NCBI RefSeq assembly: GCF_026241755.1
Contig: NZ_JAPJDA010000014.1
Span: forward strand, 62,001-126,000
Source: Salinimicrobium profundisediminis
GTDB lineage: Bacteria; Bacteroidota; Bacteroidia; Flavobacteriales; Flavobacteriaceae
DNA length: 64,000 nt
Direction: 5' to 3'
In this document: one piece after another, positions 1 to 64,000 of the stretch
How positions within the stretch are numbered: the stretch's first letter is position 1
Layout of the letters: each line of letters begins with the position of its first letter
Program-made: the position numbers and the translations under genes
The notes under the pieces: model-generated
What the model was told of the DNA's origin: nothing
What the model saw: only the letters and a program-made list of their open reading frames with translations
The model's database searches: none

Positions 1-624
1 TATGTTAAGGATGAAAAGGAAAAGAACAAACTTTTTAAAGCCATAGAGGTATTTCCTGCTATTCAGAAGAAAGCGCAGTGGGCCCTAAAATGGATAGAAT
101 CTGATTCTTTTGCTGAAAGGCTCATCGCTTTTGCAGCTGTAGAAGGAATTTTCTTTTCGGGCGCTTTTTGCTCTATCTTCTGGCTGAAGAAGCGCGGATT
201 AATGCCCGGCCTCACTTTCTCTAATGAACTTATTTCAAGAGATGAAGGAGTACACTGCGACTTTGCTGTTCATCTGCACAACAACCACCTTGTGAACAAG
301 GTGCCAAAAGAGCGAATTAGAGAGATCATTGTTGATGCACTTAATATTGAAAGAGAGTTTATTACTGAATCCCTTCCGGTAAGCCTTATCGGGATGAATT
401 CTAACCTGATGACCCAATATCTTGAATTTGTTGCCGACCGACTGCTGGTTGAACTAGAATGTGAAAAGGAATATGGCACTGCGAATCCATTCGACTTTAT
501 GGATATGATCAACCTGCAGGGGAAAACCAACTTCTTTGAAAAGAGAGTTGGCGAATACCAGAAAGCAGGAGTGATGAACAAAGACAAAGACGCCGATAAG
601 ATTAGTTTCGACGCTGATTTTTAG
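1..624 (+). CDS. nrdB: Class I ribonucleotide reductase beta subunit, 3' part
   Basis: The reading frame is open from the first base of the window, so the start lies upstream; 207 codons are visible. NrdB holds the metal/tyrosyl-radical cofactor that drives reduction of ribonucleotides by NrdA. Seen here: the helix AVEGIFFSG with a conserved metal-ligand glutamate, then [14 protein letters not shown] with the next Glu and His ligands. The tail ends in SFDADF, the acidic/aromatic end by which beta subunits dock on alpha. The radical tyrosine and first ligands lie outside the window. nrdA follows 124 bp downstream on the same strand, so co-transcription is likely. Family assignment is firm. Confidence 0.95.
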
Positions 625-633
625 GCCCCCTTG

Positions 634-677
634 CCCCCGAAGGGGGAACTAATTCTCCTGCTTCACAAATGTGAAGC
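634..677. repeat. Two small hairpins between nrdB and nrdA
   Basis: CCCCC-GAA-GGGGG lies at 634-646, preceded by another C run, and GCTTCAC-AAAT-GTGAAGC (7-bp perfect stem) at 660-677. Neither is followed by a T run, so they look like RNA processing or stability elements or intergenic repeat units rather than terminators. The C-GAA-G type recurs in the cluster at 10960-11610. Confidence 0.5.
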
Positions 678-748
678 ATACTTCAAAATAACCGCCTACA
701 CCTCCTCCCATCTTGTGAGGCTGAGAGAGGCATTTAAAATCTAAACTT

Positions 749-3196
749 ATGTTCGTAGAAAAAAGAGGCGGCCGCAGAGAACCTATTATGTTTGACAAGA
801 TCACAGCCAGGATTAGAAAACTGTGCTATGGCTTAAATGAACTCGTTGACCCTGTAAAGGTGGCGATGCGGGTGATTGAAGGGCTTTATGACGGAGTTAC
901 CACCAGTGAACTTGACAATCTCGCAGCCGAAATTGCCGCTACAATGACCACTTCCCATCCCGATTATGCGAAACTGGCGGCAAGAATTTCAGTCTCTAAC
1001 CTACACAAGAATACAAAAAAGACATTTTCGGAAGTGATGACCGATCTTTACGAGTACGTAAATCCGCGTACCAATCAAAAGTCGCCACTTATTGCCGATG
1101 ATGTGTACGAGGTCATTCAGAAGAATAAAGAACTGCTTGATTCCACGATTATTTACAACAGGGATTTTCAGTATGATTACTTCGGATTTAAAACCCTGGA
1201 GCGCTCGTATCTTCTGAAGATAAACGGAAAAATTGCCGAAAGGCCTCAGCACATGCTTATGCGTGTTTCCGTAGGAATTCATCCCGATGACATGGAAGCT
1301 GCGATCGAGACCTATGAGCTCATGTCGAAGAAATATTTCACGCACGCCACTCCTACTCTTTTCAACGCCGGAACTCCGAAGCCACAGATGTCTTCCTGTT
1401 TCCTGCTCACCATGAAAGACGATAGCATTGACGGGATCTACGACACGCTGAAGCAGACTGCGAAGATCTCACAATCGGCCGGCGGAATTGGTTTGTCTAT
1501 CCACAACGTAAGAGCTACGGGTTCCTATATTTCAGGCACCAATGGTACTTCCAACGGGATCGTGCCTATGCTGCGGGTTTTTAATGACACTGCACGATAT
1601 GTCGACCAGGGTGGCGGAAAACGAAAGGGGTCTTTTGCCATTTATGTAGAACCCTGGCACGCTGATATTTTTGACTTCCTCGACCTGAAAAAGAACCACG
1701 GAAAAGAGGAAATGCGGGCCCGTGACCTCTTCTACGCGATGTGGGTCCCCGATCTTTTCATGAAACGTGTAGAAGAAAATGAAAGCTGGACGCTGATGTG
1801 TCCGCACGAATGCCCGGGACTTTACGACATTCACGGCGAAGAGTTCGAAGAACTTTATTTGAAATACGAAGCCGAAGGCAAAGGCCGAAAAAGCATTAAA
1901 GCCCGTGACCTGTGGGAAAAGATTTTGGAATCACAGATCGAAACCGGAACTCCGTACATGCTGTACAAAGATTCGGCTAACCGGAAATCGAATCAGCAAA
2001 ACCTGGGAACGATTCGTTCTTCAAATCTTTGTACCGAGATCCTGGAATACACCAGCGAAGATGAAGTAGCCGTTTGTAACCTTGCTTCTATTGCATTGCC
2101 AATGTTTATTAAGGGTAATGAATTTGATCATAAGGAACTCTTCAGGATCACTAAGAGAGTTACGAGGAATTTAAATAAAGTGATCGACAGGAATTATTAT
2201 CCGGTAAAGGAAGCCGAAAATTCTAATTTCAGGCACCGGCCTGTGGGGCTGGGAGTTCAGGGATTGGCAGATACTTTTATAAAACTCAGGCTACCTTTTA
2301 CTAGCGATGAAGCTAAAAAACTAAACCAGGAGATCTTTGAAACCCTTTATTTTGCTGCCGTGACCGCCTCTATGGAAATGGCTAAGGAAGCAGGCACCTA
2401 TTCTACCTATGAAGGTTCACCTATGAGCAAAGGCCAATTCCAGTTTAACCTTTGGGGGATCAATGATGAAGACCTTAGCGGCAGATGGGATTGGGCAAAG
2501 CTTAGAAAACAGGTGCTCAAAAATGGCGTTCGCAACTCACTTTTAGTTGCGCCAATGCCTACTGCTTCCACTTCCCAGATCCTTGGAAACAATGAAGCTT
2601 TTGAACCATACACTTCCAATATCTACACCCGCCGTGTGCTTTCGGGGGAATTTATCGTTGTCAATAAACACCTCCTGGAAGACCTGGTGGAAAGGAATCT
2701 GTGGACAGAAGATGTCAAAAATGCCATTTTACGATCCAATGGTTCTGTACAAAATATAGATGTCATTCCTGAAGATCTTAAGGAACTGTATAAGACAGTT
2801 TGGGAGCTCAGCATGAAGGATATTATCGATATGTCCCGTCACCGCGGTTATTTTATTGATCAGTCGCAGTCGCTCAACCTCTTCATGGAGAACGCGAACT
2901 ATTCCAAGCTCACCTCCATGCATTTCTATGCCTGGAAAAGCGGCCTTAAAACAGGAATGTATTACCTGCGCACCAAAAGTGCTGTAGATGCCATTAAATT
3001 CACTTTAGCAAAAGAGGAAAAGAAGCAGGAAATACCTGCGGAAAAAATTTCTGAAATACAGGTTTCCCCCGATGCCGAACCAGCATCCAAAAATGTCATT
3101 TTAGACGATGCTTCCATGTCACCTGAAGAGCTGCGTGCATTGATTGCACAATCTAAAGAAGCTGAAGGTGACGACTGTTTGATGTGCGGGAGTTAG
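749..3196 (+). CDS. nrdA: Class I ribonucleoside-diphosphate reductase alpha subunit
   Basis: This is the catalytic subunit that reduces ribonucleoside diphosphates to deoxy forms; 815 aa is typical of class Ia alpha chains. The N-terminus ([17 protein letters not shown]) begins an ATP-cone, so activity is probably controlled by ATP/dATP. Active-site landmarks are in order: Cys near residue 216 (MSSCFLL), NLCTEI near 428 (radical Cys and Glu), VCNLAS near 443 (redox partner Cys), the tyrosine pair MYYLRT near 737 for radical transfer, and the C-terminal CLMCGS pair that is re-reduced by thioredoxin/glutaredoxin. A linker rich in Glu/Lys/Pro precedes the tail. It follows nrdB and precedes a dNTPase gene. 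Two copies of the AAAATGNCATTTT motif lie inside it. Confidence 0.98.
2718..2730. repeat. AAAATGNCATTTT palindrome (in nrdA)
   Basis: Perfect copy with C at the centre, within codons reading V-K-N-A-I-L. Part of the dispersed motif family described in the findings. Confidence 0.6.
3090..3102. repeat. AAAATGNCATTTT palindrome (in nrdA)
   Basis: Perfect copy with T at the centre, within codons reading S-K-N-V-I-L-D, 372 bp after the previous copy in the same gene and in the same codon phase. Confidence 0.6.
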
Positions 3197-3410
3197 GTTG
3201 AGTTTTGAGAAAATGATTAAAAAAGAGTCTAGAAACTAGAATCTAGAGTCTAGACTTTAAAAAAATTTTAGATTATCTAAACGAATCAAGTCTTGGCTCT
3301 TGCTTCTAGAAGCGAAGCGATCCTGGTTCTTTTTCAAAATGATAGTTACTTTCTTGATCATTGTTTATTGCTCATTGTTTATTTTTGAAGCTTACTGAAA
3401 TAAATATTAA
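3197..3410. repeat. nrdA-dgt spacer with TCTAGA repeats
   Basis: The 214-bp spacer holds an inverted pair AGTCTAGA/TCTAGACT at 3226-3256 with further TCTAGA-like copies between the arms, then an A-run. Nearer dgt there is a direct repeat of CATTGTTTATT (about 3359-3382). No T-tract follows the inverted repeat on the plus strand, so it is not a clear terminator. No coding potential was seen. Confidence 0.5.
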
Positions 3411-4754
3411 ATGATGAACTGGGAGCAGCTGCTTTCGCTTAGAAAAGCAGGAGACACGAATAAAAGATTAAGAAAAGAACAAAATGCGACCCGCTTAGGA
3501 TTTGAAGTTGACTACGACCGCATCATATTTTCTTCGGCTTTTAGAAGTTTACAGGATAAAACGCAGGTAATTCCGCTTTCCAAGACAGATTTTGTACATA
3601 CACGGCTTACGCACAGCCTTGAAGTTTCGGTAGTGGGGCGTTCTTTGGGCCGCCTGGCGGGGCAAAAGATCCTGGAGAAACATCCGCAGCTGGAAAAAAC
3701 CCACGGCTACCAAATGAACGATTTTGGGGCTATTGTTGCCGCTGCCGCCCTGGCACACGATATTGGGAATCCGCCGTTTGGGCATTCGGGAGAAAAGGCC
3801 ATTGGTGAATACTTCAGCAATGGCAACGGCAGGCGTTTTCGGGAGTTGCTTACTGCTGAAGAATTTGAAGATTTGACCAAATTTGAAGGAAACGCCAATG
3901 GCTTTAAGATCTTAACGGAAGACAAACCCGGTATACCTGGAGGCATCAGGCTTTCGTATGCTACTTTAGGAGCTTTTATAAAATATCCGAAGGAATCCCT
4001 TCCGTATAAACCCACCGCACGAATAGCCGATAAAAAGTTCGGAATATTTCAGTCTGAAAAAGCCTTTTTTGAAGAGGTAGCAAACGAGCTGGGACTTATC
4101 TCCACCGGCACCGGAAAAAATCTTAGTTATTGCAGACATCCGCTTGCATTTTTAGTAGAGGCGGCCGATGATATTTGCTACACGATCATTGATTTTGAAG
4201 ACGGCATCAACCTGGGGCTTATTCAGGAGGAATATGCACTGGAATATCTTATTAACCTGGTGAAAGATTCGATCATCACCAAAAAATACCACAACCTGCA
4301 AACCCGTGCCGACAGGCTGAGTTATCTCAGGGCCCTGGCTATAAATACGCTACTCACAGAGGCTGTCGAAATCTTTATGGCCAACGAAGATGCCATTCTA
4401 AAAGGGGAATTTCACGAAGCCCTTTTTGACAGGAGTAAATACGAAGCCCAGATTAGCGATATTATCAAGATAAGTATTGATAAAATTTACCAGAGCGAAG
4501 AAGTGATAAGCAAGGAAATTGCCGGTTACCAAATGCTTTCTCACCTGCTGGACACTTACACCACTGCTCTATTGCCCGAAAACGGGAAGCAGACAAATTA
4601 TAACAAACTGGTGCTGAAATTAATCCCCGAAGCACATCATTTTGAAGATCTTGAGGTGTATGATAAGCTCATCAAAATTTGCAGTTATATTTCTTCGCTT
4701 ACAGACAGTAAAATTGTGTCGTTGTTCAAAAAATTCAAAGGGCTTAAAATTTAA
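3411..4754 (+). CDS. dgt: Deoxyguanosinetriphosphate triphosphohydrolase (dNTPase, HD superfamily)
   Basis: It hydrolyses dNTPs to deoxynucleosides and tripolyphosphate, lowering or balancing dNTP pools. The 447-aa protein shows the HD-domain metal site: THSLEV near residue 69 (His), AHDIGNPPFGHSGE near 115 (His-Asp pair and the family signature), and DDICYTIIDFEDG (distal Asp). The N-terminal TRLGFEVDYDRIIFSSAFR segment is also typical. Two Met codons are adjacent at the start; the first is used here. Its position behind nrdBA suggests a dNTP synthesis/degradation neighbourhood, although the 214-bp spacer leaves co-transcription open. Preference for dGTP over other dNTPs cannot be read from sequence. 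Confidence 0.93.
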   Translation: MMNWEQLLSLRKAGDTNKRLRKEQNATRLGFEVDYDRIIFSSAFRSLQDKTQVIPLSKTDFVHTRLTHSLEVSVVGRSLGRLAGQKILEKHPQLEKTHGYQMNDFGAIVAAAALAHDIGNPPFGHSGEKAIGEYFSNGNGRRFRELLTAEEFEDLTKFEGNANGFKILTEDKPGIPGGIRLSYATLGAFIKYPKESLPYKPTARIADKKFGIFQSEKAFFEEVANELGLISTGTGKNLSYCRHPLAFLVEAADDICYTIIDFEDGINLGLIQEEYALEYLINLVKDSIITKKYHNLQTRADRLSYLRALAINTLLTEAVEIFMANEDAILKGEFHEALFDRSKYEAQISDIIKISIDKIYQSEEVISKEIAGYQMLSHLLDTYTTALLPENGKQTNYNKLVLKLIPEAHHFEDLEVYDKLIKICSYISSLTDSKIVSLFKKFKGLKI

Positions 4755-4809
4755 TTTTTTGTATTTTGCAGAATAGCTTTCTTCGGAAGACATTTACCTA
4801 TATCCCCTT

Positions 4810-7647
4810 ATGAATAAACGATTACTTTTTGTACTTCCGGTCGTTCTGTTTGCTGCCGTTTTTGGTCTTTACCTGAGTTGTGAGAACAATGCACCTTCTG
4901 AAATTTCAGAATTAAGACAAAGACATGAGCATTTTTTGAAGCAGAACAAGCCCACCAAGGACAAGGGGTTTTCACGCCTCGAAAAAATTAAAAAAGGCCT
5001 GCCTCCAAAGAAATATTATGAGGAAATGGAGTATCTCACCATGAATCCTGCTTTGGGATATCCTGAACCCCATAAAGTAAGGGATTTGCACGAGCAACTT
5101 CAAAAACAGCGGCAAAGCAGGAGTTACATCAAAGCCCCCGGAGATAGTGAGCAGCACCCATGGCTCTCTCGCGGCCCCAACAATGTGGGAGGCCGTACAA
5201 GAGTATTATTATTTGACCCTAATGACACCTCGGGCAACCGGGTGTTTGCCGGTGCAATAAGCGGCGGCCTGTGGGTCAATGACAATATCACCCGCGAATC
5301 TTCTCCCTGGGAACAGGTAGAAGGTTTGCCTGCAAATTTGAATATATCCTGCCTTACGGTCGATCCGCGGAATTCTAATATCTGGTATGCAGGTACAGGA
5401 GAACAATATACCGGCGGGGACGTAGTGGGAACGGGCGTTTACAAAACCACCGATGGGGGCCAGACCTGGAATAAAGTTCTGGATGTAGAAGATTTTTCAG
5501 AATCGGGAAGCAGCACAAACATTCGGGCAATTGGGGGTGTCTATTACATCAATGACATAGAAGCCTGGGATAATGGCAGCAGCACCGAAGTCTTTATTGG
5601 AGTCTCTACTCACTTGTATGCCAATGCTCAAAATCCGCAGAATTTATTAGGCTTTTTTGAAAGAGGCCTGTACCAAAGTAAAGACGAAGGCGCTTCCTGG
5701 AACAAAGTCCTTGAAGAGGAATCTTTTAATGACTTTGAAACAGATGCGGCAGGGAATGCCTGGGTTTCCACAACCTATTCGCCGGGAGTGGAGAATTCTT
5801 TTGGCGGAAAGATCTTCAGGCGTGAAAAAGGTGCAAATACGAGCTGGTCTCTGGTGACCACCATTCCCAATGTTTATCGCACCGAGATAGAAGCTTCAGC
5901 CTTAAACCCTGATAAATTTTATATTCTTGCTGAAGACCAGTTTGAAGAAGCGTCGCTTTGGGTTACGACGAACGCTTTTCAAAATATTACACGGCTGAAT
6001 GAACCCAATGATGCCGATCTTGATATTCCTCCTGATGATTTTGCTAGGGGCCAGGCTTTTTATAATCTTATGATAGAATCTGATCCTACCAACGATGAAA
6101 TCATCTATGTTGGCGGAATAGACCTCTTCAGGTCAACTACCGGTGGTAATTCATGGGAACAGATCTCTAAATGGTCAGATAATGATAATCTTGATGAATT
6201 ACCTGTTTCCGAAGTCCATGCAGACCATCATGTGATGAGGTTTAAGCCCGGTAATACCAATCAGGCGATCTTTGGGCATGACGGCGGGGTTTCGTTTGCC
6301 AACGATCTTTCAGCAGCAAGCACTTCGAAAGTATTCATCACTCCCGAGACCGACTATATTACCACGCAATTCTATTCTGTTGCCGTGGCACCAACTTCTT
6401 TTGCAACGGGCGACTACTTTTTGGGAGGCACCCAGGATAACGGAACCCTGCTGATTGAAAGAGGGAACCCCACTTCTATAGGAATATTGGGTGGCGATGG
6501 CGCTCATTCCTTTTTTGACCAGGTAGACACCGAATACCTCATAGCCAATTTGGTATACAACGACCTTATTATTCTTTACAATTACGACAAAGATGGTTTT
6601 GCGCTTATTGCCAATAATGAGAACAGGGACGGATTTTTCATAAACCCTCAAGCCCTTGATTCCAATTTGGATATCCTGTTCTCAAACGGACCTGAAGGCG
6701 TGCTTTACAGGTATGATAACCTCACTCAACTTCCACTTTTAGGTGATGATGGCATTCAGCAAAATTCACCCATTGCGCCAAAAGTTTCTCTCAAAAATGC
6801 CCTTTTAGACAGTTCTATAAGTGCCCTCACCGTTTCCCCTTTTTCAACCCAAAGCAGCACGGTACTTCTGGGGCTTACCAATTCCAAACTCCTTAAAGTT
6901 GAAAATGCGCATGGCGCTCCTGAAAATGCTACGTGGAAGAAGATCACCGGTCCAGAATTCTTAGGAAGTATTTCGGATGTGGAATACGGTGAAACCCCAG
7001 ACGAAATCTATGTTACCTTTTACAATTACGGCGTAAAAAGTATATGGTACACTTCAAATGCCAATGCCACAAATCCTACCTGGACAAGTAAAGAAGGAAA
7101 CCTGCCTGACCTGCCCGTACTTTCTATTCTTCACAACCCGCTTAACAAAGACGAGGTAATTGTGGGAACAGAACTCGGAGTTTGGGCAACCGAAAATTTC
7201 ACCAGCAGCCAGCCTGTATGGGTGCAATCATACAACGGGATGAGTGATGTAAAGGTCACCGACTTAGATCTCAAAAAAGGCAATAATGTAGTCTATGCTG
7301 CTTCTTACGGGCGCGGCATCTTCTCTGGTCAATTTAAAACAGCTAAAGAAGAAGCAGAAGAACGCGGGGAAATGGTAGTTGAAGAGAACGTGATTATGGT
7401 CTATCCAACTATTTCTGGAGGAAATTATCAGATTGTATCGGGTGAGGATATAGAGGACATGCAGGCATTTGTTTACAACATCCAGGGAAAACTGATACAG
7501 GTTGTGAAGACCCCGCTTGAAGCAAATGAACCCATTGATGTGTATATTGTCACTGAAGCTCCCGGAGTTTACCTATTCAAGATCACGGGTGCCGGAAAAA
7601 CCGAAGTTCAGAAAGTGATCAAACTAAAAGACCTGGATCAATCTTAA
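4810..7647 (+). CDS. T9SS type A sorted beta-propeller (sortilin/BNR-like) protein
   Basis: A 945-aa exported protein of unknown substrate. It has an N-terminal hydrophobic segment ending YLSCEN, then Asp-box/BNR repeats such as TDGGQTWNK, KDEGASWNK and TTGGNSWEQ, as in sortilin/VPS10- and sialidase-type propellers. It ends in a roughly 80-residue domain (VYPTISGG...VYIVTEAPGVYLFKI...KVIKL) of the type A C-terminal signal family, which directs secretion and surface attachment through the type IX system. No sialidase Arg triad or Asp/Glu/Tyr set is evident, so it is probably an adhesin or binding protein. The Cys near residue 24 is reminiscent of a lipobox but lacks a good -3 residue. The stop overlaps the convergent DUF3078 gene by 4 bp. 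Confidence 0.85.
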   Translation: MNKRLLFVLPVVLFAAVFGLYLSCENNAPSEISELRQRHEHFLKQNKPTKDKGFSRLEKIKKGLPPKKYYEEMEYLTMNPALGYPEPHKVRDLHEQLQKQRQSRSYIKAPGDSEQHPWLSRGPNNVGGRTRVLLFDPNDTSGNRVFAGAISGGLWVNDNITRESSPWEQVEGLPANLNISCLTVDPRNSNIWYAGTGEQYTGGDVVGTGVYKTTDGGQTWNKVLDVEDFSESGSSTNIRAIGGVYYINDIEAWDNGSSTEVFIGVSTHLYANAQNPQNLLGFFERGLYQSKDEGASWNKVLEEESFNDFETDAAGNAWVSTTYSPGVENSFGGKIFRREKGANTSWSLVTTIPNVYRTEIEASALNPDKFYILAEDQFEEASLWVTTNAFQNITRLNEPNDADLDIPPDDFARGQAFYNLMIESDPTNDEIIYVGGIDLFRSTTGGNSWEQISKWSDNDNLDELPVSEVHADHHVMRFKPGNTNQAIFGHDGGVSFANDLSAASTSKVFITPETDYITTQFYSVAVAPTSFATGDYFLGGTQDNGTLLIERGNPTSIGILGGDGAHSFFDQVDTEYLIANLVYNDLIILYNYDKDGFALIANNENRDGFFINPQALDSNLDILFSNGPEGVLYRYDNLTQLPLLGDDGIQQNSPIAPKVSLKNALLDSSISALTVSPFSTQSSTVLLGLTNSKLLKVENAHGAPENATWKKITGPEFLGSISDVEYGETPDEIYVTFYNYGVKSIWYTSNANATNPTWTSKEGNLPDLPVLSILHNPLNKDEVIVGTELGVWATENFTSSQPVWVQSYNGMSDVKVTDLDLKKGNNVVYAASYGRGIFSGQFKTAKEEAEERGEMVVEENVIMVYPTISGGNYQIVSGEDIEDMQAFVYNIQGKLIQVVKTPLEANEPIDVYIVTEAPGVYLFKITGAGKTEVQKVIKLKDLDQS

Positions 7648-8612
7648 AAAGAATACACTATTCCCACGCCCAATAGCTGCTTAAACTGAACCTTGGGACC
7701 GCCGGTTTCCAACGTACCATCTCCATCAAGATCCTGCTTAAACTTCACATCATCATCATACTTGAGATGTGAACCTACGTTGGCTTTAACGTAATCATTC
7801 ACCTGCAGGTCAAGATTGAGCTCCCAGTCAACATCAATATTTCCAAATTGGTTGAGATAATCTGAGTACAGCCGCAAACTATTACTGAGATCAATATTGT
7901 CAAAAATCTTTTTTGAAAAGGCGCTGCTCACCAGGAATCCCAGCTGGGTTCTCACCTTTTCCCCTTCGTCAATAATATTTCCCTCTTCGTCCTTAACAGC
8001 CGGCGAAACCCCGAACATACCTTCATTTGCCAATCGCTGGTCCAACACAAAAGTCGACTTTTGGGTCACCGGGGAGATATACACTGTGAGGTCTTCTTTT
8101 GGAGAGGAATATTCACTTCCTACCCCTACAAAGGCATAACCCGGGGCCATAAATTTGGAAATTGGGGTCTCGGTGTTGGGATATCTATACCCGAAAGAGA
8201 GCTGGGTGTTAAACGTAAATTTAGCCGAATAATACCAATTGGAAACCGAATCGCGCCGGTACCCGAAATTGGAGTTGATCTCGAGGTTATCTTCTGTCTT
8301 TCGAAGCTCCCTGCCTTCCTGTGCGTTAAACCCATATTTTACTGCAAGGGTCGAATTCCAGTTTAAAAGTTCTTTCTGGTATTTTCTTCCGAAGAGACCG
8401 TGGAGTAAGGCAGAAAAAGAATTATTCCCCCCCGAATTCCAGTTAATAAAGGCTACTTCATTCAGGTTGACCCCTACTTTGTTGGTCTTTTTCCAGTAAT
8501 TGATCTTTTCATTTACCACGGTGGTTGTATCAACAGCTGTGGTATCTCTTTCGGTACCATAGCCAAGGGCGGCAAATAATAAAAACGTGAGGCAAATGAG
8601 GGACTTGTGCAT
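7644..8612 (-). CDS. DUF3078 domain outer-membrane-like protein
   Basis: A 322-aa protein with signal peptide MHKSLICLTFLLFAALGYG. It is rich in alternating aromatic/polar segments (GYRRDSVSNWYYSAKFTFNTQ) and ends in an aromatic residue (GVGIVYSF), as outer-membrane beta-barrels do. The spacing around WKKTNKVGVNLNEVAFINW and NWNSGGNNSF fits the DUF3078 family, common in Bacteroidota and of unknown function. Its ATG overlaps the dxs stop (TAATG), so it is translationally coupled to dxs. That coupling does not by itself imply a role in isoprenoid synthesis. Confidence 0.8.
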   Translation of the reverse strand: MHKSLICLTFLLFAALGYGTERDTTAVDTTTVVNEKINYWKKTNKVGVNLNEVAFINWNSGGNNSFSALLHGLFGRKYQKELLNWNSTLAVKYGFNAQEGRELRKTEDNLEINSNFGYRRDSVSNWYYSAKFTFNTQLSFGYRYPNTETPISKFMAPGYAFVGVGSEYSSPKEDLTVYISPVTQKSTFVLDQRLANEGMFGVSPAVKDEEGNIIDEGEKVRTQLGFLVSSAFSKKIFDNIDLSNSLRLYSDYLNQFGNIDVDWELNLDLQVNDYVKANVGSHLKYDDDVKFKQDLDGDGTLETGGPKVQFKQLLGVGIVYSF

Positions 8613-10399
8613 TATTTTAATTTTCTAAGCATTGAGTTAAGACACGCCTTAATACTTTCAACGTCAATTTTTGATTTTTCTTGTAATTCTTCCACTTTTC
8701 CGTGGTCTGTAAATTTATCGGGCAATCCCAGGGCGGTAATTGGGAGGTGATAATTGTGCTGCTGGGCAAACTCCATCACAGCCGATCCTGCCCCGCCGTT
8801 TATTACCCCGTCTTCTACAGTAACCAGCATTTTATAGCCAGTCATGATCTCATGCAGCAGCCCTTCATCCAAAGGTTTAATAAACCGCATATCGAAGTGG
8901 CCAATTGCTTCAGGTTGTCCCAGTTCTTCCAGCGCCTTTTCGGCCTTCTTCCCTATAGTGCCAAAAGTAAGCACCGCAATAGCACTTCCCTCCTTCAGTT
9001 TTCTACCTTTTCCAAAGCTAATCTCCTCAAACGGCAACTGCCAGTCTTCAACAAAACCTCTGCCTCTGGGATAACGTATGGCCAGAGGGTGTTTTAGTTT
9101 TCCGGTTTGGGCAGTGTACAACATGTTTCTAAGGTCCACTTCATCAAGAGGCGCAAAGATGATCATATTAGGAATACAGCGCAAATAAGCAATATCAAAA
9201 CTTCCATGATGAGTAGCGCCATCTTCCCCCACGAGTCCGGCCCTGTCGAGACAAAAGATCACCGGCAAATCCTGAAGTGCCACATCATGAATCACCTGAT
9301 CGTAAGCCCGCTGAAGGAAAGTAGAATAGATAGCACAAAAAACCACAAAGCCCTGTGTTGCCATCCCGGCTGCAAGAGTCACGGCATGTTGCTCGGCAAT
9401 GCCCACGTCAAAAGCGCGATCGGGGAAAGCCTGCATCATGTACTTAAGCGAACTACCTGTTGGCATGGCAGGTGTGATCCCAATGATCTTCTCGTTCTTT
9501 TCGGCCAGTTCAACCAGGCTCAGCCCAAAAACATCCTGGAACTTTAACGGTAAATTTTCGGTATCATAGGGAAGTAACTCCCCTGTATCGGGAAGAAATT
9601 TTCCCGGGGCGTGGTATTTCACCTGGTCTTCTTCGGCTTTTTTAAGACCTTTCCCTTTTGTGGTGATCACATGTAGAAACTTGGGGCCTTTTATCTTCTT
9701 AAGTGCTTCAAGGGTTTCTAAAAGACTCTCCAGGTCATGCCCGTCTACCGGGCCAAAATATTTAAAGTTCAGCGCCTCGACCATATTATCCTGCTTCGGC
9801 TTGTAACCCACCCGCGCTTTTGTAAGATAATTCTTTAAAGCACCTACACTGGGATCAATTCCAATGGCGTTGTCATTGAGAATGATCAAAAGATTGGCAT
9901 TGGTTACCCCGGCGTGGTTCAATCCTTCAAAAGCCATCCCGCTGGCGATAGAGGCATCTCCTATTACGGCAATATGTTGTTTTTCACTGTCTCCCTTTAA
10001 GCCCGAAGCCAGCGCCATGCCCAATGCAGCCGAGATCGAGGTAGATGAATGCCCTACCCCAAAAGAGTCATATTCGCTCTCGCTTCTTTTGGGAAAACCA
10101 CTGATTCCGTCTAGCTGCCGGTTTGTATGAAAAATCTCTCTCCTGCCGGTAATGATCTTATGCCCGTAAGCCTGGTGCCCCACATCCCATACCAGCAGGT
10201 CTTTTGGTGTATCAAATATGTAATGTAAGGCGATAGTAAGCTCTACCACTCCAAGACTGGCACCTAAATGCCCTTCTTTGGAAGCAACGATCTCAATAAT
10301 GAATTTCCGCAATTCTGCTGCCAGCTGCGGAAGCTTTTCAGGAGCAATTTTCCGAAGATCTACAGGAGAATTAACAGTATCGAGAATAGTTTTTGCCAT
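8612..10399 (-). CDS. dxs: 1-deoxy-D-xylulose-5-phosphate synthase
   Basis: It condenses pyruvate and glyceraldehyde 3-phosphate to DXP, the first step of the MEP isoprenoid pathway, using thiamine diphosphate. It shows the N-terminal HLGASLGVVELTIALHYIF segment, the thiamine site GDASIASGMAFEGLNHAG followed by ILNDNAIGID, the transketolase pyrimidine domain (DVGIAEQHAVTLAAGMA, with its Glu) and the region GLVGEDGATHHGSFD. The variant GDA in place of GDG is the only oddity in the cofactor motif. About 595 aa, slightly shorter than the 620-aa E. coli enzyme. I chose the ATG giving MAKTILD; an in-frame TTG lies three codons upstream. tadA is divergent only 38 bp away. Confidence 0.97.
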   Translation of the reverse strand: MAKTILDTVNSPVDLRKIAPEKLPQLAAELRKFIIEIVASKEGHLGASLGVVELTIALHYIFDTPKDLLVWDVGHQAYGHKIITGRREIFHTNRQLDGISGFPKRSESEYDSFGVGHSSTSISAALGMALASGLKGDSEKQHIAVIGDASIASGMAFEGLNHAGVTNANLLIILNDNAIGIDPSVGALKNYLTKARVGYKPKQDNMVEALNFKYFGPVDGHDLESLLETLEALKKIKGPKFLHVITTKGKGLKKAEEDQVKYHAPGKFLPDTGELLPYDTENLPLKFQDVFGLSLVELAEKNEKIIGITPAMPTGSSLKYMMQAFPDRAFDVGIAEQHAVTLAAGMATQGFVVFCAIYSTFLQRAYDQVIHDVALQDLPVIFCLDRAGLVGEDGATHHGSFDIAYLRCIPNMIIFAPLDEVDLRNMLYTAQTGKLKHPLAIRYPRGRGFVEDWQLPFEEISFGKGRKLKEGSAIAVLTFGTIGKKAEKALEELGQPEAIGHFDMRFIKPLDEGLLHEIMTGYKMLVTVEDGVINGGAGSAVMEFAQQHNYHLPITALGLPDKFTDHGKVEELQEKSKIDVESIKACLNSMLRKLK

Positions 10400-10437
10400 A
10401 AAAAACAAAGGTACATTTTGAAATTGTATTTTTGAAT

Positions 10438-10887
10438 ATGCAATTAATTTTTGACGACGTTTATTTTATGCGGAAGGCCCTTGAAGAGGCACAGCAGGCT
10501 TACGAAAAAGGGGAGATCCCGGTAGGGGTTGTGATTGTGGCTCAACAAAGGATCATTGCCCGCGGACACAATCTCACCGAACTGCTGAATGATGTCACAG
10601 CCCATGCCGAAATGCAGGCTATCACCTCGGCTGCGAACTTCCTTGGCGGAAAATACCTCCTGGATTGTACCATGTACGTGACTTTGGAGCCGTGCCAAAT
10701 GTGTGCCGGAGCCCTTTACTGGAGCCAGATCTCCAATTTGGTGTTTGCTGCCTCAGATCCTGAAAGGGGCTACAGAAGAATGGGAGGAAAACTTCACCCA
10801 AAAACGAAGGTCAAAAATGGCATTTTAGAAGAGGAAGCTTCGCAACTCCTGAAGCGGTTTTTTATTGAAAGAAGGAATTTGAATTAA
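10438..10887 (+). CDS. tadA: tRNA-specific adenosine deaminase / nucleoside deaminase
   Basis: A 149-aa zinc deaminase. HAEMQAI provides the zinc His and catalytic Glu, and PCQMCAGAL the two zinc cysteines. The overall length and the ALYWSQISNLVFAASDP segment match the TadA/guanine deaminase branch, whose best known role is converting A34 to inosine in tRNA-Arg(ACG). A guanine or cytosine deaminase cannot be fully excluded. I use the ATG giving MQLIFDD; a TTG two codons upstream is also in frame. A TATTTTTG sequence fitting the Bacteroidota -7 box (TAnnTTTG) sits at 10427-10434, but very close to the start. One copy of the palindromic motif lies near the 3' end. Confidence 0.88.
   Translation: MQLIFDDVYFMRKALEEAQQAYEKGEIPVGVVIVAQQRIIARGHNLTELLNDVTAHAEMQAITSAANFLGGKYLLDCTMYVTLEPCQMCAGALYWSQISNLVFAASDPERGYRRMGGKLHPKTKVKNGILEEEASQLLKRFFIERRNLN
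10814..10826. repeat. AAAATGNCATTTT palindrome (in tadA)
   Basis: Perfect copy with G at the centre, in codons V-K-N-G-I-L-E. Confidence 0.6.
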
Positions 10888-11625
10888 AAAATTCATGTTC
10901 TCTTCTGTTGCGAACTATGGAATTGGATTTTTTTTATATAGAATTCCTGTAAATGCAACTTCTGAAATATTCCCTACGGAATTTAATATTCCTGGTTACA
11001 TTCGACCCCTTCGGGGTCGTGAATGCAATCATTTATTCTATAAATGTTGGACCCCTTCGGGATCCTTTGGAAGCTGAAGCTTCCTGGGAAAGACACGCTT
11101 ATGCTCGCCCGTACAAAATTAGCAGTGCTAAGCATAATTAAAATTCAATTTTTTGAACCATACATGGGGTTGAAGAAAATCCTGAAGGATTTTTGACATT
11201 TTTTCAATCAAAAGAATCCCGAAGGGATTCCATATTTATTGATGATGAGCATAGACCTTTCGACCCCGACGGGGGTCGTACCAACATCACAGTAGGGCCG
11301 GTATACAGTGAAATAATAAATTCAAGAAAATTTGCAATCGTATTTCAGAATTTTGGATGTCCATATACCTTAATAAATAATGGGTCTATCTCTCCTGAAT
11401 CTGAAGTTCAGTTTCTCCTGGGCAAGATCACGGAGAATTTTCAGGGAAACACATTTTGAGATTTTACATTATGACTTATGCGGCGTTCGCTTATTTATTT
11501 ATTTACGCCCGAAAGTAAATTTCTCCGGGGCAAGCCCACGGAGCATTTTAGTGGAACACGTTTTCAAACTTTACAACATTTACTAACGAGGCAAGCCTCG
11601 GGGTATTTACCCTCCTATGAATAAA
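10888..11625. repeat. Non-coding hairpin cluster (REP-like or decayed repeat elements)
   Basis: About 740 bp without a credible gene. It holds a run of short stem-loops, mostly with GAA/TTC loops: ATTCC-CTAC-GGAAT (about 10968), CGACCCC-TTC-GGGGTCG (about 11006), GGACCCCTTCGGGATCC (about 11050), GGAAGCTGAAGCTTCC (about 11069), AAAATCCTGAAGGATTTT (about 11179), GAATCCCGAAGGGATTC (about 11214), CGACCCCGACGGGGGTCG (about 11259), CTCCGGGGCAAGCCCACGGAG (about 11522) and GAGGCAAGCCTC (about 11589). Open frames here are short and low in complexity. It resembles a pile-up of small intergenic repeat elements; no transposase or terminal inverted repeats were seen. Confidence 0.6.
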
Positions 11626-11662
11626 AAATCCTCTTCAAAAATGACATTTTTGAAGAGGATTT
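11626..11662 (-). terminator. Intrinsic terminator of the GH16 gene
   Basis: Perfect 18-bp inverted repeat around a single A, followed on the minus strand by TTTTTTATT. It lies just after the stop of the minus-strand GH16 gene and ends the laminarin locus. The inner 15 bp are a perfect AAAAATGACATTTTT copy of the dispersed motif. Confidence 0.85.
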
Positions 11663-11680
11663 CCGGCTAATTCAACCTGC

Positions 11681-12556
11681 TTACTTCGTAATCAAAACCC
11701 AGTCGACCAGCACTTCTGCTTCACCGGATTTTATTAATTCTACGGTTGATGCGGGCAGACCGTTGTAAGGTTCTTCCACTCCGTTGGTCTTGTAGGGATA
11801 TGCACCACCCAGAGCTAAATTCAGAATAAGGTATTTTGGGTTGTCAAAAGCCCATTTTCCGTAATGTTCTACCATGGGTTTTGTCACCCTATAGATCAAC
11901 CTGCCATCCACCCTAAAATCAAAACCTTCAGGCGTCCAGTCTACAGAATAAACATGCCAATCGGTGACATCTTCTCCTTCAGGAAAAAAATACTTATTCA
12001 CCAAGGGTGTTTCCCCCGAATAACCGGGACCATGAAGGGCAACTCCAATCCAATCTGTTTCGCCCACGTATTCCATGATGTCAATCTCCCCGGTTTCGGG
12101 CCAATCGCCACCACCTAAAGCCCAAAAAGCCGGCCAGTAGCCCGCGCCTTTGGGTAACTTCATTCTCGCAGCGGCAGTACCGTAGGTGAACATAACCTTA
12201 TCCTGGGTATTGATCCTTCCGGAGATAAAATCGAAATCATTACCCTTATAATTGATGTAATTGGGACTGTAATGCGCCTTAAGCACCAGTGCATCTTCCA
12301 CTTCCACTCCCCCTGCCTTTTCGCCTTTTACGGTGAAAACAGTGGCCGAAGAATCAATATAGATCTGCTGCTCATTGTTCACCCAAAAATCGGTTCCCTG
12401 CACATTCCATTTTTGGCGATCGAGCGTGTTTTCAGAAAAAGTATCAAAGAACAGCGTGTCTTTTTGAACTTTCACCTCTACATGCTGTGCAAAAAGGTTT
12501 CCGCCAGCAGAGATCATTATCCCCAGCAGAATATTTTTAAAATTTTTCCTGTACAT
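11681..12556 (-). CDS. GH16 endo-beta-1,3-glucanase (laminarinase-like), secreted
   Basis: A 291-aa enzyme with signal peptide MYRKNFKNILLGIMISAGGNLFAQ and no lipobox cysteine, so probably periplasmic or released. It cuts internal beta-glucan bonds. The GH16 catalytic signature GEIDIMEYVG is near residue 157, with both glutamates and the Asp present. YWPAFWALGG and the later ILNLALGGAYP complete the beta-jelly-roll landmarks. The ME without an extra bulge residue is the laminarinase/agarase-like arrangement; the GH3 neighbour favours beta-1,3-glucan. It is the last gene of the laminarin locus and is separated from the GH3 gene by a strong hairpin, so its expression may be lower or independent. 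Confidence 0.88.
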   Translation of the reverse strand: MYRKNFKNILLGIMISAGGNLFAQHVEVKVQKDTLFFDTFSENTLDRQKWNVQGTDFWVNNEQQIYIDSSATVFTVKGEKAGGVEVEDALVLKAHYSPNYINYKGNDFDFISGRINTQDKVMFTYGTAAARMKLPKGAGYWPAFWALGGGDWPETGEIDIMEYVGETDWIGVALHGPGYSGETPLVNKYFFPEGEDVTDWHVYSVDWTPEGFDFRVDGRLIYRVTKPMVEHYGKWAFDNPKYLILNLALGGAYPYKTNGVEEPYNGLPASTVELIKSGEAEVLVDWVLITK

Positions 12557-12572
12557 ATCTTATAACGTATTT

Positions 12573-12615
12573 AAAAAAGGGGTCTCAAAAATGTCATTTT
12601 AGAGACCCCTTTTTG
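12573..12615. terminator. Bidirectional hairpin terminator between GH3 and GH16
   Basis: About 20-bp arms around a central T with one mismatch, and A/T runs on both sides (AAAAAAGGGGTCTC ... GAGACCCCTTTTT). It lies directly after the GH3 stop on the minus strand. The core is AAAAATGTCATTTT, a member of the dispersed motif. Confidence 0.8.
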
Positions 12616-14889
12616 TTAATTCAATCGGAAGCTTTCGGTTTTAAGATCTATGGAATTTCCTCCTATCATCACCTGGAATTCTCCAGGTTCTGAAGCCCAT
12701 TCTTTATTGGCGTTGTAAAACTTCAGAAGTTCATTGGAAATTGTAAAGCTCACCTGCTTTGTTTCTCCTGGTTGCAGTTCAACAAGCTCAAATCCTTTTA
12801 ATTCTTTAACCGGTCTGGTGGTACTGGCCACCATATCTCTCAAATACAGCTGCACTACCTCTTTCCCGGCTTTTTTGCCCGTGTTGGTAACAGAAACAGT
12901 GACCGTTAATGACTCCTGCGGATTCATTTCTTCTGAAGAAAGCGTCAAATCACCATATTCAAAAGTGGTGTAACTAAGGCCGTAACCAAAGGGATATAGT
13001 GCCGTCTTTTCTTCATCTGTATAAGCTGAATAAGTAACATCGGAAGGATTACTGGGTCTACCTGTATTCTTCTGGTTGTAATAAAGCGGCTCCTGGCCCA
13101 CAGCTCTCGGGAAGGACACCGGTAGTTTTGCTGAAGGATTGTATCTTCCGAAGAGCACATCGGCAATAGCATTTCCACTTTCGGTACCAAGCTGCCATGC
13201 AACTACAATTGCAGGAATATTCTCTGCAGCCCATGAAATTTCTAAAGGCCTGCCGTTTTGAAGTACCAGCACCACATTTTTATTCACCTTGTAAATTTCG
13301 TGCATAAGTTCCTGCTGAAGACCTGCCAGGCCAATATTCACCTGACTTCTACCTTCGCCGCTTTGAAACGCATCTTCACCAAGGGCAAGGATCACCAAAT
13401 CTGCCTTTTTTGCGGCATCAATAGCAGCTTTAAATCCGGATTTGTCGGTAGTATTGATCTTTAAAGGCTTAAGGAAGGTGCGTTCTCCCATACCGAGATC
13501 GGCTCCCTTAGCGTAGGTGATCTTCACATTATTACCCACAGCACTTTTTAAACCTTCTAGGATAGAAACTGCGGAATTTGCTTCTCCCTGAGCTCTCCAG
13601 TTACCAATTGGCGTGTCTTTATCATCTGCCAATGGACCTATAACAGCGATATTCTTTACTGAAGAAGCTATAGGCAACAGGTTTTTGTCATTTTTGAGGA
13701 GTACAATTGACTTTTTTGCCACGTCCCTTGCCACAGCTCTATGCTCTTTCAGGTTGAGCTGTTCGGCCATTTGAGAGTTAGAATAGCGGTAAGGATCTTC
13801 GAAAAGCCCCAGTTTGAATTTCACCCAAAGAATTCTTTTAACAGCATCATCAATTAGTGCTTCATCAACTTTTCCGGAGTTAACCAGTTGGACAAGTCCG
13901 GTTTCATAGGCACCGCCTTCCATGTCCATATCACTTCCGGCTTTTACAGCGATTTCGGCGGCATGAGTAAGATCTTCAGCAAAGCCGTGGTTTATCATTT
14001 CGGCAATAGAACCCCAGTCTGAAACTATAAACCCGTCCCAATCCCAATCTTCCTTAAGAATGTCTCTTTGAAGCATTTTACTTCCGGTTGCGGGGGTACC
14101 ATCAAGATCGTTAAAAGAATTCATGAAAGTAGCAACCCCTGCAGCTGCAGCAGCTTTAAACGGAGGTAAAATGGTATTGTGTAGCTCGTTTTCACCCACG
14201 TGAACCGTGTTGTAATCACGACCTGCTTCAGCAAAACCATATCCGGCAAAATGTTTGGCAGTGGCCGCTATGGTTGCGGGATTTGAAAGATCATCCCCCT
14301 GGTAACCCCTAATCTTTGCTTCGGCCACACGGGAAGTTAGAAAGGGATCTTCTCCGGAACCTTCCATAATGCGCCCCCAGCGGGCATCGCGGGAAATGTC
14401 TATCATTGGTGCAAAAGTCCAATTGACGCCATCGGCCGCTGCTTCGAGAGCAGAGATGCGTGCGGTTTCTTTCATCGCCTCGAGGTCCCAGCTTGCAGTT
14501 TCTCCAAGCGGTACGGGGAAAATGGTCTTGTATCCGTGAATGACATCATAGCCAAACATAAGCGGAATTTTGATCCTGGAATTCTCCATGACCAGCTTTT
14601 GGGCTTCCCTTGTGGCTTCTACAGAAAGTACGTTGAGCATGGAACCTACAAGGCCCTTTTTTAGCTGTTCTTCCCGGTACTGGTTTTGATTTCCACTTGC
14701 AGGCCCGGTAAGATCCCAGGTGCCGCTGTATTGTACCATTTGCCCAACTTTTTCTTCAAGGGTCATAATAGAAACAATAGAATCAACTTTCTTTTCTACA
14801 TTTTCTATAGAACTTTTGATAGTTGTATTTTGAGATGTGGCTGTTAATATTGGAAACAAACAGGCCAGAAGTAGTAATTGCTTTTTCAT
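12616..14889 (-). CDS. GH3 beta-glucosidase (BglX-type), laminarin locus
   Basis: It removes glucose from the non-reducing ends of beta-gluco-oligosaccharides, here probably laminari-oligosaccharides. About 757 aa with signal peptide MKKQLLLLACLFPILTATSQ; I chose that Met because it starts the signal peptide, while an earlier in-frame Met adds eight residues. It has the GH3 N-domain with KHFAGYG and the nucleophile Asp in FIVSDWGS near residue 291, the GH3 C-domain (LLKNDKNLLPI, LGEDAFQSGEGRSQ) and a C-terminal fibronectin III-like domain (VTNTGKKAGKEVVQLYL). The domain order matches E. coli BglX. It lies 85 bp downstream of the GH16 lipoprotein gene and before a strong hairpin. Periplasmic location is inferred from the signal peptide. 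Confidence 0.92.
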   Translation of the reverse strand: MKKQLLLLACLFPILTATSQNTTIKSSIENVEKKVDSIVSIMTLEEKVGQMVQYSGTWDLTGPASGNQNQYREEQLKKGLVGSMLNVLSVEATREAQKLVMENSRIKIPLMFGYDVIHGYKTIFPVPLGETASWDLEAMKETARISALEAAADGVNWTFAPMIDISRDARWGRIMEGSGEDPFLTSRVAEAKIRGYQGDDLSNPATIAATAKHFAGYGFAEAGRDYNTVHVGENELHNTILPPFKAAAAAGVATFMNSFNDLDGTPATGSKMLQRDILKEDWDWDGFIVSDWGSIAEMINHGFAEDLTHAAEIAVKAGSDMDMEGGAYETGLVQLVNSGKVDEALIDDAVKRILWVKFKLGLFEDPYRYSNSQMAEQLNLKEHRAVARDVAKKSIVLLKNDKNLLPIASSVKNIAVIGPLADDKDTPIGNWRAQGEANSAVSILEGLKSAVGNNVKITYAKGADLGMGERTFLKPLKINTTDKSGFKAAIDAAKKADLVILALGEDAFQSGEGRSQVNIGLAGLQQELMHEIYKVNKNVVLVLQNGRPLEISWAAENIPAIVVAWQLGTESGNAIADVLFGRYNPSAKLPVSFPRAVGQEPLYYNQKNTGRPSNPSDVTYSAYTDEEKTALYPFGYGLSYTTFEYGDLTLSSEEMNPQESLTVTVSVTNTGKKAGKEVVQLYLRDMVASTTRPVKELKGFELVELQPGETKQVSFTISNELLKFYNANKEWASEPGEFQVMIGGNSIDLKTESFRLN

Positions 14890-14974
14890 TTTAGTAATCT
14901 TAATTATAAACATTCTTAGATGGGGACTTATCTGTGATATAATGTTTTGTTATTTGTAAAACTTATTTGTTCTT

Positions 14975-16087
14975 TTAGTTTTGATATACCCTCACGTAAT
15001 CAACTTCCATAGTTGATGACTCAAAGTCGGGGTCGATTGAGAACCAACTTCCACCCATCGCAACATTTAATATCAAAAACTGACTGGCATTAAAGGGCCA
15101 GGTATCACTATTTTTGTTTGCCGGTTTATAGGTATAATGAATATTCCCATCAACTGAAAAGACAATTTCATAGTTATCCCATTCCACCGCATAAACGTGA
15201 AATGCCGTGGAAACATCATCAATTTTTTGACTTCCATGGTTAACTGTGTTTCCAGAACTAGAAGGGGTGTGTAGGGCGCTTTGAACGGTCGCATGATTAT
15301 GCCCCCAATGTTCCATAATGTCTATCTCACCACAAGCAGGCCATCCCACTGTTGAAATATTTGAACCCAACATCCATATTGCTGGCCAGGTACCTTCCCC
15401 TTTTGGCAGTTTTGCCTTAACTTCAACTCTGCCATAAGTAAAATCAAATTTACCCTTTGTTAACAGGCGAGCCGAAGTATATTTTGATCCCAGATATTCT
15501 TCTTTTTTGGCAGTGATTTTTAGGACACCTCCTTCTATTTTTACATTTTCTGATCTTTTGGTGTAGTATTGTTTCTCTCCGTTTCCCCAGCCATTACTTC
15601 CGGTACCTATTTCATAGCCCCACTTTGTTTCGTCTGGATTTCCATCTGTATCAAATTCATCAGAGAAAACAAGCTTATCAAACGCTGGACGCTGAACGAG
15701 AATTTCTATTTTCTTTGAGAGGGAAGCAAAATCGTTTGTCTTGGAGTAAGCATAGACATAGACTGTGTAACTGTTCGTCTCCCGTTTTGTATAAGTGTAT
15801 TCTACAGTCCCGGTTGTATTTGTGACAACATCTCCATTTCCAAACTTAAATTCATATCTAATCGCATCTGTAGCTTTTGCTACACACTTGATTACACCCG
15901 ATCCATCTCCAAGCGGATTATCTTCATTAGCTCCAACTATTGTGACATCAAGCGTAAGATTGGAAGGAATAATTTCTACTACCTCAGGAGTTGGTGAATC
16001 AACATCATCATTACCCTCAGAACAAGATAATAGTAGTCCTAACCCTATAAATATTATAGGATTACAGTATTTAAAAAAAATTCTCAT
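14975..16087 (-). CDS. GH16 beta-glucanase lipoprotein with PKD-like domain
   Basis: A 370-aa lipoprotein (IGLGLLLSCSEG lipobox) whose acidic residues after the Cys suggest surface display. The N-terminal Ig/PKD-like domain (residues about 45-130, with YEFKFGNGDVVTNTTGTVEYTY) is followed by a GH16 domain with GEIDIMEHWG near residue 255, carrying both catalytic Glu and the Asp. FDKLVFSDEFDTDGNPDETKWGYE and ILNVAMGGSW are typical of laminarinases. It probably makes the first cuts in laminarin at the cell surface and feeds the SusC/SusD pair upstream. A strong palindrome separates it from the upstream glycan-binding protein gene. Confidence 0.9.
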   Translation of the reverse strand: MRIFFKYCNPIIFIGLGLLLSCSEGNDDVDSPTPEVVEIIPSNLTLDVTIVGANEDNPLGDGSGVIKCVAKATDAIRYEFKFGNGDVVTNTTGTVEYTYTKRETNSYTVYVYAYSKTNDFASLSKKIEILVQRPAFDKLVFSDEFDTDGNPDETKWGYEIGTGSNGWGNGEKQYYTKRSENVKIEGGVLKITAKKEEYLGSKYTSARLLTKGKFDFTYGRVEVKAKLPKGEGTWPAIWMLGSNISTVGWPACGEIDIMEHWGHNHATVQSALHTPSSSGNTVNHGSQKIDDVSTAFHVYAVEWDNYEIVFSVDGNIHYTYKPANKNSDTWPFNASQFLILNVAMGGSWFSIDPDFESSTMEVDYVRVYQN

Positions 16088-16110
16088 AATAGACTGGAAT
16101 AGATCCTTTT

Positions 16111-16146
16111 GATTAAAAAGAGGGCAAGTTTGCCCTCTTTTTAATC
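16111..16146. terminator. Hairpin between glycan-binding protein gene and GH16
   Basis: Near-perfect 36-bp palindrome (GATTAAAAAGAGGGCA ... TGCCCTCTTTTTAATC) with T-runs on both strands. It lies within the PUL, so it may attenuate transcription and give more SusC/SusD/binding protein than enzyme. Confidence 0.75.
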
Positions 16147-16241
16147 ATGACCTTTATAAAGGAAAAGGACATTATTTAAAACAGGCAGCAGTTTTGTTTT
16201 AATAGACTCCATTTATTATAAACTGCTAACATTTTATTTCA

Positions 16242-17081
16242 TCATTCGCCTGCAGCATCTGAATCACCAGAGTCTTCAGATCCCTCAGGTTTAAACACCC
16301 AGGTCCAACCAGAATCACCTGCGGCGGTGAGTGGCTGATACAGAACCAACTCGTCTTCGGTTAAAGAGACTATCTCATAAACACCTGCAGGATTACCCCT
16401 ACCTTGTTCATCACCTAAAATTTTACTATCATTAATAATCAATTTTTGGTTCGCAACATCAAGAATAAAGCTACCTAATTGCCCTTCGGCGGTTTCATCT
16501 GCATAGTAAGTGAAATTAGCTGCCCCATCTAAATCAAATTTCATTTTCCCAGCAGCATCAACGGGAGGGCAGCAGGTTCCTGCAGCATTCCACCAAGCAG
16601 TCCAGGCACCACCTTTACTATTAGGAGGAGACATAAACCACCAAAGTCCACCATCGGGTTCCGGACCTCCATCAAAAACCCAGGTTTTACCGGCTGCTGT
16701 TTCCTCACTAACAAGATCATACCAATCCTGGTCTAATCTGTGATCAAGAGTGTCTATCTGAATATCAATTGTTTTTGTAAAAAATTCTTTTCCCAAAGTT
16801 CCTACATAAGTAAAGGTAGATGTTCCGGGAATAGGATAGATAACTGTCGTCTCATGGGTAAGAGCTTTCCCCAGGTTATAGTTCCAATATCCGGTAACAC
16901 CGGGTGTCACCATTTCTAATGTAATTTTATTACCTCCCGTAGTACTTTGAGAAGCTACTAATTCTACACCTTCAACACTGGCCGTGTTATGCAACTCTTG
17001 TTCATCTACTTCTGGTTCGCACCCCGAGAATAACAGAACAAAAGCAGCAATAAACAGAATGCCTATTTTATTAATTTTCAT
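16242..17081 (-). CDS. PKD/SusE-position surface glycan-binding lipoprotein, one module
   Basis: A 279-aa lipoprotein (FVLLFSGCEPEVDEQ). After the Cys comes an Ig/PKD-like domain (about residues 35-105) and one aromatic-rich module beginning GKTWVFDGGPEPDGGLWWF, continuing WTAWWNAAGTCCPP and MKFDLDGAANFTYY, and ending near SGWTWVFK. The Trp-rich surface suggests carbohydrate binding. It occupies the SusE/F position just after SusD, so it is probably a surface glycan-binding protein, here for laminarin. No catalytic motif was seen. The xyloglucan-type locus encodes a longer relative with two such modules (47064-48479). The name is by position and composition, not by a recognised catalytic family. 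Confidence 0.75.
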   Translation of the reverse strand: MKINKIGILFIAAFVLLFSGCEPEVDEQELHNTASVEGVELVASQSTTGGNKITLEMVTPGVTGYWNYNLGKALTHETTVIYPIPGTSTFTYVGTLGKEFFTKTIDIQIDTLDHRLDQDWYDLVSEETAAGKTWVFDGGPEPDGGLWWFMSPPNSKGGAWTAWWNAAGTCCPPVDAAGKMKFDLDGAANFTYYADETAEGQLGSFILDVANQKLIINDSKILGDEQGRGNPAGVYEIVSLTEDELVLYQPLTAAGDSGWTWVFKPEGSEDSGDSDAAGE

Positions 17082-17111
17082 CTCTTTATATTTTAATATT
17101 TATAATGTATT

Positions 17112-18821
17112 CTACCAACCTGGGTTTTGTTCATAAACACCATTAGATAATCTAATTTCAGTTTCTGGTATTGGAACCAAACCTTTGGTTTCAGGTCTAT
17201 AGTTAACCTGATAAGTAGCAGGTGTTCCCGAATTGTTTACGTTGAGGGTATAATTAAATGCTGACTCAACATCTCCCCATCGTACTAGATCAAACCAACG
17301 AAGACCTTCAAAGGCAAATTCGTGCAAACGTTCTTGTTTTAAAGCTTCTAAAGAGTAACCTACTGGGTCCAAGCCTGCTCTGGCACGCACCGCATTCATT
17401 CCTTCCGCAGTACCTGTGATTTCGGAATGCATCAATAACACATCAGCATAACGCATGAAGATAAAATCCTGCGCATGCATTAATTGATAATCTGCGTTAC
17501 CCCAATTATACAATTGTACAAACATCCCCTGTACAGTACCTTCCTCATTTGGATACTGTAAAGCTGTATATTTCTTATTGTACAATCCAGTTCCATGCTC
17601 TTGATTACCAGGAGCAGACCAACCTTCGGTTCCCTGATCAGGATTTCCTACTTCCAAAATAGAACCTACTTTTCTTGGGTCATCATCATCCCAATTGCTC
17701 CACAACTGTGGGTTTACAGTCATCCAGCCCCAACCTTCTCCAAAAGGAACTAAAGACTGGCCACGTATAGAACCATATAGGGTTAACCTGTTTGTATATA
17801 TATTTCCATTATCCCAATCCCAGTCACCAAAGGAAAATCTTTGTGCAAACATAGTCTCATAATTTCCTGTACCAAAAGTTGGGTTAGCTCCATCCTGACC
17901 TACCCACTCCAAATTCTCTTCTGCAGCCCAGGGCAAAACAGGTGCTCCTGCAGCTATATTTACATAGGAGTATGGCCAAAGGTTTCTGAAATCTGAAGCC
18001 AATGCATAGCCACTGTTATTGATGACATCCTCTAAATAAGCAGCGACCTCTGAAGCACCTAAAGATCCTCCATCAACTAAAGGCAATTCATTAGTTGAGG
18101 TTTCGTTCATGTGGGTCATATATCCTGTATAAAATAAATATACACGGCCCATATAAGCTTCTGCAACCCATTTATTTGCATGTCCATAACTGGCTGTGGG
18201 AATAGTTGGGAAAGGAGTATCAGGTAAAGTTTCAATAGCCATCTTCAGATCAGAAGCTATTTGTGCAAAAGTTTCTGTATACCCCGCTCTCGGCAGATCT
18301 TTAGGGCCTACAATAGTAGTTATTAGAGGTACACCACCAAAGAATTTTGCCAATCTAAAATAGTAGAATGCCCTCATAAAATAGGCTTCCCCTATTGCTT
18401 GATTTTTGAATTGCTGCGCTTCCTCGGGGCTACTAAAAAATGAAGAAAAATCGGCATCAACTGTTTTTTCAATAATAGCATTGGTTCTTGCAATACCATT
18501 GTAAGATTGAACCCAGGTATCTCGATAAGTGTCTTCTGCAGGGTCAATAAAATTATCAATCCTTTTAGCCGCTGCATCATCTGGACCACCCCCGCCTAAC
18601 ATCATATCAGACATTAGGTTTGCTGCAATTGGTTCACTACCCTCTGGGGTAACAACATATAATGCATTGTAAACACCGGCCATAGCCTCCTCAATATCGG
18701 TAGGAGTGCTATAATAAGTCTCCAAACTTTTTCCGTAGATATTATCTGTATCCAAATAATCCTCACACCCCACAGCCATAAGTAGCGTTGAGAGAACAAT
18801 AAAATATTTTATTTTTTTCAT
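17112..18821 (-). CDS. SusD/RagB family nutrient-binding lipoprotein, laminarin locus
   Basis: A 569-aa surface lipoprotein (LLMAVGCEDYLDTDNIYG) that closes over its SusC partner and hands over oligosaccharides. Typical features are the TPR-like helices with QAIGEAYFMRAFYYFRLAKFFGGVPLI, the late LHEFAFEGLRWFDLVRWGD segment, and the extreme C-terminus LSNGVYEQNPGW, the usual SusD ending. It lies 18 bp after the SusC gene and 30 bp before the glycan-binding protein gene, so the three are an operon. Ligand specificity is inferred from the GH16/GH3 neighbours. Confidence 0.95.
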   Translation of the reverse strand: MKKIKYFIVLSTLLMAVGCEDYLDTDNIYGKSLETYYSTPTDIEEAMAGVYNALYVVTPEGSEPIAANLMSDMMLGGGGPDDAAAKRIDNFIDPAEDTYRDTWVQSYNGIARTNAIIEKTVDADFSSFFSSPEEAQQFKNQAIGEAYFMRAFYYFRLAKFFGGVPLITTIVGPKDLPRAGYTETFAQIASDLKMAIETLPDTPFPTIPTASYGHANKWVAEAYMGRVYLFYTGYMTHMNETSTNELPLVDGGSLGASEVAAYLEDVINNSGYALASDFRNLWPYSYVNIAAGAPVLPWAAEENLEWVGQDGANPTFGTGNYETMFAQRFSFGDWDWDNGNIYTNRLTLYGSIRGQSLVPFGEGWGWMTVNPQLWSNWDDDDPRKVGSILEVGNPDQGTEGWSAPGNQEHGTGLYNKKYTALQYPNEEGTVQGMFVQLYNWGNADYQLMHAQDFIFMRYADVLLMHSEITGTAEGMNAVRARAGLDPVGYSLEALKQERLHEFAFEGLRWFDLVRWGDVESAFNYTLNVNNSGTPATYQVNYRPETKGLVPIPETEIRLSNGVYEQNPGW

Positions 18822-18839
18822 AATTCTATTTTTTTAAAA

Positions 18840-21800
18840 TTAAAAGTCAACACCCAAACCAAACATTACTGTTCTTGCCTGTGGATACAATCCAAGATCT
18901 ATACCTGAAGCCCAACTGGCATCATGCCCAAACCGTACCTCTGGATCCATTCCGTCATAACTTGTGAACGTGTATAAGTTATTTACTGAAACATATGCAT
19001 TAAGGTTTTTTATCGCCATAGATTCAAACATATTCCCGAAATCATATCCTACAGTTAAGTTATTAATTCTTAAATAATCTGCATCATGCATGAAGATATC
19101 AGAAATAAACTGAGTATTTCTGTTTGAAGTATAACTTAGTCGTGGAAGTGTATTCGAAGTACCTTCACCATGCCAACGGTCGAAAATAGAGGTTGTATAG
19201 TTCTGAGTAAATTGATCGGAAAAAGAACGATATGATTGCATTACCTGCATTCCAAATTTTCCTGAAAGAGTGGCATTGGCGTAAATTCCTTTATACTCTA
19301 CATTTAATTGAATACCTGCTTCAAAATCTGGATTAGGATCTCCCAGGAAGGTCTTATCCTGCTCATCAATTACACCGTCTTGGTTTTGATCTACAAAACG
19401 GACATCACCCGGGCGCTGATCATTAAAATAAGGATCCCCATTGGGGCCAACATAGGCATCAACTTCATCCTGGTTTTGTAAAATTCCATCGGCCTGGTAT
19501 CCATAGAATACACCTATTGGTTGCCCCACCTGAACTCTCGAAATAGATGAAGTTCCCTGTGATAGAACATGGCTTGGACCGTGAATTATACCTTCTGCAT
19601 TGGCTATTCTTGTAACCTCATTTTTATTATGTGTACCAGTCAAAGTAACACCATAATTGAAATCACCAAAACTATCATTCCAGTTTATAACGAGTTCAAT
19701 ACCTGAGTTTTGAATATCACCTCCATTAATAAATGGTGCAGCTGCTCCAGAAGTTCCTTGAATAGGTGCTTCTAAGAGCCAGTCTTTGGTAGTTTTTTTA
19801 TACCAATCAAAAGTTAAACCAAGTCTCGAATTGAACATACGGGCATCTAAACCAAAGTTTAACTGTTCTGAAGTTTCCCAGGTAACATCAGGATTTGTAA
19901 CTCTTTCTGGATAAGCTGTTACACCTGAAACTGGTTTTGTGTCCCCAAAGAAATATCCCGGGAAGACATATGCAATTTGTGAGGAGTAAATGAAATTAGG
20001 GATTGACTGGTTTCCGTTTTGTCCCCAGCTCGCTCTTAGTTTTGCAAAATTAATAACGTCTGAAGTATCTGTCATAAAATCTTCTTCTGTCAATACCCAA
20101 CCTGCAGATACTGAAGGGAAAGTTCCCCACCTGTTACCTTCTGCAAAGTTTGAAGATCCATCAACACGTACTGTTGCATTAAAAAGATACTTTTCTCTAT
20201 AATTGTATTGGGCTCTAGCCATGTAAGACATTAAACCACCTCCACCGGCAGCCCAGTCTGCACCCCAGGCATTTATATCGCTGATACTTTCAGGGTTCTT
20301 AGTGTTGTTTACATAAGCGTATTTAGGATTTCCGGGAAATAAGAGATTGTTCCTTGACCCGCCTACTTCATTATTGATTTGGTTTTGAAGTAATTCTGTA
20401 CCAACTAAAGCATTTATTTCATGATCACCTATACGAAAATCGTATGACAGAGTATTTGACCATGTCCAGTCATTCCCAAAGTACTGACTTTGTTGAGCCC
20501 CATCCACCTCAGCCTGATAAAGCACACCTAAATGATAAGTAGGATTCATTGATCTATTATGTCCAAACCAGGCGTTAGTACCATAAGAAGACCTAAATTT
20601 CAAATCAATTATTGGTTCTATCTCTAAAAATACATTCCCGGTAATGTTATTTCCCTTACCGTAGTTATAATTATGACGATAATACATGACAGCTAAAGGA
20701 TTGGTTTGATTAGTACTTATACCGTCTAAGGTTGGTGTAAAACCAAATTCATTGATATTATTATCAATTGCCGGCTGCCAGTATGCAGGCATTAAGGGAT
20801 TTTGAACCAGTGCATTGTGCAAATCGTTATAATAAATATTCCCGGCTGCGACACTTCTGTTTTCTGTGTTGGTATAAGTGAAGTTTTCACCTATTGTAAT
20901 AATAGCGTGATCAGCATTCTTTTTTAACACCATTTCAGTATTCAATCTTGCTGTAAATCTTTTGAATCCTGCATCGGTAATATTACCACCTATCATACCT
21001 TCCTGGTTTAAATATGAAGCTCCTATAGAATAGATGATATCTTCGCTACCTCCGGTTATGTTTATTGCGTGGCTCCTAACAGGTGCATCTTCCTGTGTCA
21101 TTTCATCTATCCAGTTGGTTCCTTCCCAACCGTTTTGAAGGTTATCCCAAATTTCCTGACCTAACTGTGTTCCCAGCCCAGGGTAGTTTTTCTCTAACCA
21201 ACTATTATTTTGAAGAAGGGCTTGCCAGTTAGTTGGTGCCAGTCCATCATTAACCCGTCCTTCATCCATAATATACATATACTCCTGCGCATTTAAAGGA
21301 TCTAAATTTTTGTATATGTTCTGAATACCATAATAGGTGTCGTAACTAATTTGGGCAGCTCTGTTTCTGCGTCCTTTTACAGTAGTTACCAAAACAACAC
21401 CGTTTGCTGCCCGAGATCCATAAATGGCCGCTGATGCCGCATCTTTTAACACATTTATAGATCCGATATCTGAGGGGTTCAAATAATCTATATTACCTAC
21501 AGCAACACCATCAACTATGTACAAAGGATCTGAATTTCCTATAGTTCCCAAACCACGAATCGTGATCCTTGTTCCGGCTCCTGGAGCCCCACTATTCCTT
21601 GTTACACTAACCCCTGCAACGACACCCTGAAGTGCTTCCATGGCCGTACCGGGATTAAGAGCAGCAATATCTTCTCCTTCAACATTACTGGTGGCCCCTG
21701 TGACTAATGCACTCTTTTGGGTACCATAACCTACCACCACAACTTCATCCAAAGCTGCAGCATCTTGCATTAAAGTAATTAGAACTTCGTTCGCATCTCC

Positions 21801-22049
21801 TACAATTACTTCTTGTGTCTCATAACCAACATAAGAAATAAGCAGAACGTCACCCCGGGCTGCTTCAATAGAAAAGTTTCCGTCAAAATCGGTGAGTGTG
21901 CCAGTGGAGGTCCCCTCAATAATAACATTGGCCCCAGGTAAAGGGATCCCCGACTCATCAACCACAGTACCGGTTATTACCTCCGTTTGGGCCCAGACAG
22001 AACCTACCACGAAAAGAAATAACATCATTAAGTAATTTTTGATTTTCAT
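18840..22049 (-). CDS. SusC/RagA TonB-dependent outer-membrane transporter, laminarin locus
   Basis: A 1069-aa outer-membrane importer for oligosaccharides, powered by TonB-ExbBD. Signal peptide MKIKNYLMMLFLFVVGSVWAQ, then a carboxypeptidase-D regulatory-like domain (about residues 23-95, GTVVDESGIPLPGANVIIEG), a TonB-box-like stretch DEVVVVGYGTQ, a plug domain with IRGLGTIGNSDPLYIVDG and VLKDAASAAIYGSRAANGVV, and a 22-strand barrel ending in an aromatic residue (GLGVDF). It is the first gene of the operon; 370 bp of non-coding DNA upstream carries candidate operators. Confidence 0.97.
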   Translation of the reverse strand: MKIKNYLMMLFLFVVGSVWAQTEVITGTVVDESGIPLPGANVIIEGTSTGTLTDFDGNFSIEAARGDVLLISYVGYETQEVIVGDANEVLITLMQDAAALDEVVVVGYGTQKSALVTGATSNVEGEDIAALNPGTAMEALQGVVAGVSVTRNSGAPGAGTRITIRGLGTIGNSDPLYIVDGVAVGNIDYLNPSDIGSINVLKDAASAAIYGSRAANGVVLVTTVKGRRNRAAQISYDTYYGIQNIYKNLDPLNAQEYMYIMDEGRVNDGLAPTNWQALLQNNSWLEKNYPGLGTQLGQEIWDNLQNGWEGTNWIDEMTQEDAPVRSHAINITGGSEDIIYSIGASYLNQEGMIGGNITDAGFKRFTARLNTEMVLKKNADHAIITIGENFTYTNTENRSVAAGNIYYNDLHNALVQNPLMPAYWQPAIDNNINEFGFTPTLDGISTNQTNPLAVMYYRHNYNYGKGNNITGNVFLEIEPIIDLKFRSSYGTNAWFGHNRSMNPTYHLGVLYQAEVDGAQQSQYFGNDWTWSNTLSYDFRIGDHEINALVGTELLQNQINNEVGGSRNNLLFPGNPKYAYVNNTKNPESISDINAWGADWAAGGGGLMSYMARAQYNYREKYLFNATVRVDGSSNFAEGNRWGTFPSVSAGWVLTEEDFMTDTSDVINFAKLRASWGQNGNQSIPNFIYSSQIAYVFPGYFFGDTKPVSGVTAYPERVTNPDVTWETSEQLNFGLDARMFNSRLGLTFDWYKKTTKDWLLEAPIQGTSGAAAPFINGGDIQNSGIELVINWNDSFGDFNYGVTLTGTHNKNEVTRIANAEGIIHGPSHVLSQGTSSISRVQVGQPIGVFYGYQADGILQNQDEVDAYVGPNGDPYFNDQRPGDVRFVDQNQDGVIDEQDKTFLGDPNPDFEAGIQLNVEYKGIYANATLSGKFGMQVMQSYRSFSDQFTQNYTTSIFDRWHGEGTSNTLPRLSYTSNRNTQFISDIFMHDADYLRINNLTVGYDFGNMFESMAIKNLNAYVSVNNLYTFTSYDGMDPEVRFGHDASWASGIDLGLYPQARTVMFGLGVDF

Positions 22050-22420
22050 TGATTGTTAATTTTAGTTGTTAGTGCATTTTAAAAATCTGGAGGAAAATGT
22101 AATTCCAAATCGAAATCGATTTCGGATTATGATAATCTGAATCTCCATAGCTCTCAATTATGAAATCTGACAGCATCGAAAAAAAAGACTTGTTAAAGTT
22201 ATGTTACTAATTTATTAAGAAAAGAGTAATAAAAACATAAAGTGCCTTTACAAAAAACCTACAACCTTAAAAAGATCAGTGTATAGATGCGAAAACAATA
22301 GAGAAAATCACGGTTGAAACAGAAAAACCTTAAATTACGGATAGGCACAAAAGAAAAGAAAATCAGGATTTTGTCAAAAATGTAGAGGTGTTGTAGAGGT
22401 AATTAATGGTCATGTTAAGG
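22050..22420. promoter_or_regulatory. Control region of the laminarin SusC operon
   Basis: 371 bp between the SusC start and the regulator stop. It contains the perfect 14-bp palindrome CGAAATCGATTTCG at 22111-22124 (62 bp upstream of the SusC ATG) and a direct pair TGTAGAGG at 22381-22388 and 22392-22399 on the plus strand. I found no convincing -7 box (TAnnTTTG) in the SusC direction. The stretch is A/T rich and has no coding potential. Confidence 0.45.
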
Positions 22421-25207
22421 CTATAAATTCATAATATAGTCTGTTAAATTCGCCTCGCGCGGCAAATCCATCTTCTTCCTCAAACGATATCGCTTAATCT
22501 CTACACTCTTTACTGAAATATTTACCAGGGGAGCAATTTCTTTAGAAGAAAGATTTAATCGCAAATAAGCACAAAGGCGAAGGTCATTGGAAGTTAGCTC
22601 GGGGTGTTTGCTTTTAATCTTATCAAAAAATTCTTTATCTGCATTTTTAAAGGCTTCCTTGAACATCTTCCAGTTATCTTCTTCCCTCAACTCCCGATCA
22701 ATTGTTCTTATCACCTTTTTCACTTGTGGATTGTCGGCTTCCTTAAGATCGGCTTTTAGGGAGGAAAGAAGTTCATTCTTCTTTATAATAGACATAGTAG
22801 AAGCTGCCAGCTGACTGTTCTTTTCCTGCATGTCCTTTTCTAAATGCTCTTTTTGAAGCCTGATGATTTCCTGTTCTGCCTCAAGGTTCTTCAACTTAAG
22901 GTTCCTCTCCCTTTCTTCTATGATCTTTTTATGTCTCCGGTTATAAGTGTAATGAATCACCACCAGCCCAAGAATAAAAAGCAACAGGTAAACAACAACG
23001 GCTAAATTGCTGTAAAACCAGGGTTTCGCAATAGTGAATTTATAGCTAAGGGTTTGAGTATCCCGGTCATTTATCCTTCCTTTTACCTCAAAGGTGTAGC
23101 TCCCTGCCGGGAGATTTTCAAAACTGGCAATACCACTTTGGTCCCACTGCGACCAGGCAGAGGAATAATTGAGAAGGCGATAACTGTATTCGGCCCTGGA
23201 TAAGCTCTGGTACGCCGGAATGCTATAGACAAACCGAATGTTATTTACCTCGCTTTCCAGTTCCAGTTTACTATCCCCCAACTGCTGATAAGTGAAATTC
23301 TCTCTTTTGGAAGACGTGCTAACCGCATTGAGCATGAGCTCTCCCGATGGTATGTTGTCTACAGGCAGGGAAAACTCAATGTAACCTCCGTTAGATCCTA
23401 CCAGGTAGCGGTTTTTACCTATCAATGAAATATTTTCAAACCCCTTGGTAATAATCCTGTTTTCTAATGGCAGGGGAACTTTTTGGGCAACAAGTTTTTG
23501 TTCAAAGGGATCCCTGTTTACGTAATACAGGTTGTCTTCTCCAAAAGTCCACCAGCTACCGTCGTCCAGTACCCGGGAAGCTCCACTTATTCTGTTGGTT
23601 GTACTACTAATTCTATTAAGATCGTTTTCTGCAGTAAATTCATTCAAATCGTTTTTGTACTTGTAAACCGAATCTTCTGTAGAAAAGTAAATTTGGTTTT
23701 CAAACCTGAAAATTTGAGGTCCGAGACCTGATTTTCCCGAAATCCCAAAATTTACCATAGCCTCAACTTCCGAATAAGCCTTATTGAGTTTCACACGAAA
23801 GATACCTCTGTGAAAATGGCTCATCCACAAGGTTGAGTCGTTCTCTATTATCATGTGCTGTACAGAAAGGTCAAAGTCATCTAAATAATCAGCTTCTTCA
23901 TTTAGAGCATTATCTTCAAAGTAACTTAAGCCGTTGTAGTGCCCCTGAATAATTCCTGCGCCAATTTCTCCCATGGTCCAGGTTCCAAGCCCGTCCCATA
24001 TGTGTATTGCCCTTGTTCCTTCAATTCTGAAAGTTCCCCGGTCATGGCCGGCATAAAGCTGACTATTCAGATAATTTAAGCTCCATACCTGCCCTGTAGT
24101 ACCCGGGATTAGCTGATATGCTTCATTAGAGTTAGCATTTTTATAGTACAGCCCCTGATTGGTTCCCAGGTACATGATACCATCAACTTCCACGCTGCAA
24201 TAGACAGTGCCGATCTTTCCAAAAGTATCCACGAAAATCCGGAAAGGGCTCTGTTTATTAATTACTGCAATCCCGTTATCCAATCCGCCCCAAACATTGC
24301 CTTCTTCATCCTCCATAACAGCCAGCATGGTATTATTAAGAAGAGAAGGTTGAGACAAGTGATATTCCAACTTTCCTTCAAGATTGAGAATGTACAGTCC
24401 ATCGCCAATACTACCCAAAGCTAAAGAGCCATCCTGGAGGTAGAGCGCTGAAAAGAAACTTTCGGAAATGGGATAACCTTCTACCGGAAAGGATTCCCAG
24501 GAATTATCAGAAATAGTAAATAGACCATCATCACGCGTTACTGCAAGAATTTTGTCGCCAGCGTATGGAAACAGTGCAATAATGGGTTTGTTCCTGATGG
24601 TTTCATTGTCTACCAAATTCCTACCAACTCCATCTTCAACAACAAAAAGACCTTTTTCGGCAACCTGGTAATATATTTTATCCTGCACCTTAAACAGGTT
24701 CGAAATATTATCTTCGGTAACTATGCTCATTACCTTTCCAGTTTCCTTGTTGAAGCTGTACAGGCGTTGATGGCTTTGAAAAATCACATGACTCCCAACT
24801 TCTTTTATATCCCAAAACTGTTCACCATCAATCAATTCCCCGCCAACAGCGTCTTTAAGAGAGTAGTACTTAAGCCTTCCATTTTCCTGTTGTTGCCAGT
24901 ACCCAAACTCCATGTAAGACCCGGTATAAATGTGGCTAGACGAGGCCAGCACCGAGCGCACAGCTGTTTCTCCGGGAACTTTATATAAGTTCCAGTGCTC
25001 TCCGTCAAACTGAAGCAAACCGGCATTATTGGCTACATATATCTTTTTATCTTGCCCCTGGGAGATCATCCAGTTTTGGTTCCCGCCACCATATTCTCCT
25101 GGCGAATAATTGGTGACAGGTGGTAATTCCTGCCCCTTTACTATCAGGCTCAAAAAAAGGAGGATAAGGAGATATAAATTAGTTTTCACAAGAAGTCGCG
25201 GGTTCAT
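22421..25207 (-). CDS. Membrane-spanning PUL regulator: sensor propeller, Y_Y_Y domain, LuxR-type HTH
   Basis: A 928-aa regulator. Signal peptide (MNPRLLVKTNLYLLILLFLSL); periplasmic two-component-regulator propeller repeats over about residues 30-640; a Y_Y_Y domain about 652-716 (AEYSYRLLNYSSAWSQWDQ, LPAGSYTFEVKG); one transmembrane helix about 726-752; a coiled coil about 755-815 (KIIEERERNLKLKNLEAEQE); and a C-terminal LuxR-type HTH about 869-928 (LTSNDLRLCAYLRLNLSSKEIAPL, SVKSVEIKRYRLRKKM). No histidine kinase, ATPase or receiver domain is present, so the signal must pass straight from periplasm to DNA-binding domain. It probably senses laminarin fragments and controls the adjacent SusC operon. 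It is transcribed in the same direction, 371 bp before SusC. Confidence 0.88.
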   Translation of the reverse strand: MNPRLLVKTNLYLLILLFLSLIVKGQELPPVTNYSPGEYGGGNQNWMISQGQDKKIYVANNAGLLQFDGEHWNLYKVPGETAVRSVLASSSHIYTGSYMEFGYWQQQENGRLKYYSLKDAVGGELIDGEQFWDIKEVGSHVIFQSHQRLYSFNKETGKVMSIVTEDNISNLFKVQDKIYYQVAEKGLFVVEDGVGRNLVDNETIRNKPIIALFPYAGDKILAVTRDDGLFTISDNSWESFPVEGYPISESFFSALYLQDGSLALGSIGDGLYILNLEGKLEYHLSQPSLLNNTMLAVMEDEEGNVWGGLDNGIAVINKQSPFRIFVDTFGKIGTVYCSVEVDGIMYLGTNQGLYYKNANSNEAYQLIPGTTGQVWSLNYLNSQLYAGHDRGTFRIEGTRAIHIWDGLGTWTMGEIGAGIIQGHYNGLSYFEDNALNEEADYLDDFDLSVQHMIIENDSTLWMSHFHRGIFRVKLNKAYSEVEAMVNFGISGKSGLGPQIFRFENQIYFSTEDSVYKYKNDLNEFTAENDLNRISSTTNRISGASRVLDDGSWWTFGEDNLYYVNRDPFEQKLVAQKVPLPLENRIITKGFENISLIGKNRYLVGSNGGYIEFSLPVDNIPSGELMLNAVSTSSKRENFTYQQLGDSKLELESEVNNIRFVYSIPAYQSLSRAEYSYRLLNYSSAWSQWDQSGIASFENLPAGSYTFEVKGRINDRDTQTLSYKFTIAKPWFYSNLAVVVYLLLFILGLVVIHYTYNRRHKKIIEERERNLKLKNLEAEQEIIRLQKEHLEKDMQEKNSQLAASTMSIIKKNELLSSLKADLKEADNPQVKKVIRTIDRELREEDNWKMFKEAFKNADKEFFDKIKSKHPELTSNDLRLCAYLRLNLSSKEIAPLVNISVKSVEIKRYRLRKKMDLPREANLTDYIMNL

Positions 25208-25566
25208 TCAAACAAATATAACCTCATTTTGAGTCTAAGGAAATTTTTAGAGAGCATTTTGTAAAGCTCTACATCGCCCTCTACAGTTTTAGTCGGGAAG
25301 GGGTTGTTATGTCTCTTCCACACATTAATTAAGTTCTTACTGTTCCTGTACATCAACTTTTCCTATAGAAAAAGTGAGTTTTAAAAAATGTGTGGTGAAT
25401 TTGTCATTTTTGAGACCTGAAGGTTAAGAATTCTTTTTGTAAAAGCCTCTCCATCTGTTATAAAGGGGTTAAATATCAACAGAGTGGGCAGATTTTTTTC
25501 GAAATTGAAGCTTTAGGTGAACTACTGCCCTTATTTTAAAACAGAATTCGTAAACCCATAATTTTC
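25208..25566. promoter_or_regulatory. Divergent control region: PUL regulator and 1199-aa protein
   Basis: 359 bp between divergent genes. On the minus strand TATATTTG (25213-25220) matches the Bacteroidota -7 box but lies only 5 bp before the regulator ATG, which would give an almost leaderless message. A pair of TGTAGAG sequences on the minus strand (25267-25273 and 25279-25285) lies 60-78 bp upstream of the regulator start and mirrors the pair at the other end of that gene. Nothing else was recognised. Confidence 0.4.
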
Positions 25567-28500
25567 ATGATCCATAAAATGGCATCTCCTCATCTCTTTT
25601 TGAGATTGCTTTGCATGTATACTTTCCTTTTGGTTTTTTGTTCATTTTCTGCTCTTGCACAGGAACAAAAACCCGATACCGAGGCTGTAAGCCGGGTTTT
25701 TTATATATTATCTAACACAGGGCCCGGTGCAAAAATGGCAACGCTACCACTATTTGAAAATGTGGTAAAGGCCTCTCAAAATGATGTTTCTGCGTCAATT
25801 CTTCTTCCCGGAAATATCACCCCGTCACATGGATTCCCAAAAGCAGAGCAAAAAAGACAGGAGACCAAAGAATTTCTTCGGAAGAACCTCCTGGAACCGC
25901 TCGATAATTTCAACGGAAATATCATTTTTACACCGGGAATAAATGAGTGGGCACCAGGATCACCACAAAGCCTTGATGACCTGGAAAGTTTCTTGCAGGA
26001 CAATAGCAACGGGAAGTTTCTGCCCAATGATGGTTGCCCTGTGGAAGACATAGAAATTAATGATGAAATAGCCTTAATAATAGTAGATTCACAATGGTAC
26101 CTGCAAGACTGGGACCACAGTAGTGATTACAATGTAGAGTGTGACATACGCACCAAAGAACGGTTCTTCACAGAGGTAAAAGATGCCTTAAAAGACAATT
26201 TTGAAAAGGTAAAGATCGTTGCAGTCCATCATCCCGTACTCACCGCCTCAACACCCGGTGCTTTCAACAGGATTTTCCCTTTTTTCCGGCAGGATTTTCA
26301 AAATCCGCTTTACCGTGAATTCAGGAAAAGCCTGGAAACCCTTGCCAGCCAATTTGACGATGTCATTTTTGTTTCGGGAAACGATGCCAACCTTCAGTAT
26401 TTGCACAACGGCAGGAATCCGCAAATCATTAGTGCCACTGCTGCTGCTACAACACCTGCAAAAACTACCGGAGATGCTCTTTTTACTTCAGAAGAACCCG
26501 GATACGCCAAACTCACAGTATTCAAAAATGGCAGTTCTAGAATAGATTTTTTCAGCGTGAAACCTTCAGGGGAAGAATTGCTTTTCAGTAAAAAAATTCC
26601 GCAGGAAAGAAATACAAAGATAGAATTGGAAGGAGCAGCGTGGAAAAACCTGGGAGACACGTATTCGGCTTCCATTTATACTTCCGAAGAAACTCAGAAA
26701 AGCAGCTTTTACAGGTTTCTTTGGGGAGATCGTTACCGCAATGTTTACAATACCAAAATTGAAGTCCCGGTCTTACTGCTGGACACAATTTATGGCGGAC
26801 TCACCCCCATAAAAGAAGGTGGCGGGCAGCAGTCACGCTCTATCAGGTTTATCAATGAAAATGATCATGAATACACATTACGGGCGCTTAGAAAGAGTGC
26901 GTCCCGCTACATACAGGCCGATTTAGCGCCCACTACTTTTATTGGCGACCGGGTAGATAATACCTATCCGCATCGCCTGGTTCTGGACTATTTCACCACT
27001 TCGCACCCATACGCAAAATTTGCGCTTGATAATTTTGCTGAAGCTCTTGACCTGCCGCACATAAAACCCCAGATTTACTACGTGCCCCGCCAACCTGCCC
27101 TGGAGATTCACAACGATGAATACGGCAATGAGCTTTACGAGTTACAGGCGCATGCGGGTAGTGAGAACAAATCTTTTGCGCAATTTGAGAAGCCGCAGGA
27201 TATTTTAAGCAGCTTTGATCTCCTGGAAGAACTTCGGGAAGACCCGCAGGCCCGTGTTGATGAAAACGAATACCTCAAGGCCCGGCTTTTTGATATGTTG
27301 ATTGGCGATTGGGACCGCCACCAGGACAACTGGCGCTGGGCTGAATATGAAGACGAAACCGGAAAAATTTACACGCCCATTCCACGGGACCGCGACCAGG
27401 CTTTTTCGAAATACGACGGGCCACTCATTAGGCTGATAAAACTGGCGGAACCAAGGCTTAGAAAAATGCAGACCTATGATGAAGATATTGACAGTATTAA
27501 ATGGTTCAACTGGTCTGGCTACCCCTTAGATCTCCAGATACTTTACCAAACTAACTGGAAAAAATGGGAAGAGCAGGTTAGGCTGATTCAAAATGCTATA
27601 ACCGATGAAGAAATTAAAAATGCTTTTGCTGAATTACCTGTGGAAGCACAAGACCAAACTATTGAAGAAATTAAACATAACCTGAAGGGTCGCAGGGAAA
27701 ACCTGATGCGCATTGCCCGCGACTATTACGAGCACATCCAGGAGTTTAAGATCATTACAGGTACAGACGAAGATGAAGCCTTTGAGATTATAAGGAAAAG
27801 CAACGGCGAGACAGAAATTATCCAGAAGAGCGAAGGTGAAGAGATCTTTAGACACACCTATACTTCAGGCGAAACTGAAGACATCTGGATCTACGGAATG
27901 GCGGGTGACGACAGCTTTACCACTTCAGGAACTGGAGATGACCTCATAAATATCAAGGTGCTGGGTGGCCCGGGCAAAGACACTTTCAACTTTCAGAATA
28001 AGAAAAAAATAAAGCTCTACGACTTTAAAAGTTCCAAAAATGACATTTTACAACCCGGCTCCCGAAAGCTTCTGGTCGATTCTTACAAGATCAACAACTT
28101 CAACTATAAAAAATTTAAGTACAGCATTTTTAAAGCTGTACCCTATGTGAATTTTGAATCTGATGCAGGATTTACCCTCGGCGCCAAAACCATCTGGACA
28201 AAATATGGGCTGGTAAATAATCCTTTTCAGGCCCGGCACGAACTCCTCGCCAACTACTATTTTGCTAGCAATGGCTTTGCCGTAAGCTATAATGGTGAGT
28301 TTGCGCACCTGTTTTACAACTGGAATTTTGGTCTTACCGCCCGTTATACCAGCCCCAACTACGAAATGAATTATTTTGGCTCCGGGAGTGAGACTTTCTA
28401 CGATAAAGATGAAGTTGACAGGGACTACAACCGGCTGAAGATCCAAAAATGGCATTTTTCACCTGCACTTATTTGGCGTAATGACACAGGCAGCGTATTT

Positions 28501-29166
28501 GATGTGAGAACCATACTCGAATCTTACAAAGTAGAATATGAAGCTTCGTCTTACCTCGGAGAAATATTAGCTCCCAAAAATGACATTTTTGACCAGCAAT
28601 TTTACGCAGGTGCCGAAGCCAATTACCGGTTCTACAGCAAAAACACCAGGGCCTTTCCAAGTATGGGGTCCGATTTACGTCTTACTACTGGCTATAAAAA
28701 AAGCTTAGATGAGGCGAAAAATGAGTTTGGTTATGTGAAACCTTCGGTTTCCTTTAATTATCCCATTAGTGCAAATGGCTATATGGTATTTGCCACAAAA
28801 CTGGGAGGGCAGGTGAATTTCGGGGAAGATTACGAAATCTATCACGCTGCCACAATAGGTGGTAATCATAGCTTACGCGGATATCGCAATCACCGTTTTA
28901 ATGGAAAAGAGGCTTTTTATCACAGTACCGACGTGCGATCTGCTTTGGGCGTATGGGAAAATAAATTTATTCCCTTTGTTTATGGAGTGACGGCAGGTTT
29001 TGATTATGGAAGGGTGTGGATTCCCGGGGAAGATTCCCAACAATGGCATAGCAACTACGGAGGCTCTGTGTGGATAAGTGCCGGCCTTGCAGTGACGGGA
29101 AATATTGGCCTTTACCACGGTGGCGACGGCAATCGCTTGAGCGTGATGCTCAACTTTAAATATTAG
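25567..29166 (+). CDS. Outer-membrane protein: degenerate metallophosphoesterase domain, kinase-like motif, C-terminal barrel
   Basis: A 1199-aa exported protein (signal peptide ending SFSALAQ). Residues about 43-330 follow a calcineurin-like phosphoesterase found in Bacteroidota outer-membrane proteins, but the metal-site motifs are changed: SNTG (49-52) where GDAG is usual, PGN (81-83) for GDN, GINEW (124-128) for GNHDW, and GNDAN (271-275) for GHxHN. Only HHP (221-223) is kept. The middle part has GDWDRHQDN...PIPRDRDQAF (about 577-610), recalling atypical-kinase DRHxxN and D-x-D/DxxxF elements. From about residue 850 it becomes a beta-barrel of the BamA/TamA surface-antigen type (GGNHSLRGYRNHRFNG), ending MLNFKY. 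Function unknown. Three palindromic motif copies lie in its 3' half. Confidence 0.75.
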   Translation: MIHKMASPHLFLRLLCMYTFLLVFCSFSALAQEQKPDTEAVSRVFYILSNTGPGAKMATLPLFENVVKASQNDVSASILLPGNITPSHGFPKAEQKRQETKEFLRKNLLEPLDNFNGNIIFTPGINEWAPGSPQSLDDLESFLQDNSNGKFLPNDGCPVEDIEINDEIALIIVDSQWYLQDWDHSSDYNVECDIRTKERFFTEVKDALKDNFEKVKIVAVHHPVLTASTPGAFNRIFPFFRQDFQNPLYREFRKSLETLASQFDDVIFVSGNDANLQYLHNGRNPQIISATAAATTPAKTTGDALFTSEEPGYAKLTVFKNGSSRIDFFSVKPSGEELLFSKKIPQERNTKIELEGAAWKNLGDTYSASIYTSEETQKSSFYRFLWGDRYRNVYNTKIEVPVLLLDTIYGGLTPIKEGGGQQSRSIRFINENDHEYTLRALRKSASRYIQADLAPTTFIGDRVDNTYPHRLVLDYFTTSHPYAKFALDNFAEALDLPHIKPQIYYVPRQPALEIHNDEYGNELYELQAHAGSENKSFAQFEKPQDILSSFDLLEELREDPQARVDENEYLKARLFDMLIGDWDRHQDNWRWAEYEDETGKIYTPIPRDRDQAFSKYDGPLIRLIKLAEPRLRKMQTYDEDIDSIKWFNWSGYPLDLQILYQTNWKKWEEQVRLIQNAITDEEIKNAFAELPVEAQDQTIEEIKHNLKGRRENLMRIARDYYEHIQEFKIITGTDEDEAFEIIRKSNGETEIIQKSEGEEIFRHTYTSGETEDIWIYGMAGDDSFTTSGTGDDLINIKVLGGPGKDTFNFQNKKKIKLYDFKSSKNDILQPGSRKLLVDSYKINNFNYKKFKYSIFKAVPYVNFESDAGFTLGAKTIWTKYGLVNNPFQARHELLANYYFASNGFAVSYNGEFAHLFYNWNFGLTARYTSPNYEMNYFGSGSETFYDKDEVDRDYNRLKIQKWHFSPALIWRNDTGSVFDVRTILESYKVEYEASSYLGEILAPKNDIFDQQFYAGAEANYRFYSKNTRAFPSMGSDLRLTTGYKKSLDEAKNEFGYVKPSVSFNYPISANGYMVFATKLGGQVNFGEDYEIYHAATIGGNHSLRGYRNHRFNGKEAFYHSTDVRSALGVWENKFIPFVYGVTAGFDYGRVWIPGEDSQQWHSNYGGSVWISAGLAVTGNIGLYHGGDGNRLSVMLNFKY
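28037..28049. repeat. AAAATGNCATTTT palindrome
   Basis: Perfect copy with A at the centre, in codons S-K-N-D-I-L-Q of the 1199-aa protein. Confidence 0.6.
28445..28459. repeat. AAAAATGNCATTTTT palindrome
   Basis: Perfect 15-bp copy with G at the centre. It is the one coding copy in a different codon phase (Q-K-W-H-F), so amino-acid sequence alone does not explain the motif. Confidence 0.6.
28576..28590. repeat. AAAAATGNCATTTTT palindrome
   Basis: Perfect 15-bp copy with A at the centre, in codons P-K-N-D-I-F-D. Confidence 0.6.
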
Positions 29167-29273
29167 CTCCAAAGCCGGTATAACAATTATCTTTTTGTTA
29201 ACTGCGGCTTATAAATTTCCTTATTAGCTTGATAAGCTTGATAAGTTATTAAAAATCAACTAAAACTGAAGAT

Positions 29274-30050
29274 ATGGGAAAACTAGAAGGAAGAGTTGCA
29301 CTTATTACCGGCTCCGATTCAGGAATTGGTAAGGCTACGGCTATTGAATTTGCAAAAGAGGGAGCAGATGTGGTGATCACCTATCATTCTGATGAAAAGG
29401 GAGCTAAAGATACCCTTCAAAAAGTTGAGGAAACAGGGAGAAAAGGGTTGCTGCTACAGGTAGATATTTCTGAAGAAAAAAATGTGGAAGAAATGTTTGA
29501 CCGGGCCATAGAAAAATTCGGAAAGCTGCATATTCTTATGAACAATGCCGCGATTGACGGACAGGGGTTTAAAGTAGCTGAAATGCCTACCGAAAATTTC
29601 GATAAGGCTATTAAAACCAACCTTTATGGCACCTTTTTTTGCACCCGAAGGTTTATAAAAGAACTTCGGAAGCAGGGAACAAAAGGAAAAATTATCAATG
29701 TGAGCTCGGTTCACGAGGAAATTCCGGCTCCCGGAACCGCCGAATACTGTGCTTCTAAAGGAGCTGTACGCAACTTTAGCCGCGTGCTGGCACTGGAACT
29801 GGCCGAAGAAGGCATCAATGTTAACAACATAGCTCCCGGAATGATCCTTACTCCAATGAACCAGGAAGCCATAGACGACGAAGAGACGCGCAAGGAACAA
29901 GTAGCGCATGTTCCCATGAAACGTGCAGGAAAACCTTCAGAAATAGCGAAACTGGCAGTCTTCCTGGCCTCTTCAGACTCAGATTATGTTACCGGCTCTA
30001 CTTATGTTATGGACGGCGGACTCATGCAAAACGTAGGGCAGGGAGCGTGA
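29274..30050 (+). CDS. Short-chain dehydrogenase/reductase (glucose 1-dehydrogenase-like)
   Basis: A 258-aa NAD(P)-dependent oxidoreductase of the classical SDR family. Landmarks: nucleotide-binding TGSDSGIGKATA (about residues 12-23), NNAA near 92, the catalytic Ser in NVSSVHEE, YCASKG with catalytic Tyr and Lys, and NNIAPGMILTPM. The C-terminus SDYVTGSTYVMDGGLM is typical of glucose 1-dehydrogenase-like and 3-oxoacyl-ACP reductase-like members. The substrate cannot be read from sequence. It stands alone on the plus strand, 107 bp after the 1199-aa gene; the gap contains a tandem AGCTTGATA repeat. Confidence 0.9.
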   Translation: MGKLEGRVALITGSDSGIGKATAIEFAKEGADVVITYHSDEKGAKDTLQKVEETGRKGLLLQVDISEEKNVEEMFDRAIEKFGKLHILMNNAAIDGQGFKVAEMPTENFDKAIKTNLYGTFFCTRRFIKELRKQGTKGKIINVSSVHEEIPAPGTAEYCASKGAVRNFSRVLALELAEEGINVNNIAPGMILTPMNQEAIDDEETRKEQVAHVPMKRAGKPSEIAKLAVFLASSDSDYVTGSTYVMDGGLMQNVGQGA

Positions 30051-30237
30051 TTTTAGTAGGCAGTGTTCAGTCTTCAGGCAGTCTTCAGGCACTTCAGTTT
30101 TTAAATAGATATAATCTTGTGTTTCTGCTTCAGAAGAATAAAATTAAATACGCTACATCTCTTTTAACAATCACAATTCAGCATAAAAAAACCGGATCAT
30201 AAAAGATCCGGTTTTTAAAATATCATTTTAGGTACTT
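30051..30237. terminator. Convergent bidirectional terminator and small tandem repeat
   Basis: Hairpin AAAACCGGATC-ATAAAA-GATCCGGTTTT at about 30187-30218, with A/T runs both sides, serves the SDR gene (+) and the SYLF gene (-). Upstream, an 11-bp unit CAGTCTTCAGG is repeated twice in tandem (30068-30089). Confidence 0.8.
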
Positions 30238-30807
30238 TTATTGGGCGGCGCGGTAATCAAATTCCTGACCACCTACAGAGATACCTGCCATGGCTCCGGC
30301 TTTAGGCATAATTGCTACTCCGGCACCATTTTCGAAAGTAATGGCTCCACCAGCTCCTTCATCCCAGATCACTGCAGATGCACTACCTCCAAATTCGAAA
30401 TCTCCTTCTTTAAATTTATTTAGAGCTTCCTGGGTTTCAAAAACTATAAGCTCTCTAAAGGCTTTTCCTCCAAATTGGAATCCTACGTCAATTTGTCTAA
30501 GCTCTGTATATCCGGCAACCTGTCCGTTTTCATACACAATACCGTTTCCTGCTGCCCCACCAAGGATCCATGCTCCTTTCCCTACATTGGGAAAAATGGC
30601 ATATCCGGCTGCATCATTGAGCATAGTCTCAAGTCTTGGATTTGCTCTCATAAATGCCATTTTAGCATCCATGGCATCAGATTTTATTACTTCGCGCTTC
30701 TCCATGTCCATGATTCTCTCCTGGTCCTGGGCAGTCACCTGTCCAGAGGCAAGAAGTAACATCAGAACTACTAGTCCGCTGTACAATTTGTAAGAAATTC
30801 TTTTCAT
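30238..30807 (-). CDS. SYLF/Ysc84 lipid-binding domain protein, exported
   Basis: A 189-aa protein with signal peptide ending ASGQVTAQ. The rest is a SYLF domain: DAAGYAIFPNVGKGAWILGGAAGNGIVYENG, VDVGFQFGGKAFRELIVFE-like core (here IDVGFQFGGKAFREL), and a closing AGISVGGQEFDYR. SYLF domains bind phospholipids in eukaryotes; bacterial exported members are of unknown role. Full length for the family. Transcribed alone, convergent with the SDR gene. Confidence 0.87.
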   Translation of the reverse strand: MKRISYKLYSGLVVLMLLLASGQVTAQDQERIMDMEKREVIKSDAMDAKMAFMRANPRLETMLNDAAGYAIFPNVGKGAWILGGAAGNGIVYENGQVAGYTELRQIDVGFQFGGKAFRELIVFETQEALNKFKEGDFEFGGSASAVIWDEGAGGAITFENGAGVAIMPKAGAMAGISVGGQEFDYRAAQ

Positions 30808-30969
30808 AACTATATAATTTTTTATGGTTATGATCTTAAATTACAGAAATATACTCCCACAGACTGTTAACTGCACGTTATTTCACGAAATCTTAAGGAA
30901 AAAATCGCTGGTTGAAATCACCATTAAACATGAATTAAACCCTTAAACACCAGGTATTTAATACATTTA

Positions 30970-32271
30970 CTAATCAGCAATACTGGATATAGCCATTTGC
31001 CTTAACTTCCAGGCGGTTTCATCCTGGGTGGCACCCTGGGTTTGCTTCATAATGATACCGATGAGATTTTCTTTGGGATCGGCAAAGTACTGGGTATTGA
31101 AGTAACCTCCCCAGTCAAAAGTACCCTCACTTCCTAACCCGCCGGTGCGCACTCCTTCTTTGTTGAGAACAGAAAATGCCAGCCCGTAATCCTTATTTTG
31201 ATCTTTATAGAGTTCTTGTGCCTGGTCTTGCATAATAAGATCTACAGTGGTTCTGCTTAAGATCCTGTTTCCGTCAAGTTCACCTCCATTGATATACATT
31301 TGGAGGAAACGGGCATAATCTTCTGCTGTACTGGTGAGCCCTGCCCCGCCCGAAAAGAAGCTTTTTGCACCCTTTACAGGATATTCGGGATCGTAAAATG
31401 TTACAGGAAAATTCTGCCATTCTCCATTTACTTTGTGCTGCACACTAACCAGGCGATCGTTCTTATCATCATCATTGATATAAAACTGGGTATCCTGCAT
31501 TCCTAGCGGATCAAAAATCCTTTCCTCTAAAAACTTGTCGAAAGGTTGACCTGAAACCTTTTCTATAAAATATCCCAGCACATCAAGGCTTTCACCGTAA
31601 TGCCATTCTTCACCGGGAATCGCATATAGCGGCAAACCTGCAAGCTTTTTCACATTTTGGGCAATGCTTATCTCCTTTGTTGTATATAAATCTACCACTC
31701 CGGCCTTTGTGTATATCTTTTGTATTCTTTCATCAGAATCTATTCTTCCATATCCCAGGCCTGAGGTATGGGTGAGCAGTTGGCGGATGGTGATTTCCTT
31801 ACCTGCAGGTTTGGTTGTGTAGGTAGTATCTTCCGCATTAAATGTAGCTATGATCTGAGGGTCTTTGAATTCAGGAATATATTTTGAAATGGGGTCGTCT
31901 AACCTGAATTTTCCTTCTTCCCATAACATCATTACCGCAGTTGAAGTTATTGCTTTAGTTTGTGATGCAATTCTAAAAATGTCATTTTTCTTCAACACTT
32001 TGCCCCCGGCATCGGCTTTTCCGAAGCTTTTATGATAAACGATATTCCCGTTTTTTGCTATTAGAACAACAGCTCCCGGAATTTCTTTTTCTGAAATTGC
32101 TTCAGTAATCATCTTATCAATCTTTTCCAGCCGTTCTTCACTAATCTCTATTTCTTCTTCGGAAGTTTGCTGAACAAGCGGGGAGTTCGAGTGATTTTGA
32201 GCTGATACCAAGTTGGCAACCAGAAGAAGCGCCAGAATAATCTTAGCCTGAAGTGTAGTCTTTAATAACAT
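30970..32271 (-). CDS. Serine hydrolase, class C beta-lactamase/esterase family
   Basis: A 433-aa exported serine hydrolase (signal peptide ending ANLVSAQ). The S-x-x-K motif is SQTK (in RIASQTKAITSTAVMMLWEEG), the second motif is YGES where YxN is usual, and the late GGLGSEGTFDWGGYF segment is typical of the penicillin-binding/EstB-like branch. It could be an esterase, a peptidase or unrelated to antibiotics; a true beta-lactamase is unlikely. It follows the GH5 gene by 87 bp on the same strand at the end of the xyloglucan locus, so a role in removing acetyl groups from the glycan is possible but only inferred from position. One palindromic motif copy lies next to the SxxK codons. Confidence 0.82.
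   Translation of the reverse strand: MLLKTTLQAKIILALLLVANLVSAQNHSNSPLVQQTSEEEIEISEERLEKIDKMITEAISEKEIPGAVVLIAKNGNIVYHKSFGKADAGGKVLKKNDIFRIASQTKAITSTAVMMLWEEGKFRLDDPISKYIPEFKDPQIIATFNAEDTTYTTKPAGKEITIRQLLTHTSGLGYGRIDSDERIQKIYTKAGVVDLYTTKEISIAQNVKKLAGLPLYAIPGEEWHYGESLDVLGYFIEKVSGQPFDKFLEERIFDPLGMQDTQFYINDDDKNDRLVSVQHKVNGEWQNFPVTFYDPEYPVKGAKSFFSGGAGLTSTAEDYARFLQMYINGGELDGNRILSRTTVDLIMQDQAQELYKDQNKDYGLAFSVLNKEGVRTGGLGSEGTFDWGGYFNTQYFADPKENLIGIIMKQTQGATQDETAWKLRQMAISSIAD
31975..31989. repeat. AAAAATGNCATTTTT palindrome
   Basis: Perfect 15-bp copy with T at the centre on the plus strand; on the coding minus strand it reads K-K-N-D-I-F-R. Confidence 0.6.
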
Positions 32272-32358
32272 TTGGTCAAAATATATGAGAGAAGTAATTT
32301 AGTTAAAATTAACAATATTATCTTTTTAAAAAGCAGATTAGACAGTTTAAATTTATGG

Positions 32359-33804
32359 TTATTCTGTGCTCATTAAGGTCTTTAGCAGATCGGGATAAAG
32401 CACTGCTCCGGTCTCCCTGTCAAAAATGGCAAAACCAAGATCGTCTTCATCCCCATTGTCCCAGTAAATGGGTACCATCCCATGCTCCAGAGCTGCCTGG
32501 GTAACGTATTCAATGTAGTACTCGCGATATGCCTCATGCCCTTCAACTCCTTCTCTTTTCATAGCCCCATATTCGCCCATTATAACACCTACGCCTTTAT
32601 CTATAAAGTTGTTCTTCATTTTCTGAAACTGGGAATTTACATAAGATTCATTGCCCCAGTCTTCAGATTTGGGTGCGTCTTCTCCCCACTGGTAAACAGT
32701 AGTTTCTTCATTTATCGTAAAGTTGTATGGATCATAGTAATGTACTTCCATAAACAATCGGTTTTCTACAACGTCTTCAGGGATCACTGCAAAATTTACG
32801 GTATGGTCAATATTCGTATTAAAACCCTGCACCACCAGGTGGCGATAGTGATTTCTTCCACCGGTTTCCCTAACCGCATCAACGAAAGTTTGATTAAAGC
32901 TGTTTTGTACTGTGTAATATTCTTCGGTTGGAGTGCCATAATCGTTTCCAAACATCACTTCATTAGTCCCGGCAAAAAGCAATTTGTCACCATAGTCTCT
33001 AAAATTAATCGCTATTTGTTGCCACATAGCGTCCAGGCGTGCATTGACATAATCCTGCTCCTCATATGTTGGCTGCATCCACCCACCATCCCAGTGAATG
33101 TTGATAATGGCATACATGTCATTGTCCAGCACATAATTTACCACTTCTTCAACGCGATTCATCCAGTTTTCCTGAATTATGAAATTTTCTGCATCCGAAA
33201 ATTTACTCCATGCAACGGGAATTCGAACTGCGTTGAAGCCGGCAGCTTTTACCGAATCAATCAGCTTTTGGGTTACTACAGGATTTTGCCATGCAGTCTC
33301 CCCCCCAATGGCTTCAAGCGAGTTCCCAAGGTTCCAGCCAATCCCCATTTCATCTGAAAGCTGCACGCTACCTATCTCCCTCATCCCGGCATTATCTGGT
33401 GGAATAGACGCTTCCACCTGCTCATCGGGCGCTTCGGCTGCTTCCTGTGTTACCTGCACCTCATCAACAAGGTCTGAATCATTAGCCGTGATCGTTAAAG
33501 TTGCAGCCCTGGATTCTGTCAGCTCATTTGGCTTTGCAGTAACCTGTATATTCATATTTCCTTCAGAAGCAGTTTTAGACAGATTCAACCAATCTGGAGC
33601 TCCTGTTACTATCCAGCCAATGTTGCTGGTAATTTGCATGCCTTTTGTACCTCCTTCAGCATCAAATTCCATCAAAGCCGGGCTAACCTTCAAAGATGGC
33701 TCAACAATAACGGGATCGTTATTATCGTCCTGTGAACAGGAAGCAAATCCTGCCATGACAATAAACAGCAGGAATGTCCAGGTTGTAAATTTTGTTCTAA
33801 ACAT
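32359..33804 (-). CDS. GH5 endo-glucanase lipoprotein with N-terminal BACON domain (xyloglucanase candidate)
   Basis: A 481-aa lipoprotein (VMAGFASCSQDDN). Residues about 38-120 form a BACON domain (FDAEGGTKGMQITSNIGW, LTITANDSD), then a GH5 domain. Acid/base Glu is in FAGTNEVMFG near residue 281 and the nucleophile Glu in VIMGEYGAM near 412; WNLGNSLEA, RIPVAW and INIHWDGGW are further landmarks. BACON-GH5 lipoproteins are the surface endo-xyloglucanases of known Bacteroides xyloglucan loci, and the neighbouring GH31/GH2/GH3/GH29 genes support that use here. A general beta-1,4-glucanase is the alternative. It follows the GH29 gene by 18 bp. Confidence 0.88.
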   Translation of the reverse strand: MFRTKFTTWTFLLFIVMAGFASCSQDDNNDPVIVEPSLKVSPALMEFDAEGGTKGMQITSNIGWIVTGAPDWLNLSKTASEGNMNIQVTAKPNELTESRAATLTITANDSDLVDEVQVTQEAAEAPDEQVEASIPPDNAGMREIGSVQLSDEMGIGWNLGNSLEAIGGETAWQNPVVTQKLIDSVKAAGFNAVRIPVAWSKFSDAENFIIQENWMNRVEEVVNYVLDNDMYAIINIHWDGGWMQPTYEEQDYVNARLDAMWQQIAINFRDYGDKLLFAGTNEVMFGNDYGTPTEEYYTVQNSFNQTFVDAVRETGGRNHYRHLVVQGFNTNIDHTVNFAVIPEDVVENRLFMEVHYYDPYNFTINEETTVYQWGEDAPKSEDWGNESYVNSQFQKMKNNFIDKGVGVIMGEYGAMKREGVEGHEAYREYYIEYVTQAALEHGMVPIYWDNGDEDDLGFAIFDRETGAVLYPDLLKTLMSTE

Positions 33805-33822
33805 GGTTGAAATTTTTGGTTG

Positions 33823-35334
33823 TTATTTTCCCTTTGAAATCTTCACTACAAATGCTTTTTCATTAATCATATTTGCCAGAGTAGTAAGATGCAGCCCCTG
33901 TCCATCCAGTTTATATACTATTTCCCCGCCACCTAATACTGTAACAGCCTCAATTTGAGGTACATTTTCTCCCAGCACTTCTTCTGAAAAGGATTGTAGG
34001 GTAACATTTGCATTATTTCCCGGCCAGCCAAGAAAAATTGCATAGATATTATCTCCTTTTTGCGTGTAGCGCACATCCTGGGCAGTGTAATGCAATTTGT
34101 CAAGGAACATCCCCGATTTTTCCTGCTTTGTAGGCCCTTCTCCATATACTTCCCAGGTGCGTGTACCGTAAATTGCTTCGCCATTGGTTTCCAGCCACTG
34201 TCCTATTTCCAACAAGATTTCCTGCTGATTCTGCGGAATAATTCCGTTGGCTTTGGGCGAAACGTTCAACATCAAGGCTCCGTTCTTGCTCACGATATCT
34301 GCTAACAGATCGATAATTTCATTTGAAGTTTTCAAGCCAAGATCATTCGTGTAGCTCCAGCTACCCACAGATACGGTTTCATCGGTAAGCCAGAATTCCT
34401 CCGTTTTATCTTTCATTCTCCCTTTTTCCAGGTCTTCAAGACTCACAGATTTTGGCAGTTCTCCTTCCTTGTGTGTAATAACCACCTGCTTGCCCTCTGC
34501 TTCAGAATGGTTAAAATAGTAGGCTACAAATTGCCTTTTTAGGGAGTCTGGTAATTTATTCAGTTTACTGTCAAAATAGATGAGATCGGGGCTGTAGTTG
34601 TCAATGACTTCTTTTAACTCTCCTAGCCAGTTCCTGTAAAACTGTTCCTTCGGAATGTTGCCATACATGATAGACAGCAAAGAATCTTCGGAAGCAGTAG
34701 GTAATTCAGGATTATATGGGAAATAAGAAGTGTCATCAAGCCATTTAGTAGAATCCTGCTGAAAGATCTGAAGGCTCCTTGCCTTATGAAACGTAGCTAC
34801 AAACTTCATATCGCGTTTCTTCAGTGCCTTTTCCATAGCTCCCACGATATCTTTTTTAGGACCCATATCTACAGAGTTCCAGGGATTAATCTCACTGTCC
34901 CAGTTAGACCAGCCGTCGTGATGAATGGCTACAATCCCGCCGAACTTCGCACCGGCTTTCTTCCAGAGTTCTGCCCACGCATCCGCATCAAATTCTTCAG
35001 CTTTGAACATGGGTACGTAATCGTGATAACCGAATTCTGAATGTGGCCCATAGGTTTCCACATGATGCTTATACTCATTGGTGCCTTCTATGTGCATATT
35101 CCGCGGGTACCAGTCATTAGCATAAGCCGGAACCGATAGCACACCCCAATGCGCATAGATCCCGAATTTGGCATCCTTAAACCATTCTGCAGTCTCATCA
35201 TATTTCGCCAGCGAATCCCAGTCTGCAGTATATTTCTCCTGCTGAAGCTCTTCCCGCTTTTCCTGCTGATTGTTTTCGCCACAAGCCCATAACAGTAGCA
35301 GAGAAATAATAGCCGTTACTTTTAAGTATTTCAT
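33823..35334 (-). CDS. GH29 alpha-L-fucosidase lipoprotein
   Basis: It probably removes terminal alpha-L-fucose from xyloglucan side chains. About 503 aa from MKYLKVTAIISLLLLWACGE, a clear lipoprotein signal; I reject an upstream extension because it would run through a hairpin. GH29 landmarks: FGIYAHWGVLSVPAYANDWYPR, GAKFGGIVAIHHDGWSNWDS, and the nucleophile Asp in LIYFDSK near residue 253. The usual W(F/W)DG around the nucleophile is altered to YFDSK, so specificity may differ from standard fucosidases. The C-terminal part has TWEVYGEGPT, often seen in this family. Upstream is GH3, downstream GH5. Confidence 0.85.
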   Translation of the reverse strand: MKYLKVTAIISLLLLWACGENNQQEKREELQQEKYTADWDSLAKYDETAEWFKDAKFGIYAHWGVLSVPAYANDWYPRNMHIEGTNEYKHHVETYGPHSEFGYHDYVPMFKAEEFDADAWAELWKKAGAKFGGIVAIHHDGWSNWDSEINPWNSVDMGPKKDIVGAMEKALKKRDMKFVATFHKARSLQIFQQDSTKWLDDTSYFPYNPELPTASEDSLLSIMYGNIPKEQFYRNWLGELKEVIDNYSPDLIYFDSKLNKLPDSLKRQFVAYYFNHSEAEGKQVVITHKEGELPKSVSLEDLEKGRMKDKTEEFWLTDETVSVGSWSYTNDLGLKTSNEIIDLLADIVSKNGALMLNVSPKANGIIPQNQQEILLEIGQWLETNGEAIYGTRTWEVYGEGPTKQEKSGMFLDKLHYTAQDVRYTQKGDNIYAIFLGWPGNNANVTLQSFSEEVLGENVPQIEAVTVLGGGEIVYKLDGQGLHLTTLANMINEKAFVVKISKGK

Positions 35335-35381
35335 AATTTTATATTTCTTCCTGAAATGTTCCGTCATAACTTTCAGAAGTA

Positions 35382-35410
35382 GGGGCCCAAAAATGGCATT
35401 TTTGGACCCC
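35382..35410 (-). terminator. Hairpin between GH3 and GH29
   Basis: 14-bp arms with one mismatch around a perfect AAAAATGGCATTTTT core, just after the GH3 stop. No strong T-run follows on the minus strand, so it may only attenuate. It is the third terminator-like hairpin built on the dispersed motif. Confidence 0.6.
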
Positions 35411-35426
35411 CTTCCTGAAGTCATTC

Positions 35427-37679
35427 TTATTTAACCTCAACAACTACTTCCTGAAGAATATTTCTTGAAGAATTACCCAGCTTTAGTGTATAAGTTCCCG
35501 GTTCTACAGTCCATTTTCCAGAATTCATGTCGTAATAAGCCAGTTCCTTCACAGGAACATCAATGGTTACCATTTCGGTTTCACCTTTAGGTATCTTTGT
35601 TTTCTGAAAACCCTTAAGTTCCTGGGCCGCACGCTCTACTTTAGAATCTGATTTTGAAACATAAAGCTGCACTACTTCCTTTCCATCAAATTCTCCGATG
35701 TTCTTAACATCTACTGAAACCTTAATGGTTTCATCTCCTGCATAAGCTTCTTTCTTATCAACTTTGGCATTAGAAAATTCAAAATTTGTATAGGAAAGTC
35801 CGTACCCAAAAGGATAAAGCGGCTCAATGTTTTTGGTATCAAACCAACGGTAACCCACTAAAATTCCTTCATCGTAGGTAGCCACATCGCCTCCAGGAAA
35901 GCTGTTATTGGCATGAGCAGGAGAATCCTTAAGATCTTTAGGCATGGTCCAGGGAAGTTTTCCAGAAGGATTTACCTTTCCAAGAAGCACATCGGCCAGG
36001 GCATTCCCGCCTTCAGAACCATTGAACCAGCTCCACACGAGCGTAGAAGTTTGTTGTTCGATATTTTCAATATCAAAAGGAGCACCGGCAATCATCACCA
36101 CGATAGTATTAGGATTGGCCTCCATTACCTTCGCAATCAATTCTTCCTGTCCAAAAGGCAGGTCAAGGCTTGCACGGTCTGAAGCTTCAGTTTCATAATC
36201 ACGGTTAGATCCCGCAAAGATGATGGTAAGATCAGAATTCTTTGCAGCATTGACGGCTTCTTCCAACAGCTTTGGATCCAGCTCGTCGATGGTTACAGGT
36301 CCACTCAGGGTAATATCTCCAAATTTAGCTTTGTCTGTTTTTGAATACCGCTCCAGGTAACCCTGGGCATGGGTGATTTTTACAGATTCTGGCAATCTAT
36401 TTTGAAGTCCTTCCAGAGGAGTCACCTCCCGTTTTGTCTTTACTCCGGCTCCAAATCCTCCCAGCGCATTTTTCTTTGTAGCGTTGTCCCCAATTACCGC
36501 AATGCTTTTTACGCCTTCAAGATTTAAAGGCAGCATATTTTTGTCATTTTTGAGTAGTATTACAGATTCTGAAGCAATATTATAAGCATCTTTAAAGTGT
36601 TGCTCAAAATCTCTGTTACCCTTAGCACGACCTGTAGTATCAATGCTTTTGATGTTATACATTAATCTTAGAACCCTTCTCACGTGTTTGTCTACTTCTT
36701 CTTCAGCAAGTTCTCCAGATTTTACAGCTGCGATAAGCGGATCGGCAAAATAGAATTCATTAAAAGGACCAGGGGTTCCCATCTCCACATCGGCTCCGGC
36801 CTTTAAAGCTTTTACTGTGCTGTGAATAGCGGCCCAGTCTGAGATCACAATTCCCTTAAAGCCCCATTCATCTCTTAGTACATCCTGAAGCATATATTCG
36901 CTTTCGTTTAAATAATCTCCACGAAATTTATTATAAGCTCCCATTACAGTGTAGGCGTGGGCATCTTTAATTGCGGCTTCAAATGCGGGAAGGTAGATCT
37001 CTCTTAGAGTACGTTCATCCATTTGAACATCTACAGTCCCACGATTGGTTTCCTGGTTGTTGGCTGCATAGTGTTTGATACTTACTGCTACATCATTCTC
37101 CTGAACCCCCACAATGTAAGGAACAGTGATTTGAGTGTTTAAAAATGGATCTTCAGAGAAATATTCATAAGTACGTCCACCCAGCGGAGTCCTAATAATG
37201 TTAAAAGCAGGAGCTAATAAAACATCTTTATTCCTGTCACGCGCCTCTGCGCCTATAACATCTCCAAAAGTGTGCGCCAGCTGTGGATTCCAGGTAGCCG
37301 AAAGACCTGCACCGGCCGGTAAATAAGTTGCAAAATCGTTATCCCATCCTGCAGGAGCCCAGGAGTCGCGGGAAATCTCCTCACGTATACCCAGCGGCCC
37401 ATCGGCCATGGTTAGTTCGGGGATTCCCAGACGGGGAACGCCAGATGTGGCGAACATACTCGTCCCGTGCAGCATTCCTGCTTTTTCTTCAAGAGTCATT
37501 TGTGAGATCAATTTGGTGATCTCCTCTTCGTGGTCCATACTCATAGGTTTGCCCTCAAAAATGTCCTTTTCCTGAGAAGTTTCTGCAACAGCAATATCTC
37601 CTGCCTCCTTGCTATCATTACAAGCCGTGAAGCTTAAAATGCTGAAAATGCCCACTAATGGTAAAAATCTGTTTTTCAT
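35427..37679 (-). CDS. GH3 beta-glucosidase lipoprotein (xyloglucan locus)
   Basis: About 750 aa from MKNRFLPLVGIFSILSFTACND, a lipoprotein signal; I prefer this Met over one 23 codons upstream, which would overlap the preceding gene. It contains the GH3 N-domain with VSIKHYAANNQE, the nucleophile Asp in GIVISDWAAIHST near residue 280, the C-domain (SVILLKNDKNMLPL, IIFAGSNRDYETEASDR) and a C-terminal fibronectin III-like domain (VKNIGEFDGKEVVQLYV). The likely role is removal of beta-1,4-glucose from the unsubstituted end of xylogluco-oligosaccharides. It follows another GH3 gene by only 7 bp. Confidence 0.9.
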   Translation of the reverse strand: MKNRFLPLVGIFSILSFTACNDSKEAGDIAVAETSQEKDIFEGKPMSMDHEEEITKLISQMTLEEKAGMLHGTSMFATSGVPRLGIPELTMADGPLGIREEISRDSWAPAGWDNDFATYLPAGAGLSATWNPQLAHTFGDVIGAEARDRNKDVLLAPAFNIIRTPLGGRTYEYFSEDPFLNTQITVPYIVGVQENDVAVSIKHYAANNQETNRGTVDVQMDERTLREIYLPAFEAAIKDAHAYTVMGAYNKFRGDYLNESEYMLQDVLRDEWGFKGIVISDWAAIHSTVKALKAGADVEMGTPGPFNEFYFADPLIAAVKSGELAEEEVDKHVRRVLRLMYNIKSIDTTGRAKGNRDFEQHFKDAYNIASESVILLKNDKNMLPLNLEGVKSIAVIGDNATKKNALGGFGAGVKTKREVTPLEGLQNRLPESVKITHAQGYLERYSKTDKAKFGDITLSGPVTIDELDPKLLEEAVNAAKNSDLTIIFAGSNRDYETEASDRASLDLPFGQEELIAKVMEANPNTIVVMIAGAPFDIENIEQQTSTLVWSWFNGSEGGNALADVLLGKVNPSGKLPWTMPKDLKDSPAHANNSFPGGDVATYDEGILVGYRWFDTKNIEPLYPFGYGLSYTNFEFSNAKVDKKEAYAGDETIKVSVDVKNIGEFDGKEVVQLYVSKSDSKVERAAQELKGFQKTKIPKGETEMVTIDVPVKELAYYDMNSGKWTVEPGTYTLKLGNSSRNILQEVVVEVK

Positions 37680-37686
37680 ATGTATC

Positions 37687-39855
37687 TTATTTTTGTACAG
37701 GTAATTTTTTAGTTTGATAAATTTTATCTGAAGCGCCACCCACCTCAATTTCTATGTTTCCGTTTTCAAGTTGAAATTGTTGTGTTGCGACATTCCAGTA
37801 TTTAAGATCTTCAGCCTTCAGCAGAACTTCAACTGTTTTAGTTTTTCCCGCCGGAACCAGCACACGCTTAAAACCCTTTAATTCTTTTACAGGTCTTTCT
37901 ACGGAAGAATTTAAGTGCTTTACATAAAGCTGCACCACTTCCTCGCCATCCATTTTTCCGGTATTCCTAATCTTCACTTTTACGCTTGCAGTTTCACCAT
38001 CCCGAAGGATGGTTTTATCTACCGCAAGATTTTCGTATGAGAAACTGGTATAACTTAATCCATGGCCAAAGGCATAGAGTGGGTCACCCTTAAAGTACAT
38101 ATACGTCCTTCCATTCCTGATGTTGTAATCCATCAAGGGCGGAAGATCTGTAATGCTTTTCACCCATGTTTGCGTAAGCCTCCCTGCCGGATTGTAATCT
38201 CCGAAAAGTACATCTGCCAAACCATTTCCAAGCTCCTGACTGTTCTGTGCCATATGCACAATTGCCGGAACATTTTCCTGTGTCCAGTTAATGGCATAAG
38301 GGAAACTACTTATGAGTACTGCTACAGTTCTTGGATTCGCCTGATGCACAACTTTTATGAGATCTTCGTATTCAAGGTTCATGGATTGACGATCTACAGA
38401 TTCTTTGCCTTCACTCGGCACAGGACAATCTGCCCAACCGGCATCACAAACGGGGTGATTTCCAACAAGGACAATGGCCACATCTGCCTTCCTGGCTATT
38501 TCGGCAGCCTTGCCATCTGCATTATTTTTGGCAGTCAAAATCTCCACATTACTTCCTACTTTATTTCTAATGCCCTCCAGTGGAGTCACCCGGTACGGCG
38601 GAGTACCGCTATACCAGTCCAGTAAAACTTCATCTGCTCTATTACCAATTATCGCGATAGATTTGATCTTGTTTTTATTTAGTGGCAAAAGCCCCTCTTT
38701 TGGATCATTTTTCAGCAATACGATTGATTTTTGTGTAGCTTCGAGTGCCAGCTGCTTATGAGCTTCGGTAGTCCAGGGATCTATAGTGTCTTTTCCGGAG
38801 CCAATTTTCGCGTACGGATTTCCTTCCGAAGGATCCAGCATGCCCAGCCTCAGCATCACGCGGTAATTTCCGCGAAGGACTTCATCGATGTCGGCTTCGG
38901 TTAAGTAACCAAGGGCGATTGCGCCGTAAACTGCTTCTGTAAATTCATCCAGGAACTGATTAATGCCGGCTTTGATCACGGCAGCGGCTCCTAGGTACTT
39001 ATCTTCGTAATATTTGTGGTCTGAAAGCAATAGCTTGAAAGCGCCACCGTCTGTGCAAATGATCCCATTCTGTCCCCATTCCTCTATAGTAATCTTTTTG
39101 AGCATGGGATGCACGGTAGCGGGAATACCATTTACCTTATTGTAAGCGGCCATATACGCGCGGGAACCTCCTTCTAAAATGCCCTTTTTGAAGGGTAAGG
39201 CGTAATATTCTCTCCACAATCGCTCATCAAAGTCTGAAGAAGTGTAGGTACGGCCATCTTCATTGGAGTTTGCGAGGAAGTGCTTCATCAAAGAAGCGGT
39301 TTGCCAGTAATTGGGATCGTTTCCCTGCAGTCCATTTACAAAAGCGACCGTAAGCTCACCTGCCAAAAATGCGTCTTCGCCATAACTTTCTTCGGTGCGG
39401 CCCCAGCGGGGATCACGTGCGAGATCTGCATTTGGTGCCCGCACTACAAGTCCGCCGTGGTTGTATTTCTGAAAGGCGTAGCGGGTCTCAAGACCTTCAG
39501 CTGCCGCTACTTTTTGGATCAATTCACGATCCCAGGTTTCCCCGAGTCCGTACGCCTGCGGAAAAGTTGTAGTGACCTGAACTTCCCGGTTTTTGCCTTC
39601 CCAACCGCCGGGACCTCCAAGTGCAAGCCCGTGAAGGCCTTCAACATGACCTGTTCCTTTGACTCCAAGCCGCGGCACTGCCGGATTCGTACTTAGAGCA
39701 CTTACCTTTTCATCAAGCGTCATGAGAGACAGGAGGTTATCTATTCGCTCCTCTACACCCAACTCCGGATTCTGGAACGGGTATTCAAACGCCTGTTGTG
39801 CCCACAGCGGAAGTGCCGAAAAGAATGTAAGAATGTAAAACAGGTGCTTTCTCAT
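37687..39855 (-). CDS. GH3 glycosidase (beta-glucosidase or beta-xylosidase branch)
   Basis: A 722-aa exported enzyme (signal peptide MRKHLFYILTFFSALPLWAQ). It has a GH3 N-domain (MTLDEKVSALSTNPAVPRLG, VVRAPNADLARDPRWGRTEESYGED), the nucleophile Asp in GIICTDGGAFKLL near residue 268, a GH3 C-domain and a fibronectin III-like C-terminus (IRNTGKMDGEEVVQLYVKH). The CTDGGA context and N-domain resemble the xylosidase/broad-specificity branch more than BglX, so it need not duplicate the adjacent GH3. The two differ clearly in sequence, hence not a recent tandem copy. Spacing to the GH97 gene is 26 bp. Confidence 0.87.
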   Translation of the reverse strand: MRKHLFYILTFFSALPLWAQQAFEYPFQNPELGVEERIDNLLSLMTLDEKVSALSTNPAVPRLGVKGTGHVEGLHGLALGGPGGWEGKNREVQVTTTFPQAYGLGETWDRELIQKVAAAEGLETRYAFQKYNHGGLVVRAPNADLARDPRWGRTEESYGEDAFLAGELTVAFVNGLQGNDPNYWQTASLMKHFLANSNEDGRTYTSSDFDERLWREYYALPFKKGILEGGSRAYMAAYNKVNGIPATVHPMLKKITIEEWGQNGIICTDGGAFKLLLSDHKYYEDKYLGAAAVIKAGINQFLDEFTEAVYGAIALGYLTEADIDEVLRGNYRVMLRLGMLDPSEGNPYAKIGSGKDTIDPWTTEAHKQLALEATQKSIVLLKNDPKEGLLPLNKNKIKSIAIIGNRADEVLLDWYSGTPPYRVTPLEGIRNKVGSNVEILTAKNNADGKAAEIARKADVAIVLVGNHPVCDAGWADCPVPSEGKESVDRQSMNLEYEDLIKVVHQANPRTVAVLISSFPYAINWTQENVPAIVHMAQNSQELGNGLADVLFGDYNPAGRLTQTWVKSITDLPPLMDYNIRNGRTYMYFKGDPLYAFGHGLSYTSFSYENLAVDKTILRDGETASVKVKIRNTGKMDGEEVVQLYVKHLNSSVERPVKELKGFKRVLVPAGKTKTVEVLLKAEDLKYWNVATQQFQLENGNIEIEVGGASDKIYQTKKLPVQK

Positions 39856-39881
39856 GTTTTGTAATTTTCAAGAAGCAGCAA

Positions 39882-41882
39882 TTACAACTTCCTAAACCTT
39901 ATCGCTGTGCCTCCACTTTCACCAAGTTTCAGTGTAAGTTTATCGGCTGCATTTACTTCTTTTTTGCTTATTTCAACTTCCATCGGGCTTTTCTGATATC
40001 CGGTTCCTTCGGCATCGGCATAGATCTGGGCTTCATAAGTTGCCCCTTCATCTAAAAATGAGAGATCGATCTCCAGATCCCGACTTTCTTCATTGGTGAT
40101 ACTTCCCAAATACCAGTCGTCGCTGTCGATATCTTTTCTCACTGTGGTAATATATTCTCCAATTTCTCCATTGAGAATTTTTGTGTCCTCCCAGTTTACA
40201 GGCACGTCAAGCAGGAACTGAAAAGCCGGTTTATCAACGTAATTCTCGGGCAGGTCGGCGAACATCTGGACAGGAGAGAAGACCGTTACCAAAAGCGCGA
40301 GTTGTTTGGCTGTGGTGGAATGGACGTTCCTGCCGGGATAACCCTGGCTGATCTCCACATCAAAAATTCCGGCGGTGAAATCCATTGGCCCAGACAAGAA
40401 GCGGGTAAACGGAAGGATCACCGTATGCCCTGGAGGATTGCCTTCGCTCCAGGCGTTGTATTCAATTCCGCGGGCGCCTTCCCGGGCCATCATATTAGGA
40501 TAAGTTCGGCGTTCGCCTGTGTCCTTTATAGGTTCATGGAAATAGACCGTCAGGTTATGCTCCGCGGCCTTTTTAAGAATGTACCTGAAATAGTTGACAC
40601 CAAACTGACCGTGATGCCACTCCTTCATGTTGAGTTTAGAACCAACGTGACCTATTTTCACACTTTTGACTCCTACTTTGTTATAAAGAGCAAAAGCGCT
40701 GTCCACTTGTTTCAGGTAATTGTCAATATTGGAACCAGTTTCATGATAACCCACAATTCGCACCCCGTTTTCGGCAGCATAGTCGGTTACTTCTTTAAGA
40801 TCAAAATCATCTGTGGAAGTGGTAAAATCGAACTCATGCATGTGACTCTCATACCATTGTGGAGTCCAACCTTTATTCCAGCCTTCAATCAGCAAATTGT
40901 CTACTCCCAATTGCTTTGCATAATCAATATGTTCTTTGGCATTTTTGGTGGATGCTCCGTGATCTGGCCCTTCCCAAAAAGTGTATTTTCCAATATGCAT
41001 TCCCCACCAGATCCCGATATATTTATATGGTTCAATCCAGCTTGAATCCTCTATTTTATTAGGTTCATTTAAGTTTAGAATCAGATAAGAAGTTATAAGA
41101 TCTTTAGGCTCTTTAGCTATTTGCAAAGTTCTCCATGGTGTGGTGAAAGAACCTGTGGTACGTACTTTCACGCCGTCTGACCATGGAACAAGGTCGGCCT
41201 TTAGTTCTGTACCCGATGTTGGGAAAAGGGTCATGCTGGCAAAATCGGTGAGGTTTGCTTCATGGAAACTTAAGGCAAGTCCGCTGTCACTCTCAATAGT
41301 AAGCGGAGTATGTACTGTATCAAGAGTACTTACCGGGGAAGCTTCATAAAGGTTTTCATAACGTTGCTCATGGTAAGCAGGAATCCACCAGGCTTTACCA
41401 TCGTCCTTCAAATTAAAGGTGGTAAGCTCATCCATTATAAAAATGCTATCCTTAATTCCCTGCTCCGGAAAAACATATCTAAAGGCTATCCCATCATCAA
41501 AAGCTCTAAACTGCACCTGCAATTTTCTTTGCTTGCCCGATTTCTCCTGAAGGTTCACGAGCAGTTCATTATAGTGGTTCCTTATGTTCGACTTTTCACC
41601 CCAAACCTGTTCCCAGGTGTTGTCAAAAGTGGAACGCTCTACATCTGTTATTTTGAAATTTTTACTTAGCGAATCATTATCTCTGAAGACAAAACCCATT
41701 TCTGAAGCGCTTATTACCTCTGTATCTTCATGAGAAACCGAATATGTAGGTCTTTCATTTTCCAGGTCAAAAGTGATCTTATTTTGTCCTCCCGGGGAGC
41801 TTAGTTCGTAATTGGTTTCCTGTTGTGCACAACTTACAAAAGTGAAAAGCAGGGCAGGAATTATACTTAATTTCCTTATCAT
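39882..41882 (-). CDS. GH97 glycosidase, inverting alpha-glucosidase (SusB) type
   Basis: A 666-aa protein whose start ALLFTFVSCAQQ looks like a lipobox. The GH97 barrel shows GIRIVGYHETGS-like repeats, then VKIGHVGSKLNMKEWHHGQFG, VYFHEPIKDTGERRTYPN, REGARGIEYNAWSEGNPP and FTRFLSGPMDFTAGIFD. The Gly in KIGHVGS and the Glu in HEPIK match the inverting, calcium-dependent SusB-type enzymes; retaining GH97 alpha-galactosidases carry an Asp nucleophile at the first place. So an alpha-glucosidase-like activity is expected. Its part in xyloglucan breakdown is not obvious, since that glycan has no alpha-glucose. Confidence 0.88.
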   Translation of the reverse strand: MIRKLSIIPALLFTFVSCAQQETNYELSSPGGQNKITFDLENERPTYSVSHEDTEVISASEMGFVFRDNDSLSKNFKITDVERSTFDNTWEQVWGEKSNIRNHYNELLVNLQEKSGKQRKLQVQFRAFDDGIAFRYVFPEQGIKDSIFIMDELTTFNLKDDGKAWWIPAYHEQRYENLYEASPVSTLDTVHTPLTIESDSGLALSFHEANLTDFASMTLFPTSGTELKADLVPWSDGVKVRTTGSFTTPWRTLQIAKEPKDLITSYLILNLNEPNKIEDSSWIEPYKYIGIWWGMHIGKYTFWEGPDHGASTKNAKEHIDYAKQLGVDNLLIEGWNKGWTPQWYESHMHEFDFTTSTDDFDLKEVTDYAAENGVRIVGYHETGSNIDNYLKQVDSAFALYNKVGVKSVKIGHVGSKLNMKEWHHGQFGVNYFRYILKKAAEHNLTVYFHEPIKDTGERRTYPNMMAREGARGIEYNAWSEGNPPGHTVILPFTRFLSGPMDFTAGIFDVEISQGYPGRNVHSTTAKQLALLVTVFSPVQMFADLPENYVDKPAFQFLLDVPVNWEDTKILNGEIGEYITTVRKDIDSDDWYLGSITNEESRDLEIDLSFLDEGATYEAQIYADAEGTGYQKSPMEVEISKKEVNAADKLTLKLGESGGTAIRFRKL

Positions 41883-41953
41883 GATATTCTATTCATTACC
41901 GCCGATTTCTGAATAAAGATTTACTTAAAAATCAGCGGGGTTTTAATTATTGA

Positions 41954-44353
41954 TTATTTCTTCCATTCAATTTTAAAGGTGGTCTGGCCCTTCAGCGGAT
42001 TTTCCAAAACTTCAAAGGAATTTCCCCTTTTTGACACCTTTATGCTCTCAGCTTTAGTTGCTTCAGGTAAAAAAACCTTTCCGGAAGCAGCATTAGTATT
42101 ATCGCTCGCGAAAACCTTCAGCTGTATATTTTTCCAGTCCATATCCTGGGTTGATTGTGCCAGTTTGATATGAGGGATCACTGAGCCGTCTTTTACAAGA
42201 GCGATAATAGGAATTTCACCAGCCTTTATTGTATGCCACCCACTCTCGTAAACTTTTCCAGATTGGTAGTCTATCCATTTGCCCGAAGGAAGATAAACTT
42301 CCCGCTCTGTAGTTTCTTCAAATAGCGGCGCCACCAGCATATCAGATCCAAACAGGTATTGATCATCGATCAACCAGGAGCCTGGATCATCGGGGAATTC
42401 AACAAACAGCGCACGCATCATTGGGAGCCCTTGTTCTGAACTTTCTTTTGCCTGGGCATAGATATAAGGCATTAATTCATACCGCATATTATCAGCTTTT
42501 CTGAAGGCTTTCAGGAAGCTTTCATTGTAAAGCCATGGCTCTGTTGGTGGTTCCCCGTGACTTCTCACGTGAGAAGAAAGCATCCCAAAGGGAGTCCATC
42601 TTCTGTAAAGATCTTCGGGGGCGGCTGTTACAAAGCCGCCGACATCATGACTCCAGAAGCTGAATCCGCTGAGGCCTAAGGAAAGTCCGCCGCGAAGGGT
42701 GGCCGACATTGCGGTATTGGTTGTGGCGGCATCACCACCCCAATGAAGCGGGTAACGCTGGCTACCAGCCCAGGTGCTTCTTGCCCAAATAAGGGAATAA
42801 CCTTTTTCTTTTTTAGTAAGTTCAGCGACGACTTTGTTATAACGTAACGGGTACAGGTTGTGTTCGTAGAAGCCAGTGCGACCAGAATGATACAATCCTG
42901 TTGCGGGTGCAGCTTCTCCAAAATCTACTTTAAACACACCCACTCCCTGATCGAATAAATGCTTCAGTTTACCCTGGTACCAATCAACAGTTTCAGGATT
43001 TGAGAAATCGAGCACTGCATCTTCATAAGGAATATTGCCTTTCCTGTCTTTTACCACAAGACCTTGTTCAACTATCTCGTCAAAAAGGGTATTTTCAGGA
43101 GTAAAATATGGCAGCTGCCATAGCGAAACATGAAAACCATCTTCTTTCATGTCTTTCATCATATCTACGGGGTCTTCAAAACGATCGGCTGCAAACTCAT
43201 AGTTGTTTCTCCAGTCTACATCAAACCATCCGGTATCAAAATGTATCACGTCACTTGGAATCTTATACTTTCGAAGATTTGATGCAATTTCCCGTCCTTC
43301 CTTTTCAGAAAAATAGGTGATGCGGCTCATCCAGAAACCAAAGGACCACAGCGGTGGCATTTCTGCTTTACCGGTGAGGTTGGTATATTCATCAAGAATG
43401 TCTTTTGGTTCGCCAAGGAAGAAGAAAAGATCGGCAACATCATCACCCAGCATCATGTTATTGGCTGCATTGAAATATTTTCCAAAGTCAACCGTAATGG
43501 GAGAAGAGGTGTGCATAAAAACCCCATACCCCCGACTGCTCATGTAGAACGGAATGGGCTTGTACATAGTTTCATTCTGAACCCCGTTGGCATCATCAAC
43601 CCACAGCACCACTTTTTGACCCCGCTTGTTAAACTGGGTAAAAGACTCGCCAAGACCGAAGATCTTTTCTCCCGGCTCAAGGCTGAAGGCAGCCGCCATA
43701 CTTCTTGAATAGTCGCTGTTTCTACGTACGTAAGAGAAAGGCAGCACCGGAGTGTAAGTGTTTTCAACATCTGTGAGATGTAAAGTACTGGTGAGCAATT
43801 TCCCGGTTTCATCATACAATTTTACGTGCCACGGCTTAGTGAGAATCTCTACTCTCCCGTTCTGGTTGGAATAGCTATGACCTCCTTCGATCTTTGAATA
43901 CTTCCAAAGTTCGGGGTGGTTTGGCGCAACACCATCAATAAGCATGAGGGACTCTTTTTTCTTGTGGAATTGTCGTCCCGAAGCCATTTTTATGCGCACA
44001 GTCCTGTCCGATACAAATTGAACTTCAAAAGGTAATTCGGGAGAAATTTCATATTCGGTTGCAGGGAATTCATTAGCTTCAACAGGAACAGGCTTCATAA
44101 GCATGTTGTTAAAAGCCTGCCGGGTCTGGTAATCGTGCCGCAGATATTTTACGGTGCCTTTTCCGGTTTTGGAATCAAAATCTACCAGCTCATCTGCAAA
44201 ATAAAAGGTGTTATTATAGTCGACGAAGTCTTTACTAACGTCTACCGGAGCGTTGAGAATGTCAACTTCCTGAAGTTGTGCCTTAGCACCAAAACTTCCA
44301 AAAAGTACCAGAAGTAAGGAAAGTCCCAACTTATTTAACCAGCCGTTCTTCAT
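41954..44353 (-). CDS. GH31 alpha-xylosidase
   Basis: It releases alpha-1,6-linked xylose from the non-reducing end of xylogluco-oligosaccharides. About 799 aa with signal peptide from MKNGWLNKLGLSLLLVLFG; I chose this Met because it starts the signal peptide. The catalytic nucleophile is in GVFKVDFGEAAP (Asp near residue 475), the KxDFGE form typical of YicI-like alpha-xylosidases, and the acid/base Asp is in WGGDAATT near 538. FWMSRITYFSEKEG and SHDVGGF are further GH31 landmarks. It is exported and adjacent to GH2 (4-bp-scale gap allowing for the chosen start, 33 bp), which fits stepwise side-chain removal. Confidence 0.92.
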   Translation of the reverse strand: MKNGWLNKLGLSLLLVLFGSFGAKAQLQEVDILNAPVDVSKDFVDYNNTFYFADELVDFDSKTGKGTVKYLRHDYQTRQAFNNMLMKPVPVEANEFPATEYEISPELPFEVQFVSDRTVRIKMASGRQFHKKKESLMLIDGVAPNHPELWKYSKIEGGHSYSNQNGRVEILTKPWHVKLYDETGKLLTSTLHLTDVENTYTPVLPFSYVRRNSDYSRSMAAAFSLEPGEKIFGLGESFTQFNKRGQKVVLWVDDANGVQNETMYKPIPFYMSSRGYGVFMHTSSPITVDFGKYFNAANNMMLGDDVADLFFFLGEPKDILDEYTNLTGKAEMPPLWSFGFWMSRITYFSEKEGREIASNLRKYKIPSDVIHFDTGWFDVDWRNNYEFAADRFEDPVDMMKDMKEDGFHVSLWQLPYFTPENTLFDEIVEQGLVVKDRKGNIPYEDAVLDFSNPETVDWYQGKLKHLFDQGVGVFKVDFGEAAPATGLYHSGRTGFYEHNLYPLRYNKVVAELTKKEKGYSLIWARSTWAGSQRYPLHWGGDAATTNTAMSATLRGGLSLGLSGFSFWSHDVGGFVTAAPEDLYRRWTPFGMLSSHVRSHGEPPTEPWLYNESFLKAFRKADNMRYELMPYIYAQAKESSEQGLPMMRALFVEFPDDPGSWLIDDQYLFGSDMLVAPLFEETTEREVYLPSGKWIDYQSGKVYESGWHTIKAGEIPIIALVKDGSVIPHIKLAQSTQDMDWKNIQLKVFASDNTNAASGKVFLPEATKAESIKVSKRGNSFEVLENPLKGQTTFKIEWKK

Positions 44354-44386
44354 TTTTATAGTTTTATGGTTTAGGGGATTCATTTT

Positions 44387-46855
44387 CTATTCTAAATTTA
44401 TGGTGGTGGTAGCTATTTGAAGACTATTTGCAGTGGCAGTCACTTCTACCGGCCCGGCTTCTTTTCCGGCACGGATGATCACCAGAACTTTTCCGCTTAA
44501 AGCTGAATGGGAGCTACCCTTAAAAGATTCGTGACTCGTAGGGTCGCCGCTGGCAACTCCGGCTATCTCTGCATTGCCTGTCACTTCAAAATGAATAACA
44601 TTATTAGCCCGGGGTGCTATAGTTCCGTCTTCATCTGTGATATTTACAGTAATAAATGACAGGTCCTGTCCATCTGCTTTAATTGTTTGCCTGTCGGGCT
44701 GCATTTTTAACATTGCAGGTTCTCCGGCGGTTTTTACTTCTCTCTCAAGAACTACCTGTCCGTCCTTTCTGGAAACAGCCTTCAAAATGCCCTTTTTGAA
44801 AGGAAAGCGCCACATCACGTGCAGGTCATCTCCCTGCTTTTTCTTAGTGCCCATAGATTCTCCGTTCAGGAATAGCTCAACCTCGTCGGCATTATTATAA
44901 TAGGCCCAAACATCTACAGTCTGTCCTTCCTCCCAGTTCCAATGCGGCAAAAGATGCAGGACAGGTTCATTGGTCCATTCACTTTTGTACATGTAATAAG
45001 AATCCTTCGGAAATCCTGCGAGATCAACTATTCCGAAGTAAGAACTTCTTGAGGGCCAGCCGTATGGTGTTGGCTCCCCAAGATAATCAAAACCTGTCCA
45101 GATGTAAAATCCTGAAAGGAAATCGTGTTTTTTGATGATCTTCCAGGTAGTTTCATGAGTAGAGCCCCATGGCGTTCTCACCTGGTCAAATGCTGAAACA
45201 GTATTGTCTGCATTACCACCGTCAAAAGGCAGGTCCCAGCGCACCGGCCAGATCTTTGTAGTATCTGAAGGAAATTCATAATATCCTCTTGTAGCCAGCG
45301 CCGAAGTAGTTTCGGTGGCTATAAAAGGCGTATTGGGGAAGTTCACCTGATGTTTTGGGTAAGTTTGATGGGCATAATTGTACCCGATAAGATCTAAAGC
45401 TCCCGATCCTGCAAGAGCATTGGGCTGCTGCGGCTCATCAAACTGTAAGGTCACGTCGTCTTCATTGGTGTGCACTGGCGGATTCATTCCGGCGGTGACA
45501 GGGCGGGTAGGATCAACTTCTTTGGTGATTCTCGCCAGCTCCCTTCCTATTTCGGCACCTCGCTCACTCCACTGCTCTGGGACCTCATTGCCAATACTCC
45601 ATATAAAAATACTTGGGTGATTGCGGTCGCGAAGGAGCATATCTTTCATATCCCGCTCGTGCCATTCATCCCAAAAATTGCTGTAAGCGTTTTCTGTTTT
45701 GGCTCTTTCCCACATGTCAAAAGATTCGGCCATCACAATAAAACCCATTTTATCTGTTAGTTCCAGAAGTTCGGGAGCCGGTGGGTTATGAGCAGTTCTA
45801 ATTCCGTTGACGCCCATTTCCTTCATGATCTCCAGTTGTCGTTCAATGGCTCTTTTGTTTACGGCGGCACCTAAAGGCCCCAGGTCATGATGGTTGTTTA
45901 CACCTTTGATCTTCACCTGTTCACCATTCAGAATAAAACCTTTTTCAAGATCGAATTTAAAATCCCTGATCCCAAATTGCGTGGTGTATTGATCAATGAC
46001 CTCTCCTTCAACCTTAATTCTTGTTACTGCGGAATAGAGCTGCGGATCTTCTGTGGACCATAACTGAGGTTGTGAAACCGTAATTTGCTGAGTTACTTCT
46101 GAAGTATCCTGCGCCTGAATCTCAAATTCTGCAGTAACTGAAGCAACCTCCTGATCTTTGTAATACAAAGAGGTCTCTAAAATGCCATTTTTGACACCGC
46201 TGTATTTGTTGGCAAGCCTTACCTCAACCTGAACCAAAGCACTGTCTCTGGATACTTTTGGAGTAGTAACAAATGTTCCCCATTGAGGTACATGTAACTT
46301 ATCTGTTTGTTCCAGCCATACATTTCTATAAATCCCAGAACCTGAATACCAGCGGGAATTTGGTTGATCTGCATTGTTGACCTTTACCAGAATTTCATTT
46401 TGCTCATCCCCGTAATTGAGGTACGGAGTAAGATCATATTGAAACCCGATGTAACCGTTGGGCCTGTTGCCCAAATAACTTCCGTTGATCCAGATTTCAC
46501 TGTCCTGGTAAACGCCATCAAAAGTTACTGCAGTTAGTTTGGTACTGTCTTTTGCTGCAAGGGTAAAACTTTTTTTGTACCAGCCAAGGCCGCCGGGAAG
46601 TGCCCCGCCGCCAACTCCTGCAGGGTGTTCAGGGCTAAAATCTCCTTCAATACTCCAGTCGTGCGGCACATTGAGGGTTCTCCATTGAGCTTCAGAAGAA
46701 GCCATTTTTGAAGAGTCGCCAAGAAAGAACTGCCAGTCTTCATTGAAGGAAATTTTTCTTTCTACCTGCCGGGCTTCAGAAGAAGAGTTTTCACAGGAAT
46801 AAAGAAAGCTGAAAAATAAAATTAGTGCAGGAAAAATATACCTTTTTTGAAGCAT
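44387..46855 (-). CDS. GH2 beta-galactosidase lipoprotein
   Basis: It probably removes the beta-1,2-galactose that caps xylose in xyloglucan side chains. The 822-aa lipoprotein (FSFLYSCENSSS) has a jelly-roll N-domain (WRTLNVPHDWSIEGDF, WYKKSFTL), an Ig-like domain, and a TIM barrel with the acid/base Glu in IWSIGNEVPEQW near residue 425 and the nucleophile Glu in FIATETTSA near 515. The C-terminus adds Ig-like domains (DEDGTIAPRANNVIHFEVTG). These motifs match GH2 beta-galactosidases, although beta-mannosidase or beta-glucuronidase activity cannot be fully excluded. It follows the glycan-binding lipoprotein gene after 208 bp. Confidence 0.9.
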   Translation of the reverse strand: MLQKRYIFPALILFFSFLYSCENSSSEARQVERKISFNEDWQFFLGDSSKMASSEAQWRTLNVPHDWSIEGDFSPEHPAGVGGGALPGGLGWYKKSFTLAAKDSTKLTAVTFDGVYQDSEIWINGSYLGNRPNGYIGFQYDLTPYLNYGDEQNEILVKVNNADQPNSRWYSGSGIYRNVWLEQTDKLHVPQWGTFVTTPKVSRDSALVQVEVRLANKYSGVKNGILETSLYYKDQEVASVTAEFEIQAQDTSEVTQQITVSQPQLWSTEDPQLYSAVTRIKVEGEVIDQYTTQFGIRDFKFDLEKGFILNGEQVKIKGVNNHHDLGPLGAAVNKRAIERQLEIMKEMGVNGIRTAHNPPAPELLELTDKMGFIVMAESFDMWERAKTENAYSNFWDEWHERDMKDMLLRDRNHPSIFIWSIGNEVPEQWSERGAEIGRELARITKEVDPTRPVTAGMNPPVHTNEDDVTLQFDEPQQPNALAGSGALDLIGYNYAHQTYPKHQVNFPNTPFIATETTSALATRGYYEFPSDTTKIWPVRWDLPFDGGNADNTVSAFDQVRTPWGSTHETTWKIIKKHDFLSGFYIWTGFDYLGEPTPYGWPSRSSYFGIVDLAGFPKDSYYMYKSEWTNEPVLHLLPHWNWEEGQTVDVWAYYNNADEVELFLNGESMGTKKKQGDDLHVMWRFPFKKGILKAVSRKDGQVVLEREVKTAGEPAMLKMQPDRQTIKADGQDLSFITVNITDEDGTIAPRANNVIHFEVTGNAEIAGVASGDPTSHESFKGSSHSALSGKVLVIIRAGKEAGPVEVTATANSLQIATTTINLE
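46179..46191. repeat. AAAATGNCATTTT palindrome (in GH2)
   Basis: Perfect copy with C at the centre on the plus strand; on the coding strand V-K-N-G-I-L-E, the same peptide as in tadA. Confidence 0.6.
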
Positions 46856-47063
46856 GAGAATTCAGTTAAAAAAGCCTTTTTAATTACCAGGCCAGGGGTT
46901 AATAAGTTGAAACAAAAGGAAAGAAGCTTCAAATAGTTAAACCTCTTTCCTTTTAATTTCAGCAACTCAAACAACAAATTTGTTGTACCTTATTGTTAGT
47001 ACATTAGGATTTCATCAATGGTAGCGGCAGGTTTGGTTGTTAGGTTTTCCTCCCGTTACCCTT
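46856..47063 (-). terminator. Spacer with hairpin after glycan-binding protein gene
   Basis: 208 bp. AAAGGAAAGA and TCTTTCCTTT (about 46914-46954) form a 10-bp stem with a loop of about 20 bases, and CAACAAATTTGTTG (46973-46986) is a perfect 14-bp palindrome. Either could slow transcription between SusCD-binding protein genes and the enzyme genes. No gene was seen. Confidence 0.5.
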
Positions 47064-48479
47064 TTAATCGTTATTACCTAAAACGTAATGGAATGACAAC
47101 CACTCATCCTTACCTTCGTCATAGCTTGTTCCAAACCAGATTCCCTTTGTGGCGAAATCATCGTAGGCTTTGACCACTTTTAAGGTACTGGTAGTAGGAC
47201 TCAAGGAATTTCCAATACCAAGGAGACTCATTCCATCTTTAAGAATGACTTCATTGGTTTCTTCATTTATGGTGAAGGTTCCGGAAGTTTCTACTCCATT
47301 CTGGTATTTGGTGTACGTTTGCCCGCCCCATTGATCAAACCTGATCCAGGAGTTTTTGGCCATTGCATCCCAATCTGCATTCCATCCCCAATCCCTGGTG
47401 CTGTCGGCATTTTCTGTCCAGCCAATTCCTCCAGCTATCCAGTCAATTGGATTTCCGGTAGCATCAAGTTCCCAAATCCTTCCGGAGGAAGGTCCACCGG
47501 TTAGCATTTGTAGTAATTCTCCCGGCGCGAATTCAGGATCAAATCCTTCATCTATTGTGGGTTCTTCTACAACAGGTACGTAGTTGTCTTTGTATTCTTT
47601 AGAAACGAAGTTATACACCAACATTGCAGCACCTTCATTGTTACAACCGTCGGGCCTCAAAACCCCAAGTTGCATGGCATCTTCTGTGAGGGAGAAAATT
47701 CTAATATCTCCAAAGTCAATAGCACAGGCATCCACCCCTTCATTGTGAAGAATTCCCGCATCATTAAGAGATAAGGTATGTGCGTCTTTATCTAGATAAA
47801 AAGTTCCGGATTGTTCTCCCAGCCCAGCTAACATTTTATGGTCTACGGTCACGTAGGGCCCACCTTTAAGGCTGAAGGTCATAGAACCGTAATCTCCCGC
47901 CGGCATTAACCATTGGTTACCGGCCCAATTTGGCTGCCAGTTCCAGCAATCGCCATCTTCTTCATAACAACCGTCCTTACCTCCTTCGAGCCATCCGTTA
48001 TCTGTTCCATAGAAATAAAGAGGGCCGCTAAAAAAGGTCGATGCCCCGTTTTCATCAAGGTCAAGATACCAGGTTTTGGATTCTCCATTCCCACCGGTTA
48101 GTTTAGACCACAATGGATCATTTACATAACTCAAGTTATCTTCGGTGACATTAATGGTTACGGGATCCATATTGACCACACCTCCTTGTGTTATAACTTT
48201 AAGGTCAATAGTGTAATCTCCCTGGAAAGCATAGCGTATAGTATCAACTACCTTACTGGATCTACCTGTACCATAGTTCCATACGGGACTTGCTCCAGGT
48301 GTGTCGAACTTGAGTATAACAGTGTTTCCACCCGGATCAATGTCATAATCCTGAATTACTTCAAAATTGATCTGTGAGGGGGCTAATTTATTTCCAAGGT
48401 TGTAATCCTCCGGCTGGCAGGCTGTAAAGATCAGCATAGACACCAACAGGAAACCTAGAATTGCTTTATATTTTTTCAT
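47064..48479 (-). CDS. Surface glycan-binding lipoprotein with PKD-like domain and two Trp-rich modules
   Basis: About 471 aa from MKKYKAILGFLLVSML, lipobox IFTACQPEDYN; an in-frame Met eight codons upstream is less likely. After an Ig/PKD-like domain (ASPVWNYGTGRSSKVVDTIRYAF) come two related modules: one starting ESKTWYLDLDENG with FYGTDNGWLEGG and MTFSLKGG, and a second starting SSGRIWELDATGNP with GIGWTENA and WIRFDQWGGQTYTKY. Each ends with SGTF and a short strand pair. The laminarin locus encodes a one-module relative (16242-17081). It follows SusD by 17 bp, the SusE/F position, so it probably holds xyloglucan at the cell surface. No catalytic residues were recognised. Confidence 0.78.
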   Translation of the reverse strand: MKKYKAILGFLLVSMLIFTACQPEDYNLGNKLAPSQINFEVIQDYDIDPGGNTVILKFDTPGASPVWNYGTGRSSKVVDTIRYAFQGDYTIDLKVITQGGVVNMDPVTINVTEDNLSYVNDPLWSKLTGGNGESKTWYLDLDENGASTFFSGPLYFYGTDNGWLEGGKDGCYEEDGDCWNWQPNWAGNQWLMPAGDYGSMTFSLKGGPYVTVDHKMLAGLGEQSGTFYLDKDAHTLSLNDAGILHNEGVDACAIDFGDIRIFSLTEDAMQLGVLRPDGCNNEGAAMLVYNFVSKEYKDNYVPVVEEPTIDEGFDPEFAPGELLQMLTGGPSSGRIWELDATGNPIDWIAGGIGWTENADSTRDWGWNADWDAMAKNSWIRFDQWGGQTYTKYQNGVETSGTFTINEETNEVILKDGMSLLGIGNSLSPTTSTLKVVKAYDDFATKGIWFGTSYDEGKDEWLSFHYVLGNND

Positions 48480-48496
48480 AATTTTTCCTTTTAATT

Positions 48497-50083
48497 TTAC
48501 CATCCTGGGTTCTGAACAAGTACACCATCTGAGAGTGTAATTTGATTACTCGGAATTTGCTGAAGACCTTCGGTAGTTTGGATATTAGAAGCTGATATAG
48601 TTTTTTGTGCTTCAACTCCGCCATTGAGCAGGGTAGTACTCACCGCTATTTCCTGAGCTGCTTCACTTACACCTCGTCTAAGCAGATCCCAATACCTTAA
48701 ACCTTCAAGGGCAAATTCAAGCCTTCTCTCTTCCTGAAGACGTTCTGTTGTGATCGCCAAAGGAGTGAAATCATTCTGGTAGGCCCGCTGGCGTACCTCA
48801 TCAAAATAGGCCTGAGCATTAGGGCTGCCTAATTCGGCCGCCATTAGTAGTACGTCGGCATATCGTATTGCAAAATAGTCCTGGAACTGCCCAATCATAA
48901 AGTTAGTTCCTCCCAACTCTACGGCAAGGCTACTACCATCTTCTGTCGCCATAGGCGCATATTTTTTACTGTAGTATCCTGTGTATTCCCGTTGACCCTT
49001 AACATTATCAAAAGGCACCTCTTCTTCTTCAATGGCTATTATAGATGCGTTTTGTCTTGTATCGGTTTCATCATAGGCATCATATAAGTCTTCTGTTACT
49101 GTTACTCCCCAGCCATTAGCATAAGGATAACTTGTAAACTCCCGCATTCCAAGCATTACCATCCAGTGGTTTCCATCTGTATTCCCATCATAGTCACTGG
49201 TGAATGTAAACTTCACGCCAAATACAATCTCCTGGTTATTTTCACCTGCAAAATCTTCAAGGGAGGCTGCCGGCCATAGGTTAGCATAATCAGGGACGAG
49301 GGCATGGCCACTATTAGCAATCACATCTTCGAGGTGCGCAAGGGCATCTGACTGACTTACCAGGCCTACAAGATCTGATTCACCATAATACCCTGTATAA
49401 TACAAATAAACCCGGGCCAGCATAGATTTGGCAGCCCATTTGGTAATTCTACCTGCCTGTACAGTATTATAAGCAACTGCAGGAAGGTTCTCTGCCGCAA
49501 AAAGTAAATCTTCTGCAACTACAGCATATACTTCTTCTGGAGTCGCCGGGGGAATGTTATCTGAGCTGGGCTCGGTTAATAATGGAATATTGCCCCATAA
49601 TTGAACCATTTGAAAATAGAGATAACCTCTTATAAATCTGGTTTCAGATTCGATTTGATTCCTCCTGGCCATGTCTTCACTCCAGTCAATCTGGTCTAAC
49701 TTGATTAGAAGGGTATTTGCTCTAAATATGGCTCTGTAGTAAGCAATCCATTGTGGTTCATAAAGGTTGGCATCTGTTGGAGAACGATTGACATCAAACT
49801 CGTCTACAGCCTGGTAAGTAAAGCTATCGGCATTTCCGGTACCTCCATAGGCATTATCAGAGAGAATCATACTTGCCAGTGGATAGCTTAAACCATCTAC
49901 ACCAACCACCGCCTGCATACCATCATATACTCCTACTAATGCAGCTTCGGCATCTTTGGGAGTTTTATAGAAGTTTTCATCTGTTATTTCTGTGATGAGT
50001 TCGGCATCAAGAAAATCTTTTGTGCAGGAGGTTGTCGCCAACATTCCTAACATCAATAAGAAAGTGATTTTAAATCTTTTCAT
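48497..50083 (-). CDS. SusD/RagB family lipoprotein, xyloglucan locus
   Basis: A 528-aa surface lipoprotein (LGMLATTSCTKDFLD) that pairs with the SusC encoded 11 bp upstream. Typical SusD landmarks are IESETRFIRGYLYFQMVQLWGNIPL, ITKWAAKSMLARVYLYYTGYYG and RLQEERRLEFALEGLRYWDLLRRG, ending LSDGVLVQNPGW. Specificity is inferred from the surrounding hydrolases. Confidence 0.95.
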   Translation of the reverse strand: MKRFKITFLLMLGMLATTSCTKDFLDAELITEITDENFYKTPKDAEAALVGVYDGMQAVVGVDGLSYPLASMILSDNAYGGTGNADSFTYQAVDEFDVNRSPTDANLYEPQWIAYYRAIFRANTLLIKLDQIDWSEDMARRNQIESETRFIRGYLYFQMVQLWGNIPLLTEPSSDNIPPATPEEVYAVVAEDLLFAAENLPAVAYNTVQAGRITKWAAKSMLARVYLYYTGYYGESDLVGLVSQSDALAHLEDVIANSGHALVPDYANLWPAASLEDFAGENNQEIVFGVKFTFTSDYDGNTDGNHWMVMLGMREFTSYPYANGWGVTVTEDLYDAYDETDTRQNASIIAIEEEEVPFDNVKGQREYTGYYSKKYAPMATEDGSSLAVELGGTNFMIGQFQDYFAIRYADVLLMAAELGSPNAQAYFDEVRQRAYQNDFTPLAITTERLQEERRLEFALEGLRYWDLLRRGVSEAAQEIAVSTTLLNGGVEAQKTISASNIQTTEGLQQIPSNQITLSDGVLVQNPGW

Positions 50084-50094
50084 GCTGTTTTTTA

Positions 50095-53000
50095 TTAAAA
50101 TGTTACGTTTAATCCTACCAATAATGTTCGAGGTCTTGGATAGTACCCAAGGTCAACTCCCGATGAAAAGTTAAAGGTGCCATTAGAGATACCATATCCA
50201 ACTTCGGGATCCATTCCGTTATATTCGGTAAAAGTATACAGGTTCAAAGCCGAGAAATAAACACGTAGTTTATCTACTTTAAATGCATCTGTAATATTAG
50301 TAAGGTCATATCCCAGCGTTACATTGCTGATCCTTAAGAAGTCTCCATCCTGTACATAAAGGTCAGAAAATCTTGAATAGTTCCTATTGTCAAGTGTAAC
50401 TCTTGGAGTGCTGTTGGTTGAACCCGGACCTGTCCAGCGCTCAAAAACAGCGGTTGTATAATTGGCAAACTGACTGGCCTGATTACGGTAAGATTGCACG
50501 ATTTGATTTCCTGCAACTCCATTTGCAAGAAGTGTGAAGTCTAAGCCTTTGTACTCAAAGTTTACATTGAAGCCATACGTAAGATCGGGATTGGGATCTC
50601 CAATGTTTGTCTTATCACTGTCATTGATTAAACCATCACCGTTCTGATCTACAAAAATGACGTCTCCAGGACTTGCAGCGGGTTGAATAAGTTTACCATT
50701 GGCTCTGTAATTGTTCACTTCTTCTTCTGTCTGGAAAATTCCTGCAGTCTCAAGTCCCCAAAAATATCCAAGAGGATACCCACTTTGGGCACGATAGAAC
50801 TCGGGAGCGTTATCAAATAATTGATTTGTTTCACCGTGAATTATGCCATCATTTGAAGGGATATTCCCAACTTCATTCTGGTTATAGGATCCATTAACCC
50901 CAACATTAAAATTGAAGTCTCCAATGTGATTGTTATAAGAAAGGGCGAGTTCAACACCTGAGTTGGTTACGTCACCTCCATTGATAAAAGGCGCACCCGC
51001 ACCCGAAGTGGCACTATTGGGAGCCAAAATAAGCCAGTCTTTACTTGTCTTCTCATATATATCCAGAGTAACGCTAAGAGTGCTCTGGAATAATCTGGCA
51101 TCAATACCAAAGTTTACCTCTTCTGATGTTTCCCACTGTAGATTTGGGTTTGGTAATCTACTGGGATAAGCTCCAGGGGTAAGTACTCCTTCTTCATTTC
51201 CGAAATTGTAATTTGTATTGGCAAAGGTTATAGGAGCCAGATACTGAAAGGCCGATGAATTTTGGTTACCTACCTGCCCCCAGCTTGCACGAAGTTTTAG
51301 GTAGTTGACCACATTGGAGTCAATAAGAAAATCTTCGGCTGAAGCGACCCATCCTACGGAAACTGAAGGGAAATATCCCCACCTGTTTCCTTCAGCAAAA
51401 TTTGAGGAACCATCGGCTCTAAAAGTAGTATTTAAGAGATACTTATCCTGATAGTTATAATTAAATCTTCCGAAGTAAGACATTCTCATATTCTCAGGGT
51501 TTGGACCACCATTTTGTTCTATTTGGCTACCATCTGTGTTCAAAGCATTGTCCAGCCAGGCGTGTTCAAGATCATTAAAATTTAAATCTACATTACTGGC
51601 ATTTATGTACGTTCCCTGAAACTTATATGCCGAGGTTCCCCCCATCACTTCAAAAAGGTGATCATCGTTTATGTCAAAATTGTACGTGATAAGATTGTCC
51701 CACAATAGAGAATATCCCTTACTTTGGTTTTGGTAAACCCTGTCTCTGTCTCTAAAGGCATAACTGGAGAGCTGATAGATGGGCAAATAAGAATGCCCTT
51801 CAGAAGCGTAATAATCCAATCCTAAACTGGTCCTGAATTTGAGGTTGTCAAGTAACTGCATTTCGGCATAAACATTACCTAACAGCTTCTGAGTATTGTT
51901 CTCATTTTGGTTATTGTATACCATAGAGGCGTAAGGGTTATTGTAGCCCGTTAACCATTCCTCATCATCATTGGAAGTATCATAATAATTTCCAGCTTCA
52001 TCAAACATAGGAAGTAAGGGAGGCGTACCAAAGGCGCCACGTAAGGTGTTATTGAATTGATTTCCTACCCCAACACCATTACTGTTGATATATGCAAAAG
52101 TGAAATTCTCACCAAAAGTGAGGAATCCATCATATAACTCATGTTCAGAATTAAACCTGAAGTTCACTCGCTCATAATTTGAAAAATCTTCACCTCCAAC
52201 AATTCCCTCTTCCTGAGTATAGGCAAGAGAAGAAGAGAAAGTAGAAGTCTCACTACCTCCAGTAAAACCAAGGATATAATTTTGAGTGACGGCATCATCG
52301 ACAAACATTTCGTCAATCCAGTCTACACCTTCGCCAAGTTCAGCAATTTGTTCGGGACTGAATATTGCTGATCTCCCTGAATTTAAAGCTGCTTCATTGG
52401 TGATGATCGCATATTCATGTGAGTTTAGCATGTCTATTTTATTGGACACATTCTGAACCCCATAGTATGAGTCAAAAGTGATCCTTGAAGTATTCTTTCT
52501 ACCCCCACGAGTAGTAACCAGTACTACCCCATTTGAAGCTTGGGAACCATATATGGCCGCCGATGCTGCATCTTTAAGAATAGAGATGGATTCAATATCG
52601 GCGTTATTAAGATATGAAATATCGCCTGTTAAAACTCCGTCTACTACATAAAGGGGGTTATTGCCACTTGTAGATCCTAATCCTCTAATATTGACGTTCA
52701 AACCAGATCCTGGCTGTCCTGAAGTTGAAGTGATCTGGACCCCGGGAGTTTGCCCCTGCATTGCCTGTAGGGCACTGGTCGTACTCCTTTTTTGAAGGTC
52801 ATCTCCATCTACCTGTACACTGGCGCCGGTTACCAAAGCTTTTCTCTGAGTACCGTAACCAATTAGCACGATCTCATCAAGCTCTGAAGTAGCTATCTCC
52901 AATACCACATCGATTTGATTAAGATTATTTACAGGAATTTCCTGAGTAATAAACCCCACATAGCTAAAGACCAGAGCTGCATTTGGATCAATATCGATTT

Positions 53001-53211
53001 CGTAATAACCATCAAAATCGGTTGTAGTTCCCGTTGTAGTTCCCTGTACCATGACGTTGACTCCTGGTATTGGCAAACCGTCTGAACCAGATACTACCGT
53101 ACCAGTAACGGTGTTCTGTTGTGCCCAAACCGGAGAAACTGAAAGGATCCCGATGAGGAAGGCCAGGCAGCTTCTAAATAATCCCAATTTGGTGAAAGTA
53201 TTTTTCTTCAT
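50095..53211 (-). CDS. SusC/RagA TonB-dependent outer-membrane transporter, xyloglucan locus
   Basis: A 1038-aa importer. Signal peptide ending SPVWAQ, carboxypeptidase-regulatory-like domain (GTVVSGSDGLPIPGVNVMVQG, residues about 36-110), plug with VLIGYGTQRKALVTGASVQV, IRGLGSTSGNNPLYVVDG and ILKDAASAAIYGSQASNGVV, and a large barrel ending in VGLNVTF. It is the first gene after the HTCS regulator in the same direction and starts the SusC-SusD-binding protein operon. It is related to but clearly distinct from the laminarin-locus SusC. Confidence 0.97.
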   Translation of the reverse strand: MKKNTFTKLGLFRSCLAFLIGILSVSPVWAQQNTVTGTVVSGSDGLPIPGVNVMVQGTTTGTTTDFDGYYEIDIDPNAALVFSYVGFITQEIPVNNLNQIDVVLEIATSELDEIVLIGYGTQRKALVTGASVQVDGDDLQKRSTTSALQAMQGQTPGVQITSTSGQPGSGLNVNIRGLGSTSGNNPLYVVDGVLTGDISYLNNADIESISILKDAASAAIYGSQASNGVVLVTTRGGRKNTSRITFDSYYGVQNVSNKIDMLNSHEYAIITNEAALNSGRSAIFSPEQIAELGEGVDWIDEMFVDDAVTQNYILGFTGGSETSTFSSSLAYTQEEGIVGGEDFSNYERVNFRFNSEHELYDGFLTFGENFTFAYINSNGVGVGNQFNNTLRGAFGTPPLLPMFDEAGNYYDTSNDDEEWLTGYNNPYASMVYNNQNENNTQKLLGNVYAEMQLLDNLKFRTSLGLDYYASEGHSYLPIYQLSSYAFRDRDRVYQNQSKGYSLLWDNLITYNFDINDDHLFEVMGGTSAYKFQGTYINASNVDLNFNDLEHAWLDNALNTDGSQIEQNGGPNPENMRMSYFGRFNYNYQDKYLLNTTFRADGSSNFAEGNRWGYFPSVSVGWVASAEDFLIDSNVVNYLKLRASWGQVGNQNSSAFQYLAPITFANTNYNFGNEEGVLTPGAYPSRLPNPNLQWETSEEVNFGIDARLFQSTLSVTLDIYEKTSKDWLILAPNSATSGAGAPFINGGDVTNSGVELALSYNNHIGDFNFNVGVNGSYNQNEVGNIPSNDGIIHGETNQLFDNAPEFYRAQSGYPLGYFWGLETAGIFQTEEEVNNYRANGKLIQPAASPGDVIFVDQNGDGLINDSDKTNIGDPNPDLTYGFNVNFEYKGLDFTLLANGVAGNQIVQSYRNQASQFANYTTAVFERWTGPGSTNSTPRVTLDNRNYSRFSDLYVQDGDFLRISNVTLGYDLTNITDAFKVDKLRVYFSALNLYTFTEYNGMDPEVGYGISNGTFNFSSGVDLGYYPRPRTLLVGLNVTF

Positions 53212-53832
53212 TGTGCATAAGATTTAATAAAGCAGTTAATAGTTTTAAAATTTTTAATTTGGTTGGTTTGGTTGATTTTTCATTCAACGTAAACGATTTC
53301 GCTTTATCTATTAAAGTAGCTGCAATGTCCTCAATAAGCTCGTTGAATAATAGTATAAAATCATCATATGATAGGACTTTTTGTTCACGACGCACCACCT
53401 CAGCCCCTGTCACCACTGCAGTTTTCAAAATGTCTTATTTTACTTACAGTTAGCGTTAAGGGAAAAAGTAAAATCTATTAGACTGGAAAATTCAGCTTCA
53501 AATAAATTCTCAGAAACAGAATTAATTCTCTGAAAACACTGAAAAAATTCATCTGGACGTAAACATGCTCTTCCCGGTGGAGACAAAAATTCTGAAGAAT
53601 TAAGCAAATAAATTTACCAGGGACATCTGATGGAAGGATTTGATCTTTCTAAAAAGGTATTTTGTTAGCCAATCTTCGAGAATTTGGAGATAAATCTTAA
53701 AATAAGGAGAGCTGTAAGAGCAAGAAAGGAGACAACTTATTTAGGTGTAGAATTAGAACCCTTTGCCTGAAGAATTATAGCTTCATAACAAAACAAACAT
53801 AGAAAGGAGGCAATAACTATAAGTATTATCAG
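53212..53832. promoter_or_regulatory. Control region of the xyloglucan SusC operon
   Basis: 621 bp between the SusC start and the HTCS stop. It holds repeats of TTGGTTGG/TTTGGTTG just upstream of SusC (about 53260-53274) and the perfect palindrome AGAATTAATTCT at 53518-53529. I saw no TAnnTTTG box in the SusC direction. A TTG-initiated frame on the minus strand ending inside the SusC 5' end is discussed as a finding but is not called as a gene. Confidence 0.4.
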
Positions 53833-56800
53833 CTAGTCACATGATAATTTTGTCCTCACTTCAGACGGTAACATGTTATACTTTTTCTTGTAGTTCTTTG
53901 TAAAGTATTTTGGGTTGTTGTAACCTACTTCAAAAGCTATCTCCGAAATTGTCAATTCACTTTTAATAAGAAGCTCCCTTCCCCTGTCGAGCCTAATGTC
54001 TCGTATTAATTCTTTGGGCGATTTCTCCAGCCTTGTTACCATCTTATTATAAAGGAAGGTTCTGCTCACCCCCATGTCAGCCGCTAATTTTTCTACCGAG
54101 TAATTTGTATTGTTCAAATTTTTATCAATAACCTTAAGAGCTTTGCGCATAAACGCATCATCTTCGGGTTCAATATCAACTTTTTTTGTTTCAACCTCTA
54201 TTTTTTTACGGTAAGTCTGCTGCAGTGACTTTCTTTGAGAAATGAGGTTCTGAATACGGGAATACAGGACTTCAAAATTAAAAGGCTTAACTATGTAGTC
54301 GCTCACACCCGTTTTTAGCCCACTCAGAATACTTTCTTCATCACCATGGGCAGTTAATAGGACAAAAGGAATATGTCGGGTCCTGGCATCATTACGGATT
54401 TTAGCACATAATTCAGCACCATCCATTAAAGGCATAGACCAGTCCGAAATGATGACATCTGGCTGAACTGAAAGTGCTTTCTTCCATCCATCCTGCCCAT
54501 TAGTAGCCGTAAACACTTTAAAAGACCTATTAAAACTCTTAGTTAAATATGTAAGAAGACTTTGATCATCTTCTATAATTAATAAGGTGGGAATATCATT
54601 AGTCTCCCCGCCTAACACCTCTTTTCCTAAGGTTTTATCGAGAAAATTTTCAGAAGAAGTTCCACCCACTTCTGCAATTTCAGGAATCTCGATCTTTTGA
54701 AGAGGAATACTAAGAGAGAATACAGAACCTTTTCCCGGTTCACTTTCTACCTCAATAGTTCCTTTGTGCAATTCGATAAGCTCTTTTACCAACGAAAGAC
54801 CAATTCCACTACCAGACCTGTTGTTATTTTCTGGCTGAATAACTTTGTAAAACCGATCAAAGATCTTTGCCTGGTCCTCACTCGAAATTCCTATTCCCGA
54901 ATCGGCAATACTAATTTGCAGAAGTTTTTTATGAGTGGTAGAAGAAATGTCTACAATTTTAGCGTTTACGGTTATCGTTCCATTTTCAGGTGTAAATTTA
55001 AAGGCATTAGACAACAAGTTGAAAAGGATCTTATCGAGTTTGTCAATATCAAAGGAAGTAACAAATTCCTTTGTTTCTGTATGGAAAATTAGGTTGATAT
55101 TCTTGTTTTCAGAAAGTATTTTAAAAGAATCCACTGTTTGTTCAACAAATTCAATTATGTTTCCTTTGGAGGTGGATAGCAATGGCGTTTCCTGTATTTT
55201 GGGCAAGTCGAGGATCTCGTTGATAAGACCATACAGGCGTCTTGCATTACGGTTGATGGTTTCCAGTTGCTCCTTAGCTTCCAGATTAATTTCACGTGCT
55301 TTAAGTCTTTCAATGGGAGCGAGAATTAGCGAGAGTGGAGTTTTAAACTCATGACTTATGTTCGTAAAGAACCTGATTTTCATTAGATCCATTTCGTGAA
55401 GATGAGCTGCTTCTCTCTTTTCCTGTTCAAACAGGAAGTTTCGACGCTGTCGCTTTATAATATTTCTCCTGGAAAAATATAAAAGGAAGATCACCAGTAA
55501 TAGATAAAGAACATATGCATACGGAGTTTTGTAAAAAGGAGGTAAAACACTCAACATAAGTGTAGCACCCTCAGAGTTCCAAACATGATCGTTATTGGAA
55601 GCCTGCACCTGGAATTCATAAGTTCCCGGATCAAGGTTTGTATATGTGACGCGACGATCATTGCTACCTACTTCCTGCCAGTCCTGATCAAAACCTACAA
55701 GCCTGTACCTGTATCGGTTTTTAGAAGGTTGCATAAAGTCCAGGGCTGCAAATTCCATGGAGAATAAATTTTCATCGTGGTGAAGCCTTATCTCTGAAGT
55801 TTGGTGAATTGGCTTCGACAGGAGTACTCTATCATTGACCTTCTGTAATGGGCTAATTTTTTTATTAAAGAGCGCGAAAGAAGTAAAAACTACATGAGGA
55901 GGCTTCTCGTTAAAATTAAAGGTCTTAGGGTTAAAAGTATTAAATCCATTGAGACCACCTGCAAAGAGAGTCCCGTTTCGGGACTTGAAAAGAGAATTTT
56001 CATTAAACAATTTTCCCTGAAGCCCATCCTCATCATCATATTTCTGAAAGTCGGGAACTATTCTTCCGGTGGATTCTTCAATCTTACTTTTTCTAAATTG
56101 TACCAGCCCATAAGCAGTGGCTAACCAAAGGTCTTTTTGATCATCTTCATTTATAGCTACCACTTTTTTTCCCGGTAGACCATCCATGGTATTATAATGG
56201 TAGAATGTTTCGGCATTAGGATTAAAAAGATCGAGCCCTTCTTGAGTTCCTACCCAGATATTATCATCACTGTCCTTAAATATAGCAAGGATCTGGTCGC
56301 TGCTCAAGGTGCCGCTATCCTTTGGGTTATTCTGAAAGTGCTTCGATTCTCCAGTTAATGGGTTTATTACATCAATACCATTAACACCTCCCAGCCAAAT
56401 ATTCCCTTCTGCATCTTCTGTAATTGCAGAGATATAATTACAATGAACTTCATATTCTCCCCCTTCCTCGCTTGAGTTTATGAATTCTTCTGTATCAGGA
56501 TTAAATACATCAACACCACCTTCGAGTGTCCCCACCCATATATTCCCCTTAGAGTCTTCAAATAATTCCCAGATACTATTTCCGCCAACTCCTCCTGTTT
56601 CATTCTCTTTTCGATTATAATGTTTAAACTCTCTGCCGTTAAATTTATTAAGTCCACCAAGAAAGGTTCCCGCCCATAGATCACCACGGGAGTCGACAAG
56701 AAGACTTACTATAACATTGCTGGAGATACTTGAAGGTACTTTGGGATTGTGAAGGTACTGTGTATATTTCCAGGTTTTTAGATCTAAAGAGATAAGACCA

Positions 56801-57987
56801 CCACCATTTGTTCCCATCCAGATATTTCCCTGTTCATCTTCTGCAAATACGTTAACATCATTAAAGGGAAGGCTGCCAGCATCTGAAATTAAATTTTGAT
56901 GATGATCAAACCTCATAATATTCTTGTTGTAGTAATCAACACCATTTTTATAAGTACCCGCCCATATAATTCCGGCCGGGTCAGCATAAAGAGAAGTAAG
57001 GCTATTATGGGATAAACTATTCTCAATTTCAGGATTTGAAAGAATATAATCAAAGCTGAAATCTTCTTTGTTTACAACGGTAATACCACCATGATCTGTA
57101 CCTATCCAAATATTCCCATCCTGGTCTTTTACCACATCTGTGATTAAGTTACTATTGAGGCTGATTGGAGTTGTATTTTTACTAAAATTCCTGATAAGGT
57201 CCTTCTCTGCATTGTAATAAAAGATTCCAAAATCTTTATAAAGATGAATCCATAGGTCATCTTCATTATCAACAACTATGCGGTAATCATGAATATCCCC
57301 ACCAAAGGTGTTATACAACTCGTTATTGGTATAGGTGATTTTATTTATTTTTCCATCTAACCTCTCAAAAATGCCATTTGTGTGAATAACCCAGTAATTA
57401 CCACTTGAATCTTCAGAGAACCAGGATATGTTGTTTGTACTTAAGGAACCTTTTTCTCCGGAGGAAGTTAGCCTTAACACTTTTCCGGTTTTAGGCGAAT
57501 ACTTACTTATACCTTCCCCCTCCTGGATGATCCAGAAATTTCCATGAGAATCCCGACTAATTTCTTTTACCTCTTTCTGCGGAAGTCCCATCTTTTTAAG
57601 AAGATAAAACTGACTTGCTGAAAATTTTTCGGTCCTGGGATCAAAAATACTCATCCCAAGTGCGTTTTGGATCCAGAGATTACCAAACGGACCTTCAAAA
57701 ATTTTGCGGTAATCTTTAGATTGGAGCAATAATGGATCTGCCGGATCGGGATTAAAGATCTCTATACTGTAACCGTCAAACCTGTTTAAGCCTGAAGAAG
57801 TTCCAATCCAAAGAAATCCTATACTATCCCTGTAAAAGCAATTAATGGAGCCGGTAGATAAACCATCTGCGATACCCAGGTGAGAAAACCTGTATTGATC
57901 TTGAGGCATCTTCTTTTCCTCAAACGATTGAGCATAAAGGTTTGAAGAGAGAATAAAAAAAATCAAGCCAATAAATCTCATAATCAA
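53833..57987 (-). CDS. Hybrid two-component system regulator (HTCS), xyloglucan locus
   Basis: A 1384-aa single-chain sensor/regulator that normally binds oligosaccharide in the periplasm and activates its PUL. Order: signal peptide (LIFFILSSNLYAQ); many propeller repeats over about residues 30-730 (IGTSSGLNRFDGYS, IWIGTDHGGITVVNK, LWAGTFLGGLNKFNG); Y_Y_Y domain about 735-795; transmembrane helix about 815-832; HisKA with the phospho-His in ISHEFKTPLSL near 879; HATPase (LLSNAFKFTPENG, DSGIGISSED, GSGIGLSLVKEL); receiver with Asp in IISDWSMPLMDG near 1180; AraC HTH about 1280-1384 (ISEIAFEVGYNNPKYFTKNY). All catalytic residues are present. It lies upstream of SusC in the same direction, as in known Bacteroides xyloglucan loci. 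Confidence 0.96.
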   Translation of the reverse strand: MIMRFIGLIFFILSSNLYAQSFEEKKMPQDQYRFSHLGIADGLSTGSINCFYRDSIGFLWIGTSSGLNRFDGYSIEIFNPDPADPLLLQSKDYRKIFEGPFGNLWIQNALGMSIFDPRTEKFSASQFYLLKKMGLPQKEVKEISRDSHGNFWIIQEGEGISKYSPKTGKVLRLTSSGEKGSLSTNNISWFSEDSSGNYWVIHTNGIFERLDGKINKITYTNNELYNTFGGDIHDYRIVVDNEDDLWIHLYKDFGIFYYNAEKDLIRNFSKNTTPISLNSNLITDVVKDQDGNIWIGTDHGGITVVNKEDFSFDYILSNPEIENSLSHNSLTSLYADPAGIIWAGTYKNGVDYYNKNIMRFDHHQNLISDAGSLPFNDVNVFAEDEQGNIWMGTNGGGLISLDLKTWKYTQYLHNPKVPSSISSNVIVSLLVDSRGDLWAGTFLGGLNKFNGREFKHYNRKENETGGVGGNSIWELFEDSKGNIWVGTLEGGVDVFNPDTEEFINSSEEGGEYEVHCNYISAITEDAEGNIWLGGVNGIDVINPLTGESKHFQNNPKDSGTLSSDQILAIFKDSDDNIWVGTQEGLDLFNPNAETFYHYNTMDGLPGKKVVAINEDDQKDLWLATAYGLVQFRKSKIEESTGRIVPDFQKYDDEDGLQGKLFNENSLFKSRNGTLFAGGLNGFNTFNPKTFNFNEKPPHVVFTSFALFNKKISPLQKVNDRVLLSKPIHQTSEIRLHHDENLFSMEFAALDFMQPSKNRYRYRLVGFDQDWQEVGSNDRRVTYTNLDPGTYEFQVQASNNDHVWNSEGATLMLSVLPPFYKTPYAYVLYLLLVIFLLYFSRRNIIKRQRRNFLFEQEKREAAHLHEMDLMKIRFFTNISHEFKTPLSLILAPIERLKAREINLEAKEQLETINRNARRLYGLINEILDLPKIQETPLLSTSKGNIIEFVEQTVDSFKILSENKNINLIFHTETKEFVTSFDIDKLDKILFNLLSNAFKFTPENGTITVNAKIVDISSTTHKKLLQISIADSGIGISSEDQAKIFDRFYKVIQPENNNRSGSGIGLSLVKELIELHKGTIEVESEPGKGSVFSLSIPLQKIEIPEIAEVGGTSSENFLDKTLGKEVLGGETNDIPTLLIIEDDQSLLTYLTKSFNRSFKVFTATNGQDGWKKALSVQPDVIISDWSMPLMDGAELCAKIRNDARTRHIPFVLLTAHGDEESILSGLKTGVSDYIVKPFNFEVLYSRIQNLISQRKSLQQTYRKKIEVETKKVDIEPEDDAFMRKALKVIDKNLNNTNYSVEKLAADMGVSRTFLYNKMVTRLEKSPKELIRDIRLDRGRELLIKSELTISEIAFEVGYNNPKYFTKNYKKKYNMLPSEVRTKLSCD

Positions 57988-58147
57988 AGGATACAGGAGT
58001 CGGAATTAATACGAATAGTCACAAACCCAATGCACACCAGATTTCTCATGTATTACCAGGCAAACATACTTTTCTGATCATCAACCCCTTATTCATCAAC
58101 ATACTCTATAAATAAAGAGCATGAAATATAAGGCTATAAGTTCTATT

Positions 58148-58270
58148 ATGAAAACTTTAACACGCAATTCCAGAGTGGCCAAAATCGTAGGAGGCATTCT
58201 TCACCATTTAAGAGAAATTCTCGACCCTTCTCTTATATTTACATCGATACTCAAACAAAAAAAATCCTGA
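58148..58270 (+). pseudogene. 40-codon ORF resembling part of a PspC domain
   Basis: ATG to TGA, 40 aa. The stretch RVAKIVGGILHHLREILDP recalls the PspC core (K-I-x-G-G-V-x-x-G-L-x-E-x-x-x-D-P) with a short deletion, but no transmembrane helix follows as PspC needs. The stop falls inside the hairpin that follows. It may be a relic or chance; I am not sure it is translated. Confidence 0.25.
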
Positions 58271-58294
58271 TAATCATAAGATTAACAGGATTTT
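58261..58294 (-). terminator. Hairpin downstream of the tRNA-like remnant
   Basis: Stem AAAATCCTG/CAGGATTTT with a further ATC/ATT-type pairing inside, followed on the minus strand by a run of T. It lies right after the tRNA-like 3' end on the minus strand, where a tRNA terminator would be. Confidence 0.7.
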
Positions 58295-58312
58295 GATTTC
58301 CTTTAAAAGTTA

Positions 58313-58376
58313 AAAGTAGCCTCGCCAAGAATCGAACTATTCTTTCGAAAGCCTTATTTTAAAGGGCTTCACCTGA
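58313..58376 (-). pseudogene. Class II tRNA 3'-half remnant
   Basis: Read on the minus strand: an anticodon-arm-like hairpin around TTTAAAA, then a CTTTCGAAAG hairpin like a long variable arm, then TAGTTCGATTCTTGG like a T-arm, then CGAGGCTAC like the acceptor 3' strand. The T-stem pairs poorly and no matching 5' acceptor strand (GTAGCCTC type) or D-arm is found upstream, so it is not a working tRNA. The loop sequence would fit a tRNA-Leu(TAA) origin, but this is a guess. Confidence 0.4.
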
Positions 58377-58673
58377 TTAATGCCTATGATGTTGACGATT
58401 TGTGAACTCTAACTGGTGATTTTTTCACATCGCATAATAAAGGTAATCATTTGATTCCAAATTGAATCCAAGAGGAAAATTTGAAATAAGCTGTTGAATT
58501 TTAATTTTGATAAAAGATGAATAAGCTCATTTTTATTTAGAACTTCCAAACCTCACGGGATAGTGTCGTCTTAATTCTCAATTACCGACTACAGATAAAC
58601 CAAAAACATTAATTTTATCCCATCAAGCAGTTTTAATTAAGGGAAGCTTACAGTAATATTTAGAATCTAAAAG

Positions 58674-60575
58674 TTAATCTTTTATAACAAATTCAGACCG
58701 TCTATTCTTTTGATGTTCTTCGGCAGGACAATTTTCATCATTTCCACAGTTATTTAGAAGCCTCTCTTCCCCCAATCCTTTAGTGCTTAGCCTTTGTTTA
58801 TCTATACCTTTATCTACGAGATATTGCTTAGTAGAAAGAGCCCTTCTCTCAGATAATAATTTATTATAGGCATCAGCACCCCTGCTATCTGTATGAGATC
58901 TAATTTCAATTTTTAATTCTGGATATTCCTGCATAACCGCTAGTAGCTTCTCTAATTCTATTTCAGCATCATCCCTAATATTCGTCCTATCAAAATCAAA
59001 TAGTATATATTTTATATTTAGCAGACTACTAATATCGGTTCCAGGGGTAAGGGCAAGTATGTTCCTTTTTAAGGAGAAATTAATTTCCTGGCTTTTTGCC
59101 CTGTCTTCACTCCACTTCTCTTTAGCGTCATAGTTTTCTTTAGCCGCCTGTAGCCTATAAATATCAAAATAATTAACGGCAATACTATAATTCCCTGCCG
59201 CATCTGTACTTGTAGAATCTAATAATGCCTCTCCATTATATAATTTAATTGTTGCATTCATTAAGGGTTTTCCTCCGTCTTCATCGATAACTCTTCCTGA
59301 AATTATAGATTTATAACCATCTATAATCTCCTGATCTTCCTTGAATACGTAAATATTGTCAAGTTCAAAAGTTCTATCATGCGTACGATTTGAGCTAAAA
59401 AATCCCATTTTTGAATCGCTGTTAATTCCGAAAGAAAAATCGTCTGCATAAGAATTAACCGGGCGGCCAACATTCAGAATATTACTAAAGCCTGAATCTT
59501 CCATTTTCACATAAAATACATCCAGCCCTCCAAGCCCATAATGTCCATCAGACGAAAAATAAAGTTCATTTTCGTCTGAAACAAAAGGGAAAGTTTCTTT
59601 TCCCTTTGTGTTTATTTTTGATCCTAAATTTTCGGGTTCGTTTAGACTTCCATCTGTGTTTATACTTGTTCTATAAATATCAGACTCCCCATACCCCCCC
59701 GGCCTGTTTGAAGTAAAATATAAAAGTTTCTCTTCCTTATCTAAAGCGGGATGGGCAGTAGAGTACCCTTCAATATTTATTGCTAAATCTTCCAGATCTT
59801 CCCATTTACCATCTTTTAAATGAGCTCGGTAAATTTTTAAATTCTGGTTTTCAGGTTTATTACTACTTCTATTGCTACCGGTAAAATATAAGGTTTGCCC
59901 ATCTTTTGTAATTGCAGCTGAAGATTCGTGATACTTCCCATTTACAATCCCTTTCAATTTTTTAGGACTACTAAGAGTGGAATCCTCCTGCATTTGCACC
60001 TCATACAAGTTTAGGAAATTGAGGCCGTCCCAGGAACTATTTCTTTGTATAAAATTAGATGTATCCTGGGTGGAGGCATATATTAATTTACCATTTTGGA
60101 AAGTATGCCCAAATTCTCTTCCATCTGTATTTACACCTCTTAATATATCAATAGAATATCTTCCAGAATTTTGATCGATCAAATAAGCGTAATCTTCAAC
60201 AGATAGTTCTTTATGCTTCTCAAATAAATTATATATTTTTTTGGCATTTTTGGATTCTCCAACTGCTTGAAGGCATTGTGCATATCGCCTTAGATATTCT
60301 TCCTCCTGATTACTATTTAGAGCAAAGAGTTTTTTATACCATACGAGGGCGTCTTCATAGGCTGCATTAAAGTAGTAAGAGTTACCCAGTCTTTGAAATA
60401 GCTCTTCTGACTCAAAACCTTTTTGAGCAACTTTTAAGTAAATTTCCCGGGCATTAATATATCCATAGTTTTCATATTGTCTTTCCGCTTTATCAAGTTT
60501 AGATTCCTGGGCTTCAATTGATAAAAACGCAAAAAGAAAGAGTATTATATACAGATATTTAAAATTCTTGATCAT
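58674..60575 (-). CDS. OmpA-family protein with TPR and PD40 repeats (PorE-like)
   Basis: A 633-aa exported protein (signal peptide ending FLSIEAQ). Residues about 25-140 form TPR-like helices (ERQYENYGYINAREIYLKVAQKG). About 160-420 hold WD40-like PD40 repeats (YFTGSNRSS, YFTSNRPGGYGESDIYRT, YFSSDGHYGLGGLDVFYVK), then a carboxypeptidase-regulatory-like domain (GRVIDEDGGKPLMNATIKL), and a C-terminal OmpA domain about 528-632 (FDFDRTNIRDDAEIELEKL, IEIRSHTDSRGADAYN) that binds peptidoglycan. This architecture is that of PorE and of accessory proteins encoded beside PorP/SprF genes in type IX secretion loci. Last gene of a four-gene operon, 16 bp after PorP/SprF. Confidence 0.9.
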   Translation of the reverse strand: MIKNFKYLYIILFLFAFLSIEAQESKLDKAERQYENYGYINAREIYLKVAQKGFESEELFQRLGNSYYFNAAYEDALVWYKKLFALNSNQEEEYLRRYAQCLQAVGESKNAKKIYNLFEKHKELSVEDYAYLIDQNSGRYSIDILRGVNTDGREFGHTFQNGKLIYASTQDTSNFIQRNSSWDGLNFLNLYEVQMQEDSTLSSPKKLKGIVNGKYHESSAAITKDGQTLYFTGSNRSSNKPENQNLKIYRAHLKDGKWEDLEDLAINIEGYSTAHPALDKEEKLLYFTSNRPGGYGESDIYRTSINTDGSLNEPENLGSKINTKGKETFPFVSDENELYFSSDGHYGLGGLDVFYVKMEDSGFSNILNVGRPVNSYADDFSFGINSDSKMGFFSSNRTHDRTFELDNIYVFKEDQEIIDGYKSIISGRVIDEDGGKPLMNATIKLYNGEALLDSTSTDAAGNYSIAVNYFDIYRLQAAKENYDAKEKWSEDRAKSQEINFSLKRNILALTPGTDISSLLNIKYILFDFDRTNIRDDAEIELEKLLAVMQEYPELKIEIRSHTDSRGADAYNKLLSERRALSTKQYLVDKGIDKQRLSTKGLGEERLLNNCGNDENCPAEEHQKNRRSEFVIKD

Positions 60576-60591
60576 AAACTAATTGTTACAT

Positions 60592-61521
60592 TTAAAAGAA
60601 ACGGGGATTCACTTTGTTGCTTATCCTCGTTCCCAACTCAAACCGAAGAAAAATTTCGTGTGAACCAGAATTATAATGGGTTAAAGACGTGGTATCATAA
60701 TCATATGCATATCCAACCATGATCTCATCAGATATATTAAATGCAGCTAAAGCTCCTACCGCGGCGTCAAAACGGTAAGATGCCCCAAGAGTGAAATCAT
60801 TATATATTTGGAAGTTAGCAGAAAAATCTACAGCTAAAGGAGCGCCACTTACAGCCTTAATTAATAGCGCAGGTTTAAGTTTTACATCCTGATTTAGATT
60901 AAATATATAGCCTCCAATGGCGTATAAATGCATTTTTTCGGTGGCGGTAGAAATCGCAATTTCATCATAATGTTCTGTTTCCAGCATATTAGGAGTAGAT
61001 AATCCCAAATACCATTTATTTGAATGTAGATAGAAACCTAAGCCCACAATTGGTGAAGTAAAATTTCTACTGATAAAATTTACATCATTAGGATTTTCAA
61101 GGCTCAATTTATTCACATCCAGATTGAACATATTAAGCCCTGCCTTCAAACCAAAAGAAAGTTTAGTGTCCGTATTAAAAATGGGTATGCTATATGAAAA
61201 ATCTGCAGTTATATTATCTTCAGAAGAGGGACCTACACGATCACTTACAAAATTAACACCCAGTCCAACTCTTTTTACCCCTACAGGAGAGTTAACTGAG
61301 AAGTTTAATGTTTCTGGTGCACCATCTAAACCTACCCATTGGGCACGGTACATTCCATAAGCACTAAGCATTCCTCTACTACCTGCATAGCCTGGATTTA
61401 TATTCACAGTATTATACATATACTGACTATATTGAGAATCTTGTTGCGCATTTACGTCCTGAAGGCAAAAAATAAGACTACCCAGTAAGAAAAAAAGTGT
61501 TTTATTAAATTGTATTCTCAT
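60592..61521 (-). CDS. PorP/SprF family type IX secretion outer-membrane protein
   Basis: A 309-aa barrel protein (signal peptide ending CLQDVNAQ). The start QDSQYSQYMYNTVNINPGYAGSR is the family signature, and later segments (GVGLGVNFVSDRVGPSSEDN-like, FRLELG-type ending) fit. SprF-like proteins assist secretion or attachment of type B CTD cargo such as SprB; such partners are often encoded just downstream of their large adhesin. Here the two upstream genes encode such cargo. Spacing is 17 bp from the upstream gene and 16 bp to the OmpA gene. Confidence 0.94.
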   Translation of the reverse strand: MRIQFNKTLFFLLGSLIFCLQDVNAQQDSQYSQYMYNTVNINPGYAGSRGMLSAYGMYRAQWVGLDGAPETLNFSVNSPVGVKRVGLGVNFVSDRVGPSSEDNITADFSYSIPIFNTDTKLSFGLKAGLNMFNLDVNKLSLENPNDVNFISRNFTSPIVGLGFYLHSNKWYLGLSTPNMLETEHYDEIAISTATEKMHLYAIGGYIFNLNQDVKLKPALLIKAVSGAPLAVDFSANFQIYNDFTLGASYRFDAAVGALAAFNISDEIMVGYAYDYDTTSLTHYNSGSHEIFLRFELGTRISNKVNPRFF

Positions 61522-61538
61522 TCGTTTTTTTTTACTGA

Positions 61539-62792
61539 TTAGTTACCATTGAGATATAGATAACCTGCCTTTTTGAAGATATTTTTTTCATCATTCCCAT
61601 TGGTATAATCAAATTTGAGTATATAGAAATAAGTTCCTGTAGGCAATTGCTTTTCCCCCTCAATATTCAATCTGCCATTAGAAAAACCATCAAACAAATC
61701 CCCATCTTCTCCGTAGTTATCTGTTTCAAAAACTTTAACTCCCCATCTATTGTAGACTTCTACCTGAAGATTTTCGGTACAGGTATTTGAAGCTCCTGTA
61801 TTGATTTTGAGATAATCATTTACGCCATCATTATTGGGTGATACTGCATTATAAACTGTTATTTGGCAGGGGAGAACATTAGAATCGTCCATTCTGGCTA
61901 GTGTAAAAACACCCCCCTCTTTAACAACAGTTGAAACTGTTTGGTTGTCGTTACTTACAATTCCTCCCTCATCTATCCATCTATTTTCTTCTACATCCCA
62001 CCTGACAATGTGAATAGAACCTTCTCGAGGTTCATGTAGTATTCCAGCTGGAGTTGTATTCTCATTCCAGGAAAGGGTAATAAATGTATCTTCTGTATTT
62101 CCAGTATTTTCAATTATCCAGTATTCCTGGTCATTAATAAGTTCTACAAAATCGGGACGTAAATGATGAGGATATAGAGCATCGCTGTTTTCCAGTATAT
62201 ATTTAGACTCTATAATACTTGCTTCATTTGATAACTCTGAAGTTCCGGCATACCTGTAAAAACCACCATCTCCAATTGGAAAAATAAAATCTTCGGCACC
62301 GTAATGTCCTACCCTACCGTCTACATGACTGTTATTGGAAGTATTGATATGACTAGAGTTTTCTCCAAAAAATAGACTTCCTCCGTAATTATCGTTGTCG
62401 ATAATACCATACAAGAAGCTGGACTCTCCCTCAATAGTTATGTCTCCTGATAAATGAAATGGAGATAACTGACTCTGGTTGTTAAATTCAGTATTATAAA
62501 AATAACTTTCCTGACTCCCTGAGATCTCCTGATTAGCCGCACCCAGAAAACGGATTAATCCTGTATTTTCATAATAATTGATAATACCATCATTATTAAA
62601 GTTCCTGTATATAAAAGTTTCTCCATCATTGTAAAACTCTCCTGCATCTGCATTGTTAAAATTATTAACTACAGAAAATTGAGTATTCACATTCACATAA
62701 AGTGTCCCCAGATTTGTAGTCTGGGCTGAAGAGTTTATTGAGAAACCCAAAAGTGAAAATAGCATTGTTGAATACTGATAAAGGTGCTTCAT
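61539..62792 (-). CDS. T9SS type B sorted (gliding-associated CTD) surface protein
   Basis: A 417-aa exported protein (signal peptide MKHLYQYSTMLFSLLGFSINSSAQ). The middle part is repeat-poor beta-rich sequence with many Asn (GDITIEGESSFLYG, HINTSNNSHVDGRVGHYG). The last 90 residues are a type B C-terminal domain: NAVSPNNDGVNDYLKI, VEVYNRWGVKVFETDNYG, LPTGTYFYILKFDY, KKAGYLYL. That domain sends proteins through the type IX system and, in related cases, needs a SprF-type partner, which is encoded next. Function of the passenger is unknown. Only 2 bp separate it from the upstream gene. Confidence 0.9.
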   Translation of the reverse strand: MKHLYQYSTMLFSLLGFSINSSAQTTNLGTLYVNVNTQFSVVNNFNNADAGEFYNDGETFIYRNFNNDGIINYYENTGLIRFLGAANQEISGSQESYFYNTEFNNQSQLSPFHLSGDITIEGESSFLYGIIDNDNYGGSLFFGENSSHINTSNNSHVDGRVGHYGAEDFIFPIGDGGFYRYAGTSELSNEASIIESKYILENSDALYPHHLRPDFVELINDQEYWIIENTGNTEDTFITLSWNENTTPAGILHEPREGSIHIVRWDVEENRWIDEGGIVSNDNQTVSTVVKEGGVFTLARMDDSNVLPCQITVYNAVSPNNDGVNDYLKINTGASNTCTENLQVEVYNRWGVKVFETDNYGEDGDLFDGFSNGRLNIEGEKQLPTGTYFYILKFDYTNGNDEKNIFKKAGYLYLNGN

Positions 62793-62794
62793 AC

Positions 62795-64000
62795 CTAATT
62801 ATTTTGAGCTTTGGATGGTAGCATAGGGTTACTTATTATACCACATCTCTTAGTGGTCACTGCTATAATATTTGTTGGTTGAGATTCACATTGAAACCCG
62901 TTCGTCTCGGTAATAGTTATTCTTCTAAATAAAGTTGAAGTTCTAACCACACCTGGTTGATAACTCTCACCGGATGCTCCAGACACCTCTTCCCATATAA
63001 TTCCTCCATCAGTAGAAAACTGCCAACGGTAACTAACAATACCATTTCCACTGCCAGATGATTGAGAGGTAATTACCCCTGGAATGCGACCCGAACATAT
63101 TTCCTCTCCCCCACTTATACTCCCGGCTTCCGGATTTTCCAATACAATAACTTCAATTTCTGCAAGATCACTTTCACAGGTGCCGTTAGTTTGTGCCACA
63201 TAATAAATGGTTGACCCAGGGGTACTGGTGCTGGGAGTAAATGGAATATTAGATCCCGTACCTCCCTCGTTTAAAAACCATCTTAAAGTAAATCCCTCAT
63301 TTGCTGCTGCAGTTAAAGGTTGTGCCTCTTCTCCTTGACAATAATAGACGGGACTTGTTACTGTGGGAACTAATGGTGCCGGAATAATCTCAATAGAATC
63401 TTCATTATTTCCTAAATTCTCGGGTGGCTCAATATTTTCAGCGTTTGTGCCACTCGAGCTTCTAAGCTCCACCACAGCTGAATTAGTATAACCCTGACTG
63501 GCATTCACCGTATAATAAATCTTGGGAAAAGAAAAACCTGAACTTAAAACCCCACTACCTGTTTTGGTAAAAGTATATGTACTCCCTGTGTTGGTGTAAC
63601 TCCATCCGCTATTGCTGGGATTAACAATAGTAGCTCCTGGAGGAAGTGTCTCTGTGACCACTACCTGATTGGTGCTGCTATAGTTTAAATTGTTAGACCC
63701 TAAGTTAGTAACTTCGAGTGTGAATCTATTTCCATTTGTGCTATCTAAACAAGATTGATCTACAGTTTTGTTAACTACCATATCTATTCCCTCTGCAATT
63801 ACGGGAGTATTGACTACAGAAGTATTATTTCCTAAATCCTCATCTGATATATCTGTTGGTAAAGCACTTACAACGTTAGTGACAATATTACCTGCAGGAA
63901 CTTCCTTTAGCCTGCCCGAAACCTTTATTATACCAGCAGAATTAGCAGAAAGATTTAAACTCCCGGTAAATTCATTAATTGAAGAATTGACAGGTAAACT
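62795..64000 (-). CDS. Large adhesin-like surface protein, C-terminal part
   Basis: The frame stays open to the end of the window, so this is the 3' end of a longer gene; about 401 codons are visible. The part holds a DUF11-like/isopeptide-type repeat (VVNKTVDQSCLDSTNGN, TLPPGATIVNPSNSGWSY), preceded by another such unit with DLGNNTSVVNTPV, and Ig-like segments (YYCQGEEAQPLTAAANEGFTLRWF, GSISGGEEICSGRIPGVITSQ). It ends CGIISNPMLPSKAQNN without its own type A or B sorting domain. The next gene, 2 bp on, encodes a protein that does carry one, so the two may act together. Role as a surface adhesin is inferred from the repeats. Confidence 0.82.
   Translation of the reverse strand, partial: SLPVNSSINEFTGSLNLSANSAGIIKVSGRLKEVPAGNIVTNVVSALPTDISDEDLGNNTSVVNTPVIAEGIDMVVNKTVDQSCLDSTNGNRFTLEVTNLGSNNLNYSSTNQVVVTETLPPGATIVNPSNSGWSYTNTGSTYTFTKTGSGVLSSGFSFPKIYYTVNASQGYTNSAVVELRSSSGTNAENIEPPENLGNNEDSIEIIPAPLVPTVTSPVYYCQGEEAQPLTAAANEGFTLRWFLNEGGTGSNIPFTPSTSTPGSTIYYVAQTNGTCESDLAEIEVIVLENPEAGSISGGEEICSGRIPGVITSQSSGSGNGIVSYRWQFSTDGGIIWEEVSGASGESYQPGVVRTSTLFRRITITETNGFQCESQPTNIIAVTTKRCGIISNPMLPSKAQNN

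What the first reader, a model, noticed from the sequence alone, without database searches (positions are those of the whole stretch)
2718..46191. Dispersed palindromic motif AAAATGNCATTTT, strongly over-represented
I found 11 perfect copies of this 13-mer (starts 2718, 3090, 10814, 11638, 12588, 28037, 28446, 28577, 31976, 35390, 46179); most extend to CAAAAATGNCATTTT(T/A)GA. At about 40% GC the chance expectation for 64 kb is about 0.02 (hand calculation from base frequencies). Near copies with one mismatch occur at about 6795, 30652, 37557, 39177, 44785 and 57367. The centre base is free (A, C, G and T all seen), as in a dimeric protein site. It occurs in eight coding positions on both strands and in three hairpins. 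It could be a nucleoid or chromosome-organising site, a DNA-uptake signal, or a repair/recombination site. I know of no described function.
Basis: partly seen in the sequence, partly recalled or inferred. Interest (0 to 1): 0.72.

Follow-up and report, generated by a model that had tools for sequence, protein, structure and literature searches.

The report
Genus-specific genome-wide palindromic DNA tag
A flavobacterium and its close relatives carry hundreds of copies of one symmetric DNA site that evolution keeps almost letter for letter inside and between genes, most likely as a tag by which the cell recognises its own DNA; which protein reads it is unknown.

Summary
All 11 perfect copies are present (shuffle mean 0.05). 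The whole genome holds 460 against 3 for the reversed control. Eight congeners hold 118-424, three hold 0-34. In 393 family genomes of 236 other genera the maximum is 20, and those 20 look like chance.

The 13-mer is the core of a symmetric site of about 41 bp, NCATTTT-TGR-V-A(CC|GG)T-n-TTTT on each side, in coding and intergenic copies alike. In coding copies the outer arms show no excess pairing, so it looks like a duplex-DNA site for a dimer, not an RNA hairpin. In five congeners 32 of 46 aligned site-species pairs keep the core, against 9-24% for matched controls. Sites arise by point mutation, are densest between convergent genes and are not confined to origin or terminus.

Best reading (0.40): a palindromic DNA-uptake (self-DNA) signal, a new variant of USS/DUS. 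ComEC is intact in all nine motif-rich genomes. Of three motif-poor ones, one has a decayed comEC and one (incomplete) a sub-threshold match, but one, G007, has it intact, which counts against. Main rival: a chromosome-organising site. No reader protein is identified.

The parts
2718..2730 (.). perfect core site, coding (ribonucleotide reductase large subunit), reads K-N-A-I-L
   Evidence: present in 6 of 6 motif-rich congeners compared, absent in G120, G007 and 4 of 4 outgroup loci there
3090..3102 (.). perfect core site, coding, in a length-variable C-terminal linker of the reductase; absent in the 6 motif-rich congeners compared
10814..10826 (.). perfect core site, coding (K-N-G-I-L)
   Evidence: kept in 4 of 4 aligned motif-rich congeners
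11638..11650 (.). perfect core site at the apex of a 12-pair extended hairpin, intergenic
12588..12600 (.). perfect core site at the apex of a terminator-like hairpin, intergenic; in congeners the arms differ while the core is kept in 2 of 3
28037..28049 (.). perfect core site, coding; absent in 5 of 5 aligned congeners
28446..28458 (.). perfect core site, coding; kept in 4 of 5 aligned congeners
28577..28589 (.). perfect core site, coding; kept in 5 of 5 aligned motif-rich congeners and in G120
31976..31988 (.). perfect core site, coding (Pfam Beta-lactamase family protein); kept in 1 of 3
35390..35402 (.). perfect core site at the 5' edge of an alpha-L-fucosidase ORF, hairpin-extended; kept in 2 of 3
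46179..46191 (.). perfect core site, coding (glycoside hydrolase family 2 protein); kept in 3 of 3
6794..6806 (.). one-mismatch copy AAAATGCCCTTTT
30651..30663 (.). one-mismatch copy
37558..37570 (.). one-mismatch copy AAAATGTCCTTTT
39176..39188 (.). one-mismatch copy AAAATGCCCTTTT
44784..44796 (.). one-mismatch copy AAAATGCCCTTTT
57368..57380 (.). one-mismatch copy

Best explanation
The motif is the core of a symmetric duplex-DNA recognition site of about 41 bp that one genus of Flavobacteriaceae keeps in hundreds of copies. I think it most likely marks self DNA for natural transformation: a palindromic uptake signal. A surface or periplasmic dimer would bind incoming DNA at the site, the flanking A/T tracts would help it bend, and recombination of imported tagged DNA would spread and preserve copies. 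SHOWN: enrichment, genus restriction, extended symmetric consensus, strong positional conservation at the sampled sites with free centre and changing flanks, gain by point substitution, preference for convergent and tandem intergenic DNA, and intact comEC in all nine motif-rich genomes.
For: 460 copies versus 3 control. Genus-restricted; 7 of the 9 motif-rich genomes could be put in a reductase tree and form one group, 100/100. Extended half-site in 94 coding and 101 intergenic copies, without excess arm pairing at +10 to +13 in coding copies. Core kept in 32 of 46 site-species pairs versus 9-24% for same-GC controls; in reverse, 32 of 37 aligned sites of these relatives are present in own (p from 2e-3 to 5e-6 per species). 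Third codon positions under coding cores 131 of 148 identical versus 56.6% overall. Density per 10 kb: convergent 11.1, tandem 5.8, divergent 2.0, coding 0.70; the terminator association is known for USS/DUS (PMC1852404, passages). ComEC intact in 9 of 9 motif-rich genomes; in motif-poor G120 a syntenic remnant in several frames. Of 7 G120 sites with long alignments to motif-rich DNA, 6 have the perfect core there, and G120 flanks are poorer (mean -3.1 versus +9.9). Riemerella columbina (same family) prefers its own DNA, and its authors left the signal open (PMC7965970, section 16).
Against: G007 has intact comEC and DprA but only 34 copies, 11 of them on one integron-like contig, so comEC does not predict copy number. 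DprA is also intact in G120. The G120 flank deficit relative to G007 is not significant (p 0.15). One perfect copy per 8.8 kb is sparse compared with USS/DUS, and known USS/DUS are not palindromic (recalled). No receptor found; competence in this genus not demonstrated. A second, unrelated genus-wide motif, TTCCGAAGAAA, is an alternative candidate for an uptake signal. G126 (0 copies, ComEC match under the cut-off, no DprA) is 74% complete, so its absences are weak.
Confidence: 0.4

Rival explanations
1. A chromosome-organising or nucleoid site: a sequence-specific dimer (condensin loader, architectural or insulator protein) binds the roughly 41-bp site several hundred times per chromosome, bends it through the flanking A/T tracts and partitions the nucleoid.
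For: Symmetric site with A/T tracts at +-16-20 in coding and intergenic copies; spread over the sampled G128 chromosome (99 sites in 39 samples of 20 kb); high positional conservation, which suits a site that works where it stands; divergent promoter regions are the poorest intergenic class.
Against: Known chromosome sites are widely conserved across families (recalled), whereas this one is enriched in one genus of 237 sampled and varies from 19 to 460 between congeners that are at least 99% complete. No origin or terminus pattern. HU/IHF family matches (PF00216) number two to three in every genome, without relation to copy number; other DNA-binding families were not searched.
Confidence: 0.27
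2. A HIP1-like highly iterated palindrome: copies accumulate through biased mismatch repair around a methylated subsite, with or without a function of their own.
For: Dispersed palindrome in coding and non-coding DNA, lineage-specific, gained by point mutation, like cyanobacterial HIP1 (PMC4390886, passages).
Against: The core is 12 fixed letters plus degenerate outer preferences (A(CC|GG)T, T tract) that a methylase-plus-repair bias at a short subsite does not predict; of 34 ATGNCAT in the window only 11 are the full core. Methylation could not be tested and no methylase search was made.
Confidence: 0.09
3. An RNA element: the apex of intrinsic terminators or a processing hairpin, selected in transcripts.
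For: 27 sites in 24 kb of convergent intergenic DNA; several with 10-14 extra stem pairs.
Against: 96 of 184 sites in the context count are coding. In coding copies the arms at +10 to +13 pair no more than their composition predicts while the same half-site preferences persist on each side. In a terminator the arms change while the core is kept (12588).
Confidence: 0.05
4. Binding sites of an ordinary global transcription regulator, for example of a metal-responsive type with 7-1-7 palindromes (resemblance recalled).
For: Palindrome with a free centre base; genus-restricted.
Against: Divergent (promoter-only) regions are the poorest intergenic class, 7 sites in 35.7 kb versus 27 in 24.3 kb convergent, although 7 is not fewer than the 4.3 that a uniform spread over all DNA would give; more than half of the sites are in coding sequence; within complete ORFs only 2 of 81 lie within 60 nt of a stop and 3 of a start.
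Confidence: 0.05

Closest known systems
DNA uptake signal sequences of Pasteurellaceae (USS) and Neisseriaceae (DUS)
   Same: Hundreds of dispersed copies, coding and intergenic, enriched where genes end and in terminators, lineage-specific; flanking A/T tracts as in the Haemophilus USS (recalled).
   Different: Perfect-core palindrome with a free centre; Bacteroidota; lower density (1 per 8.8 kb); uptake function untested; no receptor known.
HIP1 of cyanobacteria
   Same: Dispersed over-represented palindrome in coding and non-coding DNA; function debated.
   Different: Longer, AT-rich, interrupted at the centre, with extended degenerate arms; genus-level restriction; no methylase link tested.
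MatP/matS, SlmA, Noc and ParB/parS chromosome sites (recalled)
   Same: Palindromic duplex sites of 13-16 bp read by dimers, several per chromosome.
   Different: Many more copies, found in samples all round the chromosome including the regions where GC skew changes sign, and not conserved across the family.
REP/BIME/REPIN palindromes (recalled)
   Same: Repeated palindromes where genes end.
   Different: About half of the copies are inside genes, compared cases arise by point mutation, and only the core and degenerate flanks, not a mobile unit, are shared (a tandem array and cassette repeats are exceptions).

Membership tests
DNA uptake sequence (USS/DUS) | Short motif hugely over-represented in the host genome relative to control and to other genera | tested here: met
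   460 versus 3 reversed control; maximum 20 in 393 genomes of 236 other genera, and those look like chance
DNA uptake sequence (USS/DUS) | Dispersed in coding and intergenic DNA, frequent in terminators | tested here: met
DNA uptake sequence (USS/DUS) | Host carries an intact DNA-import machinery (ComEC, DprA) | tested here: met
   ComEC and DprA intact in 9 of 9 motif-rich genomes; but both are also intact in motif-poor G007. Other import genes not searched
DNA uptake sequence (USS/DUS) | DNA carrying the motif is taken up or transforms preferentially | not testable with these tools
   needs an uptake competition experiment
DNA uptake sequence (USS/DUS) | A receptor that binds the motif | not tested
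   no candidate identified
HIP1-type iterated palindrome | Associated orphan methyltransferase recognising an internal subsite | not tested
   no methylase search or methylome made
matS-type macrodomain site | Confined to the terminus region | tested here: not met
   sites in 32 of 39 samples throughout the G128 chromosome
ParB/parS-type centromere | Clustered near the replication origin | tested here: not met
   origin placed only by GC skew
Transcription-regulator operator set | Concentrated in promoter regions | tested here: not met
   divergent regions 2.0 per 10 kb versus convergent 11.1
Intrinsic terminator / RNA hairpin element | Arms pair in all copies | tested here: not met
   coding copies show no excess pairing at +10 to +13

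The most novel reading that the evidence does not exclude
A palindromic 'address label' for self DNA in Bacteroidota, read as duplex by a dimeric uptake receptor of a pilus-independent import machine, and borrowed by integron cassettes: on one G007 contig nine of ten attC-like repeats found carry the perfect core, so that cassettes would be preferentially imported by members of the genus.
Probability: 0.2. Interest if true: 0.85.

Novelty: new variant of a known kind. Interest (0 to 1): 0.72.

Why it matters
Riemerella, in the same family, is naturally competent without recognisable pilus homologues, and R. columbina prefers its own DNA; its authors looked for a signal among k-mers of up to 10 bases and listed A/T-rich words, leaving the question open (PMC7965970 section 16; PMC8459023 passages). 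If this site is an uptake signal, it is the first strong candidate I have seen for Bacteroidota, it makes self-recognition there testable with one synthetic duplex, and it would show that uptake signals can be dyad-symmetric. If it is a chromosome-organising site instead, it is a lineage-specific architecture element with hundreds of copies. Either way, 12 letters that are held at most sampled places, protein-coding ones included, need a reader protein; my paper searches turned up no description of it.

Tried and rejected
Terminus, origin or macrodomain confinement: G128, 39 samples of 20 kb; 38 sites in the 20 samples that start at 1 to 1,700,001 and 61 in the other 19, no gradient that follows the skew changes. 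RNA hairpin and promoter-operator readings: disfavoured. Gene-end site inside genes: not supported (orthologous sites of several species are counted separately there). HU/IHF copy number: no relation. A palindrome of comparable enrichment in the motif-poor congeners G007 and G120: none in 440 and 420 kb, but weaker ones exist (GGTGATCACC 10 against 1.0 in G007, CTGAANNNNNTTCAG 13 against 2.2 in G120), not followed. TTCCGAAGAAA as part of the same site: not positioned relative to the palindrome. Rfam on the window: no match. Similar palindromes in other family members, 80 loci of up to 22.5 kb with those under 15 kb skipped: mostly A/T words; a few others at 3-5 copies (L017, L059, L065, L092) were not followed, L028 was. 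Published description: no paper holds the literal motif, and searches listed none that describes it. Mobile-element depletion and gene-content comparison were not done (whole genomes were not available as files).

Limits. Gene calls are home-made (ORFs, in later calls scored by codon usage), so labels near gene edges are uncertain. Site-species pairs are not independent: 17 distinct own sites, 9 kept in all aligned congeners, 4 in none, 4 mixed. The test used 5 of the 8 motif-rich congeners and only the regions fetched; in the motif-poor ones own sites are kept in 0 of 3 (G007) and 1 of 5 (G120). The tandem array at L100:3700-5400 was dropped but not nor in the flank score built.

Full report
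WHAT WAS CLAIMED AND WHAT IS THERE. All 11 exist at the stated starts; 100 dinucleotide shuffles give a mean of 0.05 and a largest value of 1. With up to one mismatch there are 20 against 1.04. The window is contig 7, positions 62001-126000, of a 4.04-Mb assembly in 101 contigs, with 460 copies against 3 for the reversed pattern. The nearest named relatives by the ribonucleotide reductase gene are Gillisia and Christiangramia (Flavobacteriaceae, which may leave out very near records); the genus itself was not named by the tools.

DISTRIBUTION. In the 12 genomes of the genus the counts are 460 (own), 424, 225, 207, 201, 191, 164, 121, 118, 34 (G007), 19 (G120) and 0 (G126, a 74% complete assembly), against 0-4 for the control. 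In 397 family genomes of 237 genera, own and three congeners included, the maximum outside the genus is 20 (G230), then 14. The 20 sites of G230 have poor flanks (mean flank score -8.3; random positions -11.8; sites of the motif-rich species +9.9), and the 3 with a long alignment to sampled motif-rich DNA lack the motif there. So the enrichment belongs to one genus of those sampled. A reductase tree puts the seven motif-rich genomes that could be included in one group (100/100) with G120 and G007 outside; the gene was not found in G128 and G126, and only as a 32-base match in G124.

ANATOMY. From 195 sites of six motif-rich genomes (94 coding, 101 intergenic) the half-site reads N-CATTTT-T-G-R-V-A-S-S-T-n-T-T-T-T on each side. 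At +11 to +14 ACCT occurs 38 times and AGGT 37 times in 372 half-sites, against about 1.5 per position in the background: both orders of the strong pairs are accepted. The total is about 41 bp with A/T tracts 16-20 bp from the dyad. In coding copies the arms pair at +10, +11, +12, +13 in 0.23, 0.23, 0.32, 0.37 of sites; worked by hand from the same table, base composition alone predicts about 0.32, 0.32, 0.28, 0.32. In intergenic copies the values are 0.46, 0.55, 0.41, 0.48 against about 0.33, 0.41, 0.30, 0.33, because some lie in terminator hairpins. This argues for recognition of duplex DNA by a symmetric protein. The centre is G or C in 127 of 195. Among 67 one-mismatch copies in 440 kb of the own genome, 52 changes fall at half-positions 0, 4 and 5 of the AAAATG half and 7 at 2 and 3.

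CONSERVATION. In pairwise alignments at 75-84% identity, own sites are kept in G128 10 of 14, G129 6 of 8, G123 4 of 7, G127 6 of 10 and G122 6 of 7 (32 of 46 together); random same-GC 12-letter controls are kept in 9-24%. In reverse, 32 of 37 aligned sites of these relatives are present in own. In the motif-poor G007 and G120 own sites are kept in 0 of 3 and 1 of 5. At coding sites without the tandem array, third codon positions under the core are identical in 131 of 148 cells against 56.6% overall. The centre base and the hairpin arms change while the core stays (12588, 35390). Four of 17 distinct own sites are found in no aligned congener, so there is also gain: the core at 28037 is one substitution from the G128 state, that at 31976 one from the G127 state, and 3090 lies in a linker where the six motif-rich congeners compared have a gap. 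The site at 2718 needs a change of the codon that is ATG in G120, G007 and most outgroup loci.

CONTEXT. Over 1.56 Mb of six genomes the density per 10 kb is 11.1 in convergent, 5.8 in tandem, 2.0 in divergent intergenic DNA and 0.70 in coding DNA (27, 54, 7 and 96 sites). In tandem gaps 65% of 54 are nearer to the upstream stop. Against a uniform spread over all DNA, convergent and tandem classes are in excess (expected 2.9 and 11.1), divergent is not depleted (4.3), coding is (165.7). In G128, a single-contig genome, 39 samples of 20 kb hold 99 sites: 38 in the 20 samples that start at 1 to 1,700,001 and 61 in the 19 from 1.75 Mb on, a mild asymmetry without origin or terminus confinement.

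LINK TO COMPETENCE. ComEC (PF03772) is intact in all nine motif-rich genomes and in G007; in G120 the gene lies in the same neighbourhood but only as fragments in several frames, and in the incomplete G126 the match is under the cut-off. The own comEC frame itself holds two copies of the motif. DprA (PF02481) is found in 11 of 12, not in G126. Of G120's 19 sites, seven have long alignments to sampled motif-rich DNA: six (L264, L265, L267, L268, L269, L275) have the perfect core there, one (L274, 70% identical to its best match) a one-mismatch form; L263 has a short alignment with the core. G120 flanks average -3.1, better than the chance sites of G230 (p 0.008) and poorer than +9.9 in the motif-rich species. 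G007's 18 sites outside recognised cassettes average 0.5 (p 0.0009 against G230), and the three with long alignments (L280, L284, L289) have the core there. So some sites are older than the motif-rich clade. Erosion in G120 after loss of import is an attractive reading, but G120 does not differ significantly from G007 (p 0.15), which has intact comEC and few copies; expansion in the clade alone explains the numbers equally well.

INTEGRON-LIKE ARRAY. Contig 15 of G007 (L128) is a 15-kb array of small genes separated by repeats of about 125 bp with inverted arms that resemble integron attC sites (judged by eye). Of ten proteins tested, two have Pfam matches, an IS110-family transposase at the edge and a helix-turn-helix, antitoxin-like protein; no integrase was seen. 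Of ten such repeats found by a pattern, nine have the perfect core and the tenth one mismatch. The repeat arm, with up to two mismatches, also occurs once in own, three times in G123 and twice in G128, and 13 times in G007.

INTERPRETATION. Genus restriction, dispersion in genes and terminators, point-mutation gain, strong maintenance and intact import genes match an uptake signal most closely; dyad symmetry, sparse density and the G007 exception are the weak points. A chromosome-organising site would explain the positional conservation as well or better. I give 0.40 and 0.27. Papers: USS in terminators, PMC1852404 (passages); DUS dialects, PMC3630211 (passages); HIP1, PMC4390886 (passages); Riemerella competence, PMC7965970 (passages; section 16 whole) and PMC8459023 (passages). 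Features of matS, parS, SlmA, Noc, REP and the Haemophilus A/T tracts are recalled.

Noticed in passing
whole genus; own genome and G128 samples: A second, non-palindromic genus-wide motif, TTCCGAAGAAA: 142 forward and 158 reverse copies in own against 10 and 9 for the control, enriched in 11 of 12 genus members (not G126), comEC-broken G120 included. No strand bias by replichore in G128; its 10-mer is kept at 5 of 9 places in G128 and 3 of 18 in four other congeners.
   Followed up: partly
L028 and L188-L207 (genome G130, MAG labelled Cytophagaceae SAT51): 295 copies of TTTGGCNNNNGCCAAA (control 0) with related GC-rich palindromes of variable spacing; 17 of 28 sampled copies in coding DNA: another lineage-specific dispersed palindrome family.
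   Followed up: partly
L100 3752-5160 (own genome, contig 3): Tandem array of about 124-bp repeats, many units carrying the palindrome or a variant (five perfect); a related stretch is in G128.
   Followed up: partly
L128 (G007 contig 15): Integron-like cassette array whose attC-like repeats carry the motif in 9 of 10; 8 of 10 proteins tested have no Pfam match.
   Followed up: partly
L230 8732-9564 (G120 contig 11): comEC present only as a decayed remnant in a conserved neighbourhood.
   Followed up: partly
G128 samples (L129-L167): The 10-mer GTGAATCCTA occurs 42 times against 0.8 expected, with overlapping 10-mers at 40-48 copies: a longer repeat, perhaps a CRISPR array; not looked at.
   Followed up: no
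window 46192-64000: No perfect copy in the last 17.8 kb of the window, only two one-mismatch copies (57368, 59399), in a stretch of large minus-strand genes; recently acquired DNA or chance.
   Followed up: no
G126: Listed in the genus but with no copy of the palindrome, no excess of TTCCGAAGAAA, no DprA match and only a sub-threshold ComEC match; incomplete (74%), possibly a different lineage.
   Followed up: no
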